A stretch of DNA of 44,665 nucleotides from Verrucomicrobiota bacterium (GTDB lineage: Bacteria; Verrucomicrobiota; Verrucomicrobiia; Limisphaerales; JAEYXS01). The notes under the pieces were generated by a model. That model saw nothing but the letters and a program-made list of their open reading frames with translations, did no database searches and was not told the origin of the DNA. Shown here piece after piece: positions 1 to 44,665 of the stretch. The stretch lies in NCBI GenBank assembly GCA_030834415.1, contig JAURFH010000003.1, positions 1-44,665 on the forward strand, given 5' to 3'. The position numbers were made by a program, and so were the translations under genes. How positions within the stretch are numbered: position 1 is the first letter of the stretch; every line of letters starts with the position of its first letter.

Positions 1-2
1 AA

Positions 3-224
3 TATCAAGATGTCATCAGCGACGAAAGCATCGCCAAACTCTCCATCGTGGGTGTGGGTATGCGCAGCCATTCCGGTATCGCCGCGCGCATGTTCGAGAC
101 GCTCGCTACTGAAGCGGTGAACATCCAGATGATCTCAACCAGCGAGATCAAGGTCTCCGTGGTCATCGACCTCGCGAAAGGTGAAGACGCCTTGCGCGCC
201 TTGCACAAAGCCTTCATCGGCTAA
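3..224 (+). CDS. lysC: Aspartate kinase, C-terminal fragment (ACT domain)
   Basis: This is the last 73 codons of a gene that begins before the window, read in the frame starting at base 3 and ending with TAA. The peptide contains the typical end of the second ACT domain of aspartate kinase: a 'KLSIVGVGM' strand, a '[11 protein letters not shown]' helix, then '[17 protein letters not shown]'. In the family these ACT repeats bind lysine or threonine and give feedback control of the first step of aspartate-family amino-acid synthesis. Only the regulatory end is visible, so the catalytic domain and the effector cannot be judged. A strong intrinsic terminator follows about 25 bases after the stop. 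The ORF track shows only an antisense shadow here because the start lies outside. Confidence 0.9.
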
Positions 225-249
225 GCGACATCTGTCGTCATCCTTTGAG

Positions 250-282
250 AAGGCTGGTCATCATGACCGGCCTTTTTCTTTT
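250..282 (+). terminator. Rho-independent terminator after lysC
   Basis: The sequence AAGGCTGGTCA-TCA-TGACCGGCCTT forms an 11-pair stem with one T.G pair and a 3-base loop, followed directly by a T-rich run (TTTCTTTTT). This is a textbook intrinsic terminator, placed just after the lysC stop and before the next promoter region. Confidence 0.88.
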
Positions 283-310
283 TCGTGGTCGCCCAAGCTA
301 TGCAATATAG

Positions 311-338
311 TTGAGCATGGAATACTTTCCGCTATGTT
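311..338 (+). promoter_or_regulatory. Possible sigma70-type promoter for the tandem exported pair
   Basis: TTGAGC and TATGTT are separated by 16 bases, each matching four of six consensus positions, and lie about 40 bases before the ATG at 376 and just after the lysC terminator. The position is sensible but the match is only moderate. Confidence 0.3.
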
Positions 339-375
339 ACCCGCGTCAGCTATCCGTAAAGCAAAACTTTCAGCT

Positions 376-1140
376 ATGAAATTCCGTCATCTGTTTTCCT
401 CCTTGGCCGGCGTCACTTTTCTGGCATTGGTGACTTCCGCCGCCGCCCAGTTCGCAGGCCCGGGTCGCGGCAGTGGCACCTCTCCCGCGGCAAACCCTGC
501 ACTGGCCAAAGTCTTCGGCCAGCACACCTCCTTTTCCGCCAACGCCCAGATGAAAGTGATGGATGCTTCCGGTAAAGAGACCATGAGCGGACCCATCACT
601 TACAAACTGCTGGAAGGCAACACTTATTGGAGCATGGACATGAGCCAGATGAAAAGTGACCAGCTTCCTCCGCAAGCCCTCGCAGGCATGAAACAGATGG
701 GTATGACGGAAATGGTGATGGTGAGCAAATCAGACGCGAAGACCATGTTACTCATCTACCCAGGCTTGAGTGCCTACGCAGAGGTTCCCGTCCCGAACGA
801 AATCCCCTCCAAAGAAAAGACGGATATCAAGGTCGAAGCGTTGGAAGAGGAGACGGTGAGCGGCCACAAATGCCAAAAGAACAAAGTCACCGTCACCCAC
901 GCTGGTAAGAGCCAGCTCTTTTACACTTGGGCAGCGAAGGATTTGAAAGACTTTCCTGTCCGTGTGGAATTCTCGGATGCCAACACCAAGGTCCAGATGG
1001 ATTATACTGATATCAAATTGGAAAAGCCCGATGCCAAACTTTTTGCCCCCCCCACTGGTTTCACGCGCTATCCCAATCTGCAAGCCATGATGCAAGGTGA
1101 GATGATGAAGCGCATGGGCACTCCACCTGCCCCCAAATAA
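376..1140 (+). CDS. Exported protein, DUF4412-like (first of a tandem pair)
   Basis: The track ORF starts at 181 inside lysC. I place the start at ATG 376, because that gives a clean Sec signal peptide (MKFRH, then 'LFSSLAGVTFLALVTSAAAQ') and puts the gene after the lysC terminator. The mature protein of about 230 residues is rich in Met, Lys and beta-strand-like stretches, with a 'SFSANAQMKVMDASGKE' segment, a 'MSQMKS' patch and a C-terminal 'GFTRYPNLQAMM'. This resembles the DUF4412-type exported beta-rich domain, which has no established biochemical role; the assignment is from general resemblance. It is followed 42 bases later by a divergent paralog sharing the 'V(S/D)GH-C-K' and 'Y-W-A-DL--(F/L)P' positions. 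It probably acts outside the inner membrane, but no catalytic motif is visible. Confidence 0.75.
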   Translation: MKFRHLFSSLAGVTFLALVTSAAAQFAGPGRGSGTSPAANPALAKVFGQHTSFSANAQMKVMDASGKETMSGPITYKLLEGNTYWSMDMSQMKSDQLPPQALAGMKQMGMTEMVMVSKSDAKTMLLIYPGLSAYAEVPVPNEIPSKEKTDIKVEALEEETVSGHKCQKNKVTVTHAGKSQLFYTWAAKDLKDFPVRVEFSDANTKVQMDYTDIKLEKPDAKLFAPPTGFTRYPNLQAMMQGEMMKRMGTPPAPK

Positions 1141-1182
1141 ATCCACACGTGAGCCCGGCGCTGTAGCCCGGTCTAAATACTC

Positions 1183-1968
1183 ATGCACCGGCAAACCCTC
1201 TATTGGTTGATTTTGCTCGGGGCACTGCTGATCAATCGACCAGCCAGTGCCCAGAGCGTCAACGCTCTTAGCCAGCAGGTGCCTTGGGTGGCAGCAGCCC
1301 TGTCGGAATTCTTGAGTGATTCGCGCTCCCTCGTAGCGCGCATGGAGGTGCAGCTGCCAGCTGAACCCGGCGAGAAACCCATCGCCTTGCCCTTCACCAT
1401 CGCGATGGATCAAGGTCAGATGCGCCTCGATCTACGACTGGCGGATATCGGACAGGACTTGCTGCCGTCCGAATTCTTGGCCCCCTTGAAACAAGCCGGC
1501 TGGGATCGCGTCCAGATGATTTACCACCCCCAAGCCCCCACCCGTATCGTGATTCCCGCGGAGAAGGCTTACGTGGAGTTCCCCAAATCGACCGACAGTC
1601 CATCTAAGACTGAAAACGAAGCCATGCTGAAACTGGGGCGCATGGAAAAAAAGCTCCTCAATATCGAGTCCGTAGACGGTCACCCCTGCCGAAAATATCG
1701 CCTGACCAGTAAGGAGGGTGCGCAAGTGGAAGAAGCCTATGTTTGGGAAGCCACTGATTTGAATTCGTTACCGATAAAGTTGTCCGTGAAGACGGAAGGC
1801 CAGCTTTACACTTTTCAGTTCCGGCAAGTCCGCATGGGTCGCCCTGATCCTCGTGTGTTCGGTATCCCGACCACCTATCGGAAGGCATCCAGCGCTCAGG
1901 AACTGCTTGCCGGCGTGCTACTTAAGTCGATTGGCTCGGGCCAGTCCCCTTTCTCCCTCGCGGAGTAA
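1183..1968 (+). CDS. Exported protein, paralog of the preceding gene
   Basis: A 261-residue protein with a Sec signal (MHRQTLYWLILLGALLINRPASAQ). Its second half aligns by eye with the upstream gene: 'VDGHPCRKYRLT' against 'VSGHKCQKNKVT', 'YVWEATDLNSLPIKL' against 'YTWAAKDLKDFPVRV', and a shared end with a '-LLKSIG' or '-MMKRMG' helix. The single conserved Cys lies in the middle of this block. The N-terminal halves differ strongly: here there is a 'QVPWVAAALSEFLSD' helix and no Met-rich patch. This suggests an old tandem duplication with divergence of the first half. The function is unknown; both are likely periplasmic or lipid-facing beta-rich proteins. Confidence 0.75.
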   Translation: MHRQTLYWLILLGALLINRPASAQSVNALSQQVPWVAAALSEFLSDSRSLVARMEVQLPAEPGEKPIALPFTIAMDQGQMRLDLRLADIGQDLLPSEFLAPLKQAGWDRVQMIYHPQAPTRIVIPAEKAYVEFPKSTDSPSKTENEAMLKLGRMEKKLLNIESVDGHPCRKYRLTSKEGAQVEEAYVWEATDLNSLPIKLSVKTEGQLYTFQFRQVRMGRPDPRVFGIPTTYRKASSAQELLAGVLLKSIGSGQSPFSLAE

Positions 1969-1975
1969 AAAAGAA

Positions 1976-1997
1976 CGGGCACCGCCACCGGTGCCCG
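1976..1997. terminator. Perfect 9-bp hairpin after the exported pair
   Basis: CGGGCACCG-CCAC-CGGTGCCCG is a perfect 9-pair stem with a 4-base loop, 7 bases after the stop of the preceding gene. On the + strand it lacks a T tract (C/A-rich sequence follows). On the - strand it would be followed by TTCTTTTTT. It may stop transcription or stabilise the mRNA end. Confidence 0.45.
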
Positions 1998-2210
1998 CCC
2001 AACCAACCAACCTATTTTCCAACCAAACCAACTAACGATAACTATGACGCCCTAAGTAAGGTTTTCATTCGAAGAAATAAAAAATAGTGGCCGCTCCCTC
2101 AGTTTGTCCCCTCTGTTCGCCTTTTCCAACCCGTTGTCTCTTTTTGCAATTTGCTCCCTCGCAAGATTTTCCATTCCACTACCGGTCAGCTTGGGTTAGC
2201 CTGTTAAGCA

Positions 2211-3587
2211 ATGCGTATTCAGAACCTGAATCCTGACCGAAACATTGGCGCGAGCTCGTGGTTTGTTGAGTTTGAAAACCACAACCTCTTGCTGGATGCC
2301 GGCACGCACCCCAAGTTCGAGGGCAAAGAATCCCTCCCGCTCTACAATCTTTTGCAAGGCAAGAAGTTGGATGCCATCGCCATCAGCCATTGCCACCATG
2401 ATCACGTCGGCTCCTTGCCTGTCGCTTTAAAGCACTTTCCGGACGCCCACGTGTTGATGACCGAGTTGAGCTATTTCCTCGTGGAACGCGTGCTCCACAA
2501 TTCCGTTAACGTGATGATGCGTCAGAAGGAAGAACTCGGCATCCGCGAATATCCGCTCTTCACGCACGATTACTTGGACGAGATCGCTTCCGTGTTCCAA
2601 GGCTTCAAATACAACCGCGCGATTGAGTGGGCTTCCTTCCAGAAGACCCGCTCGGGCTTCACCTCGCCGACCCTAGAATTTTACGATGCAGGTCACACGC
2701 TCGGCTCTGCTGGCGTCATGGTCCGCGGTGCCAAGGAAACCCTCTTCTTCACCGGTGACGTCTGCTTCCAAGATCAGACCATCCTCAAAGGCGCTCGCTT
2801 CGAGGATATCAAAGCCGATGTGCTCATTCTCGAGACCACGCGCGGTAACCGCGATGTCCCTGCAGGCATGACCCGAGAGACCGAGCTCAAACGCCTTGGT
2901 GAAGCAATCATTAAAGTCCAGGAACGCAAAGGCTCCGTCCTGCTCCCCACCTTTGCCCTTGGCCGCACGCAAGAGATTCTCGCTTTCCTCGCCCTCCTGA
3001 TGAAGGAAGGAAAACTCAAGCACCAGCCCATCTATATCGGTGGTTTAGGCCGCGTGTTCACCGAGATCTACGATTTAGAAGCCCACCGCGCCCATCGCAA
3101 TCACAGCAACCTGCAACTGCGCGAAACGCTCAACCTGAACGTGCTCGACCGGAAACAGATCGATAAGATGAAGAACATCGGCAGCCGCATCTATGTGGTG
3201 ACCGCCGGCATGATGAGCGAGAACACCGCCGCTCACGATCTCGCCATGCGCATGGCTGGCCAGGAAAACGACGCCATCTTCTTTGTCGGTTACGCGGACC
3301 CTGATACCCCCGGTGGCCGTATGCGCGCCGCTCCAAAAGGCGAACCGTTCTTATTCAGCCCCAGCGGCGGCGAACTGACAGTGAACTGCGAATTGGAATC
3401 TTTTGACCTGACCGCTCACGCCAATCGCGATGAACTGTTGGATTTCGTGGGTGAAGTGGAGCCACACACCGTCATCCTCGCCCACGGCGATGACGAATCC
3501 CGCGCTTGGTTCGCCCAAGCCATTAACCAACGCCACCCCAAGATCAAGGTTTTGCAGCCTAGCCCCGGTGAGGCGGTTGAAGTCTGA
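2211..3587 (+). CDS. MBL-fold beta-CASP metallo-hydrolase (RNA-processing exo/endonuclease type)
   Basis: A 458-residue cytosolic protein of the metallo-beta-lactamase/beta-CASP family, whose members cut or trim RNA with two zinc ions. The motifs are in order. 'SHCHHDH' is the HxHxDH motif at residues 60-65. 'DAGHTLGSAG' supplies the third-motif His, and 'FFTGDVCF' the bridging Asp. 'ILETTRGNRD' starts the beta-CASP insert (motif A acidic residue). 'LTAHANRDELLDF' and 'VILAHGDDESR' are the motif B and C His residues. The architecture is close to the CPSF73/YSH1-like bacterial proteins (COG1236) rather than RNase J, because there is no long C-terminal domain. The start ATG 2211 opens directly into the first beta strand. 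It stands alone after a 240-base spacer, and its RNA substrate cannot be inferred. Confidence 0.9.
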   Translation: MRIQNLNPDRNIGASSWFVEFENHNLLLDAGTHPKFEGKESLPLYNLLQGKKLDAIAISHCHHDHVGSLPVALKHFPDAHVLMTELSYFLVERVLHNSVNVMMRQKEELGIREYPLFTHDYLDEIASVFQGFKYNRAIEWASFQKTRSGFTSPTLEFYDAGHTLGSAGVMVRGAKETLFFTGDVCFQDQTILKGARFEDIKADVLILETTRGNRDVPAGMTRETELKRLGEAIIKVQERKGSVLLPTFALGRTQEILAFLALLMKEGKLKHQPIYIGGLGRVFTEIYDLEAHRAHRNHSNLQLRETLNLNVLDRKQIDKMKNIGSRIYVVTAGMMSENTAAHDLAMRMAGQENDAIFFVGYADPDTPGGRMRAAPKGEPFLFSPSGGELTVNCELESFDLTAHANRDELLDFVGEVEPHTVILAHGDDESRAWFAQAINQRHPKIKVLQPSPGEAVEV

Positions 3588-3726
3588 TTAGAGCCACCCT
3601 ACTTTTCCTATACAAACCGCCGGCCAAAAGCGGGATAGGCAATTTCTGTTGTATCCACAGCAAAAGAGTGCCTTCTAAAACTCTGAACGCTTTGGCAGAT
3701 TACGTGTCATAGTCATCAGCAATTAG

Positions 3727-4251
3727 ATGAAATCCGAGCACCATGCCAAAGACAAACCAGCGCCGAAATGGCGTTTGTGGGTCGTGCTGGCTTTGTTGGT
3801 CGCCCAGATTCCTGGCTTGATACCCCTAGTATGCGCTAGTGTTGCTTGGATTGATGGTGAGCATCGGGTGGAACTTGATTCAGGCAGTGAAGGTTACCAA
3901 CTCGTATTGCACCATGATGCCAATGCTGCTCCTGGCTCAGAGTATTATTATCGGCACCAGCATTGCTTGCTGAGCCGTGCTTTGGTGGCCTTGGCCAATC
4001 CGGACTCCTCCAATACACCCGATCATATCCTGTCTTTTCAGAGTGGTTCCCAAACCGAAAACCTCAGCCAGCTAAAGCTGCTGCCAGAAACCAGCTTGGC
4101 AGCACTGCTGCCGGAGATGGTTTTAGTCGGTGAAGTGGCTCTGGGTGACGAAGCCAAAGCATTGGTCCGCTCGCAACCTCCCTGCTTTAGTCGGCCGCCG
4201 CCCTCAGCTGCCGCCACCGCTTTCATCGGTCAAACGGTTCTCTTGATCTGA
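3727..4251 (+). CDS. Small membrane-anchored or exported protein heading the metal-efflux locus
   Basis: A 174-residue protein not matched to a firm family. Residues 16-38 form one hydrophobic segment (WRLWVVLALLVAQIPGLIPLVC) that could be a signal peptide or anchor. After it come His and Cys residues suited to metal contact: 'VLHHDANA', 'YYYRHQHCLL' and a late 'PPCFSRPPP', with a short hydrophobic end 'TVLLI'. It lies 134 bases before the TolC/CzcC-like gene on the same strand. Small His/Cys-containing exported proteins are often found beside heavy-metal RND genes, so a periplasmic metal-binding accessory role is a reasonable inference, not a demonstrated one. It is far too short, and has the wrong look, to be the missing membrane-fusion protein. 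Confidence 0.7.
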   Translation: MKSEHHAKDKPAPKWRLWVVLALLVAQIPGLIPLVCASVAWIDGEHRVELDSGSEGYQLVLHHDANAAPGSEYYYRHQHCLLSRALVALANPDSSNTPDHILSFQSGSQTENLSQLKLLPETSLAALLPEMVLVGEVALGDEAKALVRSQPPCFSRPPPSAAATAFIGQTVLLI

Positions 4252-4385
4252 TTCCCCTCCGCTTCTCTACCAGCCGGACAGGCATGGTGTTAGCGGGCCC
4301 TCATGTCTTCCGGCTTCCTGTTCCTCAGGTGAATCCCTCGCGATTCCCAGCTCCGCAAAAAACTTGAACCATTTCGTTTGCCGGT

Positions 4386-5678
4386 ATGAAAAAACTTTTA
4401 TTGCCACTACTTGGAATCTGCCTGTCCGGGCTGTGTCTCCCCGCCGTTTTTGCAGAGGCTCCGACCACTTCCATCACCACCCTCATCACGGAAGCGGTGA
4501 AAGACAATCCTGAGATCCAATACTACCAAGCAGGGATAACCTCCGCCCAGGCTGGTCTGAAATCAGCCACTCAACTTGCCCAGCCGGAACTGAACGCCGA
4601 ATTGGGCTATAAACACTCTCGCGATAACACCGGCATAAGCGGTGATGGCGTCGCCTGGTCTGTCTCGGTGATGCAAACCTTTGAATGGCCTGGTCGCATG
4701 GGACTGCGCAAAGCCATTGCCAACTACGACATCACTCTCGCCGAACTGGGGCTGGCACAATTCCGCTCCGAACTCGCCAACCGGGTACGCCTGACCGCCT
4801 GGAATCTCTGGGCCGCCCGTCAAAAACTCGATACCGCCCGTACCGTTCAGCAACGTTTCAGCGACCTTCGCGATGTCTTGATCCAACGAGATCCCGCCGG
4901 CATCACCCCCGCCTTGGAACTCCGCGTGATCGAGGCCACCGAACTGATGCTGCGCAAGCGCGTCACCGATGCGGAAGTCACGTTACATTCCCTGCGCACA
5001 GAACTGAACCTGCTCCGGGGCAAACCGGCCGCTGAAGAGATCGCCATCGAAAACGCCGCGGTAGCCTTGCAGACATTGCCACCGCTGGGTGATCTCCTCG
5101 CTCAGGCACGTACCAATAATTTTGAGCTCCTGCTCAAACGCGCCGAACTGGTTCAACAAGGCTTCAAAGTCGATTTGGCCCGCAATGAACGCTACCCGGC
5201 CGTTTCCTTCGGCCCGGTCATGTCCGAGGAACATTCACTGGGTCGCGACCGCATCATCGGCATCGGTCTCACCATGCCGCTGCCCATCTGGCGACGTAAC
5301 GCCGCCAATGTGGACGCTGCCACCGCCCGACGCACCCAGGCAGAGGCCCTGCTGAATGTCACTGTCAGGGATATCGAGCAACGCTTGACGCGTTACTCCC
5401 AATCCTACGCGGCCAGATACGCCGAGATACATCTCTGGGCCGAGAACTCCATCACCGAGTTCGAGAAAGCTGCCGCGCAAGCGGACCGCCATTACCAGCT
5501 CGGAGCCGTCCCGGTCACGACCTATGTAGAGTTGCAGAAACAATACGTAGATGCAGTGGATTCCCTCTTGGACCTACAAGCTGAAGCGATGCAATCCGCC
5601 AGCGAACTGGAACGCGTGACCGGAGCCGAACTCCATCTGGTCAGCATCAAGTCCCCCGTGTCATCAACTCGCAAATAA
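4386..5678 (+). CDS. Outer-membrane efflux protein, TolC/CzcC family
   Basis: A 430-residue protein with a Sec signal (MKKLLLPLLGICLSGLCLPAVFAEA). Two similar halves of long amphipathic helices follow, as in TolC trimers: 'EAVKDNPEIQYYQAGITSAQAG' opens the first repeat and 'LLAQARTNNFELLLKRAELVQQG' the second. 'YTRY'-like helical stretches and a final 'YVELQKQYVDAVDSLLDLQAEA' helix complete the coiled barrel. In the family this is the outer-membrane duct that connects to an RND pump through an adaptor protein. It ends 9 bases before the pump gene, so the two are almost certainly cotranscribed. Length and repeat structure fit CzcC/CusC-type factors. No lipobox Cys is seen, so it is probably not a lipoprotein. 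Confidence 0.9.
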   Translation: MKKLLLPLLGICLSGLCLPAVFAEAPTTSITTLITEAVKDNPEIQYYQAGITSAQAGLKSATQLAQPELNAELGYKHSRDNTGISGDGVAWSVSVMQTFEWPGRMGLRKAIANYDITLAELGLAQFRSELANRVRLTAWNLWAARQKLDTARTVQQRFSDLRDVLIQRDPAGITPALELRVIEATELMLRKRVTDAEVTLHSLRTELNLLRGKPAAEEIAIENAAVALQTLPPLGDLLAQARTNNFELLLKRAELVQQGFKVDLARNERYPAVSFGPVMSEEHSLGRDRIIGIGLTMPLPIWRRNAANVDAATARRTQAEALLNVTVRDIEQRLTRYSQSYAARYAEIHLWAENSITEFEKAAAQADRHYQLGAVPVTTYVELQKQYVDAVDSLLDLQAEAMQSASELERVTGAELHLVSIKSPVSSTRK

Positions 5679-5687
5679 GGGAAGACC

Positions 5688-8600
5688 ATGATCGATCGCA
5701 TCCTAGAGTTTTCCCTGCGCCAGCGCGTTTTCGTGCTGCTGGCCACCGCAACATTGCTGGGCGTGGGCATCTACTATGCCCGCGAACTGCCCATCGACGC
5801 CGTACCGGACATCACCAGCCCACAAGTACAGGTCAACACGGAGGTAGATGTATTGGCTCCAGAGGAAGCGGAGAATCTGGTCACCCGGGTCATCGAGCAG
5901 GAACTGGCCGGTCTCCCGGGCGTCACTGATCTGCGTTCGCTGACCAAATACGGACTCTCCCAAGTGACTCTCCAGTTTGAAGATGGTGAGGATATCTACC
6001 GCAGCCGCCAGCTGGTTGCCGAGCGCCTGCAAAATATCCGCCAGCAACTCCCCGCTGGTGCCGAGCCACGGCTGGCGCCGATCAGCACCGGTTTGGGCGA
6101 GATCTTCTATTACACCCTGTCGTGGCAAAAGGGTGCCACCAACCGGCCTCCTGATGAATCCGAGTCCTTGATGCAGCTTTTCGAGGCCCAAGAATACGTG
6201 GCCAAGCCATTCCTGCGCAGCACACCGGGCGTCGCGGAAGTGAACGCCATCGGCGGTCTGGTCAGGCAGTACATCATTGAGCCTGATCCGGAGAAACTTT
6301 TCGCCGCCAACGTCACCTTTGAAGAACTGGCTGAGACCATCAGCCGAAATACCTCCAACGGTGGCGGTGGGATCATCAATCAAGACGGACGCAAGATGAT
6401 CGTCCGCTCCGTGAGCAAGGCCCAGACAGGTGAAGAGCTGGGCGCCCTGCCTGTGAAATTCGCTGGCGGTGTCCGTCCGGTTCTCGTCAAAGACCTGGCC
6501 GCAATACGCATCGGCGCCGCTCCGCGGATGGGTGCCGCCACCTCAAATGGCGAAGAAGCCGTCATCGGCTCGGTGATGATGCTCGCGGGCGAGAACAGCC
6601 GCGTGATCGCCCACCGCGTTCAACAACGTTTACAAACCCTGATCGAACGCCTGCCGCAAGGCATCACCGCCGAAGTGCAGTACGACCGCTCCGATCTCGT
6701 GGACCGCACGGTCGCCACAGTGAAGAAGAACCTGTTTGAGGGCGCCATCTTCGTCGTCGTGGTCCTCCTGTTGCTCTTGGGCAATGTTCGCGCGGCTCTC
6801 ATTGTCGCCGCCGCCATCCCGTTGAGTTTCCTCTGCGCCATCATCGGCATGAACCGCCTCGGCATCTCCGGCAATCTCATGAGTCTGGGTGCAGTGGACT
6901 TCGGTCTGATCATCGATGGTGCCGTGGTGATCGTGGAGAACATCGTCCGTCAGATGGCCCATCGACAGCAGCACTTGGGTCGCGCCCTCACTCATGAGGA
7001 ACGCATGCACACCGTCCTTTCGGCCAGCAAGCAGGTCGCCAGCCCCATGTTCTTCGGCGTCATCATCATCACCATTGTCTACGTGCCCATCCTCGCACTC
7101 ACCGGTGTCGAAGGTAAGATGTTCAAGCCCATGGCCGTCACGGTCATGCTCGCACTCGGTGGAGCGTTAGTCTTGGCGCTCACCCTGATGCCAGCGCTCT
7201 GCTCGTTTCTGCTGCGCGGCAAAGTAAGCGAGAGTGAGAATTTCCTGCTCCGCTTCGCCAAGCGCGTTTACGAGCCCACCTTGAACTGGGTGCTGCGGTG
7301 GCGCTGGCTGGTGTTCGGTGGTGCTTTGGCTCTGTTCCTATTTTCCGTGAACATCTTCAACCGTCTGGGTGCAGAGTTCTCGCCCAAACTCGACGAAGGT
7401 GCGACGACCATGATGCTCTACCGTCCCGTGGGGCAAAGTCTGGAAGCCTCCCTCGCCGCTCAAAAGCAGATCGATCATCTCATCCTGGAAAAATATCCAG
7501 AGGTATCCCGCGTGTTCTCCCGTATCGGCACCGCAGAGGTTGCGACCGACCCGATGGCTCCTAACGAAGCGGATTTCTACGTCTTCTACCATCCCACCAA
7601 AGAGTGGCAGCCGCGCAATGGCCGCGTTCCCACCAAACCCGAGCTGGCTGATATGATCGGCGAGACCATCAAGCAAGGCGCTTTTGAGTGCGATGTCATG
7701 GTCGCCCAGCCGATTGAGATGCGGTTCAACGAGATGTTGGAAGGCATTCGCGCCGATCTCGCCGTCAAAGTGTTCGGGCCAGATTTCGATGTACTCGAGA
7801 AAACCGCCGCCGAGATGAAGACCGTGCTCGAAGGTCTGCCCGGCGCTACCAGCGTGGAGTTTGAGACCGAAGGTCGCCCACCCATCCTTACTCTAGCAGT
7901 AAAACGGGATGAACTGGCCCGGCGCGGCATCAATAGTGACGCCGTGAACGCCGCCCTTGCGACTGCGGTTGCCGGCCAACCGGTCGGCACTCTTCAGCAT
8001 GGTTTGCGGATCCATGATGTCATCGTCCGTTTGCCCGGCGAATTGCGCGAACGAGTGGACCGCATCAAGGAACTTCCCGTCAGGGTGGGAGAATACGGTC
8101 TCTTGAAACTGGGCGATCTCGTCCAGTTCGAGACGATTGAAGCCGTGGAACCCATCCGCCGTGATGATGCCAAACGTCGTGCCGCTCTGATGGTCAATCT
8201 GCGCACCAAGGATATTGAAGGCTGGGTGCGCGATGCCCGCCGCCTCGTGAAGGAAAAGATCACCGTGCCAGATGGATACACCATCGAGTTCGGCGGCCAG
8301 TTTCAACGACTGGAAGCAGCTCGCGCCCGCCTCATGATTGTAGTCCCGGCTGCTCTCACCTTGATCTTCATCCTGATCTTCATGGCCTTCGGCAGTATCC
8401 GCCAAGCCGCCATCGTTTACACTGCTATCCCGCTAGCACTGACTGGCGGCATCTTTGCCTTGTGGTTTCGGGATATGCCCTTCAGCATCACTGCCGCCAT
8501 TGGTTTTATCGCCTTGAGCGGTGTCGCCGTTCTCAATGGTGTCGTTCTGGTCAGTTATTTTAATGAACTGCGCGAACAAACCAGTGATGACGTGAGGACT

Positions 8601-8840
8601 TCCGTGATTGAAGGATCACTGACCCGCCTACGTCCGGTCTTGATGACGGCGATGGTGGCCGCCTTGGGCTTCTTCCCCATGGCCATCAGCACCGGTGCAG
8701 GCGCCGAGGTCCAGCAACCGCTCGCGACCGTCGTCATCGGCGGCATTATCAGCAGCACCTTCCTCACCCTGATCGTCCTCCCCGCCCTTTATTGGACCGT
8801 GGAGCGTGAAAAAAACGCCCCCACCTCCACCAAGAACTAA
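5688..8840 (+). CDS. Heavy-metal RND efflux pump, CzcA type
   Basis: A 1050-residue inner-membrane proton-driven efflux pump. The layout is TM1 near residues 13-30, a large periplasmic loop, TM2-7 from about 340, a second loop, and TM8-12 near 870-1040. The TM4 signature 'DFGLIIDGAVVIVEN' gives D404, D410 and E417, the carboxylates typical of the HME-RND group that exports Co, Zn, Cd or Ni (CzcA-like), rather than the CusA pattern for Cu/Ag. A Shine-Dalgarno-like AAGGGA lies before the ATG. The gene follows the CzcC-like gene by 9 bases, and the next gene starts 11 bases after its stop. No CzcB/CusB adaptor gene is present, which is unusual for this operon type. The metal itself cannot be fixed from sequence reading. 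Confidence 0.93.
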   Translation: MIDRILEFSLRQRVFVLLATATLLGVGIYYARELPIDAVPDITSPQVQVNTEVDVLAPEEAENLVTRVIEQELAGLPGVTDLRSLTKYGLSQVTLQFEDGEDIYRSRQLVAERLQNIRQQLPAGAEPRLAPISTGLGEIFYYTLSWQKGATNRPPDESESLMQLFEAQEYVAKPFLRSTPGVAEVNAIGGLVRQYIIEPDPEKLFAANVTFEELAETISRNTSNGGGGIINQDGRKMIVRSVSKAQTGEELGALPVKFAGGVRPVLVKDLAAIRIGAAPRMGAATSNGEEAVIGSVMMLAGENSRVIAHRVQQRLQTLIERLPQGITAEVQYDRSDLVDRTVATVKKNLFEGAIFVVVVLLLLLGNVRAALIVAAAIPLSFLCAIIGMNRLGISGNLMSLGAVDFGLIIDGAVVIVENIVRQMAHRQQHLGRALTHEERMHTVLSASKQVASPMFFGVIIITIVYVPILALTGVEGKMFKPMAVTVMLALGGALVLALTLMPALCSFLLRGKVSESENFLLRFAKRVYEPTLNWVLRWRWLVFGGALALFLFSVNIFNRLGAEFSPKLDEGATTMMLYRPVGQSLEASLAAQKQIDHLILEKYPEVSRVFSRIGTAEVATDPMAPNEADFYVFYHPTKEWQPRNGRVPTKPELADMIGETIKQGAFECDVMVAQPIEMRFNEMLEGIRADLAVKVFGPDFDVLEKTAAEMKTVLEGLPGATSVEFETEGRPPILTLAVKRDELARRGINSDAVNAALATAVAGQPVGTLQHGLRIHDVIVRLPGELRERVDRIKELPVRVGEYGLLKLGDLVQFETIEAVEPIRRDDAKRRAALMVNLRTKDIEGWVRDARRLVKEKITVPDGYTIEFGGQFQRLEAARARLMIVVPAALTLIFILIFMAFGSIRQAAIVYTAIPLALTGGIFALWFRDMPFSITAAIGFIALSGVAVLNGVVLVSYFNELREQTSDDVRTSVIEGSLTRLRPVLMTAMVAALGFFPMAISTGAGAEVQQPLATVVIGGIISSTFLTLIVLPALYWTVEREKNAPTSTKN

Positions 8841-8851
8841 GTATTACCATA

Positions 8852-10804
8852 ATGAACTTGATTAAGAAACTTCTCCTTAAGCGACCGCGCCTAGCCATGT
8901 CCTTGGCCAGCGCACTGGTCCTGCTGGTCGCATTTACCATATTACGCATGGCACTGGCGCTCATGTTCCCACCCGCCACACCGGTTTCGGCGGGGGCCTG
9001 GGTGCTCACTTTTATTGTGGGGTTGCATCTGGATGTGGTCATGACCGCCATCCTGCTCCTACCGCTGGCCATCTGGACCACCATGTTGGCTAAGCGCGAT
9101 TGGTCCACTGGCTGGCGGCGTATACTGATGCTCATTGCATTCAGCCTGGGCTGGAGCATCCTGATCTTCAACCTGGCTGCCGAAGGCTTCTTCTTTGAGG
9201 AATTCCAATCGCGCTACAACACCGTGGCCATTGATTATCTCATCTATCCGCATGAAGTGTTCGTCAATATCTGGGAGAGCTACCCAGTGGTTTGGATTGT
9301 TTCTGCGTGCTTGATCGCAGGCATCTCCGTTACCCTATTTATCACCCGTCTGGCCAAACCCGGTTGGTCAACTCCTAAGGATTACCGCGCTGGCATCGGT
9401 TGGGCTCTGGCCGCCGTGGTCTTGGGCTTCAGTGCCGGCCGACAGGAAAGTCATGTCAGCGATGAACGCTCCGTCAATGAACTTGCCGGCAATACGTTCT
9501 CTTCGCTCCTCTACGCCGCCACCACGCGGAATCTCGATTACGCCGCCTTTTATCCCACCATGGAGCGTGATGAGGCATTTCGTCGCGCCAAAAAGATCGT
9601 CCTTAATCCCGGCGAATCCTACACCGGCGGAACCCATGATCTCTGGCGCAAAGTTCCCGGCGATCCGTCTCGCCCCAAGCTCAATGTCTGCCTGTTGCTC
9701 GAGGAAAGTCTCGGCTCTGAGTTTTGGGGCGCTTTGGGACGTAAGGAACCTTCCCTAATGCCACTCATGGACGAAGTGGCCACCAAGGAAGGCTGGCTCT
9801 TTGATAACATCTATGCCGATGGCAACCGCACTATCCGTGGTTACGAAGGTGTCTTCAGCAGCTTCCCGCCATTACCTGGAGATTCCATCGTCGCCCGCGA
9901 CCGCACGGAGAATGTCGAGACCATCGCGCAAGTGCTGGGCCGCGACGGTTACGAGACCATGTTCGTCTATGCCGGCCGCGGGGTGTTTGATGGCACTGGC
10001 AAATTCGCGAAATCCAATGGCTGGAAGAGTTTCTTGGAGCTGAAAGATTTCAAAGAACCCACCTTCACGACCGTCTGGGGCGTATGCAATGAAGACCTCT
10101 ATGATCGTCTGCTCGTGGAGATGCGGGGCTATCACGATGCAGGCAAGCCCTTCCTCATGACCAGCATGTCCGTCTCCAATCACAAGCCCTACACCTATCC
10201 CGCCGGGCGTATCCCCGAGGCCCCGAACCGCACGCGCACGAACGCCGTGAAGTATTCCGACTACGCCCTTGCTCGCTTTTTTGAGCAGGCCAAAAAAGAA
10301 CCGTTCTGGAAAGACACCATCTTCGTGGTCGTGGGCGATCACGGCGCTCGTGTGTATGGCAGCCAAAGCATTCCCATCCGCTCCTATGAAGTGCCCTTCC
10401 TTGTTTTGGGACCCGCCGTAGTCTCCGAGCCGAAACGCACCTCCACACTGGGTTGCCAACTCGACATCATGCCGACAGTTCTGGGCATGATCGGTCGCCC
10501 CTATGAGACATCGTTCTTCGGTCACGACCTGCTCAAGGTGCAACCCGAGCATGAGCGCGTATTACTGAATCATAACCGCTCAGTCGGCATCTATGCCGAC
10601 CAACGACTGGTGGTGTTCAGCCTGAACAAACAGGTGGAGTATTTCACCGGCGATCCCAAAACCGGCCAGATGCAACCGACCACGGTGACAGATGAGAAGA
10701 TGAAAGAACTCGAACTGGATGCCACCGCCTTGTTTCAGGCCGGGGATGATCTCTATATGAACCGCCGCTACACTTACGGTGGCTCGGGCACTAAGGCGCC
10801 TTAG
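8852..10804 (+). CDS. LTA synthase/MdoB-like membrane transferase (alkaline-phosphatase fold)
   Basis: A 650-residue protein with about five N-terminal membrane helices (residues 12-190), followed by a periplasmic sulfatase/alkaline-phosphatase-fold domain. Visible catalytic positions: E284/E285 in 'LLLEESLG', nucleophile T327 in 'NRTIRGYEG' (a Thr, as in LtaS and OpgB, not the Cys or Ser of true sulfatases), 'SNHKPYTYP', and D496-H497 in 'VVGDHGARVYG'. In the family such enzymes move phosphoglycerol or phosphoethanolamine from phospholipids onto glycans, teichoic acids or lipid A-like acceptors. It starts 11 bases after the pump gene, so it is probably in the same transcript, linking envelope modification with metal efflux. 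Its last 14 bases overlap the end of the convergent CxxCH gene. The acceptor is unknown. Confidence 0.88.
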   Translation: MNLIKKLLLKRPRLAMSLASALVLLVAFTILRMALALMFPPATPVSAGAWVLTFIVGLHLDVVMTAILLLPLAIWTTMLAKRDWSTGWRRILMLIAFSLGWSILIFNLAAEGFFFEEFQSRYNTVAIDYLIYPHEVFVNIWESYPVVWIVSACLIAGISVTLFITRLAKPGWSTPKDYRAGIGWALAAVVLGFSAGRQESHVSDERSVNELAGNTFSSLLYAATTRNLDYAAFYPTMERDEAFRRAKKIVLNPGESYTGGTHDLWRKVPGDPSRPKLNVCLLLEESLGSEFWGALGRKEPSLMPLMDEVATKEGWLFDNIYADGNRTIRGYEGVFSSFPPLPGDSIVARDRTENVETIAQVLGRDGYETMFVYAGRGVFDGTGKFAKSNGWKSFLELKDFKEPTFTTVWGVCNEDLYDRLLVEMRGYHDAGKPFLMTSMSVSNHKPYTYPAGRIPEAPNRTRTNAVKYSDYALARFFEQAKKEPFWKDTIFVVVGDHGARVYGSQSIPIRSYEVPFLVLGPAVVSEPKRTSTLGCQLDIMPTVLGMIGRPYETSFFGHDLLKVQPEHERVLLNHNRSVGIYADQRLVVFSLNKQVEYFTGDPKTGQMQPTTVTDEKMKELELDATALFQAGDDLYMNRRYTYGGSGTKAP

Positions 10805-12131
10805 CTGTATTCCGCCAGTAATCCGGCAGGTCTTTCTTGGTCTCGAGCAGTATCTCCAAGATAGCTTGCCGCGATTCCTTGCTGACCCGCGCATAAGCCT
10901 CTCCGGTCTCAGCCCCGGTGAGGACATCATACATCCGTCGATAGACGAGTTCTTTGGCTTCCGGCGGTAATTGCTCAAAGACATCCGAGTAGATCAGATA
11001 ACTGCACGGATACTTCAACAATCGCGTCTGCAGATCCAAGTCCCGGAAAGATCGGCCCTTGCTGTCACGCGGGCCTTGCTTTTGGAATTCTTCCGCGAAC
11101 TCGCTGGTTCCTTTCACCGGACTAGGCAACGGGACTTCATCCGCAAAGAGCAGGTAACGCACAAACCCATCCACGATCTGGCCGAGATGCCTCGTGTGTT
11201 GATACATATAGAGATGGATGCGCGTCTCGTAATTCAACCGCGTGATGTAATTGTGCAGATGCGCCTGATGTTCAAACGTCATCAAGGCCACGATATCGCT
11301 CCCGGGCTCCGGATATTTTGATACATCGAAGAACTGGTCCAATTGCTGGAGACTGCTCATGTACCCGGGCGTTTCCTCCTGTTTCTTGAACGCAGCTTCA
11401 CCCATCAGATTACCGTTGTGCACCATCTTGCCCGCTAAACCGGAAACATACCAACCAGCCCAGCGCTTTTCGAATGACGTTTTATGGCTCACCATCATCG
11501 AGCCGTTGAACATATCCACCTTGCCTTCTTCATCCGGGATGAAAGAGCGCGCCAAGTGCCCCGGCACGCCCATGTTCCGCGTGGAGGCGTGACACTCCAG
11601 ACATTGATTGTCTCGCCGCATGCGCGGATTCTTCAAATCACTCTGGTCCAAAGTATAGAACACCCCGCCCAGTTTCGGATCAGACGAGGCGATCTCGATG
11701 ATGGGCGATCCCGGCACATAGCCCACATAGACATCGTCATTGAAGAACAAAGCCCTTGGATTCTTCGGCCCGATGAGATGCCGCTGCAAAGAAGTCTTCG
11801 AGAACACCAGCATCTGGGAAGATACGGGTATGTTCAGCTCCTTCAATAACGACGGCAGCAGCCCGAACTTCTCATCCGCCTTCAACCGTATCTCTTCGTA
11901 GTCCAGCTTGCGCTTGAGCACCGCCACAGGATCCGTGGCTCTCACATGCGGGTAATCGATGATCTCCTCATCGAAGGGCATCATCTGATACGACCCCTGA
12001 AAATCCACCGGCTCTCCCGCCATCGCACCAATCGCCGACACACTGAAGAATAACCTCACTAACACCCCTCGCCATATCTGCCAGCGGTGCAATCTGCCTG
12101 CTAATATTTTAAAGGAGTATTTCAGATACAT
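10791..12131 (-). CDS. Exported protein with one c-type heme motif (CLECH)
   Basis: A 446-residue protein with a long positively charged N-region and a hydrophobic signal segment ending 'SVSAIGAMAGE'. A single CxxCH site (CLECH, residues 177-181) should bind one covalent heme. The rest does not look like a compact cytochrome c: long charged helices, a 'GWYVSGLAGKMVHNG' segment, 'MTFEHQAHLHNYITRLNYE' and 'HLYMYQHTRHLGQ' give many His residues that could serve as a distal ligand or bind a second metal. I do not recognise a named family beyond 'c-type cytochrome-like exported protein'. It is the last gene of the minus-strand array and is separated from the phosphatase gene by 80 bases. Its 3' end overlaps the convergent transferase gene by 14 bases. 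Confidence 0.72.
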   Translation of the reverse strand: MYLKYSFKILAGRLHRWQIWRGVLVRLFFSVSAIGAMAGEPVDFQGSYQMMPFDEEIIDYPHVRATDPVAVLKRKLDYEEIRLKADEKFGLLPSLLKELNIPVSSQMLVFSKTSLQRHLIGPKNPRALFFNDDVYVGYVPGSPIIEIASSDPKLGGVFYTLDQSDLKNPRMRRDNQCLECHASTRNMGVPGHLARSFIPDEEGKVDMFNGSMMVSHKTSFEKRWAGWYVSGLAGKMVHNGNLMGEAAFKKQEETPGYMSSLQQLDQFFDVSKYPEPGSDIVALMTFEHQAHLHNYITRLNYETRIHLYMYQHTRHLGQIVDGFVRYLLFADEVPLPSPVKGTSEFAEEFQKQGPRDSKGRSFRDLDLQTRLLKYPCSYLIYSDVFEQLPPEAKELVYRRMYDVLTGAETGEAYARVSKESRQAILEILLETKKDLPDYWRNTAKAP

Positions 12132-12211
12132 CTATTAAGACTCAATTGCCCGCTCTTGCCAACCCTCTATTGCTGGGATTGCACCGTAGGCTGACCTGCA
12201 TGCGGTCGTGG

Positions 12212-14833
12212 TTATACTTTGACCTTTAGCTTCTCTTTATTACCCGAAGCGGCCGCCAATCCCTTAACCTGCTTGCTCTTACCGCTTTCCGGATCGGAAA
12301 CCTTGACCGTATAGCTGCCGTTCGCAAAGATATGCGGCTGGAATTTGGTGGACTGTAAGCGCAAGGCGTAGACCAGTTCACCGGTCTTCTCCTCGAACAC
12401 CTCCACCAGCGGCTGTTTCACGCCCTCGATATCCAAGGTCGGCAAGTGTGCCGTAGCTTTGCGTGCATAGTTCTCCGTGACATCCACCACCACCGGCCAG
12501 CCAGGGAATTGCCCACCCGGCTTTGTCGGGTCCGTCGTGTATGGCCAACAATCGATGGTGATCTTCCGCTTCTTTTTATCGAAGCGCACTAAACCCAAAC
12601 CGCTCGTCTTGGCCACCACTTGTTCCATGACCGGCTTCGGCGGCTGATCTGGTCCATTCACGAACGCACGCACCGTCATCGGATTATCAAAATGATCTAA
12701 GAAATCACCCAGTTCACCTTTGGTGCCCGTCTTGGCATTTCGACCGGTCTTAGCGGGACGCCACCACCGGGGATAACCCACATTCACCGCCGGACCGGCA
12801 AAGGCTAAGCCCGCATCCTTGTGCGTATCCACGCCATAATGCACCACCGCCGGGAGATGTTGATCCCCCGCGATGTGAAACGCGAACGCCTTACGGATGA
12901 TCGCAAGCGCTTCATTACGCGGCGTCTGTGGCCAACCATTTGCATCATAATCTGCGCGCAATTCACCATCCGGCCCGCCATGCGTAGTGGCCATGGCCGT
13001 GAAGATGGTCTGCGAGATGATCGATTTCATCTCCGCATCCTTCCAATCCGTCACCCAGTCACGCAGGAACTGCATCTGTTTGTCGCCCAGCAATTGCAGT
13101 CCTGGCAGATCAGCCGTCTTGGGATCGAAGTTCAGCCCCAGCACATGATCACCGCGGGATGTATCTGTCTTGGGCACCTTGCCTTCAGGTCCGGACTTGT
13201 ATTGCCGGTCGGCCAGCACCGCGAAACTCACACCGCCATAGGTAAGCGGTCCGTAATAATTCGTCGTGCCACGCTTGCAGGGCGTGGGGTCATACGGGTC
13301 CGGATGATGCGAGGCTTGCGTGCGATGCACCACATTCACCCACGTCGCTTCCATGTCGTAACCGCCCGCTTCCTGAGTGGTCTTGCGCCCGTCACCGGCT
13401 TCACCCCAGAGATTGCCCTGATAGACATCATGATCATCCGGCAAGGAGATGCTCGGACGGTCCTTCGTCAATTCACGCCAGGTCCAACCGTGGAAATACC
13501 ATTTGCGAAGATAATCAATGATGGCGGGCTCCAATGGCGCACGCTGCACGCCATATCCACCGCAGCTCTCGTAGAACTGATCACCCACAAATGCCAACAG
13601 GTCCGGATCCAGTTTCGCCATGTTCCCCACCAACTCTGTGTTCGGGAAGATGGCATGGATATTACACGACACATCGCCCACCGTCAGCACGGGCTTGTCT
13701 TTCGGATCTTTGCGGATCAAACCCGCCCATTGATGCAAGGTATCGCGACCGCGCGTCTTGAAAACATATTGCAGACGATAAGGCACTTCCTTGTTCCCAT
13801 CCCAATTCTCGATGCGGAACGTGACCGTGCGCGCTTCCGGATGGATGGTTTCCTCGCCCGCCGTCTTCCACGCTTTGCCCTGCTTGAATTGCAGTCGGAC
13901 AGTCTGTGAATCATCCGCGCCGATCGGCGGCATCTGGGCCGTGAGCTTCATTACCCCTTTGCTCAACGTATACTGCGAGAAAAGAATGGGCCCAAAAGTC
14001 TGCGACTCATTCACCGTCAGCTTCGTGCCGCTGACCTGCCAGTCGCTGAACCAAAACTCGCCCGTGCCAAAGCTCGCCTCGGCTGCCTTGCCCTTGGCTT
14101 TGCCGCCGCCTCGTGCTGCGACCGAGCCGAAATTACTGATGAGCGCGATGTTACCATTGAGTTGGTTGCTGCTGATCTTGTCTACCTCAGATTGACCTAG
14201 CTGCTTACGCGTGGCGGCATCAAACACCGTCAGCTTCACCTTGTAAGCATCCCCATCCGGCACCACCTGCACACTCAACTCAACTGCTTCCCGGTCTAGA
14301 TCTACTAGCACACGACTGTTGGCCGCAGAACCCAAAGAACCAGTGAACATTCCACCCTCGGAATTGACCCCGATATGAAACCCGCTGTTCGGTGCCGGCC
14401 AGAGATTGTTCCGGAAATCATGCCGCTCCGGGTAATCCTTCAACGTACCCAGAATCCCCAAACGCAAACCGAATGAACCCTTGCCGGCTTTCAACTTGCC
14501 ACCGCCTACGCGACCGATCTTCACGCTCATCTCGATGGTGCCACGCTGCGGACCCACTTGCCGGGTGAGCAGATGCAATTGGCGGTCCATCGCGGCCTTC
14601 ACGCACTCCACACGACCGTTCTTTACCTGCCAGTCCTGCATCGGGTTTGCCCAATACTCAGGTCCGATCCAGACCCGGTCCAGGCTCTCCTGCCATTTGC
14701 TCTTGAATGCAGCCGTCGCATCGGCTGCCTGTGCCAGTTGGGGCAGCACTTTGACGGCCACCACGGTGCCGGCTGTGGCAGCTGCCGAGTGGGCGATAAA
14801 TTTGCGGCGCGTTACTTTCCGTGGGGATTTCAT
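12212..14833 (-). CDS. PhoD-like Tat-exported metallophosphatase with N-terminal jelly-roll region
   Basis: An 873-residue protein with a twin-arginine signal ('TRRKFIAHSAAATAGTVVAVKV', ending near 'LAQAADA'). Residues about 45-280 look like a LamG/concanavalin-type beta domain, followed by a beta linker like the PhoD N-domain. The PhoD-type phosphatase core begins near residue 395 with 'VGDVSCNIHA' and continues with 'FVGDQFYESCGGYG', 'LPDDHDVYQGNLWG' and 'AGDQHLPAVVHYG', which provide the metal-binding Asp and His residues. PhoD enzymes hydrolyse phosphodiesters and monoesters outside the cytoplasm using Ca and Fe. The beta domain in front suggests binding to a polymer or surface. It follows the esterase gene by 71 bases in the same direction. 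The total length is well above classical PhoD (about 550 residues). Confidence 0.85.
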   Translation of the reverse strand: MKSPRKVTRRKFIAHSAAATAGTVVAVKVLPQLAQAADATAAFKSKWQESLDRVWIGPEYWANPMQDWQVKNGRVECVKAAMDRQLHLLTRQVGPQRGTIEMSVKIGRVGGGKLKAGKGSFGLRLGILGTLKDYPERHDFRNNLWPAPNSGFHIGVNSEGGMFTGSLGSAANSRVLVDLDREAVELSVQVVPDGDAYKVKLTVFDAATRKQLGQSEVDKISSNQLNGNIALISNFGSVAARGGGKAKGKAAEASFGTGEFWFSDWQVSGTKLTVNESQTFGPILFSQYTLSKGVMKLTAQMPPIGADDSQTVRLQFKQGKAWKTAGEETIHPEARTVTFRIENWDGNKEVPYRLQYVFKTRGRDTLHQWAGLIRKDPKDKPVLTVGDVSCNIHAIFPNTELVGNMAKLDPDLLAFVGDQFYESCGGYGVQRAPLEPAIIDYLRKWYFHGWTWRELTKDRPSISLPDDHDVYQGNLWGEAGDGRKTTQEAGGYDMEATWVNVVHRTQASHHPDPYDPTPCKRGTTNYYGPLTYGGVSFAVLADRQYKSGPEGKVPKTDTSRGDHVLGLNFDPKTADLPGLQLLGDKQMQFLRDWVTDWKDAEMKSIISQTIFTAMATTHGGPDGELRADYDANGWPQTPRNEALAIIRKAFAFHIAGDQHLPAVVHYGVDTHKDAGLAFAGPAVNVGYPRWWRPAKTGRNAKTGTKGELGDFLDHFDNPMTVRAFVNGPDQPPKPVMEQVVAKTSGLGLVRFDKKKRKITIDCWPYTTDPTKPGGQFPGWPVVVDVTENYARKATAHLPTLDIEGVKQPLVEVFEEKTGELVYALRLQSTKFQPHIFANGSYTVKVSDPESGKSKQVKGLAAASGNKEKLKVKV

Positions 14834-14904
14834 AGGCAGATTAAAATACGAAGTGAACGAAACGAAAAGTATTAGTTCGCAAGGATTGGTGGCTCCTACA
14901 GCCC

Positions 14905-15846
14905 CTAGCGCAACTGCACTTTCAGAAAATCAGCGATCTCTTCCACAAACGGAGTGGACCAAGGATTACTGCCCCAGCAGCCGTGCTTGCCTCCTTGCAC
15001 GATGACCAACCGGTTCGGCACCTTCAATGCATCCAACTGCTTGCGGAACTCGACATAACGTTCGCCCGGTGAATCAAATTCACCTTCGATCAACAGTATC
15101 GGCGGCGTGTCCTTGGAAAGATGCGTGATAGGTGAACCTGCTACATACAATTCCTTCTTCTCCGCATACGTCCCGCCAAAAAACACCAATTGGTTCTGGA
15201 TCGGATTCTTAGTCTCTGCCGCTCGCGTAGCCTGATCCACGCCCGCCCCCATCATCACGCATGCTTGTATTGCGCTGGATTGCTTTTCGTTTCCGCCAGC
15301 GCCCTCGAATAACTTGCTCTTGCCCGTGCCTGCCAGCATACCGACCAAATGCCCACCGGCCGAACCACCCACACCCCCGATGCGTTTCGGATCGATATGA
15401 TACTTCTTCGCATTCGCGCGCATCCAGCGCACGGCCGCTTTGCAATCTTCCACCGCGCCCGGGAACTTCGCCTCACCGGCCAGGCGATAATCGATCGTCA
15501 CTGCCACAAAACCCTTCACGGCGAGCTGCTGGGCCATGGATCGGAATGCTTCCTTGTTGCCACCCGTCCAGCCACCACCATGCACGACCACCACTCCGGG
15601 AAACGGGCCATCTCCCTTCGGAGCGTATAGATCCAGTTTCAGCTCTCGCCCTCCACCCGTGCCGAAGACCAAGTTCTCATGCGCCACCACGCCCTCTGGA
15701 ACCTTGTCAGACGCCTTGGATGGTTTCACATCTTTCGGCACTTCTACGAATTTATCCACCTTCACACCCGGCGCGGGTTTGAACGACGCGGCGTGCAAAT
15801 TGAAAATCCCCAATGAAATGGCGGTCAATATAACTGCTGTTCTCAT
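14905..15846 (-). CDS. Exported alpha/beta hydrolase (BD-FAE/Aes-like esterase)
   Basis: I use ATG 15846 rather than the track's upstream start, because it gives a Sec signal (MRTAVILTAISLGIFNLHAAS) and avoids a 56-base overlap with DUF1501 B. The 313-residue protein has the family's oxyanion motif 'VVHGGGWTGG', the nucleophile elbow 'GVGGSAGGHLVG' (GxSxG), the acid in 'EGEFDSPGE' and the catalytic His in 'GGKHGCW'. Such enzymes, common in polysaccharide-degrading Verrucomicrobiota and Planctomycetes, remove acetyl or feruloyl-type esters from sugars. The window does not show which ester is cut here. It starts 40 bases after DUF1501 B and precedes the phosphatase gene. Confidence 0.85.
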   Translation of the reverse strand: MRTAVILTAISLGIFNLHAASFKPAPGVKVDKFVEVPKDVKPSKASDKVPEGVVAHENLVFGTGGGRELKLDLYAPKGDGPFPGVVVVHGGGWTGGNKEAFRSMAQQLAVKGFVAVTIDYRLAGEAKFPGAVEDCKAAVRWMRANAKKYHIDPKRIGGVGGSAGGHLVGMLAGTGKSKLFEGAGGNEKQSSAIQACVMMGAGVDQATRAAETKNPIQNQLVFFGGTYAEKKELYVAGSPITHLSKDTPPILLIEGEFDSPGERYVEFRKQLDALKVPNRLVIVQGGKHGCWGSNPWSTPFVEEIADFLKVQLR

Positions 15847-15886
15847 GTCTAAAGATAGACGGGCCCAAGCACCCGCTACGTTACGA

Positions 15887-17389
15887 TTAACTGATGATTT
15901 CTTTGATGATGTGCCCATGCACATCGGTGAGACGGCGATCAATGCCGTTGTGCCGGAATGTCAGCTTGGTGTGTTCCATGCCTAACAGACGCAATACCGT
16001 GGCGTGGATGTCATACACCAGCGTAGGGTTATCGCGATCCAACGGCTTGTAACCCCACTCATCGCTCTCCCCATGTGTGACGCCTCCCTTGATGCCGCCA
16101 CCGCAAAGCCAGTTCGTGAAGCAATACGGGTTGTGATCGCGGCCTTTTCCACCTTGGGTCGAAGGCATGCGTCCGAACTCGGTCGTCCACAGGATGATGG
16201 TGTCGTCCAGCAAGCCACGCTGTTTCAGATCTTGGATGAGTGCCGCCGCCCCTTGCGCCATGCCCCGCGCCAAGGGACCGTGATCGCGCTCCACATCTTC
16301 ATGCGAATCCCAGTTGCGCCGCGGAAAACCATTGTCATTGCCCGACCAGATCTGCACAAAGCGCACGCCACGCTCCAACAGCCGACGCGCCACCAGACAT
16401 TTGCGCCCGAAATAATCTGCCTCCTCGCGGGCATTGATCTCCTTCGGCCACTCCTTCGTCGTCCGGTCGACGCCATACATATCGAGGATGTAGTCCGGCT
16501 CTTTGGTGATATCAAGCGCCTCCGGTGCGCTCAATTGCATGCGAGCCGCCAACTCATAGCTACGGATACGCGATTCCAGCCGTCCATCCCCCTCGCGGTG
16601 TGCCGCATACTCTTCATTGAGTGAAGCCAACAAGCGATGCGCCTCGGCCTCACTGGCAGGGGTGATGTAATTCCCGTTCTTATGCGGATACAGGTCTGCG
16701 ATGGGATTTTCCGCTCCCGGATAGATCACCGTGCCGCTGTGTTGCGAGGGCAGGAACGCCGCGCCCCAATTCTTCACCCCATTCGAAGCCAGCCCCCGAT
16801 GATCTGGCAACACGACAAATGTCGGCAGATTTTCGTTCTCACTTCCCAAGCCGTAACTGATCCAGCTCCCCATCCCCGGAAACCCCGGCAATTGAAAACC
16901 TGTCGCTTGCAGCAAAGTTGCTGCGCTGTGCACACCCGACTTACCGACGAGATTGTGGATGAACGCGATGTCATCCACACACGGCCCCAAGGCAGACACT
17001 GCCTCGCTGATCTGCTTGCCGGATTGCCCGTATGGTTTGAAATCCCAGACCGGCTTCTTCCACGGGCCCAGACCGTTCTGAAACGCTTCGACCTTCTCAC
17101 CGAAATCCGACACCTTGCCGTCTTGCTTCACCAACTCCTGTTTGAAGTCCCACAAGTCGATATGACTGGCGGCACCCGCCATGAAGAGTTGCACGACGCG
17201 TTTGGCCTTGGGTGGGAAATGCGGCAGTAACTTCTTCTCATTCGAACTCGCATCTGCAGCCAACAATCGCTCTTGCCCTAACAAACCCGCCAGCGCGATA
17301 CCACCAAGCCCACCACCACTCGACCACAAAAACTCGCGACGGCTCATCGGCCGACGAGCTGATACTTTATGCCAGGGTGATTGGTTCAT
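15887..17389 (-). CDS. DUF1501 protein (sulfatase-like fold), copy B
   Basis: A 500-residue protein with a Tat signal ('SRREFLWSSGGGLGGIALAGLL', after a basic N-region). The body has the DUF1501 hallmarks: 'KAKRVVQLFMAGAASHIDLWDFK', 'DIAFIHNLVGKSGVHS', 'EFGRMPSTQGGKGRDHNPY' and 'RRLTDVHGHII' near the end. The fold is related to alkaline phosphatase/sulfatase enzymes, but the usual nucleophile is not obvious, and no reaction is established for the family. These genes normally sit right after a PSD1-cytochrome gene. Here the ATG overlaps the TGA of the PotD-like gene (ATGA), so translation is probably coupled to that gene instead. It is clearly paralogous to DUF1501 A upstream. Confidence 0.93.
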   Translation of the reverse strand: MNQSPWHKVSARRPMSRREFLWSSGGGLGGIALAGLLGQERLLAADASSNEKKLLPHFPPKAKRVVQLFMAGAASHIDLWDFKQELVKQDGKVSDFGEKVEAFQNGLGPWKKPVWDFKPYGQSGKQISEAVSALGPCVDDIAFIHNLVGKSGVHSAATLLQATGFQLPGFPGMGSWISYGLGSENENLPTFVVLPDHRGLASNGVKNWGAAFLPSQHSGTVIYPGAENPIADLYPHKNGNYITPASEAEAHRLLASLNEEYAAHREGDGRLESRIRSYELAARMQLSAPEALDITKEPDYILDMYGVDRTTKEWPKEINAREEADYFGRKCLVARRLLERGVRFVQIWSGNDNGFPRRNWDSHEDVERDHGPLARGMAQGAAALIQDLKQRGLLDDTIILWTTEFGRMPSTQGGKGRDHNPYCFTNWLCGGGIKGGVTHGESDEWGYKPLDRDNPTLVYDIHATVLRLLGMEHTKLTFRHNGIDRRLTDVHGHIIKEIIS

Positions 17390-18447
17390 GGCTTTGCCTT
17401 CGCGTTGATCCCTGAGCGGATCTGCTGCACAAACTCAGACACTGCCTTGGTCGTGTTTCCTTCATTGCGCAATGGAGAAAGTTTTTTGATATGCCGCGGA
17501 TAGCTCGCCGGATTATCGCGCTGTTCGGGTCTCAAAAGTTTCCGTGCCGCCAGATTCGGATTGGTATAGGGATACTCCGCGCTGATGAGCAAGCTGACCT
17601 TGGGCTCAAGGCAGTGATTGATGAACGCTTCCGCCAGTTCTTTAGCAGGTGCCGCTTTCGGCATCGCCAAACTGTCCACAAACATATGCGCACCTTCCTT
17701 GGGCATCACATACTGATACTTCCGATCTTTCAACCAGAGCGCCGCCGCTTCGCCACTCCACACGATACCGATATCCGCCTTGCCACTAAGCAAAGCATCT
17801 TTCGGACTATCCGAATCGAACACCGCAACCTGCGGCAGCCATTTCTCCAATACCGGTTTCACCTTCTTCAAAGCACCATCGCTGACATCGGTGATGGGCA
17901 TGCCGAGCGATGCCAGCGCCCAAGCCGCTATCTCGCGATTGTCATCCACCACCACGATGCGCCCGGAATACTTGCCCTTAAAGACATCAGCCCATGTGCG
18001 AATCGGCTCCTTGATGCGCCCGGTGTTCACCACGATCCCCATCGTGCCCACCAGCCAGGGAACGCTATAACGATTCTCGGGATCGTGGCTCAGTCCACGA
18101 TATTGCGGATCAAGATGGCGTGCATTCGGTATGCGCTGGTAATCCAAAAGGGCTAGGTCTCCTTGTTTTGCCAAAGTCTCCACATAGGCGCCGCTTGGTT
18201 GGATGAGGTCGTAATACCCCGGCTTGGCCCGCAGCTTTTCCAGCATCTGTTCGTTCGAGTTGTAATACTCGACCAAAACTTTCGCCCCTGAGGTTTTCTC
18301 AAATCCTTGGATGACTGACTTCGGCACATACTCCGTCCAACAGAGCAGGTGAAGTTCACGTGCCTCAGCCGCAGGCAATAGACACGCAAAACTCATCATC
18401 CAGAGCATGAGCCAGCGGTGCCATTGTGTTTTGAGCTTAGTCGACAA
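17386..18447 (-). CDS. Orphan periplasmic binding protein, PotD/PotF-like (spermidine/putrescine type)
   Basis: A 353-residue protein with a signal peptide (basic N-region, 'WLMLWMMSFACLLPAAEA') and the PotD/PotF body: 'LHLLCWTEYVPKSVIQGFEKTSGAKV', 'YDLIQPSGAYVETLAKQG', 'VPWLVGTMGIVVNT', 'WADVFKGKYSGRI', 'KADIGIVWSGEAAALW' and 'MPKEGAHMFVDSLAMP'. The family binds polyamines or related cations for ABC import. No permease or ATPase gene is in the window. The start may be TTG 18447, inside the end of the PSD1 gene (11-base overlap), or ATG 18408. I prefer the first because it supplies the basic N-region. Its TGA overlaps the DUF1501 B start. This position between a PSD1 gene and its DUF1501 partner is unusual. 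Confidence 0.9.
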   Translation of the reverse strand: MSTKLKTQWHRWLMLWMMSFACLLPAAEARELHLLCWTEYVPKSVIQGFEKTSGAKVLVEYYNSNEQMLEKLRAKPGYYDLIQPSGAYVETLAKQGDLALLDYQRIPNARHLDPQYRGLSHDPENRYSVPWLVGTMGIVVNTGRIKEPIRTWADVFKGKYSGRIVVVDDNREIAAWALASLGMPITDVSDGALKKVKPVLEKWLPQVAVFDSDSPKDALLSGKADIGIVWSGEAAALWLKDRKYQYVMPKEGAHMFVDSLAMPKAAPAKELAEAFINHCLEPKVSLLISAEYPYTNPNLAARKLLRPEQRDNPASYPRHIKKLSPLRNEGNTTKAVSEFVQQIRSGINAKAKP

Positions 18448-21400
18448 AAGTGAATTCGTTGAGGTTCAACATGAGCCGGCAAGTATTCACCAGGCCGAAC
18501 TGTTTGGCGTAAGCGGCCAGTTTTTTACTTTCTGCAGCTGTGAGTTCGCGCCCGGTGGCGGCATAGAAACCGCGCTCGACCTGCGCAGTGATGTCGCCGC
18601 CTTCCGCTTCAAGCTTTTCCGCGAAGTGCTTCGCCATGGTCACCATCAAGCAGTTATTCAACAGCGCCAGCGCTTGCAACGGAGAGAGGCTTTCATTGCG
18701 TTTGCCGACTTGGATGGACGGATCGGCGCAATCCAGCGTGGTCATGAACGGCTGCATCTGTGAACGCACGATGAACCGATAGATGGAACGGCGGTGTGAT
18801 TTCGGGTCTTCAGGGTCGTGCAGTTGATACTGGTAGTGCGGTGAATGCTCCGGCTTCTCGATCACAAAATCCTGAAAGGCCGGGCCGCCCATTTTCAAAT
18901 CCAGCTTGCCGCTCACCAGCAGCACACTGTCTCGGATACTTTCCGCATCCAGCTTGCGCCGGTTCATGTGCCACAAGTAGCGGTTATCCGCATCGATCTG
19001 CGCGGCTGTCGGATGGTCTGCATTTGAGACCTGACGGTATGTGGCACTCGTCATGATGAGCTTATGCAAACGCTTCAGCGACTGCCCGCCATCGCGGAAC
19101 TCCACCGCCAACCAATCGATCAGCTCGGCATTGCTAGGTTCGACACCCATGTGGCCGAAATCATTCGGGGTCTCTGCCAACCCTTTGCCGAAATGATACA
19201 ACCAAACACGGTTCACAATGCTCCGCCAGGTGAGCGGGTTATTCTCATCTGACAGCCACTTGGCCAATTCAGCCCGCCGTTCGCCTTCCGGTCTCTCCAC
19301 CGTATCCTCAAATCTTCCCGGCAACCAGGAGATGGCTTGCACCGCCCCCGGTATGACTTCTTGCCCCGGTGTCAGCACACTGCCGCGGTTCAGCAATTGG
19401 ATGGGGCGCGGCTTGCCACCATTGGCACCTGTCCCGGCAAAATTTCCCGAACCGTAATGGACCGTTCCGGCATAGACCACATCGGGCTTGGGAAAGGCCG
19501 TCAACTCAACTTTGACCCTTTTCAGCTCTTGCTCGATATCAGCTTTCTCTTTCTTTGTGCTGGCAACCAGCAGACTCCCCACCAGTTTTTCGCGTTGAGC
19601 TTGCAGCTCGGCCAGTTGCCCCGAAGAGATCGGGTCTGGCTGAGGTGCGATGGCATCCACAAGGTTCGCCTTTCGCCAACGCGGTGGTGCTTCGATAGAA
19701 TCCAGTGCCGTGACGGGAGCATTGGCTGAGAGGTTGTGTCCCGTGCTGTCGTAGACTTCCAGTTCGGCCAGCGCCAAGATGTAATCATCCTTACGCAGCG
19801 CGAGCTTGGTTGCCGTCACTCGTACATAGCGCCCGGTCGCGCCTGACGATGTGAAGGCTTGCGGTGTCGTGCCGGGATTGCGCACATCGGACTTGTCTTG
19901 CGTAGTGATGATTACGCGTCCGGTCTTGAACTCAGGATCATCCGAAGTCTCGATCTTGAAGCGTAGGGGATAGCCAAAGCCCGCCCCGATTTTATTGTAA
20001 TCATCGTAGCACGGCTGCAGCACCACTTTCTCGATGACCACACTCTTGCCTAAATCAACCTGCACCCACTTCACCGCATCCTGCACCTTCGAGATCGCGC
20101 TGTGATAGCCGAATTCCGAACGCGTGTTGCCCTGGCCTTTCTTGGATGCTGCCGCGATCTGCTTGTCCAGTGCAGCCAATCCCTCTCCGCCGAGTTTCTT
20201 GATCTGCTCATCGATGAGCTTCTTGCGTGCCAACAGACCACGTTGCTGATTCTCCAAATCGTTGAAACGCTTGGTGAGTTCTGTATCCGCGAAGTATTTC
20301 TTGTCCGTCCGGTCCAACGCAGCGAACACCGCCTGCAATGAGTAGTAATCCTCCTGTGAGATGGGATCGAACTTGTGGTTGTGACATTGCGCACAGCCGA
20401 CGGTGAGGCTGTTAAAGGTCTGCATGGTGTTCGCCACCATGTCATCGCGATCCAAGTGACGCGCGATTTTGCCATCCGTCTTGCTCTCGGGCACTTCGGC
20501 GTGACCGATGTAATCCCACGGCCCGGCGGCGATGAACCCCAAGGCCTCGATGCCATCTCTCGTATCCGGATAAAGGACATCGCCCGCGATCTGCTCCTGC
20601 GCAAAAAGGCTGTAAGGTTTGTCTTCGTTGAAAGCCCGGATGACGTAATCCCGATACGGCCAGGCATTAGGCCGTGGCTTGTCTTTGTCATACCCGTGCG
20701 TGTCACCGTAATGCACCACATCCAGCCAATGACGTGCCCAGCGTTCACCGTAGTGAGGCGAGGCAAGCAGGCGGTCCACGAGCTTCTCGTACGCTTGCGG
20801 GTCTTTGTCCGCGAGAAACGCCTCAATCTCTTCAGGTTTCGGCGGCAGACCGATGAGGTCAAAGTAAACACGCCGTATCAAGGTGCGGCGATCCGCTTCC
20901 TTGGACTGCGGCAAGCCCTTCTCCTGCAATTTCGCAACGATGAAAGCATCGACCGGGTTCTGGACATTAAGTTTAGGATCAGAAATCTTTGGAACTGCTG
21001 GTCGTGATAGTCGCTTGAAGGACCACCAATCCATCCGGTCCGCCAGTCTCAGGCTCGCACTTTCCGGCCACACTGCCCCTTGATCAATCCAGGCACGCAA
21101 CAAGCCGATCTGCTTCTCCGTCAACGGCTCCCCTTTGGGCGGCATCTTGATCTTTTCATCCTGTCCGCTGACAAAACGGATAAGCGGACTCTCGCTGCTC
21201 TTGCCCGGGATGATGTTGGGGGCGTGATAGTCGCCGCCATGCAACGCGCTGGCTTTTGCATCCAGCCGGTAACTGTTCTTCTGCTTCTCCGGCCCGTGGC
21301 AATCCAGACACGCCTGCTGAAATATCGGCTGGATGTCGCGGACGAAATCGATCTTCGTGCCTTCAGCCGCTGAACAGACACCGGCAAAGCATACTGACAG

Positions 21401-21475
21401 CATTGCGCTCAATACTGCCCCACAGCGCCACTGAGGCATCATCGATTTAGGGTGTATGGCGCAACTGAACCGCAT
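18437..21475 (-). CDS. PSD1 and planctomycete cytochrome C protein with discoidin-like domain, copy B
   Basis: A protein of about 1012 residues (ATG 21475; the track uses GTG 21478). The signal segment ends near 'CFAGVCSAAEG'. Domains in order: PSCyt1 with the heme motif CLDCH at about residue 57 and a likely Met ligand in 'IKMPPKGEPLT'; DUF1549 (PSCyt2) with 'YFDLIGLPPKPEEIEAF', 'LLASPHYGERWARHWLD' and a second CAQCH at about 362; a helical linker; an F5/8-type C (discoidin-like) domain around 470-590, ending 'ILALAELEVYDS'; then DUF1553/PSD1 with 'RSIVNRVWLYHFGKGL' and 'SATYRQVSNADHPTA'. The role is not established experimentally; these are exported heme proteins often tied to polysaccharide use. 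Its stop overlaps the start of the PotD-like gene. Confidence 0.93.
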   Translation of the reverse strand: MRFSCAIHPKSMMPQWRCGAVLSAMLSVCFAGVCSAAEGTKIDFVRDIQPIFQQACLDCHGPEKQKNSYRLDAKASALHGGDYHAPNIIPGKSSESPLIRFVSGQDEKIKMPPKGEPLTEKQIGLLRAWIDQGAVWPESASLRLADRMDWWSFKRLSRPAVPKISDPKLNVQNPVDAFIVAKLQEKGLPQSKEADRRTLIRRVYFDLIGLPPKPEEIEAFLADKDPQAYEKLVDRLLASPHYGERWARHWLDVVHYGDTHGYDKDKPRPNAWPYRDYVIRAFNEDKPYSLFAQEQIAGDVLYPDTRDGIEALGFIAAGPWDYIGHAEVPESKTDGKIARHLDRDDMVANTMQTFNSLTVGCAQCHNHKFDPISQEDYYSLQAVFAALDRTDKKYFADTELTKRFNDLENQQRGLLARKKLIDEQIKKLGGEGLAALDKQIAAASKKGQGNTRSEFGYHSAISKVQDAVKWVQVDLGKSVVIEKVVLQPCYDDYNKIGAGFGYPLRFKIETSDDPEFKTGRVIITTQDKSDVRNPGTTPQAFTSSGATGRYVRVTATKLALRKDDYILALAELEVYDSTGHNLSANAPVTALDSIEAPPRWRKANLVDAIAPQPDPISSGQLAELQAQREKLVGSLLVASTKKEKADIEQELKRVKVELTAFPKPDVVYAGTVHYGSGNFAGTGANGGKPRPIQLLNRGSVLTPGQEVIPGAVQAISWLPGRFEDTVERPEGERRAELAKWLSDENNPLTWRSIVNRVWLYHFGKGLAETPNDFGHMGVEPSNAELIDWLAVEFRDGGQSLKRLHKLIMTSATYRQVSNADHPTAAQIDADNRYLWHMNRRKLDAESIRDSVLLVSGKLDLKMGGPAFQDFVIEKPEHSPHYQYQLHDPEDPKSHRRSIYRFIVRSQMQPFMTTLDCADPSIQVGKRNESLSPLQALALLNNCLMVTMAKHFAEKLEAEGGDITAQVERGFYAATGRELTAAESKKLAAYAKQFGLVNTCRLMLNLNEFTFVD

Positions 21476-21571
21476 CACCAGGTCTTTCTGGAGGCAAAGA
21501 TTGCTTCGGATGGATTCATGGTAATGTGATGATTCTAAAGCCTCTTCACATCCGCTGCCATGTCAATTTGC

Positions 21572-23026
21572 TCACGCCAGGATATTCTTAAGGAGGTGCC
21601 CGTGCACATCCGTGAGACGACGCTCGGCACCGTTGTGGTAGTACGTCAGCTTTTCATGGTCCAAACCCAGCAGATGCAAGACAGTGGCGTAGAAGTCATA
21701 GACGCTGGTGATATCCTCGGCCGCACGACGGCCAAACTCATCGGTCGCCCCGTAGCTTACGCCGCCTTTGATACCTGCGCCCATCATCCAAGTGGTGAAT
21801 GCATCGGGATTGTGATCGCGACCATCAGTGCCTTCCTGGCGCGTGGGCATACGACCGAACTCAGAAGTCCACAGCACCAAGGTATCTTCCAACATACCTC
21901 GTTGTTTCATATCAGTGAGCAAGGCCGCCGTCGGTTGATCGAAGATGGGGCAATGGCGCTCGTAATCTGCCTTGAGCGTCTTATGTGCATCCCAATTCAG
22001 GAGGCCATCCACCGCTGAGGCGCGTGAGGCACAATAAAGACTCACGTAACGCACGCCTTGCTCCAAGAATCTCCGCGAGAGCAGGCAATTGCGTGCATAC
22101 GCCGCCAGCAACGGGTTCTTGCTGTCCGTTCCATACAGGCGATGCAAGTGAGCCGGTTCCCTGGAGATGTCAGCGATTTCCGGCGCGGTGAGTTGCATGC
22201 GCGCCGCCAGCTCATAAGCAGCCATGCGGGCCTTTAATTCACTCTCACCCGGATGCCGCTCGGCATGCTCGCGATTGATCGTCTTCAGGAAATCACGCGT
22301 CGCCTGTTCCTCGCTCACACTGATGGAAGCCGGACGGGCGAGATTACGGAGCGGTTGCTGGGCGGACATGGCCACCGCTTGATAATCAGCGGGTAAGAAG
22401 CCGTTCGACCAATTCGCCTTACCGTTGGGCGGTTCACCGCGCACATCTTGGATGGCCACATAGGTCGGCAGGTTGCGATTCAAGCTGCCGAGCGCATAAC
22501 TGGTCCACGCGCCAGCCGCCGGAAAGCCTTCACGGACAAAACCACTGTTCATGAAGATGCAGCCGGGACCATGTGTATTCGTGCGGGACATCATGCCGTG
22601 CAGGAACGCGATATCATCCACATGCTGGCTCATGTGCGGCAACATGGAGGAGATCATCTTGCCGCTCTGGCCACCGGGTTTGAAGGCCCACGGCGATTTC
22701 ATCAAGGGACCATTCTTCCCTTGGAAGCTCACCATGTTCTCTTCCCCGGGCAAAGGCTTGCCATCGTATTTCTCTAACGACGGTTTGTAGTCCCACAAGT
22801 CCACATGCGAGGCCGCACCTGGGCAGAAGATGTGTAGCACTTGCTTGGCCTTCGGCGCGTATTGCGGCACACCTGGCTTCCAACCCGCCGGGGCGGTGGC
22901 AAGAGTGGAGGCAAAGAGCTCATCCGCCAATAAACTGGTCAGCGCGACGCCCGTCAGCCCGCCACTCAGGCGCCCGAGGAAATTTCGGCGGGTCAATGAC
23001 AGCAGTTCGTTTGATTTCGTATTCAT
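21572..23026 (-). CDS. DUF1501 protein (sulfatase-like fold), copy A
   Basis: A 484-residue protein with a Tat signal ('LTRRNFLGRLSGGLTGVALTSLLADE'). It has the family blocks 'KQVLHIFCPGAASHVDLWDYK', 'DDIAFLHGMMSRTNTHGPG', 'EFGRMPTRQEGTDGRDHNPD' and the terminal 'RRLTDVHGHLLKNIL'. It lies 15 bases after PSD1-cytochrome A, the usual pairing for these families, which suggests that the two exported proteins act together. Compared with copy B it shares the block order and C-terminus but differs in loops; for example, this copy has 'RASAVDGLLNWDAHK' where B has 'NDNGFPRRNWDSHE'. No catalytic reaction is known for the family, so substrate and activity are left open. Confidence 0.93.
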   Translation of the reverse strand: MNTKSNELLSLTRRNFLGRLSGGLTGVALTSLLADELFASTLATAPAGWKPGVPQYAPKAKQVLHIFCPGAASHVDLWDYKPSLEKYDGKPLPGEENMVSFQGKNGPLMKSPWAFKPGGQSGKMISSMLPHMSQHVDDIAFLHGMMSRTNTHGPGCIFMNSGFVREGFPAAGAWTSYALGSLNRNLPTYVAIQDVRGEPPNGKANWSNGFLPADYQAVAMSAQQPLRNLARPASISVSEEQATRDFLKTINREHAERHPGESELKARMAAYELAARMQLTAPEIADISREPAHLHRLYGTDSKNPLLAAYARNCLLSRRFLEQGVRYVSLYCASRASAVDGLLNWDAHKTLKADYERHCPIFDQPTAALLTDMKQRGMLEDTLVLWTSEFGRMPTRQEGTDGRDHNPDAFTTWMMGAGIKGGVSYGATDEFGRRAAEDITSVYDFYATVLHLLGLDHEKLTYYHNGAERRLTDVHGHLLKNILA

Positions 23027-23041
23027 GTGCTGTGCGATGAG

Positions 23042-25996
23042 TTACTCCAGATAAATCAATTCGTTGGCATTCAGCAACGCACGACAAAACGCGTTGATTC
23101 CGTGGGCTTCGATCAAGGCCACGGCAGTCTTGAGTTCGTGTTTGCTGGGCTGTCGCTGGAAAGCCAACGTGTAAGCCCGTTGCACGGCTTCAACGGCATC
23201 GTTGCTGCCACCTTCTTTTTCGATTCGCTCCGCGAGTGCGGCGGCCATGTCCAAAGTGAAGCTGTAGTTCAGAAGTGTGAGCGCCTGCAATGGAGTCGTC
23301 GTCTTCGCCCGACGCGGCACGCCGAAGGCATTGTCCGGTAGATCGAAATCACTCAGCACATCCACCACGGACGCGCGCGCGCTTTGATGATATACCGCCC
23401 GGCGATAGGTCTCCGGGCCGACCTTGTCGAGCGGCGCGTAGGTGGAGACGTTGTCGGACTTGTATTCGTAGAGACGGAAACCCGGCCCGCCCATGCGTTC
23501 ATCCAACTTACCAGTCAGTAACAGAATCGTGTCGCGCACCTCTTCAGCACTCAAACGGCGTGTAGGGAAGCGCCAGAGGAAACGCGAATCTTTATCCACC
23601 CGGGCGGCCGATTCGCGGAACTCGGCAGACTGCTGGTATGTCTGTGAAAGCAGTATCTCGCGATGCAAGGCTTTGAGTTTCCATCCGCTCGCATGCAATC
23701 GGTTAGCGAGGTAATCGAGCAACTCCGGATGCGTGGGCAAGCCGCCAAGGAAGCCGAAATCACTGGGCGTATCCACGATGCCGGTGCCGAAGTGGTAGTG
23801 CCACACGCGATTCACCAGCACGCGGGCGGTGAGCGGGTTCTCATCGCTCACGATCCATTTGGCGAGTTCAAGACGGCGTGCACCTTCCGGCGCCTTGGCA
23901 TCCAGCTCATAAGACTTGGTCACCTGCTCGAGCACGTTGAGACTGGAGGGCTTCACGATGTCGCCGGGCTTCATCGGGTCACCGCCCTTCTGCACCACGG
24001 TTGGTTCATCCGGTTGCCGGAAACTACCGACCCAAGCCGTGGGCAACGGCGGGATGGCGCGAAGTTTACGATCCACTTGCGCGATGGCCTGATTCAACTC
24101 CGCAAGCTGTTTGCGATCTTCATCGGTCGTTGCGCGACGCGTGATGCGCTCATTAGCCAGGGCGGATGTGAAGGGCTTGCGATCAAAAGAATCTGCGGCC
24201 TTGTGCCAGTCCTTGCCATCCAGCGAGGTGAAGACCTCATACTCGATGACCGCCGGAGCGGCTCCGGCAATCACGCGATCATCCGGGCCGGTGTAATTGT
24301 TGAAAAGCGTGATGCGGTCGATGTCCTCAGCTTTCGCCAACGTGATGGTGAGCTGGGCGGGTGAGCCGATGAACCAGCGCGCGCCGAATTTGCCGTCATT
24401 CACCAGATTCACATCATAGGCGTTGGCGAAATCCTTCGCATCCCGGCTCTTGGTGCCTTCTGCTTTCGCCCCGTTAATGGCGAGGGCGACATTGCGTTCG
24501 CCAGACCAAATCTGCACCTCTTCCAATTTGCCGCCGACTCCGCTGGCGGGATTGCTGGAGGTAGCGAGAAATTCAAAGCGCACATAGCGCGCTTTGACCG
24601 GCGCAAAGCCCTCATCCGTCTTCCGCGGACTGGGCGCGGGACGAGGCATCGCGACGGCTTCCAGCTTTTTACCACGCTCGACAATCTCTTTCTCCACTTT
24701 GGTTTTTGCCGCGATGAGGCGCCCGCGTTCTTCATTCAGCGGCTTGACCGCTTCCGCATGTTCCTTGCGTTGCTCCGCCGTGGTCAGCACGCGAGCCCCG
24801 TGTTTCGCTCCCTCGAACACGGACTTTATACGGTAATAATCTTCTGTGGGGATGGGATCGAACTTGTGGTTATGGCAACGGGCGCAATTGATTGTAAGCC
24901 CTAGGAAGGCAGAGCCAGTCGCCGTGACCATGTCATCAAGCGTGGCCGCGCGGATATTGGCGGCAGCCACTTTATCCTGATTCCCCACATCGTCGTAAGG
25001 ACCGAGCGTGACGAAGGCAACACCGACTTCAGTATCCGGCTTATCTTTCCCAACGACATCACCGGCAAGGTGCTCGATGATGAACTGGTTGAAAGGCTTG
25101 TCCTCATTGATCGAGCGGATGACGTAGTCGCGGAAGGGCCACGCGTTATCGATGATAAAATTACGTTCAAATCCATTACTCTCACCAAAGCGGACGATGT
25201 CCAGCCAATGACGACCCCAGCGTTCGCCGTAGTGCGGCGAGGCCAGTAAACGATCTACGAGTTTGGCGTAGGCATCCGGTGATTTGTCACCTTCGAAAGC
25301 AGCCACTTCCTCAGGCGTGGGCGGCAGACCAGTAAGGTCGTATGTAATTCTCCGGATGAGTGCGCGGCGTTCGGCGGGCGGATTGGGTTGCAGATCTTTT
25401 TTGGCAAGCTCGGCGAGGATATAGCGGTCGATGGGATTCTCCTGCCACGCTTTGAGATCAAACTGGGTGCGATTGGCTTTGGAAACTTGCTTGAGCTTGG
25501 ACTTCAACTCACTGACTTCAGGCGGTTGCGCCTTGCTCAAAGGTTGCAAGGACCACCAAGTCTTGTCGGCTCGCTTGGCTTCGATGACCACGCCTTCACG
25601 CGGGTCAGGAGCACCGAGCTTCACCCAGGTCGTGAGATTGGCGATCTCTTCGGCCGTGAGCTTTTTCTTCGGTGGCATCTCCTCATCTTCGATCTCGTGG
25701 CGCACGAGTTTCAGCAGCAGGCTGTTCTCAGGATTGCCGGAATCGAAAAGGGGCTTGCCGGATTCGCCGCCTTTGGCGATGCCCGCTTTGGAATCGAGAT
25801 ACAGACCTCCTTTAAGTTTCTTGGCCGTGGCGCTATGGCATTCGTAGCATTCTTTGACCAACAGGGGACGGATCTTTTGCTCGAAGAACTTGAGATGTTC
25901 AGCAGGAATCGTTGCGGCCTGTAAAGTCGGGCTCGACGCTGATGTGATCGCGGCAACAGTCAGCAAGAACCAGCCAAGTAGTGAACGTTTGCTCAT
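23042..25996 (-). CDS. PSD1 and planctomycete cytochrome C protein with discoidin-like domain, copy A
   Basis: A 984-residue exported protein with a Sec signal (MSKRSLLGWFLLTVAAITSASS). PSCyt1 carries CYECH at residues 50-54, with a likely Met ligand in 'EEMPPKKKLT'. DUF1549 follows ('YDLTGLPPTPEEVAAF', 'LLASPHYGERWGRHWLDIVRFG'), with a second CxxCH, CARCH, at 371-375 in 'CARCHNHKFDPIPTEDYY'. A discoidin-like segment near 475-610 ('ARYVRFEFLATSSNPASG', 'KLEEVQIWSGE') precedes the C-terminal DUF1553/PSD1 domain ('ARVLVNRVWHYHFGTGIVDTPSDFG'). Its ATG overlaps the TGA of the GntR-type regulator, so it is the first structural gene of the array. Two heme sites and a possible carbohydrate-binding discoidin unit suggest redox chemistry at an extracellular or periplasmic polymer, which is inference. 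Confidence 0.94.
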   Translation of the reverse strand: MSKRSLLGWFLLTVAAITSASSPTLQAATIPAEHLKFFEQKIRPLLVKECYECHSATAKKLKGGLYLDSKAGIAKGGESGKPLFDSGNPENSLLLKLVRHEIEDEEMPPKKKLTAEEIANLTTWVKLGAPDPREGVVIEAKRADKTWWSLQPLSKAQPPEVSELKSKLKQVSKANRTQFDLKAWQENPIDRYILAELAKKDLQPNPPAERRALIRRITYDLTGLPPTPEEVAAFEGDKSPDAYAKLVDRLLASPHYGERWGRHWLDIVRFGESNGFERNFIIDNAWPFRDYVIRSINEDKPFNQFIIEHLAGDVVGKDKPDTEVGVAFVTLGPYDDVGNQDKVAAANIRAATLDDMVTATGSAFLGLTINCARCHNHKFDPIPTEDYYRIKSVFEGAKHGARVLTTAEQRKEHAEAVKPLNEERGRLIAAKTKVEKEIVERGKKLEAVAMPRPAPSPRKTDEGFAPVKARYVRFEFLATSSNPASGVGGKLEEVQIWSGERNVALAINGAKAEGTKSRDAKDFANAYDVNLVNDGKFGARWFIGSPAQLTITLAKAEDIDRITLFNNYTGPDDRVIAGAAPAVIEYEVFTSLDGKDWHKAADSFDRKPFTSALANERITRRATTDEDRKQLAELNQAIAQVDRKLRAIPPLPTAWVGSFRQPDEPTVVQKGGDPMKPGDIVKPSSLNVLEQVTKSYELDAKAPEGARRLELAKWIVSDENPLTARVLVNRVWHYHFGTGIVDTPSDFGFLGGLPTHPELLDYLANRLHASGWKLKALHREILLSQTYQQSAEFRESAARVDKDSRFLWRFPTRRLSAEEVRDTILLLTGKLDERMGGPGFRLYEYKSDNVSTYAPLDKVGPETYRRAVYHQSARASVVDVLSDFDLPDNAFGVPRRAKTTTPLQALTLLNYSFTLDMAAALAERIEKEGGSNDAVEAVQRAYTLAFQRQPSKHELKTAVALIEAHGINAFCRALLNANELIYLE

Positions 25997-26712
25997 GCTG
26001 AAGCCCTCCCTTTCCCACGTTGCTTCAGCGCTTTGGCAATATCGAGGGCAGCAGCTTCCAGATGCATCTTCATCGCAGCGACTGCTTTCTCTGGCTGCTT
26101 CGCCTCGATGGCGGCCAGGATTTGACCGTGATGATCGACGGCGACTTCATTCCCCGCGGCAGCCAGCGTGGTCTTGCGGCTGACACGACCCAAGTCGGCC
26201 AAGGAATCGAGGAGCAAGGTGCAGATCTCATTCCCGGCGGCAACGGCGATGAGGCGATGAAATTCCAGATCGGCCTCGATGGAATCTTCATCCGTCTCCG
26301 CAGCGGCAAGACGGGCATGATTTTGCCGCAGAGCCCGCAGATCGGCTGTTGTGGCCTTGCTCGCGGCGATACGTGCCAGACCGGGCTCGATGAGCAGACG
26401 CGCCTCAGTCAGTTGACGAAGGCGCTCGGCGGTATCCGGGATAAGCAGGGAGACGGAGCCATTCAGCGGCTTGTGCAGCTTATCCACCACCTTGATACCC
26501 ACACCATGGCGGATTTCCAGCAACCCTTGTTGCTCCAAGCGCTTGGTCGCCTCACGGACGACCGGGCGGCTGACGCCCAAGCGCTCGGCCAGTTCACGCT
26601 CTGACATCAGCCAGCCATCATTGGCGAACCCCTCATCACGAATCTGGCCGGAAATCTGACGGCACACCTCTTCCACCAGAGACGCCGGGCGTTCGATAGT
26701 TTGCAGGGACAT
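25993..26712 (-). CDS. GntR/FadR-family repressor with FCD ligand domain
   Basis: I take ATG 26712 as the start (239 residues); the track's GTG 26730 lies inside the operator palindrome. Residues about 15-80 form the winged helix, with the recognition helix in 'SERELAERLGVSRPVVREATKRLEQQGL' and the wing 'EIRHGVGIKVVD'. The rest is an all-helical FCD domain with the metal-ligand pattern 'EADLEFHRLI', 'AVDHHGQIL' and 'AAMKMHLEAA', which in this family binds a small organic acid or sugar acid with a divalent metal. The TGA overlaps the start of PSD1-cytochrome A (ATGA), so the regulator and the first exported gene are made from one transcript. It is the likely local regulator of the whole minus-strand array and of itself. 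Confidence 0.92.
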   Translation of the reverse strand: MSLQTIERPASLVEEVCRQISGQIRDEGFANDGWLMSERELAERLGVSRPVVREATKRLEQQGLLEIRHGVGIKVVDKLHKPLNGSVSLLIPDTAERLRQLTEARLLIEPGLARIAASKATTADLRALRQNHARLAAAETDEDSIEADLEFHRLIAVAAGNEICTLLLDSLADLGRVSRKTTLAAAGNEVAVDHHGQILAAIEAKQPEKAVAAMKMHLEAAALDIAKALKQRGKGRASA

Positions 26713-26729
26713 GGTAAGAGGTCTTACCA
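26712..26729. promoter_or_regulatory. Palindromic operator for the GntR/FadR regulator
   Basis: TGGTAAGA-GG-TCTTACCA is a palindrome with two perfect 8-base arms. TGGT...ACCA half-sites are typical of the FadR/PdhR branch of GntR regulators (family knowledge). It overlaps the regulator's start codon by one base and its predicted -10, an ideal place for autorepression. Confidence 0.72.
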
Positions 26730-26748
26730 CTACCTGCTAAGGCGTCAA
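26721..26748 (-). promoter_or_regulatory. Predicted promoter of the GntR-led array, overlapping the operator
   Basis: On the minus strand TTGACG (26748-26743) is followed after 16 bases by TAAGAC (26726-26721). Transcription would start within a few bases of ATG 26712, and no Shine-Dalgarno is visible, so a leaderless message is possible. The -10 match is weak. Confidence 0.4.
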
Positions 26749-26855
26749 GTCTGGATTGTTGATGAAGGTGAGAGCATTACTCAGGCACGCATTGATTCCA
26801 GCTGTTGATTAGGGCATCGTGGTGATTGAAAAACAAAGGTGATAAAGCATCGTCT

Positions 26856-27341
26856 ATGCAAAAAGTAAACCTGTCCGCCATTCCGGAAACCGAGGACAAA
26901 TCGCCCAAGGGGAAGTATAACTCGTTTTACAAAGGTATCTCGGAGGCTTTGGGCCGGGAGTATGCTTCTACGGACATGCTCAAACGGCATCCGTTTGATC
27001 TGGAATGGAATCGCCTACCACCAGGGGCGACGCATTGCCCGTATCATTTCCACTCGGCGCAGTGGGAGCTTTATTTCGTGCTGTCCGGAGTAGGCACCAT
27101 CCGCGATGAGGAAGGTGTCACGGAGGTCGTCGCGGGGGATGCGTTTCTGTTCAAGCCGGGTGAGGCGCATCAGCTCAGCAACCGGGGCACGGAAGATTTT
27201 GTTTATCTGCTCGTGGCCGACAACCCGATCGGTGAAAGCTGCTACTATCCTGACAGCAACAAGTGGCTCGTAGGCCACAGCACGAAACGGCGCAAGATCG
27301 TGCATGAGCAACCGGCGGAGTATTACGATGGGGAGGAGTAA
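26856..27341 (+). CDS. Cupin-domain protein
   Basis: I use ATG 26856 (161 residues) instead of the track's TTG 26826. A single small cupin barrel is visible: 'RLPPGATHCPYHFHSAQWELYFVLSG' contains the HxH...E metal motif, and 'GDAFLFKPGEAHQLSNRG' contains the second motif with its late His. This is the pattern of mononuclear-metal cupins, which act as dioxygenases, isomerases or sugar-acid binders. The short N-terminus (about 45 residues) and C-terminal tail 'STKRRKIVHEQPAEYYDGEE' are charged and lack a signal, so the protein is cytosolic. It is divergent from the GntR-type gene and shares its intergenic region, and it is followed 2 bases later by the IF2-N-like gene. The substrate is unknown. 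Confidence 0.85.
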   Translation: MQKVNLSAIPETEDKSPKGKYNSFYKGISEALGREYASTDMLKRHPFDLEWNRLPPGATHCPYHFHSAQWELYFVLSGVGTIRDEEGVTEVVAGDAFLFKPGEAHQLSNRGTEDFVYLLVADNPIGESCYYPDSNKWLVGHSTKRRKIVHEQPAEYYDGEE

Positions 27342-27343
27342 GA

Positions 27344-27625
27344 ATGAATAGCGACCGTCATAAAGATATGGCAGCAGCATTCAAACAGGACTCGGACACA
27401 TCCCCATTAGGGGCGAAACCCTCATGGCCCAGAAAGCAAATTCATTTGCCCCAGAAACTGACCGTTACTCAACTGGCTGAAATCTCTGGACTTAAAAGAT
27501 TTCAGATTATCGCTCGGTTGATGGATCTTGGCATCTTTACGAACGTGGACTACGTCATGGATTTCGCTACGGCTGAAAAAGCGATTCGCTATTACAACAT
27601 GACGGCCGAGCTTCAAAAGGAATGA
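27344..27625 (+). CDS. Stand-alone IF2-N-like small protein
   Basis: A 93-residue protein preceded by a strong Shine-Dalgarno (GGGGAGGAG), which also forms the end of the cupin gene, so the two are coupled. The C-terminal half 'LTVTQLAEISGLKRFQIIARLMDLGIFTNV', followed by 'MDFATAEKAIRYY', closely follows the small IF2 N-terminal repeat (PF04760-type: VTV-ELA-----V-EVI-KLM-LG). In translation initiation factor IF-2 this domain sits in front of the G domain. Here there is no G domain, only a basic, disordered-looking N-terminus of about 35 residues. A role in binding RNA, ribosome or DNA is possible, but nothing in the sequence fixes it. Confidence 0.72.
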   Translation: MNSDRHKDMAAAFKQDSDTSPLGAKPSWPRKQIHLPQKLTVTQLAEISGLKRFQIIARLMDLGIFTNVDYVMDFATAEKAIRYYNMTAELQKE

Positions 27626-27631
27626 TTCTCT

Positions 27632-27651
27632 CGCCGGGCCGGAGACCGGCG
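27632..27651. repeat. GC-rich inverted repeat between convergent genes
   Basis: CGCCGG-GCCGGAGA-CCGGCG forms a 6-pair stem; an alternative GCCGG-AGA-CCGGC fold overlaps it. It fills the short gap between the IF2-N-like gene and the convergent GcvH-like gene and is followed by GTTCCCTCTCC. It may be a weak bidirectional terminator or one copy of a dispersed palindromic element. Confidence 0.45.
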
Positions 27652-27660
27652 TTCCCTCTC

Positions 27661-28134
27661 CTACTTAATCTCCGAACCCTGCTGCTTCTCCAGAATCTTA
27701 TCAATCGTCTTGTCCAACAGGTCGCGGTAGGTCTTCACGTCGAGGCAGCGGGTATCGGGTGTGCCTTTCACTTCGTAGAGCCAGCCGGTGCCGAAGGAGT
27801 CTTTGTGGATGAGATTGATCTTTTCCTTGAGCACGGGATTCACACCGAGGAATTCGCCTTCCGCGATGCAGTAGATGTCGGAGATGGCCTTGAACCCCTC
27901 CACCCAGCCGACGATCTGGCCGGGCTTCACGGCGGCACCGGGCTGCACTTCCCACCCGTGATCCACCATCTCACCGAGCATGCGCGTGGCGAACTTCGTG
28001 AGGCCGATGCGCCAGATGCCTTCGCGGTCGGTCTTCGCGATCCAGCAATGTGACGGGCTGTAGAGATACTCCACCGGCATGTGGGTCACGAAGTGTGACC
28101 GTTTGTAGTAGAGTTTGTCGGTGCCCGTATTCAT
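27661..28134 (-). CDS. GcvH-like lipoyl-carrier protein
   Basis: A 157-residue protein with the glycine-cleavage H fold. 'YLYSPSHCWIAKTDREGIWRIGLTKFATRMLG' is the usual N-terminal barrel, and 'VGWVEGFKAISDIYCIAEGEFLGVNP' is the lipoyl hairpin with K82 at the lipoylation position. 'FGTGWLYEVKG' ends the barrel. True GcvH carries the aminomethyl group between the P and T proteins; here gcvP and gcvT are not adjacent. The N-terminal 15 residues and C-terminal helical tail ('YRDLLDKTIDKILEKQ') extend the standard 125-130 residue length. It is divergent from a cysteine desulfurase gene with 154 bases between. A carrier function in another lipoate-dependent process is possible, as is a second gcvH. 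Confidence 0.85.
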   Translation of the reverse strand: MNTGTDKLYYKRSHFVTHMPVEYLYSPSHCWIAKTDREGIWRIGLTKFATRMLGEMVDHGWEVQPGAAVKPGQIVGWVEGFKAISDIYCIAEGEFLGVNPVLKEKINLIHKDSFGTGWLYEVKGTPDTRCLDVKTYRDLLDKTIDKILEKQQGSEIK

Positions 28135-28288
28135 GTGTCGTGTCGCGCAAAGGATGGGAACGAAGGGACGTTTGGCAAGCCTGTTAAGAGATTATCCGGA
28201 AAAACCTTCTTTAATCGTCATGCAATCGTAGAAGAATTGCGCAGTGACGCGGCGGACGGCTTGCGCTATCTAAGGCGCTGAACAAGAC

Positions 28289-29419
28289 GTGATCTACTTC
28301 GACCATAACGCGACGACACCTCTGAGCGCGACGGCCCGGGAAGCCTGGCTGCGCGCGAGCGAGGAGTTCATCGGCAATCCCTCGAGCCCACATCGCCTCG
28401 GCAGCCGTGCGGACCGGGCCTTGACGGAAGCGCGTGAGGAACTGGCGGCTATCCTGGGCTGCGATGCGTTGGATATCGTGTGGACCTCAGGCGCAACGGA
28501 GTCAAACAACCTGGTGCTGCATCACATCGCCCAGACTCTTCCGGAGTGTGCGGAGGTATGGGTATCTGCCATCGAGCATCCGTGTGTGCTGGCCGCTGCG
28601 CAGAAGTGGTTACCCGGAAGAGATAGCCTCATCCCGGTGACGCGCGAGGGCATGGTGGATAGTGGATGGATACGAAGCGAACTGGCCAAGACGCGCCCGG
28701 CACTCATCGCCATGATGGCGGCGAATAACGAAACCGGCATCCTGCAACCTTGGCGCGAAGTATCTGAGATGTGTCGCGATGCGGGCGTACCATTCTTTTG
28801 CGATGCCGCGCAGTGGCTGGGAAAATTGCCGGGCAAGGGTCTCGGTGAAGGCGATTTTGTCAGTGGATGCGCGCATAAGTTTGGCGGACCGAAGGGCGTC
28901 GGCTTCTTGAAATGCCCGGGCAAAGGGAAGGTTCATCCCTTGATCGTAGGCGGACCGCAAGAAGAGGAACGCCGCGCGGGCACGGAGAATGTGGCGGGCG
29001 TGATCGCGATGATGGCCGCGCTGCGCGAGCGCGAGGCAGCCCTGTCACGCGGCGAGCATATCGCATTGCATAATGCCAAGTTGGCGTTTGAAGCAGAGCT
29101 GCTGAAAGCCTTGCCGGGCAGTGAAATCGTCGGCGCAGGACAGGAAAGGCTCTGGAATACGGTCTCAGCACTGATGCCAGAGGCGGATTGCCAGCAGCGC
29201 TGGGTGGTGAAATTGGATAAAGCTGGTTTTGCAGTATCCACGGGGTCGGCGTGTTCGAGCGGAAAGGAGGTAGCCTCTCATGTCCTGACTGCACAAGGCT
29301 ACGGGCCGTCCGCCTCTAGCCGCGCTTTGCGTTTTAGCGGCGGCTGGGAAACTTCTCCAGAGGCTTGGAAAGCACTGAATGTCGCTCTGGGATTAGTCCA
29401 TTCCGGGATGAAATCTTGA
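28289..29419 (+). CDS. Cysteine desulfurase, NifS/IscS family
   Basis: A 376-residue PLP enzyme (GTG start) that takes sulfur from cysteine to form a protein persulfide for Fe-S clusters or thio-cofactors. Visible motifs: 'YFDHNATTPLS' at the start, 'WTSGATESNNLVL' (phosphate binding), 'AIEHPCVL', 'AANNETGILQP', K197 in 'SGCAHKFGGPKGVG' as the PLP-binding Lys, 'RAGTENVAGVIAM', and C322 in 'STGSACSSGKEVASHVL' as the sulfur-carrying Cys. The short Cys loop and overall length fit the NifS/IscS group rather than SufS. No iscU, iscA or thiI gene is next to it. The divergent GcvH-like gene is interesting because lipoyl synthesis also needs sulfur, but a direct link is inference. Confidence 0.93.
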   Translation: MIYFDHNATTPLSATAREAWLRASEEFIGNPSSPHRLGSRADRALTEAREELAAILGCDALDIVWTSGATESNNLVLHHIAQTLPECAEVWVSAIEHPCVLAAAQKWLPGRDSLIPVTREGMVDSGWIRSELAKTRPALIAMMAANNETGILQPWREVSEMCRDAGVPFFCDAAQWLGKLPGKGLGEGDFVSGCAHKFGGPKGVGFLKCPGKGKVHPLIVGGPQEEERRAGTENVAGVIAMMAALREREAALSRGEHIALHNAKLAFEAELLKALPGSEIVGAGQERLWNTVSALMPEADCQQRWVVKLDKAGFAVSTGSACSSGKEVASHVLTAQGYGPSASSRALRFSGGWETSPEAWKALNVALGLVHSGMKS

Positions 29420-29589
29420 GCGAAAAGGGCTTTTTCAGGGTGAAAAATAGCCATTTCTTGCCAAAAGACCGCTTTAAAAACAGGTTTTTCGGTAAAGTTA
29501 GCAAAACCAGTTGACGCGACTCGCCCGCCCTGTTTTCCTCCTGACCCTAAGGCGTACCCAGTTTTTCAGACAGAACCTAAATTAGGTCC

Positions 29590-29991
29590 ATGCAGACGCA
29601 GTCAAACAGTTCCAACCGGCCGTTGGTCTTCATCGTAGATGATGAACCGATGATTGGAGAGCTCATCAGCTCGTATCTGCGGGTGGAGGGCCTGCGAGTG
29701 GAGTTCTTCGATCAGCCGCTAGTGGCTTTGGCCGCCTTCGAGCAAGCCAATCCCAAACCAGCCGTCCTGCTGACGGATTATCAGATGCCGGATATGAGCG
29801 GACTGGAGCTGATCCAAGCCTGCCGCGCTCTGTATCCCGACCTGAAAACCATCTCCATCAGCGGGACCATGACGGATTCGGACATGGAAGAAGCTGGTAT
29901 TGCCCCCGACCGCCTCGTCCGCAAGCCCTTCGCCCCGTCTGACTTGCTCCAGCCCATCCGCGAGTTGTTGGGGTTGGTTCTGGTCAAGTAA
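29590..29991 (+). CDS. Single-domain response regulator (receiver only)
   Basis: A 133-residue CheY-like receiver with no output domain. The phosphorylation site is D63 in 'VLLTDYQMPDMSG'; D17-D18 ('FIVDDEP') bind Mg; S91 ('ISISGT') and K112 ('VRKPFAPSDLL') complete the active site. Such proteins act by docking to a partner, for example in phosphorelays or motility control. No histidine kinase is adjacent, so the partner is elsewhere. It is flanked by 170 and 116 bases of non-coding sequence and looks monocistronic. The region upstream is AT-rich with several short A/T tracts but no convincing promoter match. Confidence 0.93.
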   Translation: MQTQSNSSNRPLVFIVDDEPMIGELISSYLRVEGLRVEFFDQPLVALAAFEQANPKPAVLLTDYQMPDMSGLELIQACRALYPDLKTISISGTMTDSDMEEAGIAPDRLVRKPFAPSDLLQPIRELLGLVLVK

Positions 29992-30107
29992 GCTGACGAT
30001 TCCCCAAGCGTTTCTCCCCTTTTGGACAGTCATCTCCCGCTTGCACGGCATACTTGCCCCCGCCCTGCTAAGTTGCTAGCGTCTCCGTTCCTTTTGATAG
30101 GGTTGCG

Positions 30108-32939
30108 ATGGACTACAAGAATACGTTGAACTTGCCGCAGACGGACTTCTCCATGAAGGCCGATCTGGTGACGCGCGAACCGGAACGCCTGAAAGCCTGG
30201 CAACAAGCCGGGCTCTACGGCCAAATCCAGGCCCGTTGCGCTGGTGCGCCGAAATTTGTGCTGCATGATGGACCGCCCTTCGCCAATGGCGATGTGCACA
30301 TCGGCACCGCGCTCAACAAGATCCTGAAGGACATCATCATCAAACAGCGTACGTTGACGGGATTTGATGCGCCGTATGTGCCGGGCTGGGACTGCCATGG
30401 TCTGCCCATCGAGGCCAAGGTAACGCAGGAACTCCGCAAGGCCGGCAATGATACCGCTGACGCCGCCACCATCCGGACGGCGTGCGATACCTACGCGCGC
30501 AAATACATCGATCTGCAGCGTTCGCAATTCAAGCGCCTCGGTGTGTTCGGTGATTGGGAGAATCCCTACCTCACTCTGAACAAGGAATACGAGGCGGCGG
30601 AGCTGGGTCTCTTTGCCGATATCGTAGCGCAAGGATTTGTGTATCGCGGCAAGAAGCCGGTGTATTGGAGCATCCCTTACAAGACCGCGCTCGCGGAGGC
30701 GGAAGTGGAATACAACGACCACGTGAGCCAGTCTGTGTATGTGAAGTTCCCGGTGGTCGGTGAGCCGGGCTTGAACCTGCTCATCTGGACGACCACGCCG
30801 TGGACGCTGCCCGCAAACCTCGCGGTGGCTTACAATCCGAAACTCATTTACTCCCTCGTGCAGGCGGATGGTGCCGGCTATATCGTGTGTGATGCGCTTC
30901 TCTCCACCGTCGCCTCCAAGTGCGGCTGGAGCAACTGGACCATCGCGCGCACGATGAGTGAGAGCGACTTTGCGTCGATGGAGTATCAGCATCCTTTCTG
31001 CGCGCGCACCGGCAAGCTGTATCCGGCGGACTTCGTGGAAGACACGGCTGGTACCGGCTTCGTGCATATCGCACCCGGCCACGGCACAGAGGATTACAAC
31101 CTTGGCCGCAGTCTGGGTCTGCCAGTGTATTCCCCCGTGGATGATAACGGCTGCCTGGCGCACACGAATGATTTGCCCGCCGAGCAACAAATGCCTGCCG
31201 AACTCATCGGCCTCTCTACGTTGGAGAAGCATGGTGAGAGCGATGCGAATCGCGGCGTACTGCATATTCTGCGCGTGGGCAAATACCTCGCGCATGAGGA
31301 GAAATACCACCACAGCTACCCGCATTGCTGGCGCAGCAAGACGCCAATCATCTTCCGCGCGATGGACCAGTGGTTCATCAAGATCGATCATGAGGTCGGG
31401 ACTGAAGGGAAAACCTTCCGCCAACAAGCGCTCGCCGAGATCGATAATGTCGCGTGGGTGCCCGATTGGGGCGTCAATCGTATCAAGGGCGCAGTGCAAT
31501 CACGTCCGGACTGGTGCATCTCGCGTCAGCGCACATGGGGCGTGCCGATCCCGGCATTCTACGATGCGGAGAAGAATCCCATCCTCGATCCAGTAGTGAT
31601 CCGTAATGTCGCCACCTTGGTGAAAGAGCATGGCTCGAACGTATGGTTTGAAAAATCCGCTGAGGAACTCTGGGCTTTGGTGAAGCCAGCCGATTGGCAA
31701 GGCGCCGATGCGACTGGCAAATCGAACGACACGCTCGATGTGTGGATCGATTCCGGTTCGTCCTCACGCGCGGTCATCGCGGCGCGCGAAGAATTGCGTG
31801 GCAAAGGTGACAAGCCGTTCCAGGCGGATGTGTATCTCGAAGGTTCGGATCAGCATCGCGGCTGGTTCCAGTCCTCTTTGTTGCTCTCGCTCGCGGGCAA
31901 TGGTGCCGCGCCCTACAAGACCGTGCTCACGCATGGCTTCATGGTGGATGCTGATCGTGAGAAGATCTCCAAGAGCAAGCAGGGCGGCTATGAGAAACCC
32001 CAGACCGCCGATGCTTACGTGAAGCAATGGGGTGCGGATGTGGTGCGTCTGTGGGTATCCTCGCAGGATTACCGCAGTGATATCGTGGTCAGCGAAGAGC
32101 GGATCAAGAAAGTTGCCGAGACGTATCGCGGTATCCGCAACTGCCTGCGCTACCAGCTCTCCAATCTGTTCGATTTCAATCCGGCCGCGGATGCCGTTGC
32201 CGATGACCAGCTCACCGGCCTGGACCGCTGGGTGCTCGGTGAGTTCGCGAAGCTGGAGGAGGCTGTGCAAGCCGCTTACAGTGCGTATGAATTCCATGTC
32301 GTTTATCAGAAGCTGAGCCAGTTCGTAGCGGTGGAGCTTTCCTCCATCTACCACGACGTCATCAAAGACCGGCTCTACACGGACCCGGCAAATTCAAACC
32401 GCCGTCGCTCCAGCCAGACCGCGCTCCATCGCATCGTGAGCGGCCTGTGCCAGATGCTCGCGCCGCTGCTCGCCTACACGGCGGATGAGGCGTGGGAATT
32501 CATCCCGGGCAACAAAGGCACTTCGGTGCACGCTTCGGATTGGAAGCCTACGAGCTTTGCCCGCACAGAAGCCGAACAGGAAGCTTGGAAAACCTTGTTC
32601 GCCCTGCGCGTGGAAGCGTTGCCGGAACTCGAGAAGGCGCGCCAATCCAAGTTGATCGGTAAAGCGCTGGAAGCAAATCTGACGGTCACCGGCAAGCCCG
32701 AGTCACTAAAGGCGGCGCAGGAGAATGAAGCGGATTTCCGCGAACTACTGAACGTCTCGCAACTCACCTTTGCCACCAGTGAAGCCGAGCAAATCAGCTA
32801 CACCGTGAGCAAAGCTTCCGGCGAGAAATGCGAACGCTGCTGGCACTGGGAAAATGACATCGGCCAAAACGCAGAACACACGACCTTGTGCGGACGCTGC
32901 GTGGAGGCGGTGAAGGTATCCTTGGCGGGCAAGGCGTAG
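30108..32939 (+). CDS. ileS: Isoleucyl-tRNA synthetase
   Basis: A 943-residue class I synthetase that charges tRNA-Ile. The ATP site is 'PPFANGDVHIGTALNK' (residues 56-71; the HIGH box reads HIGT), followed by 'YVPGWDCHGLPIEAKV'. The CP1 editing domain includes 'IWTTTPWTLPANLAV' and 'GTGFVHIAPGHGTEDY'. The second signature is KISKS at 619-623 ('DREKISKSKQGG'). The C-terminal zinc finger is C-x2-C...C-x2-C ('CERCWHW' and 'LCGRCVEAV'). Length and order match bacterial type-1 IleRS (about 940 residues, as in E. coli). The ATG at 30108 begins the standard 'YKNTLNLPQTDFSMKADL'. A long antisense ORF opposite its first half is treated as a shadow. The small membrane-protein gene follows 51 bases later. 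Confidence 0.97.
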   Translation: MDYKNTLNLPQTDFSMKADLVTREPERLKAWQQAGLYGQIQARCAGAPKFVLHDGPPFANGDVHIGTALNKILKDIIIKQRTLTGFDAPYVPGWDCHGLPIEAKVTQELRKAGNDTADAATIRTACDTYARKYIDLQRSQFKRLGVFGDWENPYLTLNKEYEAAELGLFADIVAQGFVYRGKKPVYWSIPYKTALAEAEVEYNDHVSQSVYVKFPVVGEPGLNLLIWTTTPWTLPANLAVAYNPKLIYSLVQADGAGYIVCDALLSTVASKCGWSNWTIARTMSESDFASMEYQHPFCARTGKLYPADFVEDTAGTGFVHIAPGHGTEDYNLGRSLGLPVYSPVDDNGCLAHTNDLPAEQQMPAELIGLSTLEKHGESDANRGVLHILRVGKYLAHEEKYHHSYPHCWRSKTPIIFRAMDQWFIKIDHEVGTEGKTFRQQALAEIDNVAWVPDWGVNRIKGAVQSRPDWCISRQRTWGVPIPAFYDAEKNPILDPVVIRNVATLVKEHGSNVWFEKSAEELWALVKPADWQGADATGKSNDTLDVWIDSGSSSRAVIAAREELRGKGDKPFQADVYLEGSDQHRGWFQSSLLLSLAGNGAAPYKTVLTHGFMVDADREKISKSKQGGYEKPQTADAYVKQWGADVVRLWVSSQDYRSDIVVSEERIKKVAETYRGIRNCLRYQLSNLFDFNPAADAVADDQLTGLDRWVLGEFAKLEEAVQAAYSAYEFHVVYQKLSQFVAVELSSIYHDVIKDRLYTDPANSNRRRSSQTALHRIVSGLCQMLAPLLAYTADEAWEFIPGNKGTSVHASDWKPTSFARTEAEQEAWKTLFALRVEALPELEKARQSKLIGKALEANLTVTGKPESLKAAQENEADFRELLNVSQLTFATSEAEQISYTVSKASGEKCERCWHWENDIGQNAEHTTLCGRCVEAVKVSLAGKA

Positions 32940-32990
32940 CATTTCCTCGGCAAAGATAGCAGCTTGTGCTAAACTAAGCGCAACGAAACT

Positions 32991-33437
32991 GTGAAAGAAT
33001 TCATACAACGCTGGTTGATCACCACGGTAGCTGTGCTCGTGGCGGCGCATATCATTCCCGGCATCGGCTATGACCGCGTGACGGATCTGGTAGTCGCCTC
33101 TTTGCTGCTGGGCGTTTTGAATGCCATCGCGCGGCCCATTCTCATGGTGCTTTCGCTGCCGTTGGTCATCCTCACGCTGGGCTTGTTCCTATTGGTCATC
33201 AATGCCCTGTTGCTCTCCTTCGTCGGCTGGCTGGTGAAAGGCTTTCACGTAGGTGGGTTCTGGTCGGCCTTTTTCGGAGCCCTGGTCATCAGTATCGTGG
33301 GCGTGATCCTGAATACTTTGACCGGCACGGGGAATTCCCGAGTGAAGGTGAACAGCCAGACCAATCAGGGTCAACCACAGCAACGCCGTCGGGATGATGA
33401 TGACAAGGGCGGTGGCGGCCCCATCATCGATGTCTAA
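32991..33437 (+). CDS. Four-helix membrane protein, YvlD/phage-holin-4 superfamily
   Basis: A 148-residue inner-membrane protein (GTG start). Four hydrophobic helices lie at about residues 7-22, 31-47, 50-80 and 92-108, with the family block 'GVLNAIARPILMVLSLPLVILTLGLF' and 'INALLLSFVGWLVKGFHV'. This is the pattern of the widespread YvlD/'4-TMS phage holin superfamily IV' proteins, which despite the name are usually chromosomal and of unknown function, sometimes linked with envelope stress. The last 40 residues are a polar Gln/Arg/Asp/Gly tail ('QQRRRDDDDKGGGG'), likely cytosolic. It lies 51 bases downstream of ileS and is convergent with trmB, with no sign of prophage nearby. Confidence 0.88.
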   Translation: MKEFIQRWLITTVAVLVAAHIIPGIGYDRVTDLVVASLLLGVLNAIARPILMVLSLPLVILTLGLFLLVINALLLSFVGWLVKGFHVGGFWSAFFGALVISIVGVILNTLTGTGNSRVKVNSQTNQGQPQQRRRDDDDKGGGGPIIDV

Positions 33438-33444
33438 GCGGTTT

Positions 33445-33462
33445 CCTACCGCTTCCGGTAGG
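33445..33462. terminator. Hairpin between convergent membrane-protein and trmB genes
   Basis: CCTACCG-CTTC-CGGTAGG is a perfect 7-pair stem with a tetraloop. It falls on the last codons and stop of trmB and 8 bases after the stop of the convergent gene. There is no clear T tract on either side, so termination is possible but unproven. Confidence 0.35.
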
Positions 33463-34057
33463 CGGCGTAATTCGTCGGGATACCCTTCGCGTTGAACTCG
33501 CGCTCGAAATCCGTTTTGACGGCGCTCAACTCTTCCGGAGTCTCCACCTTCTCAAACTTCTGGTTCGCATCGAACACCGTCACCATCTGTTCGAAATAGT
33601 CCGTATCATCCGTGCGCAAGTAAACGATGCCCCGGTCTTTCAAAGCCCGGTGGGCCAGCTCGGTAAAGCGCTCGTTCACCAAGCGGTGACGGCGATGCTT
33701 CTTCTTCGGCCACGGGTCCGCGAAGTAGATATGGATGATATCCACAGAGCCAGCCGGGAGGAGATACTCGGTGAAATAAGCGCCCTCGATGCGTAAGCCA
33801 CGGAGGTTTTTTAAACCCATGCGCAGCGCCTTGCGCTCTACCTTCTTGAGCCGTCCGTAGAGGCGTTCCACGCCCAAGAAATTATGTTCCGGATGCAAGG
33901 CGGCGTAATTCACCAGGAAAGAGCCATCACCAGCGCCGATCTCGACTTCCAGCGGTTGGGGCGTACTGAATATCTGATCGATCTTCAAAGGTTCGAAGAA
34001 CGATTGCGGACGGAAAAGCAGACTGGGGGCCGGAGCGGCGGTCGGAGACTGGCTCAT
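33446..34057 (-). CDS. trmB: tRNA (guanine-N7)-methyltransferase
   Basis: A 203-residue SAM-dependent enzyme that makes m7G46 in the variable loop of tRNA. SAM-binding motif I is 'LEVEIGAGDGSFLVNYA'. The family-specific 'IYFADPWPKKKHRRHRLVNERF' carries the catalytic Asp and basic tRNA-binding residues, and the C-terminal 'TDFEREFNAKGIPTNYAAYRK' matches the TrmB end. The length is typical for a compact TrmB. Its ATG overlaps the TGA of the upstream FIST-domain gene (ATGA), so the two are cotranscribed and probably translationally coupled. It is convergent with the YvlD-like gene with an 8-base gap. Confidence 0.95.
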   Translation of the reverse strand: MSQSPTAAPAPSLLFRPQSFFEPLKIDQIFSTPQPLEVEIGAGDGSFLVNYAALHPEHNFLGVERLYGRLKKVERKALRMGLKNLRGLRIEGAYFTEYLLPAGSVDIIHIYFADPWPKKKHRRHRLVNERFTELAHRALKDRGIVYLRTDDTDYFEQMVTVFDANQKFEKVETPEELSAVKTDFEREFNAKGIPTNYAAYRKR

Positions 34058-35262
34058 GATTTCACTTCTTTCGGGGCACGGCTGACGAAGAGCGCCAAAG
34101 AGGCCGTGTAACCATGGAGAAAATTCTTATCACCCACCGGACCGATCTCCCCGTTGCAGAAGAAACCGGTGAGCGCCACATCACCCAGCTCGCTTTGGAT
34201 CAGGGAGGCATCGTGGTTCGACTCGCCAAAGAGGCCGGTGCCGCGGCCATTGCAGCAATGCAAGGAGCCGCCGTAGATGATGCGCCCGTCGAGATCCGTT
34301 TTCACCCGCTCCAGCAGGGCGGTCATGTCCTCAGTGGCGGCATCCGCATCGCGTCGTTGGAACTGGATGGTCTGGCCGGGGCGAGGATAGGCGGCCACGA
34401 CGAGTACGCCTTTGTTCGGATCACCGCCTACTAGATTACGGATGAGAAAATCACCGCGATGGAATTCTTCCAGATATTCGTTGATGACGAGACCGACGAA
34501 CAGGTTGCCGCGCAAGCGCATCTTGTCCTTGTCCGGCAGTTGCTCAAAAGTCTCGGTGAGGATGGAATACGCAGGCTTGTTGCCGATCTCAAAGATCAGA
34601 TTGCCGTCTGTGCGGGTGATGGTCCAGGTCTCGCCGATGGGTGTGCAGCCTTGGGAGATGACACTGGCGATCTCCACCTCGCCGCCGATGGACAAGGCCA
34701 CGCCGCCTTCATCATAGACCTCGCCGTTCAGGTAGATCTGGGTGCTGCGCTCCTGATAGACGCCGCTGGCCAATCCACCGATGATGGGAGTGGGAGCATA
34801 GGCTTCGTTCCATTGCTTGAGCCATTCTTCGGAATCCAGATTGAAGGGATCGGCAAAGACCAGCCAGCCATTGGTGGCATCAGGGGAAATCCCGGTCTCA
34901 TCATACCAATAATCCGGACTGGTGCAGGCTTCCACCTGGCTTTGGTCAAAATGTTTGGCCGTCAATTTGGCGCCGGGAAGGTAGTAAAGGCCCAAGACCA
35001 AGCCAGGCATTTCCTCAATCTCTTGACCTCCACAGACGAGGCTTTCACTGGAGCATCCGAGCAGCAGCGGCACCCGGGCATGGAGGCGCAAGGTCTCCAG
35101 CACTTGAGCGGCATGCGGGAAATAATGCGGGGTCATGAACACCAGTCCGAGGGTGACTTGCGGGGTCTGCAACTGGCTGCGGAGATTCGCGGCCCAGGCT
35201 TCCAGCCCGTCCTCGTCATACTCTCCGGCCCAGTGACCGCAAACCGCATACGGCGTTCGCAT
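34054..35262 (-). CDS. FIST-domain protein (FIST N + FIST C)
   Basis: A 402-residue cytosolic protein. The N-terminal FIST domain (about 10-220) includes 'LGLVFMTPHYFPHAAQVLETL', 'VPLLLGCSSESLVCGG' and 'PIIGGLASGVYQERSTQIYLNGEVYDEGGVALSI'. FIST_C (about 225-385) has 'NKPAYSILTETFEQLP', 'RGDFLIRNLVGGDPNKGVLVVA' and the 'GGSLHCCNGRGTGLFGESNHDASLI' block with paired Cys. FIST proteins are thought to sense small molecules, possibly amino acids, and are often fused or linked to signalling modules; here the gene stands without one. It is cotranscribed with trmB by an ATGA overlap and is divergent from alanine dehydrogenase, an amino-acid enzyme; this proximity is suggestive only. Confidence 0.9.
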   Translation of the reverse strand: MRTPYAVCGHWAGEYDEDGLEAWAANLRSQLQTPQVTLGLVFMTPHYFPHAAQVLETLRLHARVPLLLGCSSESLVCGGQEIEEMPGLVLGLYYLPGAKLTAKHFDQSQVEACTSPDYWYDETGISPDATNGWLVFADPFNLDSEEWLKQWNEAYAPTPIIGGLASGVYQERSTQIYLNGEVYDEGGVALSIGGEVEIASVISQGCTPIGETWTITRTDGNLIFEIGNKPAYSILTETFEQLPDKDKMRLRGNLFVGLVINEYLEEFHRGDFLIRNLVGGDPNKGVLVVAAYPRPGQTIQFQRRDADAATEDMTALLERVKTDLDGRIIYGGSLHCCNGRGTGLFGESNHDASLIQSELGDVALTGFFCNGEIGPVGDKNFLHGYTASLALFVSRAPKEVKS

Positions 35263-35357
35263 GAGGAAAGTCTAACGGCGGATGGCGTGAGAGTAAAATG
35301 GAAGATGCAAAAGCGAAGAGGATTACTTTTTCCAAAATCTTGTGCTATGCTCACAGC

Positions 35358-36458
35358 ATGATCATCGGCGTTCCCCTGGAAATCAAAAATAAGGAGTTCC
35401 GCGTCGGCCTGCTGCCATCAGCCGTTTACCAGTTGATAAAGCGCGGTCATCAAGTGGTCGTAGAGCAAGGTGCCGGAGCGGGCTCTGGGTTCCCCGACAC
35501 CGATTACGAGAAAGCCGGAGCCCGGATGGTGGCGGAACATGCCGCGGTGTTCCAGCAGGCCGAGCTGATCGTGAAGGTAAAGGAACCACAGGCAGCCGAA
35601 CTCCCCTTACTGCAAAGCGGGCAGATGCTGTTCACCTATCTGCATCTGGCGGCGAGCCGGGACTTGACTGAGGGATTGTTGAAATCCGGTGTAACCGGGA
35701 TTGCTTATGAAACGGTGAATGTGCGCGGGCGTTTGCCTTTGCTGGAGCCGATGAGTGAGATCGCCGGGCGGATGTCAGCATTGATGGGCGGGTATTATCT
35801 TTCCAAACATCGCGGCGGCAATGGTGTGCTACTAAGTGGAGTGGCGGGGGTATTACCCGGCAAGGTAGTAGTGATAGGCGGTGGCACGGCAGGCATCAAT
35901 GCCGCGCGCATGGCAGGTGGACTGGGCGCAGACGTGACCATCTTGGAGGTGGATCTGGAGCGGATGCACTATCTGGACATCACACTGCACTCGGCACACA
36001 CGTTGTATTCGAGTGAGGCGCATCTGATGGACCTGTTACCCAGCGTGGACTTGCTGGTGGGAGCGGTGCTGGTGCCAGGAGCGAAGGCGCCCAAATTGAT
36101 CCGGCGCGAAATGCTCCAGCGGATGCGACCGGGCAGTGTATTAGTGGATATCGCCATCGACCAAGGCGGCTGTGCGGAGACTTCACGACCCACGACCCAT
36201 GACGACCCGGTCTTCGTGGAGGAAGAGGTGACGCATTATTGCGTAGCGAATATGCCGGCCGCCTATGCGCGGACCGCCACGCAAGCATTGACCAACGTGA
36301 CCTACCGCTACGTGGAATTGCTGGCCGATCACGGACTCAAAGAAGCCTGTCTGTTGCAACCGGAACTGAAGGGCGGCATCAACATCAAGACTGGCGAGGT
36401 GACCTGCAAAGCGGTGGCCGATGCGCACGGGATGAAGTGGACGGAACTGTCGTTGTGA
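35358..36458 (+). CDS. ald: Alanine dehydrogenase
   Basis: A 366-residue enzyme that interconverts L-alanine and pyruvate with NAD. I use ATG 35358, not the track's start 60 bases upstream, because family members begin with 'MIIGVPLEIKNKEFRVG'. Active-site residues are in place: R15, K75 ('VKVKEP') and H96 ('FTYLHLAAS'). The NAD-binding Rossmann motif is 'VVVIGGGTAGINAARMAGGLGADVTILEVD'. 'SVLVDIAIDQGGCAETSRPTTHDDPVF' and 'YCVANMPAAYARTATQALTN' are strongly conserved in Ald. The length is close to the usual 370. It is divergent from the FIST gene with 95 bases between. Ald commonly serves alanine catabolism or redox balance under low oxygen. Confidence 0.95.
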   Translation: MIIGVPLEIKNKEFRVGLLPSAVYQLIKRGHQVVVEQGAGAGSGFPDTDYEKAGARMVAEHAAVFQQAELIVKVKEPQAAELPLLQSGQMLFTYLHLAASRDLTEGLLKSGVTGIAYETVNVRGRLPLLEPMSEIAGRMSALMGGYYLSKHRGGNGVLLSGVAGVLPGKVVVIGGGTAGINAARMAGGLGADVTILEVDLERMHYLDITLHSAHTLYSSEAHLMDLLPSVDLLVGAVLVPGAKAPKLIRREMLQRMRPGSVLVDIAIDQGGCAETSRPTTHDDPVFVEEEVTHYCVANMPAAYARTATQALTNVTYRYVELLADHGLKEACLLQPELKGGINIKTGEVTCKAVADAHGMKWTELSL

Positions 36459-36522
36459 GCTTTAATGATTCGCAAACCCGTATTCAGCTTGGCTGCGCAA
36501 AATGCTTAACTAGAAACACACT

Positions 36523-37020
36523 ATGAAGTCATCAATGCTACTTTGGACTTTGATTTTCGGCCTATGCCTCCAGCACTCAACCTACTCGCAAGACGCCAAG
36601 AAAACGGAGACTGCTGCACCCGCGAAATCCAAGGCTACCCAGGAAGATTTGGAGGCGAAGTTCAAGACTACGATGACGAAGTGCATCATGGCCGGGCGCT
36701 GGTGTTCCGTGAAAGATGGTGAAATGGGACCGGAGAAGGAGGATAAGTACACCATCCAAAGTGTAGGCAAGGTAAGCGGTGACGATTGGGTGATCACCAC
36801 GCGCATCCAGTATGGCAAGCGCGACATCGTGGCACCCATCCCCATCAAGGTGAAATGGGCAGGAGATACGGCAGTGATCATCGTGGACAACGTGCCGGTG
36901 CCGGGCGGTGGAGTATATTCCGCGCGGGTGATGGTGTTCGGAAACACTTACTCCGGTTCATGGACTGGTGGCGATCACGGTGGACTCTTGAATGGAGTGA
37001 TCTCGCCGCAGAAGGAATAG
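36523..37020 (+). CDS. Exported protein of unknown function
   Basis: A 165-residue protein with a Sec signal (MKSSMLLWTLIFGLCLQHSTYSQ), then a polar linker of Lys, Ala and Thr, and a beta-rich domain of about 115 residues: 'MAGRWCSVKDGEMGPEKEDKYTIQSV', 'DWVITTRIQYGKRDIVAPIPIKVKWAGD', 'VPGGGVYSARVMVFGNTYSGSWTGGDHGG'. The GRW...SW pattern suggests a lipocalin-like or calycin-like small barrel, which would bind a ligand, but I do not recognise the family with certainty. It starts 64 bases after ald on the same strand and is convergent with the ArsR gene, 8 bases apart. It is likely periplasmic. Confidence 0.75.
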   Translation: MKSSMLLWTLIFGLCLQHSTYSQDAKKTETAAPAKSKATQEDLEAKFKTTMTKCIMAGRWCSVKDGEMGPEKEDKYTIQSVGKVSGDDWVITTRIQYGKRDIVAPIPIKVKWAGDTAVIIVDNVPVPGGGVYSARVMVFGNTYSGSWTGGDHGGLLNGVISPQKE

Positions 37021-37028
37021 GCGCGATC

Positions 37029-37358
37029 TCAGCCTTTTTTCTGGTCGAACTGGAAGGAGCAGCAGCCGAGGTCGAGGCAGGTCTTGTCCGATGACATGCG
37101 GCGGCGGAAGTCAGGTGTCACCGTGTATTCATGCACCCGGCCCTGTATGTTTTGCTCCACCAAACCGGCCTCCCGCAGGATGCGCAGGTGCTTGGAGGCA
37201 TTGTATTGCGTCAGGGATAGTTCCGTTGCCACTGCCCCCACGCTGAGCGGCTGCCGCATGAGCAGGCGCACGATGGCAAAGCGCGTTTCATCCGCCAGCG
37301 CCTTGAGCCAAGGCACGCAATCACTGGAACTGGTTTTGCCGGAGTTATCCTTACCCAC
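37029..37358 (-). CDS. ArsR-family repressor with Cys-rich tail
   Basis: A 109-residue winged-helix regulator (GTG start). 'LKALADETRFAIVRLLMRQPLSVGAVATELSLTQYNASKHLRILREAGLV' is the ArsR helix-turn-helix, followed by the wing 'QGRVHEYTVTPDF'. The C-terminal tail 'KTCLDLGCCSFQFD' has C94, C99 and C100, and C14 lies at the N-terminus, so a thiol metal site or redox switch is possible. The known alpha3 CxC site (ELCVCDL) is absent. It is divergent from a COG0523 metallochaperone GTPase across about 110 bases, which suggests control of that gene in response to a metal. Its mRNA end is convergent with the exported unknown protein. Confidence 0.9.
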   Translation of the reverse strand: MGKDNSGKTSSSDCVPWLKALADETRFAIVRLLMRQPLSVGAVATELSLTQYNASKHLRILREAGLVEQNIQGRVHEYTVTPDFRRRMSSDKTCLDLGCCSFQFDQKKG

Positions 37359-37402
37359 GCGCTGAGGTTAAACATTTTTCCGCGCCGAAGCAAATAGGTT
37401 GG

Positions 37403-37431
37403 TTGAATCTGTATCCTCAGTGAATTAGACT
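37403..37431 (+). promoter_or_regulatory. Possible promoter of the COG0523 GTPase gene
   Basis: TTGAAT and TAGACT are spaced by 17 bases, each four of six to consensus, about 38 bases before ATG 37469 in the divergent region shared with the ArsR gene. No clear ArsR-type inverted repeat overlaps it. Confidence 0.3.
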
Positions 37432-37468
37432 GGTAGCAAGTCCGTCAGACAGCTTTGTTTTGAATATT

Positions 37469-38608
37469 ATGGAAACCACTTCAACCGCTCCCGCGCTCAA
37501 GGCACGTTACATCATGATCGGCGGCTTTCTCGGGGCCGGGAAGACCACTTCGGTGCTCAAGCTGGCGCACTGGCTGGACGATAATCTGGGACTACGGGTG
37601 GGGCTGATCGACAACGACCAAGGCAGCCAACTGGTGGATACGGCCTTGCTCGCCTCGCAAGATTTTGAAGTGGAAGAGATCTCGGGCGGATGTTTCTGCT
37701 GCCGGTTCAATTCACTGGTGGAGGCGGCGAACCGCCTGACCGAGCGCACTTTACCGGAGGTTTTCATCGCGGAACCGGTGGGCAGTTGCACCGACCTGGT
37801 AGCCACCGTCACGTATCCGCTGCGCCGCATGTATGGCGAGGATTACACCATCGCCCCGCTCAGTGTGCTAGTGGACCCCATCCGGGCAGCGCGTGTGCTC
37901 GGCCTGGAGCAAGGCAGCCGCTTCTCGGAGAAGGTGGAGTATATCTACCGCAAGCAACTGGAAGAGGCGGACATCATCGTCATCAACAAGAGCGACCTAC
38001 TCTCCCCGGAGAAGCTGGATGTATTGAGCAAAACCCTGGCGGAAAAGTATCCCCTGGCCAAGGTCATGATGATCTCTGCGCGCACGGGAGAAGGACTGGA
38101 AGAATGGTTCAAGGAACTGACGGAGACCACCCAGACACCTCGCGCGGTGATGAGCGTGGACTATGAAGTGTATGCGGATGGGGAAGCGCTCTTGGGCTGG
38201 CTGAATGCCGCCTACACGTTGAAGACCAAGACCGGGGTGGATGCTAACGAATTGCTGCGGCAACTGGCCGAGACAGTGCGCCGGAAACTCATCACGGCCG
38301 GAGGCGAAGTGGCGCATTTCAAGATGACGCTGGAACCGGAGGATGGTCTGGGTGAACTGGCGGTGCTGAATCTGGTACGGAATGATTACGTGCCGGAACT
38401 TTCTATGGAACTGGAGGAGCCGTTCACGGATGCGCACCTGACCATCAATATGCGAGCGGAAGCAGCACCTGAAGCCTTACAATCACTACTGGCCGAAGCG
38501 GTGGCAGAGACATTGGCAGGATTTGCGGGACTGACGAGCACGCAGGAACATCTCGAAGCGTTCCGTCCTGGCAAGCCGCAGCCCACGCACCGGGATACGA
38601 CGATTTAG
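37469..38608 (+). CDS. COG0523/CobW-family GTP-binding metallochaperone
   Basis: A 379-residue cytosolic GTPase from ATG 37469 (the track uses TTG 37460). Walker A is 'GGFLGAGKTTSVL', the metal-binding CxCC motif lies in 'EISGGCFCCRFNSL', Walker B/switch is 'FIAEPVGSCTDL', and the guanine-specificity motif is 'VINKSDLL'. COG0523 proteins insert or deliver Zn, Co, Ni or Fe to client enzymes. The C-terminal half has no long His-rich tail and instead contains 'HLTINMRAEAAPEALQSLLAEAV', longer than in YjiA. The divergent ArsR-type gene suggests metal-dependent expression. The particular metal and client are unknown; nearby enzyme genes offer no obvious client. Confidence 0.92.
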   Translation: METTSTAPALKARYIMIGGFLGAGKTTSVLKLAHWLDDNLGLRVGLIDNDQGSQLVDTALLASQDFEVEEISGGCFCCRFNSLVEAANRLTERTLPEVFIAEPVGSCTDLVATVTYPLRRMYGEDYTIAPLSVLVDPIRAARVLGLEQGSRFSEKVEYIYRKQLEEADIIVINKSDLLSPEKLDVLSKTLAEKYPLAKVMMISARTGEGLEEWFKELTETTQTPRAVMSVDYEVYADGEALLGWLNAAYTLKTKTGVDANELLRQLAETVRRKLITAGGEVAHFKMTLEPEDGLGELAVLNLVRNDYVPELSMELEEPFTDAHLTINMRAEAAPEALQSLLAEAVAETLAGFAGLTSTQEHLEAFRPGKPQPTHRDTTI

Positions 38609-38614
38609 TTCGAC

Positions 38615-39355
38615 TCATTCGCGCTTCTTCTCGGTAGACAGGCCGAGCATCCAGGCCTTCACGAAGAATCCCAATATCACACCGCCCGCGAAGACGAGCC
38701 AGAACACTGCTGGTCCTTTCGCCGGAATGCCTGAGGGGAAGTTCATCCCGAACAGGCTGGTGATGGCGGTCAGCGGCAAAAAGAGCGCCGCCAAGATGTT
38801 CAAGCGGTGACTGGCTTGCAAAGCCTCTTTGCCCAGACGCGCCTGTTCCTCAGATTCCCGGGCCGTCTTGTAATCGATGGCGTTGCGCACGTCTTGCAGG
38901 AGCAGATCCATATTGCGGTCTGATTCATACGCCAGGTCGCGGACATCGATGAGGGCGGTGTCACTCTTCACCGCTTCGCGCGCATGTTGCAAAGCGTGAT
39001 GCATATTCCGCGCGGCGCGAGCGAGCGGAGTGAGGGCTTCCACCAAGTCAAACAACTGCCCGGCACTCATGGCCAGATCATACTCCTTGGACAGCCTGGC
39101 CTCGATATCCATGTAGGATTGGACGTGCGTCTTCAGCGAACCCAGACCCGGACCACCGGTACTGCTCTGCCATTCACCGGCAGGGCTGCGCCAGTAAAGC
39201 ACGCCCTCGCGATTATCCTGATCGGGTCCCGGTGGCTTGTGTAAAACGATGAGCAAGTGTCCCTCCTCCGCGATGGCACGCTGGCGGCCATAGCTGGCCT
39301 GGCCCAGACGTTTACGGATCGATTCCGGCAGCTTCCAATTCGGGGGTGTGATCAT
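38615..39355 (-). CDS. Short CorA-type divalent cation transporter
   Basis: A 246-residue membrane protein. The soluble N-part has long helices ('DLVEALTPLARAARNMHHALQHAREAV', 'RNMDLLLQDVRNAIDYKTARESEEQARLGKEALQ') that match the CorA stalk. TM1 'LNILAALFLPLTAITSLFGMNF' ends in the signature GMN (203-205), and TM2 is 'VFWLVFAGGVILGFFVKAWM', followed by a basic tail. CorA pentamers move Mg or, in ZntB-like members, Zn. This protein is about 70 residues shorter than E. coli CorA: the N-terminal alpha/beta cytosolic domain is much reduced, although the residues before the stalk ('HLLIVLHKPPG', 'GVLYWRSPAGEW') form a few strands. It is convergent with the COG0523 gene by 6 bases. Confidence 0.88.
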   Translation of the reverse strand: MITPPNWKLPESIRKRLGQASYGRQRAIAEEGHLLIVLHKPPGPDQDNREGVLYWRSPAGEWQSSTGGPGLGSLKTHVQSYMDIEARLSKEYDLAMSAGQLFDLVEALTPLARAARNMHHALQHAREAVKSDTALIDVRDLAYESDRNMDLLLQDVRNAIDYKTARESEEQARLGKEALQASHRLNILAALFLPLTAITSLFGMNFPSGIPAKGPAVFWLVFAGGVILGFFVKAWMLGLSTEKKRE

Positions 39356-39544
39356 AACCTTGTCTCCATGTTTGATTTACCCCAGTAGAGTGGCCCCTAG
39401 TCTTGTCTGGCGCAATGCGAAAGCAGCTACAACGGCCGTCGGATTGTGTAGTAGCCTGTGAATTCGCGTTGATAGATGCTGAATGAATCATCTGGCCGTT
39501 TTCCACTTGCTCAATCGACCTGCTCCATCTGAAATCAGCGCCGC

Positions 39545-40864
39545 ATGAATCCCACTTCGATCCGTCTGTTCTGTCTGGCCGCCGCGCTGTTTATCGGTGG
39601 CCCATTGAGCCTCAGCGCACAAGACAAGCAACCCGCCACCAAGTATGTCCTGTCGGTGGATACCGATCATCCGAACGCGCTCTATAAACAGGGTGAAACG
39701 GTGTCCTTCAAGCTGGCGTTAGAATTCGCAGAACAGCCGGTCAGTGATGTGGAGATCGCCTGGACCATCAGCAAAGACGGCGTGCCTCCGATCATATCAG
39801 GCAAAGCGAAGTTGGTGAACGGCAAAGCTACCGTCAGCGGGCAATTGGATGAACCGGGCTTCCTCATCTGCCGTGCGACGTATGTGACGAACAAGACCAG
39901 CGTCACAGCTTTGGGCGGAGCCGGTTTCGACCCAGAAAAGATCAAACCCAGCATGCCGGTGCCGGATGATTTCGACACCTTCTGGCAGGCCAAGAAGACG
40001 GAACTGGCGAAAATCCCGATGGACGCCAAGTTGACGCCGGTTAAGTCCACCAGCAAGGACGTGGAGAGCTTCGATCTGCAACTCGGCAGCATCGGCGCTC
40101 CGGTGTCTGGTTACTTCGCACGGCCTATCGGAGCCAAGCCGAAGAGTCTGCCCGTCATCCTCACTGTGCATGGTGCAGGTGTGCGTAGTTCCAGCCTCGG
40201 CGGTCCTGTTGGTTGGGCCAAGCAAGGTTTGCTGGCGTTGGACATCAACGCGCACGGTTTACCTAATGGCAACCCAGATAAGTACTACAGCGATCTCGCC
40301 AATGGAGAGCTGAAAGATTACCGCACGCGTGGTAATGATTCCCGGGACACCATCTATTTCCTTGGCATGTATCTGCGCCTCGTCCGCGCCCTCGATTTCC
40401 TCACCGCCCAGCCAGAATGGGACGGGCGCACAGTGGTGGTGTATGGTAGCAGCCAAGGTGGGGCCCAAGCCATCGCCGCTGCGGGCTTGGACAAGCGGGT
40501 GACCTTCATCGCTGCCGGTGTGCCCGCGATGTGCGATCATACGGGAGCAGTCGTCAATCGTATCAGTGGCTGGCCCAAGATCGTGCCCACTGGCGCCGAT
40601 GGTAAACCCGATGCCAAAGCACTTGCGGCTGCGCGTTATTTTGACGGCATGAATTTCGCCACTCGCACAAAAGCGGGAGCCATCTTCACCGTCGGCTTCA
40701 TCGACAGCACCTGTCCGCCCAGCAGCGTCTTTGCCACCTACAACAATTACAGCGGGAAAAAAGCCATCTACCACGACATCAAGGCCGGACATACCAATAC
40801 CCCCAAGGCTTCGGCAGCAATGCGTAATGCCGTGCTTCAGCACCTGAAGGACCAGCAACACTAA
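39545..40864 (+). CDS. Exported acetyl esterase, AXE1/cephalosporin-C deacetylase family
   Basis: A 439-residue protein with a Sec signal (MNPTSIRLFCLAAALFIGGPLSLSAQ). Residues about 35-120 form an Ig-like beta domain ('VSFKLALEFAEQPVSDVEIAWTISKDG'). The AXE1 catalytic domain follows: 'MPVPDDFDTFWQAKKTEL' (its typical beginning), 'LTVHGAGVRSS', nucleophile S303 in 'VVYGSSQGGAQAIAAAG', the acid in 'GFIDSTCPPSSVFATYN' and His in 'KAGHTNTPKAS'. The family removes acetyl groups from xylan or small sugars. The strand pattern and the Ig-like domain are common in polysaccharide-degrading bacteria. It is divergent from the CorA-like gene across 189 bases with no clear promoter match. Confidence 0.93.
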   Translation: MNPTSIRLFCLAAALFIGGPLSLSAQDKQPATKYVLSVDTDHPNALYKQGETVSFKLALEFAEQPVSDVEIAWTISKDGVPPIISGKAKLVNGKATVSGQLDEPGFLICRATYVTNKTSVTALGGAGFDPEKIKPSMPVPDDFDTFWQAKKTELAKIPMDAKLTPVKSTSKDVESFDLQLGSIGAPVSGYFARPIGAKPKSLPVILTVHGAGVRSSSLGGPVGWAKQGLLALDINAHGLPNGNPDKYYSDLANGELKDYRTRGNDSRDTIYFLGMYLRLVRALDFLTAQPEWDGRTVVVYGSSQGGAQAIAAAGLDKRVTFIAAGVPAMCDHTGAVVNRISGWPKIVPTGADGKPDAKALAAARYFDGMNFATRTKAGAIFTVGFIDSTCPPSSVFATYNNYSGKKAIYHDIKAGHTNTPKASAAMRNAVLQHLKDQQH

Positions 40865-40941
40865 GCCGGAAAGCAGGTCTTTTACACGAAAACATCTTTT
40901 CGGATTGAGCCGGAAGGCCGGAACTGCTAACCGAACCGGCT

Positions 40942-41460
40942 GTGGCGAAGAAAAAGCTCAAACCCATGACGACTGAAACCTCCGTCGATGCCTCCCGGGT
41001 GGAGGTGCGCAAGTCTGGCATCCATGACACCGGCTGCTTTGCCGCCTGCGACATCCGCAAGGGTGAACGCGTGATCGAATACGTCGGCCCCCTCCTCAGC
41101 AAGGCCGAGTCCCTGAACCAGTGCGAGAGCGGCAATGTCTATGTGTTCACCTTGAACGATAAGCATGACATCAACGGCAACGTAGAGTGGAACCCCGCCC
41201 GCTTCATCAACCACAGTTGCGAGCCGAACTGTGAATCAGAGAATGATGATGAGCACATCTGGATTCTGGCCATCAAGGATATCAAGGCCGGGGAGGAGCT
41301 GACTTACAACTACGGCTTTGATCTGGAAGAATACAAGGACTACCCCTGCAACTGCGGTGCCGCGAGCTGTGTGGGTTACATGGTCGCCGTGGAATACTTC
41401 GACCACGCCCGCAAATATCGTGAGCTGCAACGCCAGACCGCAGCGGAAGTGACGGCCTGA
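40942..41460 (+). CDS. Bacterial SET-domain protein lysine methyltransferase
   Basis: A 172-residue protein (GTG 40942; ATG 40966 is an alternative that removes eight mostly Lys residues). The SET core is complete: 'VRKSGIHDTGCFAACDIRKGERVIEYVG' (SAM-binding start), 'ARFINHSCEPNCE' (the N-H-S-C-x-P-N-C motif, N90-C97) and 'AGEELTYNYGFD' with the catalytic Tyr (Y122). A post-SET zinc triad follows, C136, C138 and C143 in 'YPCNCGAASCVGYM', which with C97 would bind zinc. In eukaryotes this fold methylates histone lysines. Bacterial members modify host histones or the cell's own proteins; no histone-like gene is adjacent, so the target is unknown. It lies 77 bases after the esterase gene. Confidence 0.93.
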   Translation: MAKKKLKPMTTETSVDASRVEVRKSGIHDTGCFAACDIRKGERVIEYVGPLLSKAESLNQCESGNVYVFTLNDKHDINGNVEWNPARFINHSCEPNCESENDDEHIWILAIKDIKAGEELTYNYGFDLEEYKDYPCNCGAASCVGYMVAVEYFDHARKYRELQRQTAAEVTA

Positions 41461-41467
41461 GCGGAGT

Positions 41468-43831
41468 CTATTCCCCGCCTTCCTTGACCGTAGCCGGACT
41501 GGCCGCAAGCGACGGATTTCGCATCTTACCCAGCAGACGCTGCGCCTCGGCCAACAGGAAATCCGTTTCCGTAAACGGCTCGTAACTGATGTCCTGCCAG
41601 CGGACTTCTCCAGCACCATCGATGAGGAAGGTGCCGTGCAAAGGTTGCGCTTCAAAATCATCGTACGCCCGGTAGGCCTTGAACACCTGCAACGACTTGT
41701 CCGAGAGCAAGGGAAAGGGGAACCCGCCGTTAGTAGAGGCTTTCTTAGCCGTCTCCTTCAGGCCATCCACCGAATCCGTGCTGATGGCCACCAATGAGAT
41801 GCCATGCCGGGCAAACTCTTCGGTCATGGGCGCGAAGGCCACAAGCTGTTCGATGCAATGCGGACAGCCATGTCCCAGATAGAATATGACAATCACCGGC
41901 TTGCCTTTGTAGTGCCGCAACGCCTGCTGCCGGTTCTCGGCATCCGGGAGAGACCATGCTGGGGCCGATGTCGGTTCCCATCGGAATGGCCCGAGTGAAG
42001 CCAGACTTGGACGCTTTCCAAAATCAGCCGGTCGTTTCAGGTCCGGCCGCCAGTCCGTCCCCAGTTTCAAATCTGCCGCCACGGGCTTCAAACGTTGAAA
42101 TACCGGTGCGGTAAGATCGATTTCGGCTCCAAGCTCACGCAGTCGAAAAAACGCGTCGTAGGCTTCTTTCCACTGGCCGTTCCGGTGGGCGATATCCACG
42201 TAATGCGCCAAAGGCTGCACCTGATTGGTCGCTCCCTTCACGGCTTCCAGCGCCAGTTGTTCCGCCTTCTTGGTGTCGCCCAGCAGCCATTCGATCTGGG
42301 ACAGGCGTTCCTTTGGTAAATCTTTTGCCCGGGCGAAAGCCTCGCGAGCCCCTTTGGCATCACCGGCTTTCAAGGCCACCCACCCCTGCAACTCCGCGAT
42401 GGCATTGTCCACGGCGACAATCCGGCTGTCCGCCTTAGGAGCGGCCTTGGCCTTTTGCTTGCCGGCGTCACCCGCTTTTTTCTCCTCTTCCGCGGACGAT
42501 TCGTCCTCCGTTTTCTTGATATCTTTCTTGGCGCTCTTTTTGACCTCGTCTTCGATCTGCGGCTTGAGCCGTTCCAACGCTGCGAGCCGAGCCTTGCCAG
42601 CGGCGATATCATCCAGATTGAACTCCGCTGTGCCCAGTCCGCGCAGACGGCGCACCTCCTGGTCTTTATTATCCAAGGGTTCGAGATAAGTGGTCTGACC
42701 CAAGGAGGCCAGTTCCTTCCACATCTCGTAGCGGACCAGAGTTTCTATCAGCCGCTGGTGGCCGTAATTCGCGCTGCCTTTGCTCAGGGTGTTGTATTTC
42801 GGGTGACGCGGCAGCTCGATCATGTTCTTTGCCAGATCCACGGCCCGGTCCGCAGCGCCGATGAAATTGAGATTGCGGATGAGCCACTCGTTGTTGTGCG
42901 CGAAGTTATGGATCTGATCCGGCATCACGCGGTTTTTCATCATGTAAGCGTGATCCGTCCGTGCGCTGGCCTCCTGCTGCCAGGCCGCATCCGAATAACG
43001 GTGCAGCTTGGAATAGGTGTGACCGCTCATGTGCCACATATGCGCGGTATCCGGCTCCGTGAAGCCGTTGCGCGCCGCAGAGTTCAAGGCATTGGTCGCC
43101 GTCTTGGCGTCATCCCACAAGTGGATGCGGTAGTGGTGCACCGGGTGCAAAGGCTCGGCGGCCAACACAGTGTTGAGCATCTTCTCCACCTTCTGTTTGT
43201 CGCCCATGGGCACACCCTTGCTGTTATTCTCCCAATACTGCAGGGCGCAGAAGGCTTTCGCCTCGATGTCATCCGGCCATTGTGCGACCAGCTTCTCCAG
43301 CGCAGCCTGATAATCTTTCCGGCGCTGCTTGTCATCGCGCTTGTCTTCCTTGCGGTATTCGGCCAGCGCTCCGATCCACTGGCGCTCGCGCTCGCTGACC
43401 AACGGCATAAGAAAAACGGCCTTATCGATGAAGCCACGAGCCCGCTTGGCATTGTTCACATTGGCCATCGCCATACCCCAGTATGCCGTGGCGCAATCTG
43501 GATCCAGCAGCGCTGCCTGCCGGAAAGAACGCTCGGCTTCGAAATACCAAAAGCCGTGCAGTTGCCCGATACCCTGATCAAAAAACTTCTGGGCCTTCGC
43601 AGACTTGGTGGTGATGGGAAAATGGACCCTTCCTGTCTGGCCCATCAAAAATGCCTTCTGCCGTGGTCCCTCGTTGAAGGCATCACCGTGCATGGAGTGA
43701 CCTGCCAGCGGCCCGCTCTCCTCCTCGGCGGCAAATGATGCCACAAGCGGCAGGCACAATACCATGCCGGCCAAAATCACCCGACGACAGAACTTCCCGT
43801 CAAACGCTGAAAAAGGCATATCGCTCATCAT
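41468..43831 (-). CDS. TPR-repeat protein fused to a C-terminal thioredoxin-like domain
   Basis: A 787-residue exported protein (signal 'RRVILAGMVLCLPLVASFAAEEE'). The N-terminal two-thirds are helical TPR-type repeats: 'FFDQGIGQLHGFWYFEAERSFRQAALLDPDCATAYWGMAMA' is a canonical TPR pair, and later repeats include 'AWQQEASARTDHAYM' and 'LAALERLKPQIE'. A lysine/glutamate-rich linker ('KKSAKKDIKKTEDESSAEEEKK') separates these from further repeats. Residues about 610-770 are an AhpC/TlpA-type redoxin with C656-x2-C659 in 'FYLGHGCPHCIEQLVAFAP' and 'HGTFLIDGAGEVRW'. This suggests a periplasmic thiol oxidoreductase on a protein-interaction scaffold. His-rich stretches such as 'HMWHMSGHTYSKLH' may bind metal. 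It is convergent with the SET gene, 7 bases apart. Confidence 0.9.
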   Translation of the reverse strand: MMSDMPFSAFDGKFCRRVILAGMVLCLPLVASFAAEEESGPLAGHSMHGDAFNEGPRQKAFLMGQTGRVHFPITTKSAKAQKFFDQGIGQLHGFWYFEAERSFRQAALLDPDCATAYWGMAMANVNNAKRARGFIDKAVFLMPLVSERERQWIGALAEYRKEDKRDDKQRRKDYQAALEKLVAQWPDDIEAKAFCALQYWENNSKGVPMGDKQKVEKMLNTVLAAEPLHPVHHYRIHLWDDAKTATNALNSAARNGFTEPDTAHMWHMSGHTYSKLHRYSDAAWQQEASARTDHAYMMKNRVMPDQIHNFAHNNEWLIRNLNFIGAADRAVDLAKNMIELPRHPKYNTLSKGSANYGHQRLIETLVRYEMWKELASLGQTTYLEPLDNKDQEVRRLRGLGTAEFNLDDIAAGKARLAALERLKPQIEDEVKKSAKKDIKKTEDESSAEEEKKAGDAGKQKAKAAPKADSRIVAVDNAIAELQGWVALKAGDAKGAREAFARAKDLPKERLSQIEWLLGDTKKAEQLALEAVKGATNQVQPLAHYVDIAHRNGQWKEAYDAFFRLRELGAEIDLTAPVFQRLKPVAADLKLGTDWRPDLKRPADFGKRPSLASLGPFRWEPTSAPAWSLPDAENRQQALRHYKGKPVIVIFYLGHGCPHCIEQLVAFAPMTEEFARHGISLVAISTDSVDGLKETAKKASTNGGFPFPLLSDKSLQVFKAYRAYDDFEAQPLHGTFLIDGAGEVRWQDISYEPFTETDFLLAEAQRLLGKMRNPSLAASPATVKEGGE

Positions 43832-43979
43832 CCTCCACTTTATCCGCGCAGCAAGCTTGAATCTCCTCCATTCCTGTCTCTACATGAAACACCGGCGGCA
43901 CCGCACTCGCCCTCCTTCTTCTTGGTCTGCATTTGTGATTTCCCTCCTTTCTTTCTGTTTCCTCCAAATTTCAAAACAC

Positions 43980-44663
43980 CTAGCGCGCGGTAGATGTCGG
44001 CCTGGTCGTCGGGGCCAGATTCCGCATCCAGTACCCGCCGCGCGATTGGTAGCTCTTAAACCCTTTTTCACCCAATGTTTCTTGCAGTGTTTTTTCCGCC
44101 AACGTCCTCATCTCGGTCAGTGCCTGTTGCCGGTGTTCGGAGGTGAGGTTTTGATCGTTCCGTACCTGGGTTGCCTGTTTTTCGATGGCTTCCTTCATGT
44201 CATAGACCTTGCCCGCAGTTTCCTTAGGAAGCCCGGAGCGCTGGGCCAGGCGGTAAAGCTCCTGATACTGGTAATCCTTGGCCCGGGTGTATTCCTTGTA
44301 ACGGTCTTCGCCCAGCAGTTTCTTATATTCCTCATCCTTAAGCTTGTTCGCATCGGCCCATCGCTTCTGCTCCACGGGATCATCCGGGTCCGGGCCGCCA
44401 TAGCGGTAACGCCCGATGGTGTCGGCGAACTGGTCTTCCACCTTGAAGAGCGTGCGAAATTCCTGCTCCGAGGGTTCAAAAGCCTGCAAGCTCCACTTCA
44501 TCTGCTGGGCGACCTGTGAATTGCGCAACTTGTATTCTTCCATCTCCTGCGGCGTCAGTAACTTCGCCAGTTCCGCCTCGCGCTGCTTGTTGATGGCCTC
44601 CATCTCAGCCATGCGTTCTTCCCCATAGTACTCTTTGTATTTCTGATACATGGCCTGTTCCAT
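43980..44663 (-). CDS. Charged helical protein, probably truncated by the window edge
   Basis: At least 227 residues in an open frame that reaches the window end, so the true start is probably beyond it. The sequence is almost entirely helical and rich in Lys, Glu, Gln and Tyr: 'MAEMEAINKQREAELAKLLTPQEMEEYKLRNS', 'FKVEDQFADTIGRYRYGG', 'YKKLLGEDRYKEYTRAKDYQYQELYRLAQRSGLP' and 'LTEMRTLAEKTLQETLGEKGFKSYQSRGGYWM'. The repeated 'L(L)GEDRYKEY' and 'LGEKGFKSYQS' units and 'LTPQEMEEY' resemble Spy/CpxP-like or DUF-type periplasmic helical proteins of Verrucomicrobiota, but this is only an impression. No catalytic motif is seen. It lies about 150 bases upstream of the TPR-redoxin gene in the same direction. 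Confidence 0.7.
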   Translation of the reverse strand: MEQAMYQKYKEYYGEERMAEMEAINKQREAELAKLLTPQEMEEYKLRNSQVAQQMKWSLQAFEPSEQEFRTLFKVEDQFADTIGRYRYGGPDPDDPVEQKRWADANKLKDEEYKKLLGEDRYKEYTRAKDYQYQELYRLAQRSGLPKETAGKVYDMKEAIEKQATQVRNDQNLTSEHRQQALTEMRTLAEKTLQETLGEKGFKSYQSRGGYWMRNLAPTTRPTSTAR

Positions 44664-44665
44664 AT

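Follow-up and report, generated by a model that had tools for sequence, protein, structure and literature searches.

A genus-level array of two PSD1-DUF1501 pairs behind a GntR/FCD regulator and its conserved candidate operator in a Verrucomicrobiota bacterium

Do nine genes that follow each other on one strand, most of them for exported proteins, form one regulated unit, or are they common parts that happen to be neighbours? The question is raised by nine minus-strand ORFs (26712 to 10791) in the window, that is, in the whole 44,665-nucleotide stretch analysed here, a single contig from a draft genome of 4.5 Mb and 93.6% completeness. An earlier note on this DNA had read them as one substrate-induced envelope programme. 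In order of transcription, the array encodes a GntR/FCD regulator, PSD1A, DUF1501A, PSD1B, a PotD-like protein, DUF1501B, a BD-FAE-type esterase, a PhoD-like protein and a CxxCH protein (Table 1). Profile checks (Pfam, NCBIfam) found all ORFs and families of this consecutive run at the place and on the strand that had been claimed. N-termini read by eye backed the claim of Sec or Tat signals in eight of the nine products, with twin-arginine signals in both DUF1501 proteins and in PhoD (the latter also by TIGR01409) and Sec-like signals in the other exported products. Using Pfam, no glycoside hydrolase family was matched in the nine genes. Rfam and tRNA scans gave no match, and scans of viral contigs for DUF1501, PSD1 and CxxCH gave none either.

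Direct reading of the junctions bore out two of three overlaps claimed before, the ATGA at GntR/PSD1A and at PotD/DUF1501B, whereas the overlap of PSD1B and PotD holds only with TTG 18447 as the start of PotD; were the in-frame ATG some 39 bp further on used instead, a small gap would remain. The remaining gaps matched the claimed 15-93 bp: 15 bp between PSD1A and DUF1501A, 93 bp between DUF1501A and PSD1B, 40 bp between DUF1501B and the esterase if the latter begins at the ATG given in Table 1, and 71 and 80 bp at the esterase-PhoD-CxxCH junctions. Terminator-like sites in the region were not in excess (17 found versus 17.4 expected from shuffles), and neither were promoter-like sites when compared with shuffles.

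Table 1. Features of the array and its regulatory region (positions in the window).
Feature	Position	Strand	Evidence and remarks
GntR/FCD transcriptional regulator	25993..26712	-	PF00392 + PF07729; ATG start, GTG 18 bp upstream possible
PSD1A, exported PSCyt1-PSCyt2-PSD1 protein	23042..25996	-	two CxxCH heme motifs, C50/C53H54 and C371/C374H375
DUF1501A, twin-arginine exported (predicted)	21572..23026	-	PF07394; 66-77% orthologues in 6 families
PSD1B, exported PSCyt1-PSCyt2-F5/8C-PSD1 protein	18437..21478	-	domain profiles; orthologues adjoin DUF1501B orthologues
PotD-like orphan substrate-binding protein	17386..18447	-	profile and PDB matches; TTG start uncertain
DUF1501B, twin-arginine exported (predicted)	15887..17389	-	PF07394; 60-81% orthologues across the order
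BD-FAE-type alpha/beta-hydrolase esterase	14905..15846	-	PF20434; ATG at 15846, TTG-started ORF reaches 15942
PhoD-like phosphatase, twin-arginine exported (predicted)	12212..14833	-	PF09423, TIGR01409
CxxCH protein, unnamed family, single CLECH motif	10791..12131	-	no Pfam or NCBIfam match
Divergent cupin gene, ORF from first TTG	26826..27341	+	PF07883; regulator-linked in all three species
Candidate operator, perfect 18-bp palindrome TGGTAAGACCTCTTACCA	26712..26729	-	overlaps regulator ATG
-35-like block AGACTTGACG	26735..26761 (approximate)	-	candidate promoter of leaderless mRNA

In both congeners (G001 and G002), the regulator, PSD1A, DUF1501A, PhoD and CxxCH genes are co-directional, and a divergent cupin gene is common to both. 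The G002 array runs in one direction (GntR-PSD1A-GH5-DUF1501A-PSD1B-PDDEXK_3-DUF1501B-PotD-PQQ-PhoD-CxxCH), with PotD after DUF1501B and not before it, without the esterase, and with GH5, PDDEXK_3 and PQQ-like genes added. Two contigs carry the array of G001 between them: C418 has cupin-GntR-PSD1A, and C504 has PSD1A-DUF1501A-beta-helix-PQQ-PhoD-CxxCH. In this genome, which is 76% complete, the PSD1B, PotD and DUF1501B trio was not found, although its usual slot after DUF1501A is covered by sequence. The cupin-side flank of G001 matches neither the window nor G002, and no other window gene was matched in its 8.6 kb. The esterase had no match at the array position in either congener and is specific to the window; the replacing members across congeners are GH5, beta-helix, PQQ-like or PDDEXK genes. 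The gene-order comparison proposed earlier therefore gave a divided answer: the core is kept in both congeners, whereas the nine-gene set differs among them and was not found beyond the genus in the loci examined.

Together with the cupin and GcvH-like genes, the array forms a block whose orientation in the window is opposite to that in G002; it lies between a sulfatase-like gene and an aminotransferase. The inverted segment has the CxxCH gene at one end and the GcvH-like gene at the other (window 10804..28134), and the inversion gives a 14-bp tail-to-tail overlap of the CxxCH gene with the sulfatase-like gene. The ATGA coupling of GntR and PSD1A is missing in both congeners, which have a hairpin-bearing gap instead (CGCCG..CTCCG..CGGCG; L021:7954 and L094:10169). 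The same hairpin also follows the GcvH-like gene in the window (27651, minus strand), and none was found in 469 kb of other host-genome loci. The gap before CxxCH amounts to roughly 560 bp in G002 and is also long in G001, so that the tail of the array may be a unit of its own. Directly after the CxxCH gene, G002 carries a SUKH-family (immunity-like) gene (L022:6785-7240).

The regulator, a GntR winged helix-turn-helix joined to an FCD domain, has 81-82% orthologues in both congeners. It scored far below every NCBIfam cut-off for named equivalogs (NanR, PdhR, LldR and others; 136 versus 260 bits for NanR). It retains the pattern D148xxxH152, H194/H195 and H217, fitting an FCD metal site; with this pattern, and with carboxylates as effectors of other FCD regulators, a carboxylate effector is likely. 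The host genome encodes only two FCD regulators, one of which heads the array, and no match to the array's regulator, PotD or PhoD was present in any other fetched host-genome PSD1/DUF1501 locus.

At the start of the regulator gene lies the perfect palindrome TGGTAAGACCTCTTACCA, which has 8-bp arms and whose last base is the A of the ATG. It occurs once per genome in the host, G001 and G002, and is identical and in the same place in all three species; the DNA upstream has diverged except for AGACTTGACG. Likewise constant is the spacing TTGACG-16-TAAGAC-8-ATG, with a variable spacer sequence and with the weak -10 element, TAAGAC, inside the palindrome. We read the conserved palindrome and TTGACG spacing as a phylogenetic footprint. 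The placement of the site, its closeness to the ATG and the lack of an evident ribosome-binding sequence point to a leaderless, self-repressed promoter at the regulator as the likely arrangement. A TGGT...ACCA-type palindrome at the regulator's own promoter resembles operators of FCD-subfamily GntR regulators. A search for a wider regulon revealed no second host-genome copy with fewer than three mismatches, and palindrome-like matches in the host genome numbered 6, versus 15 for a reversed-pattern control. For the regulator's 43% relative in G027 and its 33% relative in G037, we found neither the palindrome in the upstream stretch read nor an array. The conserved palindrome is what is new here.

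The PSD1 and DUF1501 families had been called abundant yet uncharacterised, and both the genome and the literature agree. The host genome contains 42 PSCyt2 and 45 DUF1501 matches, mostly as adjacent pairs. In R. baltica each of the domains is present in 41 copies (PMC2754498), and in freshwater Verrucomicrobia PSCyt2 genes usually adjoin an unknown gene family, with a function that is not known (PMC5615132). The PSD1-DUF1501 pair itself is ordinary in the host genome, and the dedicated regulator is the unusual part.

A tree of the host-genome paralogues placed DUF1501A and DUF1501B as sisters (100/100) and PSD1A and PSD1B apart from each other. DUF1501B has one orthologue per genome (60-81%) in about 22 other families, with the next paralogues at 54% or less. 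Directly upstream of it, a PSD1B orthologue (46-64%) was found in 18 of the 20 evaluable families, as counted by reading the neighbourhood table (G009 ends too soon to be evaluated); the spacing is usually tens to a few hundred bases, and 1.4 kb in G026. G028 has its PSD1B orthologue in the DUF1501B cluster, not adjacent, and G039 has none. Each DUF1501A orthologue has a PSD1A orthologue beside it or no more than about 3 kb away, and G004 holds both pairs together (PSD1B-DUF1501B-DUF1501A-PSD1A), with no regulator in the stretch examined. When neighbouring PSD1 and DUF1501 proteins were compared across 21 host-genome pairs, their distance matrices correlated with r=0.79 (shuffle maximum 0.47). 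Orthologous pairs in other families and correlated distances indicate that the two pairs are old, cognate and independent, both apparently brought under one regulator by the genus. Gene order further indicates that PotD was inserted into an ancestral tight PSD1B-DUF1501B pair, and PDDEXK_3 likewise in G002. A 13-kb run of PSD1 and DUF1501 genes with PSD1B and DUF1501B orthologues was seen in G028 (L169, C18, 3919-16764).

PhoD is part of the array in G001 and G002 and mostly lies outside such arrays in other families; among its 60-67% relatives in G004, G028 and G007, only that of G028 has a PSD1 gene nearby. Of 58 relatives, 31 encode the CxxCH protein, and in the neighbourhoods that were read its gene is mostly not part of an array; the same holds for its 50-57% relatives in nine families; in G053 its gene precedes a PSD1-DUF1501 pair. 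The alignment of this family contains one invariant CxxCH and many further invariant residues, and a PDB search gave no convincing match. The array is adjoined by a gene of the sulfatase family (LtaS/phosphoglycerol-transferase-like, with a hydrophobic N-terminal half; window 8852-10804), which has a 74% counterpart at the other end of the inverted block in G002 and a 49% relative near the DUF1501B orthologue of G039. Beyond it lie genes for an outer-membrane efflux protein and then an AcrB-type pump (4386-8840); between the same neighbours in G002, neither has a match.

What might the pairs do? Both PSD1 proteins of the window combine PSCyt1, PSCyt2 and PSD1 domains with two CxxCH motifs, which marks them as predicted diheme proteins. 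M107 is a possible axial heme ligand, and the PSCyt1 part of the PSD1 profile has a match to the FoxE cytochrome (3.7e-6). PF07394 extends over nearly the whole of the DUF1501 proteins (447 and 462 bits versus a cut-off of 27), with an invariant twin-arginine (R13 R14) and invariant D79, D346, H348, E389 and H405. When compared with the PDB, the DUF1501 profile gave weak but consistent matches in one segment to sulfatases, LtaS and phosphonate monoester hydrolase (E 0.008-0.9); hhalign against the window's own sulfatase was negative. AlphaFold2 models of PSD1 and DUF1501 (two window copies) reached a pLDDT of 35 and were unusable. DUF1501 may have a remote sulfatase/phosphatase-like fold, and we tentatively suggest, at less than even odds, that a redox protein and a metallohydrolase act as a pair on carbohydrate-like material in the periplasm.

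With a probability of roughly 0.6, we favour a genus-level, locally regulated cluster composed of a self-repressing GntR/FCD switch, two cognate exported pairs and interchangeable accessories. Its basis is gene content, synteny and the conservation of the operator sequence and of the pairs, from which we infer repression, leaderless transcription, effector, periplasmic activity and substrate class. Most likely, GntR/FCD would bind its own palindromic operator overlapping the -10 element and the start codon, and so shut down a leaderless promoter that serves both the regulator gene and those downstream of it. Repression would be lifted by an effector, probably a small carboxylate like those of other FCD regulators. 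The genes behind the regulator would supply two cognate sets of exported proteins, PSD1A plus DUF1501A and PSD1B plus DUF1501B, in each of which a diheme protein has its partner. Their targets may be carbohydrate-like substrates, oxidised or esterified, met in the periplasm or on the cell surface, and the accessory proteins that join in (esterase, PhoD, GH5, beta-helix, PQQ-like) would be interchangeable. In this model, the PotD-like protein would be a late insert that binds its ligand without a dedicated transporter. Against the model stand the strongly varying membership among the three species, the gaps in the congeners, where the GntR/PSD1A coupling is missing, the weak -10 element and, as regards DUF1501, PDB hits that are each weak and the negative comparison with the window's own sulfatase.

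An alternative, which we consider unlikely yet worth serious attention, limits the reach of GntR to its own gene, and perhaps the cupin or PSD1A, and takes the rest for a loose multi-promoter neighbourhood of hydrolases and PSD1-DUF1501 pairs, as elsewhere in the genome. Fluid gene content, the congeners' long gaps before CxxCH and hairpin-bearing gap after GntR, the solitary PhoD and CxxCH genes of other families, and multi-pair PSD1/DUF1501 clusters without GntR (for example in G028, G004 and G019) would all fit. It accounts less well for the tight junctions of the window (ATGA and 15 bp at the first genes, ATGA at PotD/DUF1501B) and for a regulator, PSD1A, DUF1501A, PhoD and CxxCH that stayed together despite inversion and changed flanks. 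Of the proposed single envelope programme, what stands is a dedicated regulator and conserved candidate operator at the head of a co-directional array in three species; what falls is the fixed nine-gene set. PhoD and CxxCH are widespread without the array. Judged from the sequences, the array is a real unit at genus level made of parts known to be common, and "nine-gene programme" is too strong a term for a fluid membership and pairs that are separate old modules. The PSD1/DUF1501 set had also been called doubled, and two pairs are indeed present. An origin in which a single pair was tandemly duplicated to serve one substrate is very improbable: the sister relation of the DUF1501 proteins would suit it, but the PSD1 proteins are not sisters and other families have separate orthologues of each pair, as expected of old independent modules and not of a local doubling. 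We rejected tandem duplication of the pair, which the host-genome paralogue tree contradicts for PSD1.

The PotD-like protein matched a spermidine/putrescine-binding chain in the PDB (E 4e-58) and scored below the PotD equivalog cut-off (206 versus 582 bits, NCBIfam). Among the 13 residues that we take to be the ligand set of E. coli PotD (numbered as in the precursor, with the alignment as check), ten are kept (W34, T35, E36, Y37, S83, D168, E171, W229, D257, Y293) and three changed (Y85 to A, W255 to F, Q327 to R). The kept residues, and a 54% relative in G019 that sits between two BPD_transp_1 permease genes, would suit a functional polyamine receptor or scavenger, one that sets the signal of the array. 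We doubt this reading, since no PotB-like permease was matched in the host genome or in G001, and G001, in which PotD is absent, retains GntR and its candidate operator. Nor did we find, beside the PotD-like gene in the array, the permease genes of a polyamine ABC uptake system, and the earlier description as an orphan binding protein holds. A 59% match occurs in Chthoniobacter flavus. Slightly more doubtful still is the idea that the two pairs under one leaderless, self-repressed FCD-GntR switch include the PotD-like protein as ligand-binding subunit or sensor of PSD1B-DUF1501B, and not for transport; if true, it would provide a first defined inducer and a handle on PSD1/DUF1501 function.

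PSD1 and DUF1501, with about forty copies each in the host genome and abundant in related phyla, have no known function. For the favoured locally regulated cluster, the dedicated regulator and its single conserved candidate operator offer a route to the inducing compound. Fixed partners, and one orthologous pair kept in about 20 families, point to a physical or functional partnership, and PSD1B-DUF1501B is the pair most worth purifying.

Compared with known systems, the regulator shares the winged helix-turn-helix, the FCD domain and the metal-site pattern with FCD-subfamily GntR regulators (NanR, PdhR, LldR, UxuR/ExuR) but precedes genes for exported heme proteins instead of a sugar or acid catabolic operon. 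The PotD-like protein keeps most of the presumed ligand residues of the polyamine-binding proteins PotD/PotF, with no transporter genes adjacent. With verrucomicrobial polysaccharide utilisation clusters, the array shares hydrolases that are exported and domains associated with carbohydrates (GH5 and beta-helix in the congeners, F5/8C in PSD1B), whereas it has no sugar importer, SusCD or match to a glycoside hydrolase family. A further likeness is to the PSCyt2/PSD1-DUF1501 pairs of Planctomycetes and Verrucomicrobia, with the same domains and adjacency; what differs here is that two orthologously distinct pairs come with a dedicated FCD regulator and a conserved candidate operator, and that PotD is inserted inside one pair.

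Follow-up and report, generated by a model that had tools for sequence, protein, structure and literature searches.

A divergent ArsR-family repressor and COG0523 GTPase in a Verrucomicrobiota bacterium, with a conserved Cys14/Cys99/Cys100 set as a candidate site for trivalent arsenic

The analysed stretch of DNA, referred to as the window, is 44,665 nucleotides long and comes from a Verrucomicrobiota bacterium. The gene pair considered here consists of an ArsR/SmtB-family winged-helix repressor of 109 aa on the reverse strand (37029–37358, GTG start at 37358) and a COG0523 G3E GTPase of 379 aa on the forward strand (37469–38608). These identities are directly established, and the divergent arrangement over 110 bases, as described in the first-pass annotation, is borne out by the open reading frames, the Pfam matches and the GTPase start. 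For the GTPase, ATG 37469 is the likely start, as the METT that follows from it is shared with a sister species (G436); an alternative TTG lies at 37460. The GTG start of the repressor is also kept in the sister species, where it appears as GTGGGTAAGG in an alignment of the intergenic regions, and the divergent pair itself recurs there (locus L074). The intergenic region (37359–37468) is presumed to hold the promoters and operator, and it shares conserved blocks with the sister species, which read TAATTCA, AGATTCAACC and TATTTGC on the ArsR strand. No sigma-70 consensus was found in 37359–37468, and a search for palindromes by expectation maximization across 45 upstream regions gave an 18-mer with a log-likelihood of 75 (60–67 for shuffled sequences), which establishes no operator. 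Elsewhere in the window, two features were noted by eye: a TolC-like outer-membrane protein and, immediately after it, a CzcA/CusA-like RND pump, the pair lacking an intervening membrane-fusion protein gene (4386–8840), and a small protein that resembles SET-domain proteins and ends in a post-SET-like stretch rich in cysteine (40942–41460).

The repressor belongs to the ArsR/SmtB family by NCBIfam model NF033788 (71 bits, cut-off 55), matches PF01022 (HTH_5, 45 bits) and PF12840 (HTH_20, 53 bits), and has HlyU and CzrA as its best fold matches, with SmtB also among them. An AlphaFold2 monomer (pLDDT 85, built from a 43-row alignment) has the usual ArsR core and is modelled without an alpha5 helix after the wing. 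Instead, the tail is predicted to form a short hairpin (strands 94–96 and 101–103) with the vicinal cysteines in the turn, the pLDDT of residues 91–100 being about 82. The protein contains only four cysteines, C14, C94, C99 and C100, and none between residues 15 and 93, so that alpha3 has no cysteine and the earlier statement that the classical CxC site is missing from this helix was correct. The codon for Cys14 (37317–37319, reverse strand) falls at the start of alpha1, which spans residues 11–21 in the model; that for Cys94, the first cysteine of CLDLGCC, lies at 37077–37079 (reverse strand); and those for the vicinal pair of the LDLGCC tail lie at 37059–37064 (reverse strand; Cys99 37062–37064, Cys100 37059–37061).

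Relatives of the repressor were gathered from the window's phylum and order (within the order, 36 of 196 genomes encode one), and 45 Verrucomicrobiota family loci were compared. Cys99 and Cys100 are present in 45/45 loci, a count somewhat biased towards the tail since members were found by whole-protein similarity. One similarity match, L014, lacks the tail, and a single-sequence scan of genome contigs returned only ArsRs without it. Mean column identity in the 43-row alignment is about 44%, and the only invariant residues besides C99 and C100 are R26, S55 and H57; at this level of divergence, invariance of the pair indicates more than chance conservation. Cys14, the third conserved thiol, is present in 44/45, the sole exception being L071, which has Trp at this position and keeps the CC, as does L012 from outside the 45-locus set. 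Cys94, by contrast with the pair, is found in only 3/45 (the window, the same-genus L074, and L076), and a cysteine at position 78 occurs in 14/45. Outside Verrucomicrobiota, the type is represented by two cyanobacterial plasmid records, both of which encode ArsRs with an N-terminal Cys and LGCC, the same cysteine set. The conserved thiols are thus C14, C99 and C100, with C94 excluded. The first-pass annotation had proposed a triple-Cys tail plus C14 as a non-standard sensing site and had asked for the tail's conservation in homologs to be checked. The vicinal pair and C14 passed this check and C94 did not, so the triple-Cys tail is not supported as the site; the idea of a non-standard site stands. 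Judging from conservation in the alignment, the sensor site is likely C14 plus the vicinal C99–C100 pair.

The GTPase matches PF02492 with 88 bits (cut-off 20.7) and carries GGCFCC, with the CxCC metal-site motif, at 37691–37702, the combination that defines COG0523. Across 38 aligned COG0523 rows the CxCC, C110, H286, H364 and H377 (numbered from the TTG) are invariant. The protein falls well below the equivalog cut-offs for ZigA (45 of 600 bits) and CobW (53 of 332 bits), Pfam reports no CobW_C domain in it, and it has no His-rich stretch. A reading as a Zn-type COG0523 protein was dropped on these equivalog scores and on gene context. Close relatives occur in 91/196 genomes of the window's order. 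Its own genome, a draft of 473 contigs, yields no close COG0523 match besides the window gene, the other PF02492 matches being a 221-aa protein (of the UreG/HypB kind by its length) and a short weak match.

Among 30 COG0523 loci, most share a conserved operon of genes for a GcvH-like protein, the COG0523 GTPase, a CxC protein of about 130 aa (X130) and a 4Fe-4S protein; the gene for a NifS-like desulfurase is divergent from this operon. X130 has no Pfam or NCBIfam match and may resemble the N-terminal part of HdrA. The NifS-like/GcvH-like/COG0523/X130/4Fe-4S module recurs in the window's order (L074:5368–8507, L114, L115, L121 and L123), and it is only loosely similar to lipoate-binding-protein/Hdr-like sulfur oxidation. 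In the window, the GcvH-like H-protein (27661–28134, reverse strand; PF01597, 68 bits; lipoylation-type motif EGFKA) and the divergent NifS-like cysteine desulfurase (28289–29419, forward strand; PF00266, nearest model TIGR03402 NifS) are located 8 kb from the COG0523 gene. In the sister species, genes for X130, a 4Fe-4S protein and a DUF116/polyprenyl-synthetase fusion lie directly beyond the COG0523/ArsR pair. Most of the genomes with ArsR-linked COG0523 genes still have GcvH-like and X130 genes elsewhere. In the COG0523 tree, the members linked to ArsR or aquaporin genes form two separate clades nested among the copies from GcvH operons, and ArsR-linked GTPase genes are thus directly seen in more than one lineage. 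The COG0523-linked ArsRs are likewise found in several branches of the ArsR tree, in which many deep forks are weak. Together, the two clades and the several ArsR branches indicate that the linkage was gained more than once or lost repeatedly.

The neighbours of the ArsR family were counted within 3.5 kb of the ArsR gene at the 45 loci. COG0523 genes were present in 11/45 loci and within 1 kb, adjacent or one gene away, in 10, so the pairing in the window is a real and recurrent one. The other recurrent neighbours were PiT-family anion transporters (9/45), Pst-type ABC genes (8/45), aquaporins (6/45) and ArsC-like proteins (2/45). Of the 45 loci, 28 have one or more of COG0523, PiT, Pst and aquaporin nearby, and the remaining 17, some of which are near contig ends, have none. 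Beyond 3 kb, 356 kb of flanking sequence held no PiT, PstS or aquaporin gene at all and COG0523 twice. One locus, L060, has the order ArsR, ArsC-like, COG0523, aquaporin. The ArsC-like proteins carry the motif CTHNSRRS and have arsC_pI258 as their nearest NCBIfam model; their scores fall far short of the cut-off for arsenate reductase, and they appear to start with signal peptides. The one PiT protein tested falls under the curated cut-offs of both the PitA (phosphate) and CysP (sulfate) models. In 3/45 loci a rhodanese gene is next to PiT or Pst genes; a role for it as arsenate reductase was considered and dropped, as its loop is CGTSREGS rather than CX5R. An apparently secreted protein family also adjoins this ArsR type in five loci (L051, L065, L066, L089 and L091).

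Both cyanobacterial plasmid ArsR genes directly precede pstS, which is followed by other pst genes. Arsenic clusters of cyanobacteria have been described in which an ArsR gene is upstream of PstS (PMC4284471), and PMC3834237 cites control of pstS1 and phoU in Agrobacterium by an ArsR that depends on As(III). The PiT, Pst, aquaporin and ArsC-like context, taken with these published ArsR–PstS links, speaks for arsenic rather than for Zn, Co, Ni or Cd, the metals that the first-pass annotation had put forward for testing. Control by those metals finds no support in the family neighbourhoods, which consist of PiT or Pst, aquaporin, ArsC-like and COG0523 genes with no recurrent metal P-type ATPase, CDF or Znu-type system. 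The context as a whole favours arsenic/phosphate chemistry rather than Zn/Co/Ni and is not decisive, since the PiT protein reaches neither the PitA nor the CysP cut-off and the rhodaneses and the NifS-like partner leave room for a sulfur signal.

Three conserved thiols, the lack of a His/Asp site and the arsenic/phosphate neighbours together suggest that trivalent arsenic is bound by Cys14, Cys99 and Cys100. In our preferred reading, which we hold to be just about probable, the repressor uses three thiols for As(III)-type derepression of the COG0523 GTPase, which in turn serves a damaged metal/sulfur client. We infer the DNA binding, the ligand, the geometry of its site and the function of the GTPase from sequence and gene context. 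A repressor dimer would bind the shared 110-base region and repress both its own gene and the COG0523 gene. The ligand would be soft and thiol-seeking, with trivalent arsenic the most likely one and Sb(III) or a methylarsenical as further possibilities. Held by Cys14 and the vicinal pair, it would link the beginning of alpha1 with the C-terminal tail, and the DNA would be released. The induced GTPase, with its CxCC metal site, might then restore or protect a metal/sulfur client hurt by the toxicant, the best candidate being the GcvH/NifS/4Fe-4S module that usually accompanies it. The lipoyl-type GcvH-like protein and the Fe-S protein of this module would be natural targets of arsenite, given general dithiol and Fe-S chemistry. 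In known ArsRs, release by As(III) needs three cysteines and two suffice for methylarsenite (PMC11868830); by analogy, L071, with the CC and without C14, may be of the methylarsenite-responsive kind. A wider proposal is possible and considerably more doubtful: that a new ArsR type, with an alpha1 Cys and a C-terminal CC and spread over Verrucomicrobiota and Cyanobacteria, controls an arsenic-responsive set of COG0523 and a GcvH-like/NifS/4Fe-4S/DUF116 module serving an arsenic-poisoned lipoyl/Fe-S system.

Against an arsenic ligand, the window itself contains no ars gene, and a classical ArsR in the same genome means that arsenic sensing would be duplicated. This second ArsR is on contig C66 (L145:2219–3775), has an LCVCHF alpha3 site and is followed by aquaporin and DUF6428 genes; the locus is probably the genome's ordinary arsenic locus. 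On contig C2 (L149:1194–4335), a further ArsR gene is transcribed divergently from genes for a rhodanese, a TauE-like protein and an MBL-fold protein, and the locus has the look of one for persulfide response. Contig C374 (L147:4772–7043) has a double-domain rhodanese, apparently with a signal peptide, and after it a transporter of the PiT family; this pair adjoins a small regulator with a LysR-type HTH (ModE-like), and rhodanese pairing with PiT or Pst recurs beside the ArsR family. The ArsRs of contigs C66 and C2 weaken, without removing, the argument that the window ArsR senses arsenic. Also counting against arsenic are the low scores of the ArsC-like proteins, the absence of C14 from L071 and L012, and the 17 loci that have none of the transporter or GTPase neighbours.

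The same three thiols could instead sense sulfur or redox state, with disulfide or polysulfide links between C14 and C99/C100 releasing the DNA and the GTPase acting for Fe-S or lipoyl proteins. We consider this unlikely. It would account for the NifS-like desulfurase, GcvH-like H-protein and 4Fe-4S protein of the partner module and for the rhodanese genes beside PiT or PstS in three family loci, and some PiT-family proteins carry sulfate; however, Pst operons, aquaporins and ArsC-like proteins would not be expected. BigR-type models do appear among the weak matches of the family, but the BigR score is 35 against a cut-off of 155, and the contig C2 ArsR, with its MBL-fold, TauE-like and rhodanese neighbours, is a better fit for such a role. 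Sensing of a soft divalent metal (Cd, Pb, Zn or Co) by these thiols, with control of a metal-delivery GTPase as in the first-pass annotation, seems rather unlikely. Several COG0523 proteins function in Zn or Co homeostasis (PMC7689651; PMC2770081), and the better NCBIfam matches of the repressor include CmtR (Cd/Pb), at 42 bits against a cut-off of 150. However, no metal-efflux or metal-uptake system is recurrent beside the family, the tail lacks the conserved His/Asp/Glu set of alpha5 Zn/Co/Ni sites, and the GTPase has neither a His-rich stretch nor a score near the ZigA and CobW equivalogs. That the genes are chance neighbours, with the ArsR regulating only its own gene, is quite improbable: most family ArsRs have no COG0523 gene beside them, and the COG0523 relatives of the order mostly lie away from this ArsR type, but the two are within 1 kb in 10/45 loci and linked in at least two COG0523 clades and several ArsR branches.

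If the preferred reading, an arsenic-responsive derepressor, is right, the repressor would bring a further cysteine arrangement, common to two phyla, to the few As(III)-type ArsR sites that experiments have defined, and it offers a testable lead for a COG0523 subfamily without an assigned metal or client. Should the GTPase be under ArsR control, whatever induces the ArsR would reveal the stress that the GTPase answers. Neither the cysteine arrangement nor the recurrent pairing with this COG0523 subfamily was found in the literature searched. In particular, a search of open-licence literature found no paper linking COG0523 or CobW to an arsenic operon, and Haas 2009 is silent on both ArsR and arsenic.

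Type 1 As(III) repressors (R773) use Cys32, Cys34 and Cys37 in the DNA-binding domain, a triad that the window ArsR lacks. SmtB, CzrA and NmtR use Asp, His and Glu residues on alpha5, whereas the window ArsR has no alpha5 in its AlphaFold2 model and no conserved His in its tail. CgArsR (type 3) has N-terminal Cys15 and Cys16, close to where Cys14 of the window ArsR lies, and takes its third ligand, Cys55, from the other subunit; the window ArsR differs in having a single Cys14, no cysteine near 55 and a C-terminal CC. ArArsR (Arsenicibacter), the newest type found, likewise has a non-standard set outside the alpha3 triad and is part of an ars operon; its Cys41, Cys80 and Cys82 are absent from the window ArsR, and its own Cys107–Cys108 pair is dispensable for sensing. 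The As(III)/MAs(III) repressors AfArsR (type 2) and SpArsR also have a vicinal Cys pair near the C-terminus (PMC11868830). In AfArsR the site is completed by Cys102 on the C-terminal helix, whereas the window ArsR has no cysteine past C100, its tail is predicted to be a beta-hairpin, and its third conserved thiol is Cys14 in alpha1. With the cyanobacterial arsenic clusters, in which ArsR is directly upstream of pstS, the likeness is one of gene order; unlike in the window family, linkage to COG0523 is unreported there. The GTPase shares PF02492, the P-loop and GGCxCC with the COG0523 G3E proteins CobW, YeiR, ZigA, ZagA and Nha3, and it differs from this set in its operon partners, which are GcvH-like, NifS-like and 4Fe-4S proteins or ArsR and aquaporin.
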